From contig JAQWSU010000035.1 in assembly GCA_029243025.1 (NCBI GenBank), forward strand, positions 1 to 35,172: a stretch of DNA of 35,172 bases. Reading direction: 5' to 3'. The translations under genes were made by a program, and so were the position numbers. Shown piece by piece: positions 1-35,172 of this stretch. The stretch comes from Pirellulaceae bacterium (lineage in GTDB: Bacteria > Planctomycetota > Planctomycetia > Pirellulales > Pirellulaceae). Each line of letters begins with the position of its first letter. Position 1 is the first letter of the stretch. The notes beneath the pieces are model-generated. The model made no database searches. It had not been told where the DNA came from and saw only the letters and a program-made list of their open reading frames with translations.

Positions 1-871
1 CGGCCTCACCGGTTTGCGTATCGAAAACCTCCGAAAACAACCTCCAATGAGCATGCTTTTTCAAATATCCGGTCGTTGTTGATGACGAAAGATTAGTCAC
101 ACTGACATCAAGGTCTCGCACCACTTCCGTTTCGGCAATCAATGTCTGCCCATCGACACTGTCTCCAAACGTCACCTCAACGAGTTCGGGTTCTTCGACA
201 TAACTCAACTGAATGTCATCGATCCACATCTTGGCCGGATACCCTATCTCGGGGTCGCTGAAATAGGGTGACAGGTCGACATAAAAGCGAGTAAGAAGTT
301 CCCAGTAATTGCCAGCTGGGCTTGTCGGATTCAGGGTGACCCCACCCGAACCGGACCGTTGGTCCTGCGGAGACTCATTTAAGACGACGTGTATCCAGTC
401 ATCACCCGCCTGGTCATGACGCAATACAAGCTTGTGATAGAAGTGCCAATTGTCTGACTCGACGACTCGGGAACTGTTCTTTCCAGGGTTGTAATGATAG
501 GTGCCGACATCCATCGTGCGATAAATATCCGGATCGGCCGCATACTCACTTCGGAAACCGTCCTCGAAGCGAACCCAAAATTCAAGTCGGTTTGCCTGCA
601 TTCCACGTGGCAGAAAATAACCTTGATCGCTGTTGGATTGGCCAACCCATCCACCATTTTGGATGCCCTGTTTCACCCAAAAACCTGGAAGCCCCATTCC
701 TGCGTCAAGGGATTCCACAAGCAGAGCTTGGCTTCCATTACGGCCTGCGTCCGGAGCGATTGAGAAAACGTTGGCCCCCGAATCACCCTTTGCTTGTACA
801 TGGGCAGCCGCAGTGCCTTGCGGAAACTCAAGCAACCAGTCTGCATCCGGTACTTCAGCCGTTTCAAAATC
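1..871 (-). repeat. Left arm of long inverted repeat
   Basis: The reverse complement of 1-871 aligns without net gaps to 33836-34706, with left plus right coordinates summing to 34707. I count roughly 30 mismatches by eye, about 96-97% identity. Bases 1-128 match perfectly and the match continues to the window edge, so the true arm is probably longer. The arm lies inside the coding body of the surface-protein gene. Confidence 0.9.
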
Positions 872-970
872 CAATAGCGTAAATTGACTCGCAAGCATAC
901 ACCGGGATTCCAATCGCTGAAATTGCCGGGTCACTCTACGCGGGAAAAAGTTGGCACCGATCGCAGACAT
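1..970 (-). CDS. LEPR-XLL-type surface protein, 3' end cut off by window edge
   Basis: The gene reads leftward from ATG at 970 and stays open to base 1, giving about 323 codons without a stop. An in-frame TGA lies three codons upstream of the ATG, so the start cannot be further out. The first ~30 residues hold a LEPR-XLL-like motif (RQFQRLESRCMLAS), the head of many giant planctomycete surface proteins. From the LDFE residues on, the body nearly duplicates the plus-strand gene at the other end of the window and is clearly homologous to the secreted protein at 6640-8211. It is rich in aromatic and beta-strand-like segments (NWHFYHK, WIHVVLNE, MWIDDIQLSYVE), suggesting a jelly-roll, perhaps carbohydrate-binding, fold; that fold is inference. 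The ribosome-binding site is weak (GTGAAAG). The gene probably continues into a much larger repeat protein outside the window. Confidence 0.8.
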   Translation of the reverse strand, partial: MSAIGANFFPRRVTRQFQRLESRCMLASQFTLLDFETAEVPDADWLLEFPQGTAAAHVQAKGDSGANVFSIAPDAGRNGSQALLVESLDAGMGLPGFWVKQGIQNGGWVGQSNSDQGYFLPRGMQANRLEFWVRFEDGFRSEYAADPDIYRTMDVGTYHYNPGKNSSRVVESDNWHFYHKLVLRHDQAGDDWIHVVLNESPQDQRSGSGGVTLNPTSPAGNYWELLTRFYVDLSPYFSDPEIGYPAKMWIDDIQLSYVEEPELVEVTFGDSVDGQTLIAETEVVRDLDVSVTNLSSSTTTGYLKKHAHWRLFSEVFDTQTGEA

Positions 971-1711
971 AGTCTTTCACTAACTTGCAGCAGGCGTTCA
1001 GCTTGGAAAGGGTTCGTTTTACCGACACGAGCATTGTCGAGAGAAGCATCGTCGTTTGACAGGTCCAAAACTCTCTATCAAGATCACAATTCCCCCTCAA
1101 CAAGTCTTCTCGCAACCAAAGCTTATTGAAGCCTAGCTCACATCGCGTCGAGGTCAAATGCCCCCCCCCAATCAGCTTGACTTCAGATCCACACAAATTA
1201 GAGACTCGCTTAACCAGGCGGCCATCTTCCTCTCGTCCCCAATGAGAACTCCCCGCCGGTGAGTTTTAGATCATCTCCCAAACAGCAAGCGGTGACTGCA
1301 CCTGGCAATGACAATCGTGTGCTTGCCAGCGATTCGAGCGATGCTCGATTGGCTGACGATTTACGAATTCCGTCGATCATTGGTTCCCGCGCCAAGGCAA
1401 GAAAAATAAAATCAACCGCAAAATGCGCAACAAGACAAGCGGATCCCCTCAGTCATCTACCACTGAAAGCCCGAACGTGAACCGCACCTTCGTTTTGACA
1501 CGGTCGACGTTTTGCAAACACACCGCCTGACCGAGACTCCGAGGTCGGAGCCATCACTTTTTTCACGGCGTAGCACATTACGAATGATCGTGCCAGACTG
1601 CTCGAGAATGAGTTGGCATTTAAATAGAATTCACTCTAGGTCACAACAAGCTTGCAAGCCGTCATCGATTGCAGATGCAAAGCCTTATTGAAATGCCCAC
1701 CGAAGTTGCTT
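971..1711. other. Non-coding gap between flippase and left surface-protein gene
   Basis: This stretch of about 740 bases lies downstream of the flippase stop and upstream of the left surface-protein gene. Short open frames occur on both strands, but none has a convincing start, domain or composition. It carries a run of nine C at 1161-1169, about 190 bases upstream of the surface-protein ATG. I see no clear hairpin terminator after the flippase, only a short palindrome GCTTGCAAGC near 1650. It presumably holds the promoter of the left surface gene, but I could not place it. Confidence 0.5.
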
Positions 1712-3271
1712 CTAAACATCCTTCAGCACCGTCGTTCTATTAATGAACGACGCAGGAATCAAGCAAGACAACACTATTTGTTTGCTTTCGCTATCCAAAC
1801 AAAAAATAAATATGCTTAAACCGCCGACGAGTCCAACCAAGGCGAATTGCGGAACGAGTTGCAACATTCGATCGACTTCCCAAAGTTGGTTGCATACTAA
1901 GGCAGTGCAAATCGGAAAGACTGCAGCAAGGGCGGCCCACCCGACCACACTCAAAACAAACCTCCGATATGGGATCTCAAATAGCTGGCATGCACCAATC
2001 GGAATGATCAATCCTGAAGCAACAATTTGGGCCATAAGCACCGCCACTGCCATTCCAATCGGACCGTAAAAATAGATCAATATTGAACCGCTCAGAAGCG
2101 TGATGAACGCCTCGGCAATTGCCGCTTTGACGAGCAAATGTAGTTTGTCTGCCCCACGCAGGACAGTTCGCAAACCACGCCCCGGCAGTAGTAAAACATT
2201 CCCCAAGGTAAGAACGCAAAGTACCGGATAGGTTTGGGATTCGTATTCGGGGCCAATCCATACCGCGATGAAGGTCCCACCCAATACGATGAGAGTACCT
2301 GCCGCACAGAGCGACATTGCCAGTAGAATTCGTGTTCCGAGCAGTAGAATCTTCTTGATTGCTTCATGTCTCTCCTGAGCAGCTAATTTGCTTGTGAGAG
2401 GATAGACAACACTGTTGATCCCCCGTCCCAGCTGCAAAAACTTGGTGCTAAACGACTCGGGAATCGAGTAAAAGGGGACGGCAGAGGGTCCGACAATCAG
2501 CCCAACCAACAGCGCTCCTGACCATTCCGTCACACGTCGTGCAATTTGCACGCAGTAGGTAATTCCGCCAAAGCGACAAGACTTGCGGGCGGTTTCTCGA
2601 TCAAAAAACTTAATTGACAGGCTAAAACCATTCAACAATTTTTGAACGATGAGGAAGTAGAGCACCTGCACGACGGTTGTAACAACGAGCGTGACAACCG
2701 CCATCCCAATTAGACCCCAACCATATTTCAATACGATCACCATGCTAACGGCAGTGGTGACCTGCACGCCTACACCGAGGGCATTGCGTATGTCGAATCG
2801 ATGCAGAGCAGTGATTACCGATGAAAACGTCTGTCCTACGAACCCGACTGCAACGGAGCAACCCACCATAAACAGGACATACTGGATTCTCACCGCATCC
2901 TTCACGTCCTGCGTAAGCATCCCCGGCAAAAAGACACTCGCGATCAAGGAGATAAAAACACAGCAAACGGCTAAACCACAGTAGATGTAAAAGGTAGTGA
3001 CAACGACTCGCTCAACTCGGAGACGATCTCCTTTTGCCTCGTACTCAGCGATGTAGCGGACGCCAGCATTCCCCAACCCTATATCAGCCAACGCATAGTA
3101 GCCCGTAAAGGCCATTACAATCGCCCAGATACCGTACCGCTCCTGTCCTAAAGTATGGAGCAGGAACGGCGTCAGGAAGAACGTAATCACAAGCGCACAA
3201 GCTCTACCGATCCAATTGAGCAAAACGCTCCCAATCACCTTTCGTTTCTCAGACACGTTTCCGTCCGCCAT
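1712..3271 (-). CDS. Wzx/MATE-type polysaccharide flippase
   Basis: Multi-spanning membrane protein of about 519 residues with roughly 12-14 hydrophobic segments. It begins with the typical flippase opening (SVLLNWIGR, then TPFLLHTLGQERYGIWAI, then ALADIGLGNAGVRYIAEY). Members of the polysaccharide biosynthesis/MOP superfamily move lipid-linked repeat units across the inner membrane. The longest open frame starts at TTG 3337, but the ATG at 3271 (MADGNVSEKRK) puts the charged N-terminus just before the first membrane helix, so I prefer it. It is the last EPS gene of the minus-strand series, directly after the GT2 gene, and fits a Wzx/Wzy-type pathway with the polymerase-like gene upstream. 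The family is clear; the substrate cannot be read from sequence. Confidence 0.85.
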   Translation of the reverse strand: MADGNVSEKRKVIGSVLLNWIGRACALVITFFLTPFLLHTLGQERYGIWAIVMAFTGYYALADIGLGNAGVRYIAEYEAKGDRLRVERVVVTTFYIYCGLAVCCVFISLIASVFLPGMLTQDVKDAVRIQYVLFMVGCSVAVGFVGQTFSSVITALHRFDIRNALGVGVQVTTAVSMVIVLKYGWGLIGMAVVTLVVTTVVQVLYFLIVQKLLNGFSLSIKFFDRETARKSCRFGGITYCVQIARRVTEWSGALLVGLIVGPSAVPFYSIPESFSTKFLQLGRGINSVVYPLTSKLAAQERHEAIKKILLLGTRILLAMSLCAAGTLIVLGGTFIAVWIGPEYESQTYPVLCVLTLGNVLLLPGRGLRTVLRGADKLHLLVKAAIAEAFITLLSGSILIYFYGPIGMAVAVLMAQIVASGLIIPIGACQLFEIPYRRFVLSVVGWAALAAVFPICTALVCNQLWEVDRMLQLVPQFALVGLVGGLSIFIFCLDSESKQIVLSCLIPASFINRTTVLKDV

Positions 3272-3345
3272 TGATTTACCCACAGAGCGACTTACGTAGA
3301 CTAATGAGATCACGTTCCTGCAAAACGCACTCAGCAATTTAAATT

Positions 3346-4245
3346 TCAGATCAGATTCGGTTCTTGCGTCGATTGATCATTCATAATTTGGTCAATTCGC
3401 CTTTGCACTCTCTTGCTGCTAAGCACAAACCGGTGCTTTCGAAAAAAATAGAGAAGACCGAAAGCATGCAACCAAAGTGATTTGGAGAAGACACCTTTTC
3501 TACTTATTTCTTGGGCATGATGTATAACGGTCACTGCTCCATCGATCAAGACGGTCCTTCCGCTCAACCAGGTTCGAAGGCAATAATCCACGTCCTCAGG
3601 AGCATAGAAAATCTTTTCATCAAGAAGCCCCACCCTCGTGATCAATTCGCGAGAAAAGAGCCAGAAAGCACTACAAGTGTAATCGACTTCCTGGGCCCTC
3701 ACACAATTTCCAAAGCTCGATTCTGCTTCGCGCCGTTCAATGCTTCGCAGGTAGAAATAACGAGCTATTTTTCTTCCTAAAGTTGGAAAGGTGTCGGCTG
3801 ATTTTTGGTAATTACCGCTGGCGAACTGAAGTCTTGGAGAAACGATACCAGCCCGCTCTTGATTCTTAAGTCTATCTAACAGCAATTCGAAGCTGTTTTC
3901 TTGTTGGACCTCAATATCCGAATCGAGGATAGCGACATAGTTTCCCTTGGCTATTCGCAACCCGACATTTCTTGAGAACGTCGTCCCGGTATTGCTTCCG
4001 AGAGGGACGACAGTGAGCGGTAGGCCGGATTCCCGAAGTCGGGCCATCGCTTCCAAAGATCCATCCGTTGAGCCATTGTCGATGACGATATACTCGCGTC
4101 TGAGGCCGGAAGCGTTGAACGCCCCCTCAAGCGATCCAAAAAGACGATCCAAGAATTCAAGTGAATTCCAGGTCAATATGACGCAGCTGACATCCAGGCT
4201 ACTAGATTTTTCTTGCGGGACCGGAGGGCTTTCTAGAGCGTGCAC
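3346..4245 (-). CDS. Family 2 glycosyltransferase
   Basis: A GT-A fold transferase of 299 residues. The N-terminus has the GT2 nucleotide-binding opening (VSCVILTWNS at about 19-28, VIDNGSTDGS at about 54-63), and the metal-binding DSD sits at about 108-110 in AILDSDIEV. The acceptor-side motif APEDVDYCLR is typical of the rhamnosyltransferase-like WcaA/WbbL group. The start appears to be GTG at 4245, only two bases after the TAA of the FemAB-like gene, which implies translational coupling. It presumably adds a sugar to the lipid-linked repeat unit in the cytoplasm. Sugar specificity is unknown. Confidence 0.88.
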   Translation of the reverse strand: MHALESPPVPQEKSSSLDVSCVILTWNSLEFLDRLFGSLEGAFNASGLRREYIVIDNGSTDGSLEAMARLRESGLPLTVVPLGSNTGTTFSRNVGLRIAKGNYVAILDSDIEVQQENSFELLLDRLKNQERAGIVSPRLQFASGNYQKSADTFPTLGRKIARYFYLRSIERREAESSFGNCVRAQEVDYTCSAFWLFSRELITRVGLLDEKIFYAPEDVDYCLRTWLSGRTVLIDGAVTVIHHAQEISRKGVFSKSLWLHAFGLLYFFRKHRFVLSSKRVQRRIDQIMNDQSTQEPNLI

Positions 4246-4247
4246 AA

Positions 4248-5342
4248 TTATGGAATTCCTCGTACGATCATGGGGCCAACCGAGTTAGCAATTGGCAGTG
4301 GCAAACGCCGCCAAATCTTGACAAACCGATCATATTTCCCCGATTCGATCCGCGTATCTTCTACGTTTCCGCGGCGAACATAATGCTGCCAATTCGCCTC
4401 TTCGGGGCACGCTCCCCACTGTTTCTTAAAACGATACGTGGGACTATCGGGACTACTGCGTCCAAAATCAAAACAGTTTTGCTCTCGCTCAATCGCGCGT
4501 TGCAACAATTCCCAATACATTAACATGTTGGCATTTGTCCGGTTGTACGCTCTCAGCGAACTCGCACTCGGCACTTCCGTTGTGCCTTCTCCGTGCAGCA
4601 ACAACGCTCCAGCAATAGGTTTTGCCTCAATGAACCCAAGGCAGAATTCAGCCTGACCTGGCAGTTGCTCTAAAATGGCACGAAAAAGTTTCTTACCAAA
4701 CACAGGCGTACCTAGATCACGCATATTCCTTGTGAAGACGCTATAGAAATCATCTAGTAGCTCATCATTTCCCCACTCGATACGCACATCTTTCTTTTTC
4801 GCATTTCGAACTTGGTTTCTAACCTTGGGCTTGAAGTTATCCCAAAGTTCCGAACGGTGCTTCGGCAAGGGAAGTCGCATATGCACCTTGCTCCGCAAGG
4901 TGTGTTTCAATTGATCATGCGGCTCAAAGTCTTCGTTACGAAGCTGCAAATGCCGAACGCCCGTTTTGTCCGCCAGTTCGACGGCTTGGGTGATCAAACC
5001 TGTTCGCACCTCGCAACTGTCGGCAAGAAAACCACCTGTATTTAAGTAGGGAAGGCTGACCAAATGGGCACCGAACAGGGGACTTTTGACGTGAACTAAC
5101 GGCAAGATCCCGAGACACTGCCCCTCTTTGGTCGCCTCCACACAGTAGGGAGTTTGCCCGAGTCCTTGCTGCAGAATCATCATCCATCTTGGGTGACGAC
5201 TCGCGCTGGAGGATGCTAATTGAGAATACAACGCCTCCCAGTCTCCCATTCGCGATGGAAAACTCGTCCTATCATGGACCCGATATGTAATGGCCCGTTG
5301 TTCGTGTTCCATGTAGTCCACTGGGATTCGTTTTGAACGCAT
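4248..5342 (-). CDS. FemAB-like acyltransferase of the exosortase/PEP-CTERM EPS type
   Basis: Protein of 364 residues resembling the FemAB-related GNAT-fold family repeatedly found in exosortase/PEP-CTERM EPS loci. Recognisable segments are SRHPRWMMILQQGLGQ near the N-terminus, LPLVHVKSPLFG, LPYLNTGGFLAD, the basic stretch KPKVRNQVRNAKKK, and the C-terminal signature FDFGRSSPDSPTYRFKKQWG. FemAB enzymes add amino acids from aminoacyl-tRNA to peptidoglycan peptides. In EPS loci the acceptor is unproven, and aminoacylation of the polysaccharide or a lipid carrier is only a guess. The start is ATG 5342 with a weak ribosome-binding site. The 98-base gap before it shows no promoter or hairpin I could defend. 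Confidence 0.85.
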   Translation of the reverse strand: MRSKRIPVDYMEHEQRAITYRVHDRTSFPSRMGDWEALYSQLASSSASRHPRWMMILQQGLGQTPYCVEATKEGQCLGILPLVHVKSPLFGAHLVSLPYLNTGGFLADSCEVRTGLITQAVELADKTGVRHLQLRNEDFEPHDQLKHTLRSKVHMRLPLPKHRSELWDNFKPKVRNQVRNAKKKDVRIEWGNDELLDDFYSVFTRNMRDLGTPVFGKKLFRAILEQLPGQAEFCLGFIEAKPIAGALLLHGEGTTEVPSASSLRAYNRTNANMLMYWELLQRAIEREQNCFDFGRSSPDSPTYRFKKQWGACPEEANWQHYVRRGNVEDTRIESGKYDRFVKIWRRLPLPIANSVGPMIVRGIP

Positions 5343-5440
5343 TCGCTGGGTCTCTTGGATAATCAGACCATTGTTAGTATTTTATCGACGGGGACCGCAC
5401 ACCAATTTTCCAGGGCCATGATTTCTACAGGGTCATAGTC

Positions 5441-6643
5441 CTAATCCTCGGCGAGTAATTCATCGTAAATGGAGGTAATTCGTTGCATTCGTTTTTGAAA
5501 ACTGTACTTTGACTCAATCGTCGCTCTTGCCTCAGCCCCCAGGTTAAACCTCAATGACTGGTCCGCCAGCAGCTCAGCAGTCTTGAACGTGAGCTCCTCT
5601 TGATTTCCAGATTCAATTAAGAATCCATTCGTGCCGTCTTCAATAATGTTCGGTAATCCTGCGATGCGAGTTGCGACCACAGGAACGCCAAAAGCCATTG
5701 CTTCGAGCACCACGTTCGGCAGCCCCTCTCGCAAGCTGCTGAGTGCGAAAACATCCATCGCCTGATAAAGCGCACTTGTGTCCGCCACAAAACCAGTCAG
5801 CTTTATTCGATCTTCTCTTCCCAAATCAATGACCAGCTTTTGGAGCTCATCGTATTGATTGCCCTCACCAGCGATCAATAAATGTACGTCAATCCTCTCT
5901 CGCAGCAGCTGATCCACGGAGCGAATGAGCATGTCGAATGCTTTTTCTCGCGCCAGACGCCCGATTGCTCCAATTACGAGAGAATTCACGGGTATGCCGA
6001 GTTGTTTTTTTGCGTCGGATGCGGTAATTCGTCGCTTGTACTGTTGGGTATCGATCGCGTTTTCGATCAATGTCACGTTTTTCTGGGGCACACCCAGTCG
6101 CCGGCAATCTGCAAACAGATCTTCCGAAACACAGATCACTCGTTCGTATTTTGGCAGGCAGAAACGGTCAACAGCATAGTACATGCGAGCCCGCATCTCG
6201 GCCGAGACCCACCCATGAACTGTGGTAACGAGTCGCATCGGCCAAAACCGGCGCAGGATCAGTCCCAACAGATTACTTTTGTAGTCGTGTGCGTGCCAGA
6301 TCGTCACATTTTGCTCACGGCAGACTTTCAGACACCGACGAACAATGCTGATATCCTTCAAGCCACGATCATCGATGGCAATGCAGGGCGAGGATGCTTC
6401 CGCCGCTCGTTGCTCCAGTATTTCAAACCCAGGATCTCCAGGCGTTCTCATGAACGCACAGATTCCGTGATAACCGAGATTTGTCAGGAAGCGATGACTA
6501 TTCACTACGGTCTTATCAATTCCGCCCCCTGAACCAACAACCACCCTGGCATGCAAAACCACAGGAAGATCCGCAACAGGTTTATCTTCCGTTGAACAGT
6601 TTGAAATCGTAGTCATTAGATTTGAAGGCATTGTCTTTCTCAT
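5441..6643 (-). CDS. GT4-family glycosyltransferase
   Basis: A GT-B glycosyltransferase of 400 residues. The N-terminal domain has the acceptor-side glycine loop VVGSGGGIDKTV and a WHAHDYKSNLLG segment. The C-terminal Rossmann half has IGAIGRLAREKAFD, LLIAGEGNQYDEL, and the E-x7-E donor motif in EGLPNVVLEAMAFGVPVVA, followed by GLPNIIEDGTNGFLI. This identifies the Glycos_transf_1/GT4 family. Its ATG overlaps the stop of the upstream secreted-protein gene by four bases (ATGA), so the two are translationally coupled. It probably acts in the cytoplasm on the growing repeat unit. Donor and acceptor are unknown. Confidence 0.9.
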   Translation of the reverse strand: MRKTMPSNLMTTISNCSTEDKPVADLPVVLHARVVVGSGGGIDKTVVNSHRFLTNLGYHGICAFMRTPGDPGFEILEQRAAEASSPCIAIDDRGLKDISIVRRCLKVCREQNVTIWHAHDYKSNLLGLILRRFWPMRLVTTVHGWVSAEMRARMYYAVDRFCLPKYERVICVSEDLFADCRRLGVPQKNVTLIENAIDTQQYKRRITASDAKKQLGIPVNSLVIGAIGRLAREKAFDMLIRSVDQLLRERIDVHLLIAGEGNQYDELQKLVIDLGREDRIKLTGFVADTSALYQAMDVFALSSLREGLPNVVLEAMAFGVPVVATRIAGLPNIIEDGTNGFLIESGNQEELTFKTAELLADQSLRFNLGAEARATIESKYSFQKRMQRITSIYDELLAED

Positions 6644-8211
6644 TTCTTGGGATCAACGCGAATCCAACCAATACGAGCGGATGAGTCGTGCAGACCGTTG
6701 CTGGCACGAAACCTAAAACGCCAGACCCCAGTAAACTTTTCCCCTGGATCAAATTGAAACGATCCGCTAAGGGCATCCAACTTCAGGCGAGTGCCAGCTG
6801 GAGGCTCATTCAGGATCGAAAAACGTAACTGCCGACCGTTCCGATCGGCCGCAACCAAAAGACCATCTACCGGCACGCCGGCAGTCGTTCGAATCGAAAT
6901 GCCACCCAGGACATCAACATCAGTATTTGCCCTCGAACCTTGAAACTCCAAACGTACAAACGCACCGCTGTTTGACATGTCCAACGCACCAGAATTGCCA
7001 TAGATGGGGCGCAATTCAAGGTAAGGGTCCGGCATCTCGCCGGTAGCTGGCACGAACAATAAGCCCACGTAAAATGTCCGTCCTGGTTTCATTTTCTTCT
7101 TCAGCGAGACCCGTAGTGATACTTGCCTTGCTTCACCTGGCCGCAGGCTCAACTGCCCTGTAATCGGTCGGCTTGTATCGAAATCCAACAACTCTACCTT
7201 TAGTTGCCGATCGCCGCGAAGTTGGATCTCTCCAGCAACTTTTGAGTGACTGGCATTTTGAATCGTCGCTTGAAGCCAGACGGGCTTGTCAGCAGGCAGA
7301 TTGACCATCTGTCCGGGAACGCAGTTTTCGATCACCACGGTCACATCAGAGGGCTCAACGTATGACAACCGAATGTCATCAACGAACATTCGTACCGGAT
7401 ACGGAATTTCCGGGTCTTGGAAGTAAGGCGTGCAATCGATATACAATCGCGTCAGCAATTCCCAAAAATTGCCATTCGGAGACGTCGGATTGAGAGGAAC
7501 TAACGCTGCAGAACTTCGCTGGTCCTGAGGAACTTGATTCAAGACAACATGAATCCAATTTCCATTTGCACGGTCATGGCGAATCACGAATTTGTAGTAA
7601 AAGTGCCAATTGTTCGACTCAACCACACGGTTGCTTTTCTTGGCCGGATTGTAATGATAGGTTCCCACATCGATCGTCCGATGGATGTCGGCTCGAGCCG
7701 CATATTTTTCACGAAATCCATCATCGAATCGCACCCAGAATTCAAGACGATTCGCGCGGATTCCGCGCGGTAGAAAATAGCCATCATCACCGTTGGATTG
7801 GCCTACAAACCCACGTTTTTTAACTCCCTTCTTAAGCCAAAAACCTGGCAAGCCCATCTGTTGATCACTGGATTGGACCAAGAGAGCGTTTCCCCCGTTA
7901 CGACCTTCTCCGACAGCCAAACTCAAAACGTCCCCGCCACTATCACGTTTTGGCTCGAGAAAAACCCCTGTGAACCCGTCCTCTTGCTTCAACATCCAAT
8001 CTTTGTCGCGCAACTCTTCGCCCTCAAAATCAATGATGTCAAATTGACTTACCACGTCATCGATTGGCGATGCCCCATCAGCGCGAAGAGGTCTAGACAG
8101 CATCACGATCCCAATCGCTAAGCAGATCATAAGTCGGCCTGGCGAAGGCGACCTAAACACGCCGCGAAAACTAGTGATGAAAGACATTTCCATATTTCTT
8201 CGAGCCTTCAT
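6640..8211 (-). CDS. Secreted beta-rich protein, paralogue of the flanking surface proteins
   Basis: Protein of 523 residues with an N-terminal Sec signal (hydrophobic core LMICLAIGIVML, possible cleavage near RADGA). Residues ~55-292 match the bodies of the two surface proteins at the window ends, roughly 60% identical by eye over the best 180 residues. Shared segments include GLPGFW, GYFLPRG, ANRLEFWVRF, DVGTYHYNP, WIHVVLN, PQDQR and LNPTSP. The C-terminal ~60 residues look like a cadherin/He_PIG-type Ig-like unit (LDALSGSFQFDPGEKFTGVWRF). Unlike the flanking copies it has no LEPR motif and no long repeat tail, so it looks like a stand-alone exported version. The ATG has a GAGGTAA ribosome-binding site. 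It sits between the SufS-like gene and a GT4 that it overlaps by four bases, implying a role tied to the EPS. I infer polysaccharide binding; nothing here proves it. Confidence 0.85.
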   Translation of the reverse strand: MKARRNMEMSFITSFRGVFRSPSPGRLMICLAIGIVMLSRPLRADGASPIDDVVSQFDIIDFEGEELRDKDWMLKQEDGFTGVFLEPKRDSGGDVLSLAVGEGRNGGNALLVQSSDQQMGLPGFWLKKGVKKRGFVGQSNGDDGYFLPRGIRANRLEFWVRFDDGFREKYAARADIHRTIDVGTYHYNPAKKSNRVVESNNWHFYYKFVIRHDRANGNWIHVVLNQVPQDQRSSAALVPLNPTSPNGNFWELLTRLYIDCTPYFQDPEIPYPVRMFVDDIRLSYVEPSDVTVVIENCVPGQMVNLPADKPVWLQATIQNASHSKVAGEIQLRGDRQLKVELLDFDTSRPITGQLSLRPGEARQVSLRVSLKKKMKPGRTFYVGLLFVPATGEMPDPYLELRPIYGNSGALDMSNSGAFVRLEFQGSRANTDVDVLGGISIRTTAGVPVDGLLVAADRNGRQLRFSILNEPPAGTRLKLDALSGSFQFDPGEKFTGVWRFRFRASNGLHDSSARIGWIRVDPKK

Positions 8212-8262
8212 TTACCTCAGTCGAATATCAAGCAACTTGGCAATGACAACTACAAACAAAAA

Positions 8263-9480
8263 TCAAGAGACCGAGTGACTAATTTGCTTCACAGCCTCGA
8301 TCAGACGAGCCACATCGTTCAGATTGCTATAGAGTCCGAAACTCGCCCGTGTCGTCGGGGGTAAATCAAGCGTTTCATGGGCAGGTTGTGCGCAATGATA
8401 ACCACTGCGCACGAAGATCTTAAAACGATTCGAAAGGATCCGCGCAAGGCCATGAACCTCAATTCCATCAATTCCAAAGGAAACAATCGCGCCTCGGTCC
8501 TCAGGATCACTGGGCCCGAACAGTCGGACGCCTGGAATTTCCTGCAGCCTTTGCATCGCTTCTCGCACGAGCTGCTGCTCATGGCTATGAATCGCTTTCA
8601 GCCCAACGGAATCTAGGTAATCGCAGGCGGCCGCAAAGCCGAAAACACCTTCAATGTTGGGAGTCCCAGCCTCGAATTTCCACGGGGGGTTATTCAGAAC
8701 AAACCCGTCACGGTGCACCTCACTGACCATAGCTCCGCCAAGGTGAATAGGCCTTAGTTGTGACAACAAGTCGCTCTTCCCGTATAAGACGCCAACCCCC
8801 GATGGCCCACACACTTTGTGTCCCGAAAAACATAAGAAGTCGCAATCGAGCGCGATTACATCCAGCGGCAAGTGAGCCGCAGATTGACTGGCATCTAACA
8901 AAACTCGACAATCATTTGCATGAGCCATTGCGATGATTTCTTGAATCGGGTTCACCGCTCCAAACGCATTGGTAATGTGCGCAATTGCCAAAAGGTTATT
9001 CTGCTTCGTTTGGAGCTTGGAATTCAAGTCATCCAAGTCGATGCGACCGTCTTGCAGCAACTCAACTGCCTCGCCATTGGTGTACTCAATCCAAGGCAAG
9101 TAATTGCTGTGGTGATCGCCCACACTGTAAAGAACCTTTGTAGACTGGCCACTACTGAGAGCCACAAGGTTGATAGACTCAGTCGTATTGCGAGTGAAGA
9201 CAAGATTACTCGCTTCTGCGTTGATGAAGCTAGCAATCGTATCTCGAGCAGCCTCAAATCGATCTGTCGCTTCATCGGCCAACTGATGAACGCCACGGCT
9301 GATATTTGCCGTATACGCCTCATAGAATTCCACCACGGCATCAATGACACACCGCGGCTTTAAGCTGGTGGCGGCCGAGTCAAGATAGGTAACAGCCTGA
9401 CCATCAACTTCGCGATCCAGCAGTGGAAAGTCCCTGCGAACAGCAGAGACGTCGAAGCTAGAAACGTCGGATATCCGCAT
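8263..9480 (-). CDS. SufS/CsdA-like PLP-dependent cysteine desulfurase
   Basis: A fold-type I aminotransferase-class V enzyme of 405 residues, the usual SufS length. The PLP lysine is K222 in FSGHKVCGPSG. The His that stacks on PLP is in GDHHSNYLPW (about 123), and the persulfide-forming Cys is C363 in VRSGYHCAQPAH. These residues indicate a catalytically competent group II cysteine desulfurase/selenocysteine lyase-like protein. One small deviation is LDASQSAAH where VDGAQ is more usual. The start ATG 9480 follows an AGGA box. No suf or isc partner genes are nearby; it lies between a CapK-like ligase and the secreted paralogue, so a role in EPS or surface modification is possible. An unlinked housekeeping role cannot be excluded. 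Confidence 0.88.
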   Translation of the reverse strand: MRISDVSSFDVSAVRRDFPLLDREVDGQAVTYLDSAATSLKPRCVIDAVVEFYEAYTANISRGVHQLADEATDRFEAARDTIASFINAEASNLVFTRNTTESINLVALSSGQSTKVLYSVGDHHSNYLPWIEYTNGEAVELLQDGRIDLDDLNSKLQTKQNNLLAIAHITNAFGAVNPIQEIIAMAHANDCRVLLDASQSAAHLPLDVIALDCDFLCFSGHKVCGPSGVGVLYGKSDLLSQLRPIHLGGAMVSEVHRDGFVLNNPPWKFEAGTPNIEGVFGFAAACDYLDSVGLKAIHSHEQQLVREAMQRLQEIPGVRLFGPSDPEDRGAIVSFGIDGIEVHGLARILSNRFKIFVRSGYHCAQPAHETLDLPPTTRASFGLYSNLNDVARLIEAVKQISHSVS

Positions 9481-9590
9481 AGCATTTCCTAGTTAAACTC
9501 AATGGATACCGCCTTTAATTTGGACAAACCCAACAACAACTACCGTTCAACGGTCCAGGCACTTGGCAGAATGGAAGTGCTCACACTTCC

Positions 9591-11045
9591 CTACTTTCCC
9601 GCCGCCTGATTGATCAAAAAATGGGAAGAACTCTTACAGTGGCGAAACTTCCCCGAGGCTTCCGGTATGATTCTTTGGACCCGCCGAACTTTCAACATGC
9701 CACCGCCCAGAACTTGCAGACATGCTTGCTGCAACTCTGATTCGTCAACGTTTTCGTAATTAGCAACATACAACAATTCCCACCTTCCACTGCGTTTCTC
9801 GACAAGCTGGAAATCAAAAACATCATCAAATTTGGTGAAAAACTCAGCCACAGCTTCGGGCGTAATCCAACGGTCATCAATAACGAACGTATCATCCACT
9901 CGTCCCTCAAGCGTGATCCGTCGGCTGGTTCGCCCACAATCGCAGTTGCGATTGTCGACCCGTGCCACATCACCGACCTGGTAACGAATGAGCGGCATAA
10001 CAAAATTGTGAAAATCGGTCACCGTCACACTGCCCAGTCCCCCAGACTCGACGGCAGATCTCCGATCTGTTGTTTCGATGAAGAATTGATCTTCGAGCAG
10101 GTGCATTCCACTTTTTTCTTGGCAGTCGAACGCCATGTTTCCAAGCTCGAGAGAACCGTAATGCTCACGAACTGAGCCGCCCAGATGGGACTCAATAAAT
10201 TGCCTTGCCGAGCGGCTCATGTTGGCTCCCATCGGCCGAATTTCGGGAATCCGCAACTCCAACTGATTTTCTTTGACAAACCGGGCCAACCAAATCAAAT
10301 ACTCGGGCAGCGCGAACAACAAAGCAGGACGCAAATCCGAAACCGTTTTCACGTACCTCTCGAGCTCGACTTCCATTGCATCACCCCCGCTGGAATCGAG
10401 GGGTGGCAAGATCGTCGCATTGTCAATCCAATTGTTCATGACCAGGCCGCGCAGATCACTGATCAAACTTGGTGAAAGCAACGAGCCTTCTCGCAGCATC
10501 TTCAAAAGGTGACGCGAGACGGTACGTTCCCGCATGCCTTCAACACCGCAGACGACACTACATGCATCCGGGGGAATGGTAAGTTGCCGCTTGCCAACAC
10601 GATAAGACGCATCCTCTGTTTGGACGAACAGTTGGGTCGCTCGAGCATGGTCCCGTCGAGAAAAATCCTGAGCAATCATCAAACGATTCGTGGTACCACG
10701 CGTACCCAGAAATCGCAGGTCTTCCGCGTTTACATCTTCCGACAACATTCGATCGGGAAAGTTGAGTTGGATATCCTTTTTGGTCGTAATTGGTAACCGA
10801 GAAATGTCATCCAAACCTCGAAGACTTTTCGGATCGAACCCTGCTTCACGAAACCGATCGCGATAAAACGGCACCTTTTCCGCAGCATGTTCGACTATCG
10901 CTTTGAGAGAAGAGAGCTGCAACTCACGGATCTGATTCCTTGACCGACGCTGCCATTTTTGTATCGATCGTCGCATCTGCCAATAATTGCTGCGGGTGAC
11001 TTTCAGAGCGACGGGTAAACAAGAATTGAGAATAAAACTGTACAT
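9591..11045 (-). CDS. CapK/PaaK-like AMP-forming ligase family protein
   Basis: Protein of 484 residues related to phenylacetate-CoA ligase and CapK. Visible family marks are the N-terminal AAEKVPFYRDRFREAG, LPITTKKDIQ, a nucleotide-loop-like LGTRGTTNRL, the HYGSLELGNMAFDC block (YGxxE-like), YQVGDVARVDNRNCDCGRT and LEGRVDDTFVIDD. The phosphate-loop region is divergent from the standard SGTTG core, so activity as an adenylating enzyme is likely but not certain. CapK homologues recur in capsule and EPS loci, where their acyl or amino-acid substrate is unknown. It may activate a non-sugar substituent for the polymer. The ATG at 11045 has only a weak ribosome-binding site; the gene follows the GT4 stop by 57 bases. 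Confidence 0.85.
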   Translation of the reverse strand: MYSFILNSCLPVALKVTRSNYWQMRRSIQKWQRRSRNQIRELQLSSLKAIVEHAAEKVPFYRDRFREAGFDPKSLRGLDDISRLPITTKKDIQLNFPDRMLSEDVNAEDLRFLGTRGTTNRLMIAQDFSRRDHARATQLFVQTEDASYRVGKRQLTIPPDACSVVCGVEGMRERTVSRHLLKMLREGSLLSPSLISDLRGLVMNNWIDNATILPPLDSSGGDAMEVELERYVKTVSDLRPALLFALPEYLIWLARFVKENQLELRIPEIRPMGANMSRSARQFIESHLGGSVREHYGSLELGNMAFDCQEKSGMHLLEDQFFIETTDRRSAVESGGLGSVTVTDFHNFVMPLIRYQVGDVARVDNRNCDCGRTSRRITLEGRVDDTFVIDDRWITPEAVAEFFTKFDDVFDFQLVEKRSGRWELLYVANYENVDESELQQACLQVLGGGMLKVRRVQRIIPEASGKFRHCKSSSHFLINQAAGK

Positions 11046-11102
11046 TAAAATAAATCATTCAAACCCGAGGATCGCGGCAAACCGATTGAGCAACGTAAGG
11101 AG

Positions 11103-12296
11103 TCAAGAAACAGCGGCCAGTTGCTCACTCGCAAACAACTCCTCCACAGTTCCAATCACTGTTTTCGCATTTTGACTCCAATTCAAATCATTCTCAACCC
11201 TTAAACGAGCTGATGCAGCGAGTCGTTCACAGCGTTTATCATCCGCAACTACTTCTTTGAGTGCGTTTTCCAAGGAGGATTCGCTCTCCGGTTCAAACAG
11301 CCAGCCCTCTGAACCGTGAGTCAAGATGTCCCGAATATTTGGCATATCGGGCGCCACCGTCGGCACGCCCATCGCCATGTACTCCAAAATCTTCATGGGG
11401 GAAGCATAGAAAGTTGCTCTCGGACTAACGGCCACGTTCATGGACGCGATGTATTCACAAATCTCAGCATGACTAACTCGTCCAGTAAAAGTCACGTGAT
11501 CGGCGATTCCCAATTGGTCGCATTGGGACTTCAACGCATCCTCACTTGGCCCGTCACCAACCAACAGCAAGTGCAAATCAGGACGGTCACGGCGGAGTCG
11601 CGCGAACGCATTAACAAGCATTTCGACCCCATGCCATGGCCGAAGGATCCCCACAAAACCGAGTACAAATCGATCAACAAGACCCAACTTGGCCTTTAAA
11701 GCATCAGCTTTCAACGAAGGATCAAACTGTTCCGGATTTGCTCCGTTCGGCAATACGGTAAGTTTCTCGGTTGGAACCTCCCGGTCGGATACAAGAAAAT
11801 CTCGCAGCGGCGTTGACACCGTGAAAACATGATCGGCCTGGGCGCATATCTTCTTCTCATAACTGACAGCCATACTTGGAAACTTCAACGGCATCTTTTC
11901 ATCATATTGAGAGCGTTCAAACGCGACGGGGGCATTCACTTCCAGTACGACGGGGATTCCATGATGATTGGCCGTTGCCGTTGCTGCGGTGCAGTAGCTG
12001 TTGTAGCGGTCATAAATAAAATCGGGCTGAAATTCTCGAATTGCGCGTGAGACCGATCGCGAACCAATTACATTGTACCCAAGCTCCGCTAATTCATAGA
12101 CGCTTTCGGGCATGAGACGACTAACCCAGGACCAACGTCGTTGGCCTTGCGTCTCCTGGTTGCTTGCCTCATTCTCCCCTGCCAACGCAACGATTTCGAC
12201 TTCATGCCCAAGTTGACGGAAAGCACGAATCATCTCACGAATGTGAATGCCTTCCGCTCCGTCCGCCAACGTTCGGTGGTGGTAGAGAATACGCAT
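11103..12296 (-). CDS. GT4 glycosyltransferase, exosortase-EPS associated type
   Basis: Protein of 397 residues. The opening MRILYHHRTLADGAEGIHIR is characteristic of the GT4 subfamily associated with exosortase-A EPS loci. The C-terminal domain shows VGILRPWHGVEMLV, LLVGDGPSEDAL, VTFTGRVSHAEI and the donor motif region MKILEYMAMGVPTVAPD. It is a retaining GT-B sugar transferase acting in the cytoplasm on lipid-linked intermediates; donor unknown. It begins 15 bases after the amidotransferase stop, with a TAGGTGAT ribosome-binding site, so the two genes are almost certainly co-transcribed. Confidence 0.9.
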   Translation of the reverse strand: MRILYHHRTLADGAEGIHIREMIRAFRQLGHEVEIVALAGENEASNQETQGQRRWSWVSRLMPESVYELAELGYNVIGSRSVSRAIREFQPDFIYDRYNSYCTAATATANHHGIPVVLEVNAPVAFERSQYDEKMPLKFPSMAVSYEKKICAQADHVFTVSTPLRDFLVSDREVPTEKLTVLPNGANPEQFDPSLKADALKAKLGLVDRFVLGFVGILRPWHGVEMLVNAFARLRRDRPDLHLLLVGDGPSEDALKSQCDQLGIADHVTFTGRVSHAEICEYIASMNVAVSPRATFYASPMKILEYMAMGVPTVAPDMPNIRDILTHGSEGWLFEPESESSLENALKEVVADDKRCERLAASARLRVENDLNWSQNAKTVIGTVEELFASEQLAAVS

Positions 12297-12311
12297 AAAT
12301 CACCTACATCT

Positions 12312-14291
12312 TTAACCAATTGCCGCCGGAACATCGGCGTGAGAATTACATCCCATCAACTCGTCTGAAATCACCTCGGGACGTTCACCATCAATAAACA
12401 TTCTGGCCCAAACTTCGAAATTAAACATCGTCCACAAAGCTTCCGTGTGGTCGCGTTGGCCTTGCTGATGCTCGCGAAGTAATTGTTCGATACATGACCG
12501 ACTGAGTATGTTTCGGTCTTCCACTCGATCATCGATCAGGATCTGTTTAAGCGTGCTATCAAAACCACGCTTGAGCCAATCATTGAAAGGAACAGGAAAC
12601 CCGGTCTTCTTTCGCCGCCGAACCGACTCGGGTAAGAACTTCGCCATTGCATCCTTCACAATGCGTTTACCAGCTTGTTGCCGCACCTTTAAGCGATTCG
12701 GAACGTTAACGGCAAATTCAACAAGGCGATGATCAAGAAACGGCACTCGACTTTCGATCGAAGCGGCCATACTCATATTATCCTGTTTCATCAACAGTTC
12801 GAGCAGGTAGGTTTTTTGGTCCGTGTACAGCAGCCGGTCGAGCGTATTCTTTGTCTTCCGATGATTGTAAAAGCGCAGGTTGTCCGCATAAGGGTCGACA
12901 TGCCTTGTTCGCGCATAAAAGTCGGGGGTAAACACCGCTTCATGAATTCGCTGAGGAAAAATCGCGTAGAAATTGTCAAAAACAATTTCAGCTGGATCCA
13001 TCGAATGCCCCACAAAAGTGTGGCTAATTTTCTTCTTCAGAGACAGCGGCAAGGGCCATTTCCAAAGCGTGTGCTTTAGTCCTTGCTCACGAACAATTTT
13101 CGGAAGCATCGCGTTGTAGGGCTTGCCCCAGCGCATATTGAAAAGAGTCGCCCAGTACCGATCGTACCCGGCAAACAATTCATCGCTTCCCTCTCCCGTC
13201 AACACAACGGTGACATGCTCTCGAGCTAATTTTGCCACATGGTAGAGCGCAATACTTGGAGATGAACGAATGGGCTCGTCTTCATGCCAGGTCAGCATAG
13301 GCAGTGATTCAAAGAACGCTTTAGGGGTCAACACCACCTCGTGATGATCGCTATCTAAAGTTGCCGCGACCTCTCGAGCGAAGTCGAACTCACTGTAGTA
13401 GTCCGCCTCGAAACCAACAGAAAAGGTCTTTAGTTGCCCTGGCATTTCCCGCGCCATGAGCGATGCGATGCTACTCGAGTCAAGCCCACCACTTAAGAAT
13501 ACACCGAGCGGCACATCGCTCATCATCCGTTGTCGTACTGAATCCTGAAACAGTTCCGAGAACTCATCAACCAGATCCTCATCCGAACTGGTTTGATGAT
13601 CAGTGGGTAATGGAATATCCCAATACTGAGTAATGCGAGCTTGCCCATTACGGTACACCAAGTGATGTCCGGGCATCAGTTTCTTAATTCCCTTAAAAAG
13701 GGTATCAGAGCCAGCGAGGTAGCCAAACGTAAACTGCTCGGGCACTCGTTCTTCGTTAATAGACGCTTCGATCCACTCAGAGGCCAAGACCGCCTTGATT
13801 TCCGAAGCCAATACTAACGACCCTTGGCACTCAGCATAATAAAGAGGTTTGATACCCAAACGATCTCTCGCAACAAAGAGCGTTTGATTGTCTTTATCCC
13901 AAATTGCAAAAGCAAACATTCCATTAAATCGTTTGACGCAATCTGGTCCCCACTCTTCGTAGGCGTGAAGAACCGTTTCCGTATCACTGTTTGATCGGTA
14001 TTGATGACCTCGCGCCTGCAGTTCGCGGCGTAATTCGAGATGGTTATAGATTTCGCCGTTGTAAGTGATCCACATCGAATCATCTTCATTTGGCATCGGT
14101 TGACGGCCACCCGCCAGATCGATGATACTTAAACGAGCGTGGCCTACCCCAACAACCTCTGCCCCCTTCTGAAACACACGAACGCCACTTGCGTCTGGAC
14201 CACGATGATGCATTGCGTTCACCATGGCCGTCAAACTTAGATCAACATCACCATGGTTTGAATTCGAAATCAGTGCTGCGATGCCGCACAT
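12312..14291 (-). CDS. Asparagine-synthase-type amidotransferase of exosortase EPS loci
   Basis: Class II glutamine amidotransferase fused to an asparagine-synthetase domain, 659 residues. The N-terminal nucleophile is Cys2 (MCGIAALISNS), with HHRGPDASG, RLSIIDLAGG and YNGEIYNH of the glutaminase half. The ATP-pyrophosphatase loop is SGGLDSSS at about 267-274, followed by LTGEGSDELFAGYDRYW and DNMSMAASIESRVPFLDHRLVEFA. It matches the exosortase-A-associated amidotransferase 1 group as I know it. Such proteins probably amidate a sugar acid or other carboxylate rather than aspartate, but the substrate is unproven. The start is well supported by CAGGAGAA before the ATG. A 189-base gap separates it from the upstream sulfotransferase. 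Confidence 0.93.
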   Translation of the reverse strand: MCGIAALISNSNHGDVDLSLTAMVNAMHHRGPDASGVRVFQKGAEVVGVGHARLSIIDLAGGRQPMPNEDDSMWITYNGEIYNHLELRRELQARGHQYRSNSDTETVLHAYEEWGPDCVKRFNGMFAFAIWDKDNQTLFVARDRLGIKPLYYAECQGSLVLASEIKAVLASEWIEASINEERVPEQFTFGYLAGSDTLFKGIKKLMPGHHLVYRNGQARITQYWDIPLPTDHQTSSDEDLVDEFSELFQDSVRQRMMSDVPLGVFLSGGLDSSSIASLMAREMPGQLKTFSVGFEADYYSEFDFAREVAATLDSDHHEVVLTPKAFFESLPMLTWHEDEPIRSSPSIALYHVAKLAREHVTVVLTGEGSDELFAGYDRYWATLFNMRWGKPYNAMLPKIVREQGLKHTLWKWPLPLSLKKKISHTFVGHSMDPAEIVFDNFYAIFPQRIHEAVFTPDFYARTRHVDPYADNLRFYNHRKTKNTLDRLLYTDQKTYLLELLMKQDNMSMAASIESRVPFLDHRLVEFAVNVPNRLKVRQQAGKRIVKDAMAKFLPESVRRRKKTGFPVPFNDWLKRGFDSTLKQILIDDRVEDRNILSRSCIEQLLREHQQGQRDHTEALWTMFNFEVWARMFIDGERPEVISDELMGCNSHADVPAAIG

Positions 14292-14480
14292 TTGTCTTCT
14301 CCTGATTCCATCTCGTTCTCTTCAGACTGAAATCGACGGTAACTAACCGTAAGGATTCAAAGCGAACCTATAGGACGATTCAATCACCGACAAAACTCGA
14401 CTTGTCACTCTCCCGAAACAACAACACTCATTGAATTCCCCAAGAAGCCGTACCCATTGCTTAGCGATCACAAGATCTCG

Positions 14481-15359
14481 TCAAAATAAAGTCGGATGTT
14501 GCTTCGCTTGTGCATTCTCCCGACTAATCCTAAGCTGCTCAAAGCGGTTCATGAGGTCTTCACACAGTTCAGCAATTGGAGGCGACAGATTCAAGTTGGC
14601 CCCAAGGCCTATCGACTTAGTACTCATCGCTGCAGTCACGGACGACCGTGGATAGGGCAGTCCGAGAAACGCATACAGCAAACGGAAACCCGATTCTGGG
14701 AATCTACAAATCTCGTCATAATCGATCAGCATGACACTCGGCAGCTTCGACAAATCCTGCTCGAAGTAAAGCATGTTTCTTGCGTACCACATCAATGCTT
14801 GAGCATCTGCGGCAGAGAGGTTCGGTTTACAATACGGTTTAATCGTGGAAACAATCTCGTCGGACACCCCTTCGGAACGCCAATTGGATTTCCGTTTTTC
14901 CAACAGCGACTGAAGATTGTAGTGCTGCGTTTTAAATTTATTGACATGGGAATTGACCGAATCACGATAGTTTCGATAGATCCATATCGCCTTAGAACCG
15001 TTGAACGAGGCTAATAATTGTGCAGCTCGATGACTTTCAACAATCGGCTTCGAAATAATCAATGGGAAAGGACATTCCGAGACCAGTTTCCGTACCTCCT
15101 CCGTCTTCCGAAGACGAATTCGATTGTTGGTTTCGGTTTCATCAAGCTGACTCAACGCTGAATATTCATGGAACACTTTGGCTCGAAAATCCCGATCCAA
15201 GCAATCCAACAGCATAGTCGTCCCCGAGCGTTGACAACCGAATACAAGCAGGAATTGCTTTTCATCATTCTTGGCGGGAAACATGCCCCACGTCACATTC
15301 TTGGCTGCATCCCGAGCGCGAGACTTGATCTCTGGTAGAATTTGAGTAGGTCTGACCAT
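14481..15359 (-). CDS. Sulfotransferase family protein (PAPS-dependent)
   Basis: Protein of 292 residues with the two cofactor-binding elements of PAPS sulfotransferases. The 5'-phosphosulfate loop is GCQRSGTTMLLDCL at about 41-54. The 3'-phosphate segment is IWIYRNYRDSVNSHVNK at about 124-140, containing the conserved Arg and Ser. An acidic DYDEICRFPE motif follows towards the C-terminus. It probably transfers sulfate to a hydroxyl of the EPS or a glycolipid. It is the second sulfotransferase in this locus and lies 71 bases downstream of the polymerase-like gene. The start is ATG 15359. Confidence 0.85.
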   Translation of the reverse strand: MVRPTQILPEIKSRARDAAKNVTWGMFPAKNDEKQFLLVFGCQRSGTTMLLDCLDRDFRAKVFHEYSALSQLDETETNNRIRLRKTEEVRKLVSECPFPLIISKPIVESHRAAQLLASFNGSKAIWIYRNYRDSVNSHVNKFKTQHYNLQSLLEKRKSNWRSEGVSDEIVSTIKPYCKPNLSAADAQALMWYARNMLYFEQDLSKLPSVMLIDYDEICRFPESGFRLLYAFLGLPYPRSSVTAAMSTKSIGLGANLNLSPPIAELCEDLMNRFEQLRISRENAQAKQHPTLF

Positions 15360-15430
15360 AATTTTCCCGAAAACGTTTTCTAATCATCTGCTGGACTGCT
15401 AGGCGGTGCGTAAATATACGACAAGATCCA

Positions 15431-16765
15431 CTACAAAGTGGGGACAGACTCAAAATCGGTTGCACGCACGCGAATCTCCTCTTCGCCCTCTTCGAAACGT
15501 GTCAAATCAGTGGATCCTTCGATTTTCAAGAAGGCACAAGCCAGAGCGACCCACCAGTAGGTCCATTCAGACGATAAAAATTCACCAAAAACAGTATTAA
15601 TCGACAAGGCAGTACAACTGGCAATAAGCGCAACACCACAAAACTGAAACTTGTCCGAATCGGTATTCGCCCACATTTTCCGACAGAGCGTAAAAAATGG
15701 GATGCCTATCATCATCAATTTCAGCGCGAGCCCCTGTAAGCCCCACTCGCAGGCATCATTGATGTACCCGTTATGAACCGACTTTTCCGAGTCGATTCCC
15801 AAGTAACGCGGACCAAAAATCTTTTGAAATGCATCCCCCCCGTTACCAAGCGGATAATCCTTGATAATCCGAATCCCTGCTTTCCAATACTCGATCCTTC
15901 CCGAAGCGGAACCATCCCTATCCTCTGCGCTGGCAAAGGTTGTTTTGAAACGGGTAATAATCGTCGAGTCACCAAGCAGCATAAAGAAACAAAGGCCACC
16001 AAGACACAATGCATAAATGGCAAGTCGTTTCATGCGTCCAGTCGAAAAGATAACAAACGTCGGGGCTGCTACGATCAGCGACAAGAAGGAGCTCCGGCTA
16101 TTACAAAGAAGGATCAAATTAACAATGAACGGCATACAAATAACAGACATGATCTTTGTTTTGATCCTGCCAATGAAGAACAAAGACCCGACCAAAGGCA
16201 AGGTTGTAACACAGAGTGATGCCAAATAGTTCGCATCCTTTGCCCCCGGCACTCCCATACCTTCCAGCCTACCGGCCGCCATGGCTCCACGCGAATTAAT
16301 CGTTGCCTCATACCCGACATACGAACACCCCAACAAGATCGCGACCAAGACGATTCCAAAATCGGATCGATTCTTGATAGCGGATCGCATCACAAAAAAG
16401 AGCAACACAAACTTCAGCAGGAGCGTGTAGGCCCAATTACTTATGGCAAGACTCGGCGCCAACAGATAGTGTACAAAGGTTGCATTCAGGACAAAGGCAA
16501 GAACAATCAGGGTAACCAGCCTAGAAGCCCGGCAGGGGGGCAATTGTTCCTTACCAAAATGCAGAATAACTACAACCAACAAAAGTAAGCTTGCCAGCAA
16601 GGTCCAACGCGGTCCTGCCAGCATCCCCGTTTTCCCCCACCACCAAAAAGCTGGAGCGGCGAAGAAGGTCAGCATATAGAGCACGACACCCCAAACAGGA
16701 CGCCGAAACGCAAGTCCCGTGAATAGCACGAACAACAACAACCAGACGATTGCGGTAAGACTCAT
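15431..16765 (-). CDS. O-antigen ligase/Wzy-type polymerase-like membrane protein
   Basis: Protein of 444 residues with about ten hydrophobic segments, beginning directly with one (TAIVWLLLFVLFTGLAF). A large periplasmic loop near residues 285-345 contains DYPLGNGGDAFQKIFGP and SVHNGYINDACEWGLQGL. This has the H-N-x5-E-x-G pattern of the O-antigen ligase/polymerase (Wzy_C) family. In EPS loci such proteins polymerise repeat units on the periplasmic side. It pairs logically with the flippase and the chain-length protein of this window. Start ATG 16765. A run of seven C at 15835-15841 falls inside the loop codons. Confidence 0.85.
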   Translation of the reverse strand: MSLTAIVWLLLFVLFTGLAFRRPVWGVVLYMLTFFAAPAFWWWGKTGMLAGPRWTLLASLLLLVVVILHFGKEQLPPCRASRLVTLIVLAFVLNATFVHYLLAPSLAISNWAYTLLLKFVLLFFVMRSAIKNRSDFGIVLVAILLGCSYVGYEATINSRGAMAAGRLEGMGVPGAKDANYLASLCVTTLPLVGSLFFIGRIKTKIMSVICMPFIVNLILLCNSRSSFLSLIVAAPTFVIFSTGRMKRLAIYALCLGGLCFFMLLGDSTIITRFKTTFASAEDRDGSASGRIEYWKAGIRIIKDYPLGNGGDAFQKIFGPRYLGIDSEKSVHNGYINDACEWGLQGLALKLMMIGIPFFTLCRKMWANTDSDKFQFCGVALIASCTALSINTVFGEFLSSEWTYWWVALACAFLKIEGSTDLTRFEEGEEEIRVRATDFESVPTL

Positions 16766-17118
16766 TGCAATATTTCATCCACGAGGGGACTTGGCAACAA
16801 CGATCACTGGGACAGCGGTAAACAACGTCGTGGCTGAGGGCACGTGACGAAACGAGCATCGAGTGGGACGTCCGAATCCCACCGACACAACACCTCACAG
16901 AATCCGATAGACACTTCCTCTAACGACTGCACCAGAGCCAAAAACCAAATGCTCAGACGGTCGGTGATTTGTATTTCATTGCAGCAGTCGATTAACAGAA
17001 ACGGCCAACGACCGTCGCCTTCTTTGAACTTGAGTGACAACCAAATCCATGGCACAACACTCTGCCTACCGAATATAACACCGTTTCGCAGCATAACTGA
17101 ACCTAAGCGAACACCGAG
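16766..17118. other. Gap between polymerase-like gene and first sulfotransferase
   Basis: This is the largest gap inside the otherwise tight minus-strand EPS array. It contains one open frame on the minus strand (16804-17094, 96 codons) starting 25 bases after the sulfotransferase stop, listed separately with low confidence. I see no strong hairpin or promoter. It could hold an internal promoter or be a decayed gene. Confidence 0.4.
16804..17094 (-). CDS. Possible small hypothetical protein or gene remnant
   Basis: An open frame of 96 codons fills most of the only large gap within the EPS array, beginning with ATG 25 bases downstream of the sulfotransferase stop. The translation has plausible protein-like stretches (VPWIWLSLKFKEGDG, RWPFLLIDCCNEIQI) but no signal peptide, repeat or motif I recognise. 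The ribosome-binding site is poor (TTAGGTTC). It could be a real small protein, the remnant of a larger gene, or chance. I assign no function. Confidence 0.25.
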   Translation of the reverse strand: MLRNGVIFGRQSVVPWIWLSLKFKEGDGRWPFLLIDCCNEIQITDRLSIWFLALVQSLEEVSIGFCEVLCRWDSDVPLDARFVTCPQPRRCLPLSQ

Positions 17119-18078
17119 TCAAACAGAATATCCCAACCGACGACTCACATCGCCGGCAACAATTTTACAGACCCGCCGCTCATACCAGGAAACCTTGGTC
17201 TTTCCGCTCGCGCCTACGCGGCGGGACAATACGCGTGAATCAATTTTCATCCCAATCACCGCCTCCAGTTTTTCGATCGCCTGACCGCCGGCAGTGACAT
17301 CCTCATACTTAAGCAACACCGATCGAGAATCCAATTGATGATTGAGAAAGGTATTGGCAAGATAAGCCCAGATTGCGAAAAAAGACCAGGCATTTCGAAC
17401 TTGATGATGCGGATACACGGCACACCAATCCTTACCTTTATAAGACGCATAGGCATCGAGCGGGTTACGCACGAGGAAGACAAAGATAGAATCGGGATAG
17501 AGCCAGCGCAGATATGTTGCATGATGAGCGCTGAGCCGAACCCATTTCGCCCCCCACTCGTTAAACCCCAATCCCTTGGCCGGTTTTCCAAGTAGCCCTT
17601 CAACAAATTCCATATGGGTCTGTCGTAAGGTTGAAATCCCGGGATTAAGATTCGCTATCCATTGTTGCGACAAATCGCCCGACATGTTTTGGATTGAATA
17701 CTTTAAATGAGGGTCATCTTTTGTGATGCCTGAAATGGTGGAAGCCAATCGACAGATTGGAATTCGATCACCGAACGGTTCTCCCCACATCAAACGCTGC
17801 CGATCAGAACAGATCAAGCGTTGTAGAAGAGTTGACCCAGATCGCCATCCAGCACTCAACAAAAATACGGGACTCGAACAGACCATTTCGTAATCTTCGT
17901 CGGTTCCCATCGACTCCAGATTCGAGACCCCCTGCTGGAGGTCCTCACCCCGCATTTCGCGAGGCACAAGTCTTCGGATAATACCGCCAGAAAAATCTCT
18001 CATGAAATGCCTTGGTGCGAGATGCGAACGTCGCGGAGAGTCCAAAGAGCAGGTTCTTGACGATACGACTGAACTCAT
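17119..18078 (-). CDS. Sulfotransferase family protein (PAPS-dependent)
   Basis: Protein of about 319 residues. The PAPS 5'-phosphosulfate loop is LLSAGWRSGSTLLQRL near residues 73-88, and the 3'-phosphate segment is VFLVRNPLDAYASYKG near 200-215. The family transfers sulfate from PAPS to hydroxyls of sugars or lipids. The longest frame starts at GTG 18081, but the next codon is ATG 18078, which forms a TGATG junction with the stop of the upstream glycosyltransferase; I prefer the ATG. Tight coupling to a GT suggests modification of an EPS sugar. The first 60 residues are basic and without a clear domain. Confidence 0.85.
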   Translation of the reverse strand: MSSVVSSRTCSLDSPRRSHLAPRHFMRDFSGGIIRRLVPREMRGEDLQQGVSNLESMGTDEDYEMVCSSPVFLLSAGWRSGSTLLQRLICSDRQRLMWGEPFGDRIPICRLASTISGITKDDPHLKYSIQNMSGDLSQQWIANLNPGISTLRQTHMEFVEGLLGKPAKGLGFNEWGAKWVRLSAHHATYLRWLYPDSIFVFLVRNPLDAYASYKGKDWCAVYPHHQVRNAWSFFAIWAYLANTFLNHQLDSRSVLLKYEDVTAGGQAIEKLEAVIGMKIDSRVLSRRVGASGKTKVSWYERRVCKIVAGDVSRRLGYSV

Positions 18079-19484
18079 CACTGGTCACTCACCAAATCAA
18101 AAACTTGTTCGAGTCGGCCTGCCAGGTCACTAACACAGTATCGCTCGAGGCGTGCAGGATCACCTTCCGCAGAACAAGTACCTGTTTTTTGGTGGATCTC
18201 AAATGCGTCAAACAAACATTTCGAAATCGCCTCAATATCACGAGTCTCAACTGTCCAACCCCATTGCTCGCGCTTAATCATCGAGTCGACAGCACCTTGG
18301 GGATCACAAAGAGCCAAGACCCGCTTGCGAGTGTACGCATACTCATAAAGTTTTGCCGGAATTTGCAATGTGGTATCCGGCTGTACAAGCAGCAACAAAT
18401 CAGAAGCACAAATCACCTTCATGACTTCGGCATGCGGTACCCACTCTTTCCAGGTGAGACACGTCTTAAAACGATGATCGGATAACAACCGAGTCAATTC
18501 AGGATCCCGAAGATCACACGAACCAACAAATTGAATATGAATCTGACTTGGGTCCAATTGTTTTGTCTCGAACAATCTTTGAACCGCAAGTAAAAAAGAA
18601 ACCGGAGTGCGCTTTGCATAGAAACTGCCGGTGTGCGTTACGGTGAAACGCTCATTCCCCCCTGAATCCAAAGGGGAAATGTCTCGAAAATCTTCAGGAT
18701 CCACACCACATGTAATCACTCTCACTTTTTCTCGCGGAACTTGAAACCTTTGGACAAAATCCTCCGCCAATTCATCGGTATTTGCAATTACAAGGTCACT
18801 TTTTCGGAGCAAAAACTTTTCCAAAGCTAGATCAATTCGATCAAGCAAGAAACCTTTCTGCTTTTTCCACGGATTGCTGCCCCAGGGATCCATATAATCA
18901 ATGACTAGCGGCTTACGAAACCAAAACTTGAGAGCATAACCAACAAGAAAAGCGGTCCAAGGCTTTCCAACCGCATAGATCACGCGAGGTTTTTCTCGCC
19001 GCATTACCCGCGCACCTTGCCAAACGCTTGCAGGAAACCAACCTATCCTAGCATCCGGCATTTCCAGGAGATCCGAAATGAAGTCCTTGATTGATTGCCA
19101 GACTCCTTTTTTGCTTTTACCGTTTTGCTCCTCCACATTGGCAGTTGGCTCGTTCCTTTCGATTGTTGCCCGATTCCGGAAGCACGCATCTCGAAAGTCT
19201 AATAACAGCTGCAGAATGTTAAGTCGAGCGGCCCGACTGATCGAAGATGCTTGAAACAGTTCAGAGTCGCGGGAAAAATCAGCCTGCGAGGGTCGAGAAG
19301 TCAAAAGGTGTACCTGCCAATTTTGCGAACGAATGTTTTCAAGAATTTTGTAATTCCTGATTGCACCGCTGCTCGTCAAAGGAGGCAAGGAATAAGCAAT
19401 TGCCAAGACACTTCCTTGGAATTGTCGTGGCGATCGTTTCGACTGCTCTTTGCTCGATGGACATTTTTGATCCGTGGAAACCAT
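18078..19484 (-). CDS. GT4-like glycosyltransferase
   Basis: Protein of 468 residues with GT-B architecture. The N-terminal half opens with LAIAYSLPPLTSSGAIRNYK, a GT4 acceptor-domain loop, then KPRVIYAVGKPWTAFLVGY and the LVIDYMDPWGSNPW segment. The C-terminal half has NTDELAEDFVQRF, RVITCGVDPEDFRD, TVTHTGSFYAKRTP and LLLLVQPDTTLQIPAKLYEYA, where the E of LYEYA occupies the usual donor-site position. A basic linker at about 105-135 is longer than usual. It resembles exosortase-EPS sugar transferases. Start ATG 19484 with an AAGG box; the stop overlaps the sulfotransferase start. Confidence 0.85.
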   Translation of the reverse strand: MVSTDQKCPSSKEQSKRSPRQFQGSVLAIAYSLPPLTSSGAIRNYKILENIRSQNWQVHLLTSRPSQADFSRDSELFQASSISRAARLNILQLLLDFRDACFRNRATIERNEPTANVEEQNGKSKKGVWQSIKDFISDLLEMPDARIGWFPASVWQGARVMRREKPRVIYAVGKPWTAFLVGYALKFWFRKPLVIDYMDPWGSNPWKKQKGFLLDRIDLALEKFLLRKSDLVIANTDELAEDFVQRFQVPREKVRVITCGVDPEDFRDISPLDSGGNERFTVTHTGSFYAKRTPVSFLLAVQRLFETKQLDPSQIHIQFVGSCDLRDPELTRLLSDHRFKTCLTWKEWVPHAEVMKVICASDLLLLVQPDTTLQIPAKLYEYAYTRKRVLALCDPQGAVDSMIKREQWGWTVETRDIEAISKCLFDAFEIHQKTGTCSAEGDPARLERYCVSDLAGRLEQVFDLVSDQ

Positions 19485-19579
19485 GAAAGAAAGCCTTGAG
19501 AACCAATTAAGGGAGGAATGGGGAAACGATCAGGCATGAATCGCATTGCTTAGTTTAGAATGCGCTCCATTGAGTACCA

Positions 19580-20734
19580 TCATCGGCTACAAACGCGCCC
19601 ATAGAGCGATTCATAGTCTCTAACCATCCTTCCGACTCCATAGTTATGTTTGAAGTTAGCTTTGGCGGCGACTGAAAACTGATCTCGCATCGCATCATCC
19701 TGCAACATTTGCACCACCGCCCGAGACAACGCCTCGGAACACTCTGGTGGAACCACCATCCCACATTCGCAACCGGCTTGTCCAATCACGTTCGCGTGAT
19801 CGCCCACATCAGTGACAACACAGGGAATGCCCAACGACAGTGCCTCAAGGACCGCCTGACTCATTCCCTCACTCCGACTTGAATTGACATAAACATCCAT
19901 GCACGATAACCAACTACCGACGTCGTTTTGGTTACCGGCAAAGTGTACAAATGGGGCGACACCCAGAGCATTTGCGTGACGTTCCAGTGACGCACGCCGG
20001 GGACCATCTCCAACAATAAGCAAGTTCACATGAGGCAACTGTTCGCGAACGATTTGAAATGCAGATATCAACCGATCGAATTGTTTCACATCAGACAGCC
20101 TTCCGATCGTCCCAATCACCATAGTATCCGGATCGATTCCGAGAAATCTCTTGACAGCATGACAATTTCCGGCCGTCGGTGCGTCAACGCCATTGGGGAT
20201 AACTTGGATTTGTTCTCTCGGAAAACTGGTTAATTCTGAAACGGTGTGCCGTGTTGCATCCGCAACTGAAATTACGGAGTCGGCTCGCCCCAAAGCGATT
20301 TTCATCGCTCGCGCTCGTATTGGATGTCGCCAGGACTGCAGCTGGTGCGGTTCAAAGACCGTACCTCGTTCTGCGTGCACGTGTGTCTTCACACCTGCGC
20401 ATCGCTTGGCAATAATCGTTTCCCAAATCGTCCCCCAACCATGCGAATGCACCAGATCAATCTGATTCTCGCGAAGCAGTCGCGTCAGCCCATGGATTAC
20501 GCTAAAGCTGTTTCCAATTGGCTTATCCAAAGCAACAACTTTAGTTTCAGAAGACGCGATCCAAGATTTCGCTTCGCCTAAAGAGGTAAGCGAAACGATC
20601 ATAGGTTCAAAGTGTTCGGGATCAAGATGATTAACGAGCCGCGCAACACAATGTTCAAGCCCACCAGTATCGAACTGATACACAATATAGGCGATGCGCA
20701 ACGTTTCTGATTTCACTGCCAATTTTCTTAGCAT
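19580..20734 (-). CDS. GT4 glycosyltransferase, PEP-CTERM/EpsH-associated type
   Basis: Protein of about 384 residues. The start of the N-domain (IAYIVYQFDTGGLEHCVARL) is typical of the PEP-CTERM/EpsH-associated sugar transferase group. Next come DLVHSHGWGTIWETIIAK, HAERGTVFEPHQ, IGTIGRLSDVKQFDRLI and LLIVGDGPRRASLE. The E-x7-E donor motif is in RSEGMSQAVLEALSLGIPCV. The longest frame begins with TTG 20737; the next codon is ATG 20734, which I choose. It acts in the cytoplasm on repeat-unit assembly. A 235-base gap upstream shows no strong signal, so an internal promoter there is possible but unproven. Confidence 0.9.
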   Translation of the reverse strand: MLRKLAVKSETLRIAYIVYQFDTGGLEHCVARLVNHLDPEHFEPMIVSLTSLGEAKSWIASSETKVVALDKPIGNSFSVIHGLTRLLRENQIDLVHSHGWGTIWETIIAKRCAGVKTHVHAERGTVFEPHQLQSWRHPIRARAMKIALGRADSVISVADATRHTVSELTSFPREQIQVIPNGVDAPTAGNCHAVKRFLGIDPDTMVIGTIGRLSDVKQFDRLISAFQIVREQLPHVNLLIVGDGPRRASLERHANALGVAPFVHFAGNQNDVGSWLSCMDVYVNSSRSEGMSQAVLEALSLGIPCVVTDVGDHANVIGQAGCECGMVVPPECSEALSRAVVQMLQDDAMRDQFSVAAKANFKHNYGVGRMVRDYESLYGRVCSR

Positions 20735-20972
20735 CAATCTTCATCAAATTCACAAGAACCAGCGAAATCTATCCGCAAAATTGACGGTACAACGAGAGTC
20801 CCGTCGTTCTAACAACTCTTGGTCATTTGTGGTAGCAAGATGCAGGAATTCGTCGTTGGAGTGGATATTTCAGAAATCCGAACCCGCACAACCGTAAACA
20901 TTTGAGGGCGGGAATCGAAGAATCGATCACTAATTCCTGACAGCGGCTGGTAGATTTCCGCAAAAAAGACGC

Positions 20973-21740
20973 CTATTCGGCAACACGACCATCAGCGGCC
21001 GCACTGTGAGTGGTCTCTGACCGGCACCCCTCACTCTCATTCAGCGGCCGATAAAGTCGGGTGAGCCGCAATACGCCGGGACCCGAAACGCCAAATAGAC
21101 GCGACAGAGTCGCACAGAACATTCTCAAATCCATTCCCAAACTGGCATTCTGAATGTACTCGATGTCTAACTTGAGCTTTCGCCTCACGCTCGCCAAATC
21201 AGTGTCTGGCGGAAGGTTGATTTGCGCGAGCCCAGTGATACCAGGCAAAACCTTCAACCGTTCCATATACAAAGGAATTTCTTTGGACAATATAGCGGTG
21301 AACTCTGGACGCTCCGGCCGTGGGCCAAAGAGGTCCATTTCACCCCGCACTATGTTGAACAACTGAGGAATCTCATCAAGATGGTGATCTCGCAGAAAGC
21401 GACCGACGGGTGTGACACGAGGATCGTCTTCTTGGCACCAAACAGGGCCCGTACTCAACTCTGCATCAAGTCGCATCGAACGCAACTTGTACATCGTGAA
21501 GGAGCGACCGTCCTTACCAGATCGAACCTGACGGTAGATCGCGGGTCCCTTCGACGTCAAACGCACAAGCATGACCAGCACACAAGTCAGCGGCAACGCT
21601 GGTACAAGCAGTAGCAGTGCGATAAAGCGAATGAGCACCGTCTTCCGTCGGAAGTACGGAGCAGCCTCGATCCGTAGCGGCCCAAGCTCTGGCACGGATT
21701 CGTAGCTATTGTTGGACAATTTTTCTAACATGGGAGGCAC
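20973..21740 (-). CDS. Initiating phosphoglycosyl transferase (bacterial sugar transferase family)
   Basis: Small monotopic-type phosphoglycosyl transferase of 255 residues. It has one hydrophobic segment (about 38-60) and the catalytic domain marks KGPAIYRQVRSGKDG, MYKLRSM, LDEIPQLFNIVRGEMDLFGP (the DE dyad at about 122-123), RPERPEF and LPGITGLAQINLP. The family moves a sugar phosphate to undecaprenyl phosphate, the first committed step of EPS synthesis. It lacks the extra membrane domain of WcaJ/WbaP-length members. GTG 21740 is the better start, because GCGGAG lies eight bases ahead; ATG 21731 is the alternative. The stop of the EpsI-like gene is 21 bases upstream. Confidence 0.93.
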   Translation of the reverse strand: MPPMLEKLSNNSYESVPELGPLRIEAAPYFRRKTVLIRFIALLLLVPALPLTCVLVMLVRLTSKGPAIYRQVRSGKDGRSFTMYKLRSMRLDAELSTGPVWCQEDDPRVTPVGRFLRDHHLDEIPQLFNIVRGEMDLFGPRPERPEFTAILSKEIPLYMERLKVLPGITGLAQINLPPDTDLASVRRKLKLDIEYIQNASLGMDLRMFCATLSRLFGVSGPGVLRLTRLYRPLNESEGCRSETTHSAAADGRVAE

Positions 21741-21761
21741 TGAATTTCTCCGCGACTAGTT

Positions 21762-22415
21762 TCATCGTGTAACGATCCGCATCACTGGGGGTGGCCAAGC
21801 GTTCTTAAGGAAGTCGACAAGAAAAACTTTCCCTGCCTCACCCCGCGATAATTCTTCATTTCCGGCAGTCGCAACCGCAATTTGTATTTTGTAAAGCGTG
21901 GACGTGCCAGCAAACTCAATCCTGGGATTGCCTGACGCCAACCAACCGGACGCTCCGTCACTCCAGGCGTAGAACGAGTCCATTTTTGCACGCTGCAAAT
22001 CATTCGTACGGAACCTAGTTCGCCAAAAACTATGCGGCGAAATGTCAACGACTTCTCTCTGACCTTGCTGCTCGTAGTCTTGACTAGAGTAGCATATCTC
22101 TGGCACGTGTACTGAAATTGGTCCATGAGGTCCTGCAACGATCACTAAAGTCACCACGCCACCATTTAGGTTGTTCACATAAGTACGTTGTACCCATCCT
22201 GTGGCTTCAAGAATGTCTACTGTTTCTTCGGTAACTTCGGGCTCGGACACCATCCGCCAAGGACCGATTTCCTTCGGAATCATTGACAAATCCAAAACGA
22301 CCGCTTCACGCTCCCCATCCCAACGGTGTGTGAACGCACCTTGCATTAAACCCGATGTGATTGTCAGGCCGCCAATAACGACCGTCGCAAGCAGCCACCG
22401 CAGTTTTTTTCGCAT
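21762..22415 (-). CDS. epsI: EpsI-family exosortase-associated protein
   Basis: Protein of 217 residues with one N-terminal membrane segment (about 6-24) and an extracytoplasmic domain. EpsI hallmarks are IPKEIGPWRMVSE (about 46-58), LEATGWVQRTYV, and the HxPE-C block VHVPEIC at about 102-108. EpsI domains are found fused to, or encoded near, exosortases and are needed for EPS production in Methylobacillus; the biochemical role is not settled. Here it is a separate gene rather than a fusion. The start is firm, with GGAG seven bases before ATG 22415. It lies between the TPR gene and the phosphoglycosyl transferase gene. Confidence 0.85.
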   Translation of the reverse strand: MRKKLRWLLATVVIGGLTITSGLMQGAFTHRWDGEREAVVLDLSMIPKEIGPWRMVSEPEVTEETVDILEATGWVQRTYVNNLNGGVVTLVIVAGPHGPISVHVPEICYSSQDYEQQGQREVVDISPHSFWRTRFRTNDLQRAKMDSFYAWSDGASGWLASGNPRIEFAGTSTLYKIQIAVATAGNEELSRGEAGKVFLVDFLKNAWPPPVMRIVTR

Positions 22416-22496
22416 ACCTACTCCATCCTGAAGACAAGGACTAACGCTAGTCAGTCAGCATATTCAACAACCAATACAATCGCAAGGAATTTGCGA

Positions 22497-25400
22497 TCAT
22501 TGGTGGTTACCCGACAGCAAATTCAGCTCGCCGAGTGTAACGCGGTCTGAACGTGACATAATCGTTGACTCCAACCCCAAAAGCTTAGCACGCTCAAAAG
22601 TCTGGAGTGCCGCTCGATTGTCTCCAGCTTTCATCTGAGCTGCGGCGAGCCGAAACAAAACTCTTGGATCTGGATTCGGAGCGTGTACCAAATGGCCTAA
22701 AAGCGTGACCGCCTCGTCAGCTTTACCAAGGCCGACAAGCACAATGCTTTTCGTATCGAGTAAGAAAGGCTTCTCACCCCGCGCCTCGATCGCCTTGTTA
22801 ATCAACGTTAAGGCCTCTTCCTTTCGATCACTTGTCTGAGCCAACAAAGTAGCAAGGTTGTTTTGAATAATCGATTCGTCCGGATACTGTTTCAGCAATC
22901 CCTCCAATAGGCTGATCGCTTCCTGCTCTTGGTCTTGCAACATCAAAGCAGCTGAGACAATCAACTGCATGGGCAAGCGCTGATCAGCTCTAGCTCGATT
23001 CCAAATTTCATTGGTACGAAGCCAGGCCGACTCGTCAGGTAAACCGATGGACAGAACAGACAACAAATTCGTCAGCAACGGAATTGTTAGTGGCTGCTGG
23101 GATATTTGATTTCCCTCCAAGATCAAATCCAAAGCTTCATCATGGCGACCTAAATGACTAAGAGCGACCGATAAGCCAGTCATCATTTTTGGATCTGCCT
23201 CATAGGCTTGTCGTAGCCATGATTCGGCGAGAGAAAATTGATTCGACGACAATAGTATTTGGCCAATCCCTTGAGAAATTGTTAACTTTTCGTCCGGAAA
23301 AATCCTCAACATCTGTTGGAAATAATCTTTGACCTCCGCTTCGATCTCAGATTCGCGACCACTCAACAGAAACAACCTCAATCGCATACGCAGCAAGAGA
23401 AGCATTTCGTCAAGTTCAGTATTGGCCATCGAGGCTTCCAAACGGATCAGCTGGTTGAATGCGTCGTCGAATCGTTGTTGGCGACCGTAAAACTGAATAA
23501 GAGGTAACTGGGAAGATTTTGCTGTTTGGTTAGGCGCCTCGGCACGCGCCAGCCAATGTTTCTCGGCCTCACCAATCTTGCCCTCCGACTCCATGCTCAA
23601 CGCAATCAACATCTGATCCATCGGAGTCAAGCTGCCAGCCTCCTCGATTTCCGACAGAAGAATACGCGCTTGACTCAACGCCTGCCGTCCACCACGTCGA
23701 AACAACAAGTGAGCTTTCAATCGAACATCTTCGATAGTGCCCGTTTCCCCTGTATTTTCTAACGCAAGCAGCTGTTGTAACTCTTGCCAAGAATCTGCCG
23801 TGCCGTTTCGAGAAAGAGCGATCGCCAGCGACCGCCTTGCAATCGGTAACCCAGGATTCTCTTTTACGATACGCCGCAACAGCGATTCTGCCTCCGAGGG
23901 GTTCGTCTGACCTAAAATGCGTGCAAAAGACAACTGCAACGGTACATCTTCCGGAGTCTGCTCGGTGGCCGAGCGCAGGATTTCTTCAGCTTTCTGTGAT
24001 TCCCCGAGTGAAGCCCATCCCCCCCCAATCAGCAATGCTCGCTCCGCGATGGGCATTTTCAGTTCTTTGCTTTCGAGCGTCTCTAGCAATTGTTTTGCCC
24101 GATCGGGGTCACTCACTAAATAGAATCGGAACAAGGTGATCCAAGCGGTTAAGTCTTCGCCTTTCGACAGTTTTACCGCCTCTCTTAATTCCTTTTCCGC
24201 CCCTTCCTCATCGTCACTCAACAAAAGCAATTGAGACTTCCAAATTCGAGCAATCGGATTTGACGGATCCCCCTGGATGGCAGCATCTGCTTGCAGTAAG
24301 GCGGCCGGCAAATTGTTTGTTTGCTCCGCCACAGCAGCCGTCATAGCCGTAAAGAAGTTAGAGTTAGGGACAGTATCCTGAATCTGTGTCAGATAGGCTT
24401 CGGCTTTGTCAAACTGCTTAGATTGGTACAAATTACGAAGCAACCGTTGATAAATCAACAATCGGCGATCGTTTAATCGGATCGCCTCTTCGTAGGCATC
24501 GGCCGCACGTTCGTACCGCAGAAATCTTTCTTCAATGGCACCCAAGAGGACATGGCCACGGGACCAAGAAGGGGACCGTTCCACAATTTCACGTTGCAGG
24601 TCCGTAGCTTTTCGAAGCGACGCTGTAGACCCGGACCTCAAGAAGAAATTCGCTTGGATAAATCGCCAAAAAACACCTTCATCTCCTTCCGCCTCGCGAA
24701 GCCTGGCAATTGCTTTCTCAGTCGCAGCTTCGTCACCCTGAGTCAGGGTGAGTTCCGCAAGCATCCCGAGGGCTGTGATATCGTTCGGATCTTTTTCAAG
24801 GATCTGCTGATAAACTCCCTTCGCTTTCTCAATCGCAGATGATTCTCTAAAAATATTAGCGATCAAAGATCGAATGTTATTTTCTTGTTCTGCTGGAGCG
24901 CCTTCGATTGCCTTTTCAAGAAAAACGAGGGCCTCCTCATTCTGATCACGGGCAGTCAAAATCTCGGCTTTTAGTTGAAAGTAACGCCACTCGTCGGGTG
25001 TAATTTCCCGAAATTGCTCCAGCGCGAGATCGCACTCTTCCAACTTGTTAAATCGTTGATAAATCCTGGCAATACGCCTCCAAAGCGGCGCAGCCTGCTC
25101 ATTCTTCGCACCTAACTCGGCAACCTGTTCAAAAATGACGGATTGTCTATCAGCTCCGGATTCAATGAGCGATCTCAGGAGAGACACTATTTCTAGTCTC
25201 CAGTCATTAATTCCCACATCGGCTGCTTTCTGCAGCGTTTGCTCAAATTCGGACCAGTCCCTCAAATTACGAGCTCGTTGGGCTTGTCTTTCGTATTGGA
25301 GTTCTGCAATGTCGATCAATGCCAACTCTTCGCTTGCAATTTCCTTTGCGACATTCGACATCATGGCGACGGCCTTGCCGCTGTCACCAACTTGCCGCCA

Positions 25401-26879
25401 AGCCTGAGCGGCCCGCCGAGCAATGCCTAGATTGCCTGGCATTAGCGATGCAGCCTGCTCATACGCAGCAGCAGCTTTCCCCCACTGGTCCAAGGCTGAA
25501 TAGGCGCTTCCCAACGTTGCAACCAAGCGAAACCGTTGAAAATTTTCAGTTGCGTCGGTGGGAACCGCCGGCATGGAATCCAATGTACTGCTGGCAAGCT
25601 TCATCGCCTCCTTCGGTTCATTTTCCGCAATGTGAAGGAGGGCGCGCAACAGGTCAACTTGATTTTCAAACATCACAAGAGACCGTCGATTTCTTGGTCC
25701 GGAAGATTTCTTCAGCAACACATCAACAATGGCGTTCAAACCCTCTATCTGCTTCCGCACATTCTCGAAATCTTCGAGTTCAAGATAGCTGTCTGCCAAA
25801 CGCATTCGTATTCGAGCACCATCATCAATCTCGGAAAGCTTCTCAATACCCTCAGTCCACACTTCAACCGCTTGTTCCGGCTGATCCATCATGAGGTGTC
25901 CATCGCCCAAGCGACGAATCGCATTCTCGCTAGTCGGGTCAACTTCAAGGACTCGACCAAACAGAACCATGGCTCCTGATAGCCAAGGCTCTTGGGTGGA
26001 TCCGACCGCAGCACGGCCGATGGCAGCCTCAGCAACTGCCAGCATCTCGCTTACACTTTGATCCTCATCATCCGCTTCGGCCTTCGCAAATTTGATGGCT
26101 TTCTCGAGATCAGGATCAGCCTCACTGCCTTGCTGCCTGAGCCAATCGTAACGAGATAACCTCGCCGCCGAACTTTTCTCATTGGCTGGTGAGTCAACCA
26201 TCCGATCCATGACACTGGAAGCCAAACGGTTGCTTTCCTCTTTGGTTGCACCGGGCAGATCGAACTTTCTCAGTGCTTGGCAGGTTATCACTGCCAGACG
26301 GATCCTCTCCGGCTGTAAATTCACAACATCGAGGAGCTTCTGTGCTGCGTCTGGTCCGACAGAGGGATCGTTGATCGCCTGCTGATAGCGTGCCAAGGCA
26401 TAAAATCGCTTCACGTCAGCAAGATCGTCAGGCAGTGATCGTAACGTCTGTAAGGCCAACTCCGTATCACCAGTATCGAGATACAACTCGGCCAGACGCT
26501 TTCTTAGCGAGATCAACCGCTCTGCTTGCGACTGGGAATCTGCACTCTCGTCGGCTTCCACAATCCCGATCGCCCGAAGATGCAATTCAACACAACGTTT
26601 TTTTTTGGCAGGTTTTGTTGCAGATTTGTCAAACGCTCCCGCCAATTCGAACCAAGCATCCGCATCACTGGGATGAAAACTGAGGTATCGAAAAAAAGCC
26701 TGCGATGCAGCATACCATTCTTCGTTCTCGATATATTTGCTAGCTTCCTGTCGATAAGACTCAGCGGCCCGAACGCGTTGCTGCTGATACAACCAGTAGC
26801 CAACTCCCCCAACGAAAAGTACAAAAGTGAAAAGTAGGGTCAACAGTTTCCAATTGACACCCATTCGTTTCTTCATCAT
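22497..26879 (-). CDS. Giant TPR-repeat membrane-anchored protein
   Basis: About 1460 residues. After a short basic N-terminus there is a single membrane anchor (about 12-31), then an almost unbroken array of tetratricopeptide helices to the C-terminus, recognisable by repeats such as ALDQWGKAAAAYEQAASLMP, EEALVFLEKAIEGAP and YERAADAYEEAIRLNDRR. It occupies the place of the PEP-CTERM-system TPR protein (PrsT-like), but it lacks a lipobox cysteine and is much longer than the ~900 residues I expect. Large TPR scaffolds in EPS loci hold synthesis and export machinery together. The longest frame starts at TTG 26891; I prefer ATG 26879, which begins MMKKRMG. The coding strand contains a G8 tract (24019-24026) and an A9 tract (26598-26606). 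Confidence 0.88.
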   Translation of the reverse strand: MMKKRMGVNWKLLTLLFTFVLFVGGVGYWLYQQQRVRAAESYRQEASKYIENEEWYAASQAFFRYLSFHPSDADAWFELAGAFDKSATKPAKKKRCVELHLRAIGIVEADESADSQSQAERLISLRKRLAELYLDTGDTELALQTLRSLPDDLADVKRFYALARYQQAINDPSVGPDAAQKLLDVVNLQPERIRLAVITCQALRKFDLPGATKEESNRLASSVMDRMVDSPANEKSSAARLSRYDWLRQQGSEADPDLEKAIKFAKAEADDEDQSVSEMLAVAEAAIGRAAVGSTQEPWLSGAMVLFGRVLEVDPTSENAIRRLGDGHLMMDQPEQAVEVWTEGIEKLSEIDDGARIRMRLADSYLELEDFENVRKQIEGLNAIVDVLLKKSSGPRNRRSLVMFENQVDLLRALLHIAENEPKEAMKLASSTLDSMPAVPTDATENFQRFRLVATLGSAYSALDQWGKAAAAYEQAASLMPGNLGIARRAAQAWRQVGDSGKAVAMMSNVAKEIASEELALIDIAELQYERQAQRARNLRDWSEFEQTLQKAADVGINDWRLEIVSLLRSLIESGADRQSVIFEQVAELGAKNEQAAPLWRRIARIYQRFNKLEECDLALEQFREITPDEWRYFQLKAEILTARDQNEEALVFLEKAIEGAPAEQENNIRSLIANIFRESSAIEKAKGVYQQILEKDPNDITALGMLAELTLTQGDEAATEKAIARLREAEGDEGVFWRFIQANFFLRSGSTASLRKATDLQREIVERSPSWSRGHVLLGAIEERFLRYERAADAYEEAIRLNDRRLLIYQRLLRNLYQSKQFDKAEAYLTQIQDTVPNSNFFTAMTAAVAEQTNNLPAALLQADAAIQGDPSNPIARIWKSQLLLLSDDEEGAEKELREAVKLSKGEDLTAWITLFRFYLVSDPDRAKQLLETLESKELKMPIAERALLIGGGWASLGESQKAEEILRSATEQTPEDVPLQLSFARILGQTNPSEAESLLRRIVKENPGLPIARRSLAIALSRNGTADSWQELQQLLALENTGETGTIEDVRLKAHLLFRRGGRQALSQARILLSEIEEAGSLTPMDQMLIALSMESEGKIGEAEKHWLARAEAPNQTAKSSQLPLIQFYGRQQRFDDAFNQLIRLEASMANTELDEMLLLLRMRLRLFLLSGRESEIEAEVKDYFQQMLRIFPDEKLTISQGIGQILLSSNQFSLAESWLRQAYEADPKMMTGLSVALSHLGRHDEALDLILEGNQISQQPLTIPLLTNLLSVLSIGLPDESAWLRTNEIWNRARADQRLPMQLIVSAALMLQDQEQEAISLLEGLLKQYPDESIIQNNLATLLAQTSDRKEEALTLINKAIEARGEKPFLLDTKSIVLVGLGKADEAVTLLGHLVHAPNPDPRVLFRLAAAQMKAGDNRAALQTFERAKLLGLESTIMSRSDRVTLGELNLLSGNHQ

Positions 26880-26927
26880 GTCTGCCCCCAAATCCGCTGA
26901 ATCTACTTAAGGCGGTCTTTCGTTCCA

Positions 26928-29129
26928 CTATGCATTCACATACTCATACTGTCCGTAAGCCGCAACATACTGCCGCTTTGGAACTCCATTCACCACGACA
27001 CCAATCGGATTGTGAAAAACTTTTTGAATTCGTCTTCTCACCTGGGACATTTGAGCCATGCGACTGTATCCACAACGCACGCAAATCAAGGCGACATCGG
27101 ATCGGCAGGTAAACAAAAGAGATTCGCCGGCGGCGAGAATTGGTGGAGTATCGATCACGATGTACCGATATCGCTTGCGAAGTTCGATCATCAGCTCATC
27201 GATCGATTGCTTCTGTAACAAAGCATGCAAATCTCGTGGCTGAAGGCCTGAGGTCAAAACGTCGAGATTCCGATCTACCGAGGCAACGATGGCATCATTT
27301 ACGGTACAATTCCCATGGAACACATCGAGCAACCCCCAATCCGTCTCGACCCCCAACATGCGGCTAATGTCGGGCGACCGAAAGTCGGTCTCCATTAGCA
27401 GTACAGGCTCCTTGGAAGACCTCGCCAAGCTGAGGGCCAGCTGGGTTGACACATGCGTCTTACCTTCACCAGAAATCGCACTTACAACAGAGATCACCTG
27501 CGCATCCGAGAGTTGTGGTGAGAGACGAAGATTGTTGCAAAGATGATCAACACTTTCCTCGAACAAAGTTGGCGGATTTCCGGCGTTCTCCTTTTGGGAT
27601 GGTGTCGGCAAATACTTCGGTAAAACCGCAATCTCACCAAGAACTTCAACTTGATGCTCCTGCACACGAGCGGAATCCGTCACACGTTGCACAAAGAACT
27701 CGTAGAGCACGACAAAACCAAGCGGCACCATTAACGCACCGAAACAACCAACACCAATCGACGCCCAAGGGCTAGCGACTGCTCTGGTCGGAAGAATTGC
27801 TTCATCAACAAGCTCAACTCGGGCTGGAGCAAATTGTTCCGTTCGCAAAGTCACAATTCGCGAAGAAATCTGCTCGTAAACTGCCTCGTGACGCTGCAAT
27901 TCATTTTTCGCAAACTCAAGCTCAAGCTGATCGGCATTGGCATCTCCGCGAACACCCCTTTGCCTGACAACCTTTTTGTCCAGATAATCTCGAATCGCTT
28001 CTTTCTGTAGGATCTCTTCTTCAACATCTCTTAAAAGCTGACTCCGGTTGCCGTTCAGCTGGCTCAGAATCGCTTCTCGCCCAGATTTTTTGAATTCAGC
28101 CTGGTGGTTGGCAATCTTTTCGTCGATCTCAGCCGCCTGCTTTTTCATTTCTTGATAGCGGTCCGAGTTGGTCGGATCAACAAAGGCTGCTTCCCATTGA
28201 CTCAATCTCTCCGCGATCTCTTTTTTTAATTTCTGCAGATCCTGGTAACCTGTTTGGGTTTGATAATAAGTCTTCAAATCTGCCTCCGACACTTCAACCG
28301 GATTCGCATTCAAATGCTGGTTCAAAGCATGCTTTCGGGCCTTCGCGACTTCGATATCTACTTCTGTACGAACCAGCAAATCCTGAATCGACTGCATTGG
28401 ATCCAACGGATCTTGGACCGAATCAGTTCCGTGGATTGCAGCCACCGATCGCCCCAGTTTTTGAACATTCTTTCGCAATTCCTGCAGTGTCACCTCGCGG
28501 CGATCTTTCTCTTCCTGGAGCAATTCAACCATCGCACGCTCATATCGCTTGCCATAGTCTCGATGATAAGTCATGTAAGAATTAACTACCGCTTGCACCA
28601 CATCTTTTGCAGCCAATGGATTTGTGTCTGTGAATTGAACGCGTACAAGCTCCGATTTCGACACGAGGTTGACTCGCAAATTGGTTTGGACCCATCGAAA
28701 CGGGTCTTCATTTTTTGCGATCTCGGGGAACTTCTTGTAAAGCCCCGAAAGAGCAGGGGCAACGACGGCACGGGTCCCAAATAGGTTCAACTGTGTGCTG
28801 ACGAACTGACTGGAATCTTCCTTCTGATAGACCAAACGCGGAGCGCGACTCTTGATTCGTAGCACAGAAGAGGCAACATACTCCGGCTTGATGGCGTACC
28901 AGAGGACAAGCCCCAGACCGGAAGCTAAAACGATTCCAATAGGAATCGTGACCTTCCACCACCGAACCTGTGCCGACCAGACAAGCCGCAGATACTGCAA
29001 AATCTTATCGCTCTCGCTGGACTCACTTCCAGGGCCAGGACCGTACGCGGAAGAACTCGGTCGACCAACGACAAGATCCGCTTGAGCATTCCGGTTTGTC
29101 AAGGCCTGCTTCGGAGGGTATTTTGTCAT
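26928..29129 (-). CDS. Wzz-type chain-length regulator fused to BY-kinase
   Basis: Protein of 733 residues. A Wzz domain spans two membrane helices (about 58-80 and 455-478), with a long charged coiled-coil region between them. The cytoplasmic bacterial tyrosine kinase domain has Walker A GEGKT (554-558), Walker A' METDFR (579-584) and Walker B VIDTPP (658-663). The C-terminal tyrosine cluster (Y721, 725, 728, 730 in QYVAAYGQYEYVNA) is the autophosphorylation tail. Such proteins control polymer length by cycles of oligomerisation and phosphorylation. One oddity is Glu580 in place of the usual first Asp of Walker A'. ATG 29129 has a GAGG box. The proline/serine-rich first 45 residues are cytoplasmic and disordered-looking. 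Confidence 0.93.
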   Translation of the reverse strand: MTKYPPKQALTNRNAQADLVVGRPSSSAYGPGPGSESSESDKILQYLRLVWSAQVRWWKVTIPIGIVLASGLGLVLWYAIKPEYVASSVLRIKSRAPRLVYQKEDSSQFVSTQLNLFGTRAVVAPALSGLYKKFPEIAKNEDPFRWVQTNLRVNLVSKSELVRVQFTDTNPLAAKDVVQAVVNSYMTYHRDYGKRYERAMVELLQEEKDRREVTLQELRKNVQKLGRSVAAIHGTDSVQDPLDPMQSIQDLLVRTEVDIEVAKARKHALNQHLNANPVEVSEADLKTYYQTQTGYQDLQKLKKEIAERLSQWEAAFVDPTNSDRYQEMKKQAAEIDEKIANHQAEFKKSGREAILSQLNGNRSQLLRDVEEEILQKEAIRDYLDKKVVRQRGVRGDANADQLELEFAKNELQRHEAVYEQISSRIVTLRTEQFAPARVELVDEAILPTRAVASPWASIGVGCFGALMVPLGFVVLYEFFVQRVTDSARVQEHQVEVLGEIAVLPKYLPTPSQKENAGNPPTLFEESVDHLCNNLRLSPQLSDAQVISVVSAISGEGKTHVSTQLALSLARSSKEPVLLMETDFRSPDISRMLGVETDWGLLDVFHGNCTVNDAIVASVDRNLDVLTSGLQPRDLHALLQKQSIDELMIELRKRYRYIVIDTPPILAAGESLLFTCRSDVALICVRCGYSRMAQMSQVRRRIQKVFHNPIGVVVNGVPKRQYVAAYGQYEYVNA

Positions 29130-29195
29130 GAAAACCTCAACTGCACATTGTCAATTACTCGTGTCGTTACAAGCTGTGTTGGCACCACACCAAGG

Positions 29196-30182
29196 TCACT
29201 CCTCAGGCCCAGAGACGCTAGGTCGCCGAGCTTCTCGGAAAAATTCGCTGGCTTCCACTACCGATTCCTCAGGGAAGACTTTCCCAATCACCCAAAGCAT
29301 GAGACACAGTAATGCTCCGGCAAATGGAACCATCAAAAATCCTGCAAAGTCGTGCGAAAACTTTTTTGCAGCCTCGCTTCCCATCTGTTCGTACAAGAGG
29401 CACGTGCCGACAATACGCGTCACATTCGCCAAAACCGCCACAGGCAGCACAGCCAGCATGACAAGGCCACTGGCCAACCAAGTTCGTTTTGCGACGACAA
29501 GCAACGCAAACGCAAACGCAGCAATTCCGAAGAAAATACGAATCCCCGAACATGCTTCTTCCACACCAAAACGCTCGTCCCCGATGCGAATAACATTCGC
29601 CTCTGCAATTGCCGGCTGCCCAAGAATCACAAGGACTGACGTACTGATTTCCGTAGCAACCCGCTGCAGTGGCATCCGCAGAGCAACTTCTGCGACGTAC
29701 GGAAGTGGAATCGCAAACCAAAGGAAACAAATGGATGGCAAACACCACCAAAGCAGATGCCTTCCCCCCAACGCCAGAACGATACCAGCGAGCCAGAGAA
29801 GGATTGTCCAATTCTCGACCGGAGTGTAGAAGTAGTATCCGGCAACATACCGAATGGCAAGTGCGGCGATTACAGTGAGGCCCCCAGCGAAAAGCTCCGG
29901 TTGAACCAAATCTTTCGGAAAGGAACTACGGTTCAGATAAAGAAAAATTAGGCTGATTGGCAAGACCAAATACCCATGCGAGTAATCGGGCTCAGTCTCC
30001 CAGATATTGACAAATTCAACGAGGCTTGGCCAATATGACCAACCGCCGATCGCTAAGAGCACAAGCCCACACAACATCGGCAGACCTGCTCCCATACCTC
30101 GTCGTCCCTCGTCAGATTGAACCACCTCAGGCGGCTTAACGGGCGATTTCTTTTTAGCGTGTGCCTTCTGTTTACTAGTCAT
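29196..30182 (-). CDS. Exosortase (EpsH/Xrt family)
   Basis: Integral membrane transpeptidase-like protein of 328 residues with about eight membrane helices. The active-site residues of the family are present: Cys211 in EEACSGIRIFFG, Arg256 in ANVTRIVGT and His277 in FSHDFAGF. Exosortases recognise PEP-CTERM tails and process them at the inner membrane so the protein can be delivered to the surface or EPS. The basic, lysine-rich N-terminus is cytoplasmic. No EpsI domain is fused; EpsI is encoded separately downstream. The gene starts three bases after the deacetylase stop (TAA-GGG-ATG). The exact Xrt subtype (XrtA or a planctomycete-specific type) cannot be fixed by eye. Confidence 0.93.
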   Translation of the reverse strand: MTSKQKAHAKKKSPVKPPEVVQSDEGRRGMGAGLPMLCGLVLLAIGGWSYWPSLVEFVNIWETEPDYSHGYLVLPISLIFLYLNRSSFPKDLVQPELFAGGLTVIAALAIRYVAGYYFYTPVENWTILLWLAGIVLALGGRHLLWWCLPSICFLWFAIPLPYVAEVALRMPLQRVATEISTSVLVILGQPAIAEANVIRIGDERFGVEEACSGIRIFFGIAAFAFALLVVAKRTWLASGLVMLAVLPVAVLANVTRIVGTCLLYEQMGSEAAKKFSHDFAGFLMVPFAGALLCLMLWVIGKVFPEESVVEASEFFREARRPSVSGPEE

Positions 30183-30185
30183 CCC

Positions 30186-31079
30186 TTATCGCCCCGCCAC
30201 GCATGGAGTCGCCAACTGACTATCATGTTGGATGGTTGTTGTTATTTCTTGCTCACCAACGACGTCGCTGATACGACCAAACCGAAAGTTCGCGAGTAGC
30301 AAGTCTAGCTTAGACTCCGTGCTGTGGAGATTAACGTAGTGGCGAAAACGCGTGAGCCTACTGCCTAATTTCACCCGAGGTTGTTGTGGGTCAAGCTCCC
30401 AAGGATGAAGGTAAAATACAAAGGGTCGACCTTCGGCGTTCACTCGCTTCAACAAATTAATCGTAGCGGCCAGTGGGAATAAACGAAAATAACCGCCACC
30501 CGAAACAGGCACATTCCAGAGACCCCGACGACAGACCGTCATCGGAAACTCTTTAATTAATCCACTTGGCGTCGAAATTTGGTGCATTCCTAAGGGTGAA
30601 TCACTGAACCCGTAGCGGTCATGAAAGCTCGTCGGGAATAAACTTGAATCTACCTCAAACCCCTCTTCGACCAAGATCTCGAAAGCCCAAGTATTCGCCG
30701 GAGTGATGGAAAAACTAGGAGCGCGAAAACTTGAGACGGCCCCTCCTATCACCTGTTCCAGAACGTTTTTTGATCTTCGAAGATCGGCTCGAAACTCCTC
30801 GGGCGTCTGCTGGTAAATCAACCTATGCCAGTATGTATGAGAACCGATTTCGTGTCCAGAATTATAAATCCTTCGCACGAGCGATGGAAAACGCTCCGCT
30901 ATCCATCCGAGCACAAAAAAGGTTGCCTTGACGTTGTGCGAATCGACCAAATCCAAAAAGCGGCTGGTTGACTCTTCAACCCGACAGTCAAAATCCGCCC
31001 AATCGGAACGTTTCACTCCGGACTCGAAGCCCGTCACTTGGAAATAGTCCTCAACATCTATTGAAAGTGCGTTTTTCAA
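30186..31079 (-). CDS. Polysaccharide deacetylase of PEP-CTERM/exosortase loci, TTG start
   Basis: A NodB-fold deacetylase of 297 residues with the C-terminal extension typical of the PEP-CTERM-locus subfamily. Catalytic and metal residues are visible: the DVED motif (D8, D11) in ALSIDVEDYFQV, H81 and H85 in EIGSHTYWH, R119 in FRAPSFS, and H225 in FYLHPWELD. It removes N- or O-acetyl groups from EPS sugars; location and substrate are unproven. The start must be TTG 31079, because an in-frame TAG lies six codons upstream with no ATG or GTG between, and the family N-terminus begins exactly here. It is the first gene after the hairpin terminator and so probably opens the EPS operon. Confidence 0.93.
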   Translation of the reverse strand: MKNALSIDVEDYFQVTGFESGVKRSDWADFDCRVEESTSRFLDLVDSHNVKATFFVLGWIAERFPSLVRRIYNSGHEIGSHTYWHRLIYQQTPEEFRADLRRSKNVLEQVIGGAVSSFRAPSFSITPANTWAFEILVEEGFEVDSSLFPTSFHDRYGFSDSPLGMHQISTPSGLIKEFPMTVCRRGLWNVPVSGGGYFRLFPLAATINLLKRVNAEGRPFVFYLHPWELDPQQPRVKLGSRLTRFRHYVNLHSTESKLDLLLANFRFGRISDVVGEQEITTTIQHDSQLATPCVAGR

Positions 31080-31180
31080 GAAAGAAAACCATCGCTATCG
31101 GACAACGAACCAAAACCATCAGCTTTTGCACCACCATGCCTTCCTTGACTTGAGGAACCATAACTCACCACGTAATAAAG

Positions 31181-31197
31181 AGCCCGCATTCTGCCAG
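31181..31197 (-). promoter_or_regulatory. Weak sigma-54-like promoter candidate
   Basis: On the minus strand the sequence reads CTGGCAGAATGCGGGCT, which keeps the GG and GC pairs ten bases apart and the TGGCA core, but the -12 half is GGGCT rather than TTGCW. It lies about 100 bases upstream of the deacetylase start. Exosortase loci in other bacteria are often under RpoN and PrsR, which is why I record it. It could easily be chance. Confidence 0.18.
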
Positions 31198-31501
31198 GAA
31201 AGCTCTGCTTACGCAATATTTTTGAGTCCATTAGAATTAATTGCAACGATCAAAAGCATTAACACACTGGAAACAACTGAACCGATTCGAAACTCCATTT
31301 ACCAACACACCTCAATACCCAACTGCGAGCTGGGCCGCGTCGCGGCAACAATGACTGCCAGCGAACCAGAACACGAAATCTCCTGCGACGAAAACAAAAT
31401 CGACTGATTCTCCCCTGAAAGCAAAACCACAATGCAGGTTCACTCGGACGGCCCCCAATCAACTTTGGTTACCACCAGAAAACGCAGGGGCCTAATGCAA
31501 A

Positions 31502-31533
31502 AAAACGCTGGCAGCTTAAGCTGCCAGCGTTTT
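31502..31533 (-). terminator. Perfect bidirectional hairpin terminator
   Basis: The sequence AAAACGCTGGCAGC, a TTAA loop, then its exact complement forms a 14-bp stem with no mismatch. On the minus strand it is followed by seven T (A-run 31499-31505), as expected for intrinsic termination after the PEP-CTERM gene, whose stop is about 30 bases upstream. The plus-strand side also ends in TTTT. It separates the two secreted-protein genes from the EPS operon. Confidence 0.9.
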
Positions 31534-31564
31534 CTAGTTAACTTTCTTATCGCCAAATCTTGAC

Positions 31565-32260
31565 TTAACGATTACGTCGAACACGAGCGACACACGCACC
31601 AAGGCAGGCGAGCAATCCCCAAACTACGAAGGTAGCTGGCTCTGGCACGGCAGCGGCGGTCGTTGTGTGTGTCCACGAACCTGCCGAAGCAGCGCCCAAG
31701 ACGAAGTCTGTCGAGTTGGAGAGCTCGAATGCCGGATCTCCAGTTCGAGTAGCACTGAAGTTTGACGCGTCACTTTGCACATCACCACCAGTCAAGTTAC
31801 TGAGGGTGACTGCACTTGAGCTAGTACCATCAAGCGAACTTGTTTGCGAAGCGCTGATCTCTCCATCCAACCCAGTAACAGCCAACTGATTGGACACACT
31901 GTAGATGTTACCGACATTACCCGGTCCAGTGTAAGTGTCGTCTGAAGCAACAAAGGTGAAAGATGTTCCTATGTTCGAAGCAATCTGGATATTGGTTTCG
32001 GTCAGCCTAGCTAAAGCAGTCGTTTGAGAAGAAGTAGCGGTCGTGTTTAACGTGTCCACGTCGACCACTCCGAGTGATACCCACGTAGCTGTCGACACAT
32101 ACATCGAACCAGCGATCGGGTCAAAGTCGCCCGCGCCATTATCTAACACGGTGTACGCTGGACCACCCTGCGTGATAGAAACCTGCAACGAAGCATCGGA
32201 CTTTTGGACAAAAGCCACAGCCAGAGCAACAGTCAAACAAACAATAATTTTCTTAGACAT
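31565..32260 (-). CDS. PEP-CTERM sorting-signal protein
   Basis: Secreted protein of 231 residues. A Sec signal (IIVCLTVALAVAFV, probable cleavage at SDA-S) is followed by a low-complexity Ser/Thr/Asp/Gly-rich body without cysteines. The C-terminus is a textbook PEP-CTERM tail: VPEPAT at about 205-210, then the hydrophobic helix FVVWGLLACLGACVA, then RVRRNR. It is the obvious local substrate of the exosortase encoded downstream. The AGAGGG ribosome-binding site supports the ATG at 32260. It probably becomes a surface or EPS-matrix protein, and the Thr/Ser-rich body may be glycosylated (inference). It follows the small secreted-protein gene by 56 bases and is closed by the hairpin terminator. 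Confidence 0.93.
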   Translation of the reverse strand: MSKKIIVCLTVALAVAFVQKSDASLQVSITQGGPAYTVLDNGAGDFDPIAGSMYVSTATWVSLGVVDVDTLNTTATSSQTTALARLTETNIQIASNIGTSFTFVASDDTYTGPGNVGNIYSVSNQLAVTGLDGEISASQTSSLDGTSSSAVTLSNLTGGDVQSDASNFSATRTGDPAFELSNSTDFVLGAASAGSWTHTTTAAAVPEPATFVVWGLLACLGACVARVRRNR

Positions 32261-32316
32261 TTCAAAAACCCTCTAATAAACATTAATCACAACTTTTTAA
32301 TTACAAAAGATCAAAA

Positions 32317-32724
32317 CTAGCTGTGATCGCCTCGCGGCGGCCGAAAAAGTTCGCACACCGGTGAGTGAGGGAGTCTTAGTGAAGAGGCCAACCTGAGGCC
32401 GAAGCTGCCATTAAAGTCAGGAAAGAGCAGATCCCGTACAATCGCTGAGGAAGATCCAGATGTTGGACCATCACCTCCACCGGAATCAAGCCCACCCAGC
32501 GATGCGGCTGAGTTCATTTGAAATTCGAAGGCCGCCCAATGATCTTCTTCAGAAGGATCGACCGCGTCTTCCTGGGCGCCTCGCGGCGCTGAAGATTGCT
32601 GCTGCTTAGCAGCAATGCTGCTTCCTTCGACATCAACTACAAAACTAGCGTCACATTGGCTAACGCACGTCACGCAAAGCGCGATCGATAGCAGCATGAA
32701 CGTTAGTTTGAGTCGGTTAAACAT
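32317..32724 (-). CDS. Small secreted protein of unknown function beside PEP-CTERM gene
   Basis: Hypothetical protein of 135 residues. The N-terminus is a good signal peptide (LTFMLLSIALCVTCV, likely cleavage at CDA-S, similar in form to the neighbouring PEP-CTERM protein). The mature ~108 residues are acidic and low in complexity (GGLDSGGGDGPTSGSSSA) and end in a Pro/Arg-rich tail with a single Cys (SPVCELFRPPRG). There is no PEP-CTERM helix. Start support is GAGGAAAG before ATG 32724. It is probably transcribed with the PEP-CTERM gene. I do not recognise a family; it could be an accessory matrix protein or a processed peptide. Confidence 0.65.
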   Translation of the reverse strand: MFNRLKLTFMLLSIALCVTCVSQCDASFVVDVEGSSIAAKQQQSSAPRGAQEDAVDPSEEDHWAAFEFQMNSAASLGGLDSGGGDGPTSGSSSAIVRDLLFPDFNGSFGLRLASSLRLPHSPVCELFRPPRGDHS

Positions 32725-32862
32725 ATATCTAGCTCTTTCCTCTTAATTCGAATTTCCAGTATGACTGATCAAAACCATCACTTCAAGTCACTAAATCTTT
32801 TTTTTGGGGGGTGGAAATCATGCAGCCTGCTACTCCATAACTTCCTTCGCTACTCACAAATC

Positions 32863-32894
32863 CGGACAGCACCAACAACTCGGAACAGCACCAA
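32863..32894. repeat. Pair of short direct repeats
   Basis: CGGACAGCACCAA at 32863-32875 and CGGAACAGCACCAA at 32881-32894 differ by one inserted base and are spaced about 18 bases start to start. They lie about 140-170 bases upstream of the small secreted-protein gene and could be a tandem regulator site. Chance is possible. Confidence 0.3.
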
Positions 32895-33201
32895 GCGACC
32901 CGCCCAGGGCCTGAAAACCAGGGGGCATAGGCAAAATAGAGGCTCTTCTCGCCACACGCCACGACTTGGGCTTTGAACCGCGTTAAAAGAAACAAACACC
33001 GTCCTGCGGCTAGCTGGATTTTGGCGACCAAGGTTGCCTCAGATTCTTTTCCAGCTTACCCACCGCAAGCTGAACCTAGACACTGCAATACGGGCGCGAC
33101 CAAAATGCCGGCGCGACCGTTGGACAACCAGGCAGATCAGCACTGAGATCCATTAAGGCAAAACATACGGCGATTCCGCGGGCGCAAGACGGTCCCCATG
33201 A

Positions 33202-33215
33202 GGGGGGCGGGGGGG
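33202..33215 (+). repeat. G6-C-G7 homopolymer tract
   Basis: Six G, one C and seven G in a row in non-coding DNA, midway between the two divergent genes. Such tracts can slip during replication or form a quadruplex. No function is shown. Confidence 0.6.
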
Positions 33216-33750
33216 TATTTTCTCTGGACAAGGAAAAACATGCCAATGCCTCAACACGCTGACAATTCAATACTGTCTCATGGCTTTTAGAAAGATTCAG
33301 AATCAGCTGAGTGACTGGCAAATCAGCAGCGGAAGACAAAGCCACCGTCGAATTTGGCATTGAGCGATGAACAGTTGGCTCCGACATCCGATCGTAACTC
33401 ATTCGTGACATCGATCCCCGTGAGACTTCGGGACACTCGTAAAACTTTGGATGCGGCTCGAAGTTGATCGAAAATGCCCGACGTTGGGCTTGAGGTTCAT
33501 CGCCCACGGACCGGTGACTGGAGGTTTGGTTTTATTCCCCCTATACTACTGGGCCGTCTCCATCAATGGGGCCGATTCAAAATAACTCATCCTCGTCGTT
33601 TCGATCAACGCGCCATTGCAGGGGAAACGATCCACTGCCTCGAGCAACAACTGTAGCGGCTGCCACGCAGCTTGCTTTTCTCGACAGAACTAAAAGGGCA
33701 TCAGTCGACAACTGTGCACTCGTCTTCACAAGGCGAGGAAGAAAACAGCA

Positions 33751-35172
33751 AATGTCTAAGCGCAACCTTGCCATCGAATCATTGGAGAAGCGGACCGTTC
33801 TCTCAGGAGCGACTCTGACATCGTACAGCATCTTGGATTTTGAAGTCGACAAGGTACCGGATGCAGACTGGTTGCTTGAGTCTCCGCGAGACACTGCGTC
33901 TGCCTATGTACAAGCAAAGGGCGATTCGGGGGCCAATGTTTTCTCAATCGCTCCGGGCGCAGGCCGTAATGGAAGCCAAGCTCTGCTTGTGGAATCCCTT
34001 GACGCAGGAATGGGGCTTCCAGGTTTCTGGGTCAAACAGGGCATTCAAAATGGTGGATGGGTTGGCCAATCGAACAGCGATCGAGGTTATTTTCTGCCAC
34101 GTGGAATGCAGGCAAACCGACTTGAATTTTGGGTTCGCTTCGAGGACGGTTTCCGAAGTGAGTATGCGGCCGATCCGAATATTTCTCGCACGATGGATGT
34201 CGGCACCTATCATTACAACCCTGGAAAGAACAGTTCCCGAGTCGTCGAGTCAGACAATTGGCACTTCTATCACAAGCTTGTATTGCGTCATGACCAGGCG
34301 GGTGATGACTGGATACACGTCATCTTGAATGAGTCTCCGCAGGACCAACGGACTGGTTCGGGTGGGGTCACCCTGAATCCGACAAGCCCAGCTGGTAATT
34401 ACTGGGAACTTCTTACTCGCTTTTATGTCGACCTGTCACCCTATTTCAGCGACCCCGAGATAGGGTATCCGGCCAAGATGTGGATCGATGACATTCAGTT
34501 GAATTACGTCGAAGAACCCGAACTCGTCGAGGTGACGTTTGGAGACAGCGTCGATGGGCAGATAGTGATTGCCAAACCTGAAGTGGTGCGAGACCTTGAT
34601 GTCAGTGTGACTAATCTTTCGTCATCAACAACGACCGGATATTTGAAAAAGCATGCTCATTGGAGGTTGTTTTCGGAGGTTTTCGATACGCAAACCGGTG
34701 AGGCCGTTGACTACTTGACACTTGAGCCTCAGGAAACGCGTGATCTGACCTTTCGGATCAACCCCAATTCAATGGCCCTGGGGACATCTCACCGAGTCGG
34801 CTTGGTGTTTGTGCCTAACGGTGCCCCCACACCACGGGCCATCTCGACCAATGACGCTAACGTCGAACTCGACAATATCTATCCATACAGTGGTCCTGCT
34901 GACGGAAATTTGTTTGGTGGATTTCAAAATGTGAGAATCCAAGCCGAACTCGAAAACGCTCCACCAATCGTGCAGGGAGGAATTAATTTTGAATCAACCA
35001 TCAACAGTTCGTTTCAAGGGGTTTTGCCGGCTAGTGACAGCGACGAAGACTCCCTGACTTATTCGTTGCTCGAGCATTCCGACACGGGCGCCATTTCGCT
35101 CGATCCGCAGACAGGCGTCTTCAATTTCATTCCACAAACTGACTTTGAGGGTATCTTCCGATTTCGGTATCT
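33751..35172 (+). CDS. LEPR-XLL-type surface protein, 3' end cut off by window edge
   Basis: Open from ATG 33751 to the right edge, 474 codons without a stop. GAGGAAG lies about ten bases before the ATG. The head MSKRNLAIESLEKRTVLSGA carries a LEPR-XLL-like motif (L-E-x-R-x-x-L-S). Residues ~30-255 form the beta-rich domain shared with the left-edge gene (near-identical) and the secreted protein at 6640-8211. The following part holds an Ig/cadherin-like unit (LTYSLLEHSDTGAISLDP, TGVFNFIPQTDFEG, FRFRY). In planctomycetes such heads start very large, repeat-rich extracellular proteins, so much more probably follows outside the window. It is the only convincing plus-strand gene here and diverges from the EPS locus. 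Function is inferred as adhesin or EPS-binding. Confidence 0.85.
33836..34706 (+). repeat. Right arm of long inverted repeat
   Basis: Matches the reverse complement of 1-871 without net gaps, at about 96-97% identity by eye. Two long blocks are perfectly identical: 34186-34321 and 34579-34706. The match starts at the codons for LDFE, just after the LEPR-like head, and runs to the point opposite base 1. Sequence beyond 34706 has no partner in this window only because the left copy is cut off. Confidence 0.9.

What the first reader, a model, noticed from the sequence alone, without database searches (positions are those of the whole stretch)
1..35172. Near-identical inverted repeats in two outward-facing surface genes bracket the whole EPS locus
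Bases 1-871 and 33836-34706 are inverted copies at about 96-97% identity, with perfect blocks of 128 and 136 bp. Arms of this length are ample for RecA-dependent recombination, which would invert the ~33 kb between them. Inversion would leave every EPS gene intact but exchange promoter plus LEPR head between the two large surface proteins. It would be a reversible switch in which the EPS cluster itself is the invertible segment. The geometry is seen directly; the switching is inference.
Basis: partly seen in the sequence, partly recalled or inferred. Interest (0 to 1): 0.72.

Follow-up and report, generated by a model that had tools for sequence, protein, structure and literature searches.

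The report
Mirrored surface genes bracket slime locus
Two large surface-protein genes at either end of a bacterial slime-making gene cluster share a nearly identical stretch in mirror orientation that appears to have exchanged sequence recently, so the whole cluster could flip, although no flipping has been seen.

Summary
Window 1-874 and 33833-34706 are 96% identical inverted copies in two outward-facing genes. It is also incomplete: the window is one whole contig (C35), and both ends lie inside the repeat. The first 127 bp match 34580-34706; the last 141 bp match the start of contig C45 and the end of contig C5. The simplest reading is that 34580-35172 is a collapsed two-copy segment, giving arms of about 1.39 kb whose near-identical part adjoins a 4%-divergent part, a mark of recent exchange between arms. 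Each head can read in frame into either tail: Ig repeats plus dockerin-like (C45), or Ig plus FG-GAP (C5). The assembly is blind to orientation; gene order in the one same-genus genome favours right head to C45. That genome repeats the plan with an unrelated module: three copies, one stand-alone inside its EPS locus and two in bracketing surface genes, but diverged and in direct orientation. Best account: surface proteins bordering the locus carry copies of its own module; here the copies form a recombination-competent inverted repeat. Inversion is plausible and testable; a dedicated switch is unproven. Analogues: Campylobacter fetus sap, Lactobacillus acidophilus slp.

The parts
1..874 (-). 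left inverted arm, cut by the contig end at base 1
   Evidence: contig end
33833..34706 (+). right inverted arm, part directly comparable with the left arm (96%)
34580..35172 (+). inferred collapsed two-copy part of the arms: its first 127 bp equal window 1-127 and its last 141 bp equal the ends of contigs C5 and C45
2..970 (-). left surface gene, N-terminal part (LESR-type leader by eye, head domain); tail lies on another contig
33566..35170 (+). right surface gene, N-terminal part (in-frame ATG also at 33752; LEKR-type leader by eye, head domain, Ig-like domain); tail lies on another contig
6640..8211 (-). third copy of the head-plus-Ig module, stand-alone protein of 523 aa, overlapping the next glycosyltransferase gene by 4 bases (6640-6643)
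1712..22415 (-). polysaccharide genes: flippase-like, glycosyltransferases, FemAB/GNAT, aminotransferase V, asparagine synthase, two sulfotransferase-like, Wzy-like, sugar transferase, EpsI-like; ORF 9591-11045 had no Pfam match at 0.01
22497..31079 (-). TPR protein, Wzc-like ATPase, exosortase (29196-30182), polysaccharide deacetylase
31565..32260 (-). PEP-CTERM-type protein (C-terminal signal seen by eye; the one NCBIfam match is weak, 12.9 bits against a cut-off of 100)
971..1711 (.). upstream region of the left gene; no homology to the right gene's upstream region beyond 14 bp at E 0.35
32725..33565 (.). upstream region of the right gene; promoter-like matches no more than in shuffles

Best explanation
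A head-plus-Ig module, which also exists as a stand-alone protein inside the EPS gene cluster, was copied so that it now begins two surface genes at the two ends of an exosortase/EPS locus in mirror orientation, forming arms of about 1.39 kb. The plan of one stand-alone copy plus two bracketing surface genes recurs in the sister genome with an unrelated module, so the duplication probably serves the locus (for instance, both surface proteins bind or act on its polysaccharide). Here the two copies have exchanged sequence recently by homologous recombination (gene conversion and/or crossover). A crossover would invert about 33 kb, leave the main EPS ORFs whole and exchange the tails (Ig repeats plus dockerin-like, or Ig plus FG-GAP) between two promoter-plus-leader ends. 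Shown: geometry, contig overlaps, in-frame compatibility, the two tails, recA, the three-copy plan in two genomes. Inferred: that both arms pass through the collapsed segment, that the near-identity is recent exchange, RecA dependence, that inversion occurs at a low, unregulated rate, polysaccharide binding, and that the prevailing order is right head to C45 and left head to C5.
For: Inverted pair. Two heads and two tails share one segment assembled once: 34580-35172 occurs once in full in the genome, while its ends occur at C35:1-127, C45:1-141 and C5:95145-95285. Difference density is 29 in 714 bp, but the collapsed 593 bp can hide only a few: P about 6e-7 for 4 or fewer and 3e-11 for none at that density (4 is my bound if unseen differences must lie farther apart than about 127 bp). 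Both arms have the same codon phase and both tails continue the frame. Tails: FG-GAP_3 2.5e-30; Big_9 1.5e-33 plus Dockerin_1 1.1e-4, the last 22.7 bits against a cut-off of 22.9. recA on C14 at 435.8 bits. The head module matches at 3 places, all on C35, and in no other of 392 phylum genomes. In G001 an unrelated 687-aa module protein lies inside the EPS locus; its two parts recur in both bracketing genes (47-50% and 40-42%), at no other place in G001 and nowhere in G000. Orientation: in G001, orthologues of C45's neighbours (66%, 63%, 44%) lie beside the Ig-dockerin bracketing gene on the deacetylase/exosortase side, and that gene is the C45 tail's best match in G001.
Against: No reads, no second strain and no inverted assembly were available. 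The collapsed segment is inferred, and bubble removal in the assembler could hide some differences. Contig overlaps are 127 bp on one side and 141 bp on the other, not one clean k-mer length. Gene conversion alone explains the identity without any inversion. In G001 the two bracketing genes are on the same strand and show no DNA match at E 1e-3, so nothing shows selection for inversion. The three-copy plan rests on two genomes; 5 exosortase regions of four more distant relatives did not show it, apart from one unexamined protein pair in G030. C5 has no shared gene order with the G001 stretches tested, and its tail's best single match in G001 is on contig C25.
Confidence: 0.6

Rival explanations
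1. A dedicated phase switch: the EPS locus inverts often and reversibly, placing one or the other surface-protein tail behind a strong promoter, and is kept by selection as in Campylobacter fetus sap.
For: Outward-facing genes with a shared in-frame 5' part and different tails; non-homologous upstream regions; inferred recent inter-arm exchange.
Against: Both genes have their own long upstream regions, so neither is evidently silent; promoter-like matches do not exceed shuffles. The sister genome keeps the three-copy plan without an inverted repeat. No orientation data.
Confidence: 0.15
2. A static pair: the locus's own module was copied onto two surface genes and homogenised by gene conversion; the locus does not invert to any relevant extent.
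For: The third copy inside the cluster and the G001 set, whose bracketing genes share 670 aa at 54% on the same strand, show that such sharing occurs without an inverted repeat. Differences in the arms are spread over both copies: the third copy agrees with left at 13, right at 15 and neither at 8 of 36 sites.
Against: Inverted arms of about 1.4 kb in a recA genome are expected to cross over at some rate unless the product is selected against (general knowledge).
Confidence: 0.3
3. Assembly artefact: one arm is a chimera or a strain variant of the other.
For: Both contig ends lie in the repeat; the assembly is a 60-contig draft.
Against: 36 differences, distinct leaders and upstream sequence, and two different tails on contigs of 95 kb and 1.14 Mb point to two genomic copies.
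Confidence: 0.05

Closest known systems
Campylobacter fetus sap (S-layer) locus
   Same: Surface-protein genes varied by inversion of a segment carrying a promoter. [quoted passage not shown] Shared conserved 5' ends, the RecA role and sapCDEF secretion genes inside the segment are recalled.
   Different: There inversion is established and one promoter serves silent genes (partly recalled). Here two genes each have their own upstream region, the segment is about 33 kb with EPS and exosortase genes, and inversion is not shown.
Lactobacillus acidophilus slpA/slpB segment
   Same: Two surface-protein genes interchanged by chromosomal inversion; passages seen in PMC7858073 and PMC6176008.
   Different: There one gene is active and one silent, and inversion was observed; here neither is known.
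PEP-CTERM/exosortase EPS loci (PMC1569441; passages seen)
   Same: Exosortase, EpsI-like, Wzc-like, TPR, deacetylase, sugar transferase and PEP-CTERM-type genes together.
   Different: Bracketing by surface genes that share a module was not mentioned in the passages seen; the full paper was not read.

Membership tests
Recombination-driven surface-protein inversion system (sap/slp type) | oppositely oriented surface genes sharing a long near-identical 5' part | tested here: met
Recombination-driven surface-protein inversion system (sap/slp type) | different 3' parts that can be joined in frame to either 5' part | tested here: met
   the junctions themselves are inferred from contig overlaps
Recombination-driven surface-protein inversion system (sap/slp type) | both orientations found in a population or among strains | not testable with these tools
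   no reads; only 2 genomes of the genus held, and the other lacks this module
Recombination-driven surface-protein inversion system (sap/slp type) | expression depends on position relative to one promoter | not testable with these tools
   promoter scans do not exceed shuffles
Site-specific DNA invertase system | recombinase gene next to short inverted sites | tested here: not met
   no recombinase among the 24 main window ORFs scanned, 21 with Pfam and 3 with NCBIfam alone; small ORFs, e.g. 33076-33507, not scanned; arms are long coding repeats
Exosortase/PEP-CTERM EPS locus | exosortase | tested here: met
   TIGR02602 111.1 bits, cut-off 105.55
Exosortase/PEP-CTERM EPS locus | EpsI-type partner | tested here: inconclusive
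   TIGR02914 30.9 bits, below cut-off 42.8
Planctomycete LEPR-type extracellular protein | Planc_extracel N-terminal motif | tested here: inconclusive
   14.1 bits on the right gene, cut-off 25.5; none on the left gene

The most novel reading that the evidence does not exclude
In this genus an exosortase/EPS locus carries a module of its own in three copies: one stand-alone protein inside, and two surface proteins that guard the ends. Lineages replace the module wholesale, an Ig-linked head here and a beta-helix-like module in the sister genome, while keeping the plan. In this strain the two end copies are mirrored and near-identical, so the whole EPS and protein-sorting locus becomes a RecA-invertible segment that swaps dockerin-type and FG-GAP-type tails between two promoters.
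Probability: 0.2. Interest if true: 0.68.

Novelty: new variant of a known kind. Interest (0 to 1): 0.5.

Why it matters
If the locus flips, surface-protein variation in what looks like an environmental planctomycete (inferred) would follow the logic of S-layer switching in Campylobacter and Lactobacillus, but with a whole polysaccharide and protein-sorting locus as the moving part. Even if it does not flip, two sister genomes show unrelated modules in the same three-copy plan at the EPS locus and nowhere else in those genomes, a strong hint that border surface proteins carry a part matched to the polysaccharide. It also shows that a draft assembly can break exactly where such a switch would be visible.

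Tried and rejected
Structure prediction of the module gave poor models: pLDDT 34.2 for one sequence and 43.4 with pTM 0.51 for an alignment of four. A Foldseek search of the second model had 625 matches at E <= 10 and 0 at E <= 0.001 and is not used. A profile search of PDB sequences had no match at E <= 1. Orientation by strain comparison failed because only one other genome of the genus is held and it lacks this module. Anchoring C5 in that genome failed: no shared gene order with the C39 or C25 stretches. Five 80-kb exosortase regions of four single-contig relatives gave no inverted pair of 200 bp or more at 90% or more; the longest was 227 bp at 80.6%, in G011. One protein pair spans the exosortase in G030's second region (43% over 236 columns, not examined further); the other four regions had none at the cut-offs used. 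None had the C45 neighbour genes at E <= 1e-25. Promoter scans were uninformative. Pfam also lists TcdB_toxin_midN on the C5 tail (40.6 bits, cut-off 24.8, no stretch passing alone); I take it as a cross-match of FG-GAP repeats. Paper searches: planctomycetes with phase variation and inverted repeats gave 3 papers, listing only, none visibly on this; some searches were listings used for context.
Full report
What is there. The window holds one long inverted pair, 1-874 and 33833-34706, 96% identical. Each arm is the 5' coding part of a gene reading outward off the sequence. Between them I count 22 main ORFs, all on the minus strand. They include a flippase-like protein, glycosyltransferases, two sulfotransferase-like proteins, a Wzy-like protein, a sugar transferase, a Wzc-like ATPase, a large TPR protein, a deacetylase, an exosortase (TIGR02602 above cut-off), an EpsI-like protein (below cut-off) and a PEP-CTERM-type protein. 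A third copy of the arm-encoded module, 523 aa, is gene 6640-8211, which overlaps the next glycosyltransferase gene by four bases.

The window is all of contig C35 of a draft genome of 60 contigs and 8.35 Mb. Both ends stop inside the repeat. Bases 1-127 are identical to 34580-34706, and position 128 is the first difference. The last 141 bases are identical to the first 141 of contig C45 and to the last 141 of contig C5 (reverse). C45 and C5 differ at 3 of the next 52 bases and then have nothing in common. No other place in the genome matches these stretches at E <= 0.001, apart from the third copy. Two upstream ends and two downstream ends around one segment assembled once is what a short-read assembly gives for a two-copy repeat. 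I therefore infer that both genes pass through 34580-35172 and that the arms are about 1.39 kb (1340 + 52). The overlap lengths, 127 and 141, are not one clean k-mer size, so the assembler's exact behaviour is unexplained.

Recent exchange between the arms. In the comparable part, 29 differences lie in 714 bp beyond the ragged boundary. At that density 593 bp would hold about 24. Copies that differ so much should not collapse into one path, and I take at most about four hidden differences as possible (P about 6e-7; none, 3e-11). This points to gene conversion or crossover between the two copies. The caveat is that the second copy of this segment has not been read directly. Of the 36 differences, 11 lie in synonymous and 25 in non-synonymous codons. 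The third copy agrees with the right arm at 15, the left at 13 and neither at 8, so neither arm looks like the decayed one.

What an inversion would do. Homology stops near the start of the head domain. Leaders and upstream regions differ: the only plus-strand similarity found upstream is 14 bp at E 0.35. The arms have the same codon phase, and both tails continue that frame. A crossover would thus leave the main EPS ORFs intact and exchange the tails: 969 aa on C45 with Ig-like repeats and a dockerin-like end (Dockerin_1 at 22.7 bits, just under its 22.9 cut-off), and 527 aa on C5 with Ig and FG-GAP repeats (lengths include the shared 46-47 residues). A recA gene is present. No site-specific recombinase was seen among the 24 main ORFs scanned.

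Orientation. The assembly itself does not say which tail follows which head. The only other genome of the genus held, G001, has an EPS locus with matching core genes on contigs C37 and C39, whose ends overlap by 14 kb at 99.8%. There, orthologues of genes near the C45 tail (66%, 63% and 44% identity) lie on the deacetylase/exosortase side, beside a surface gene with a LEPR-like leader (by eye), Ig repeats and a dockerin-like end. That gene is the best match of the C45 tail in G001. This supports right head to C45 as the ancestral order. The C5 side is weaker: a LEPR-like FG-GAP gene lies at the far end of the G001 locus (44% over 323 columns), but the C5 tail's best single match is on contig C25, and C5 shares no gene order with either stretch.

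The same plan in the sister genome, with another module. In G001 the two bracketing genes share 670 aa at 54% identity. Inside the EPS locus a stand-alone protein of 687 aa (L056 4853-6916, overlapping the preceding ORF by four bases) carries the same two parts in swapped order: 50% and 40% identity to the C37 gene, 47% and 42% to the C39 gene. These are the only three loci of that module in G001, and G000 has none. Conversely, the head module of the window has three copies, all on C35, and G001 matches only its Ig-like part. The two modules show no sequence similarity beyond chance (best E 0.089); Pfam gives the G001 module only a sub-threshold Beta_helix match (17.4 bits, cut-off 25.9). So two related loci each hold one stand-alone copy and two bracketing surface-gene copies of a module of their own. 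In G001 the two bracketing genes are on the same strand, with no DNA match at E 1e-3, so inversion by them is not expected. This favours shared function, perhaps matching the locus's polysaccharide, as the reason for the copies, and makes the inverted repeat here a consequence that may or may not be used. It is two genomes only; four more distant relatives did not clearly show the plan.

How rare the module is. With the head alignment, 1 of 392 phylum genomes matched, the own one. With the whole right protein, 4 of 40 genomes matched including the own one, and the three others matched only in the Ig-like part. In the genome-contig scan, 66 stretches matched a pattern and 1 encoded a relative, 36% identical, on a MAG labelled Gammaproteobacteria; records of the own or a very near genome may be left out there. 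No fold could be assigned.

Verdict. The recombination potential is strong and recent exchange is likely. Inversion itself is unobserved, and a dedicated switch is one of several readings. By function the nearest systems are the Campylobacter fetus sap and Lactobacillus acidophilus slp segments. For those I saw only a title, a naming passage and passages of later papers; the RecA and sapCDEF details are recalled.

Noticed in passing
window 31502-31533: A perfect 32-bp palindrome between the deacetylase and PEP-CTERM-type genes, perhaps a terminator hairpin.
   Followed up: no
G000 C5, about 71574-92852 (L014 2-12784 is part): Next to the C5 tail lies an open frame of about 7,093 aa on the same strand with a LEERILL leader, a giant surface protein.
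   Followed up: no
L056 4853-6916, L053 10569-14354, L056 19109 to L057 2846: G001 carries its own, unrelated module in three copies at its EPS locus, with the two parts in swapped order in the stand-alone protein.
   Followed up: partly
L053 14536-15285 and 16228-16968: In G001 two tandem PEP-CTERM-type genes, in repeats 82% identical in DNA, stand where this window has two different small secreted-type genes.
   Followed up: no
L053/L054 and L055: G001 contigs C37 and C39 overlap by 14 kb at 99.8%, an unmerged overlap at its EPS locus, possibly strain variation.
   Followed up: no
L019 7522-8712: A distant relative of the head domain in a stand-alone 396-aa protein with no Pfam match, on a MAG contig labelled Gammaproteobacteria.
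   Followed up: partly
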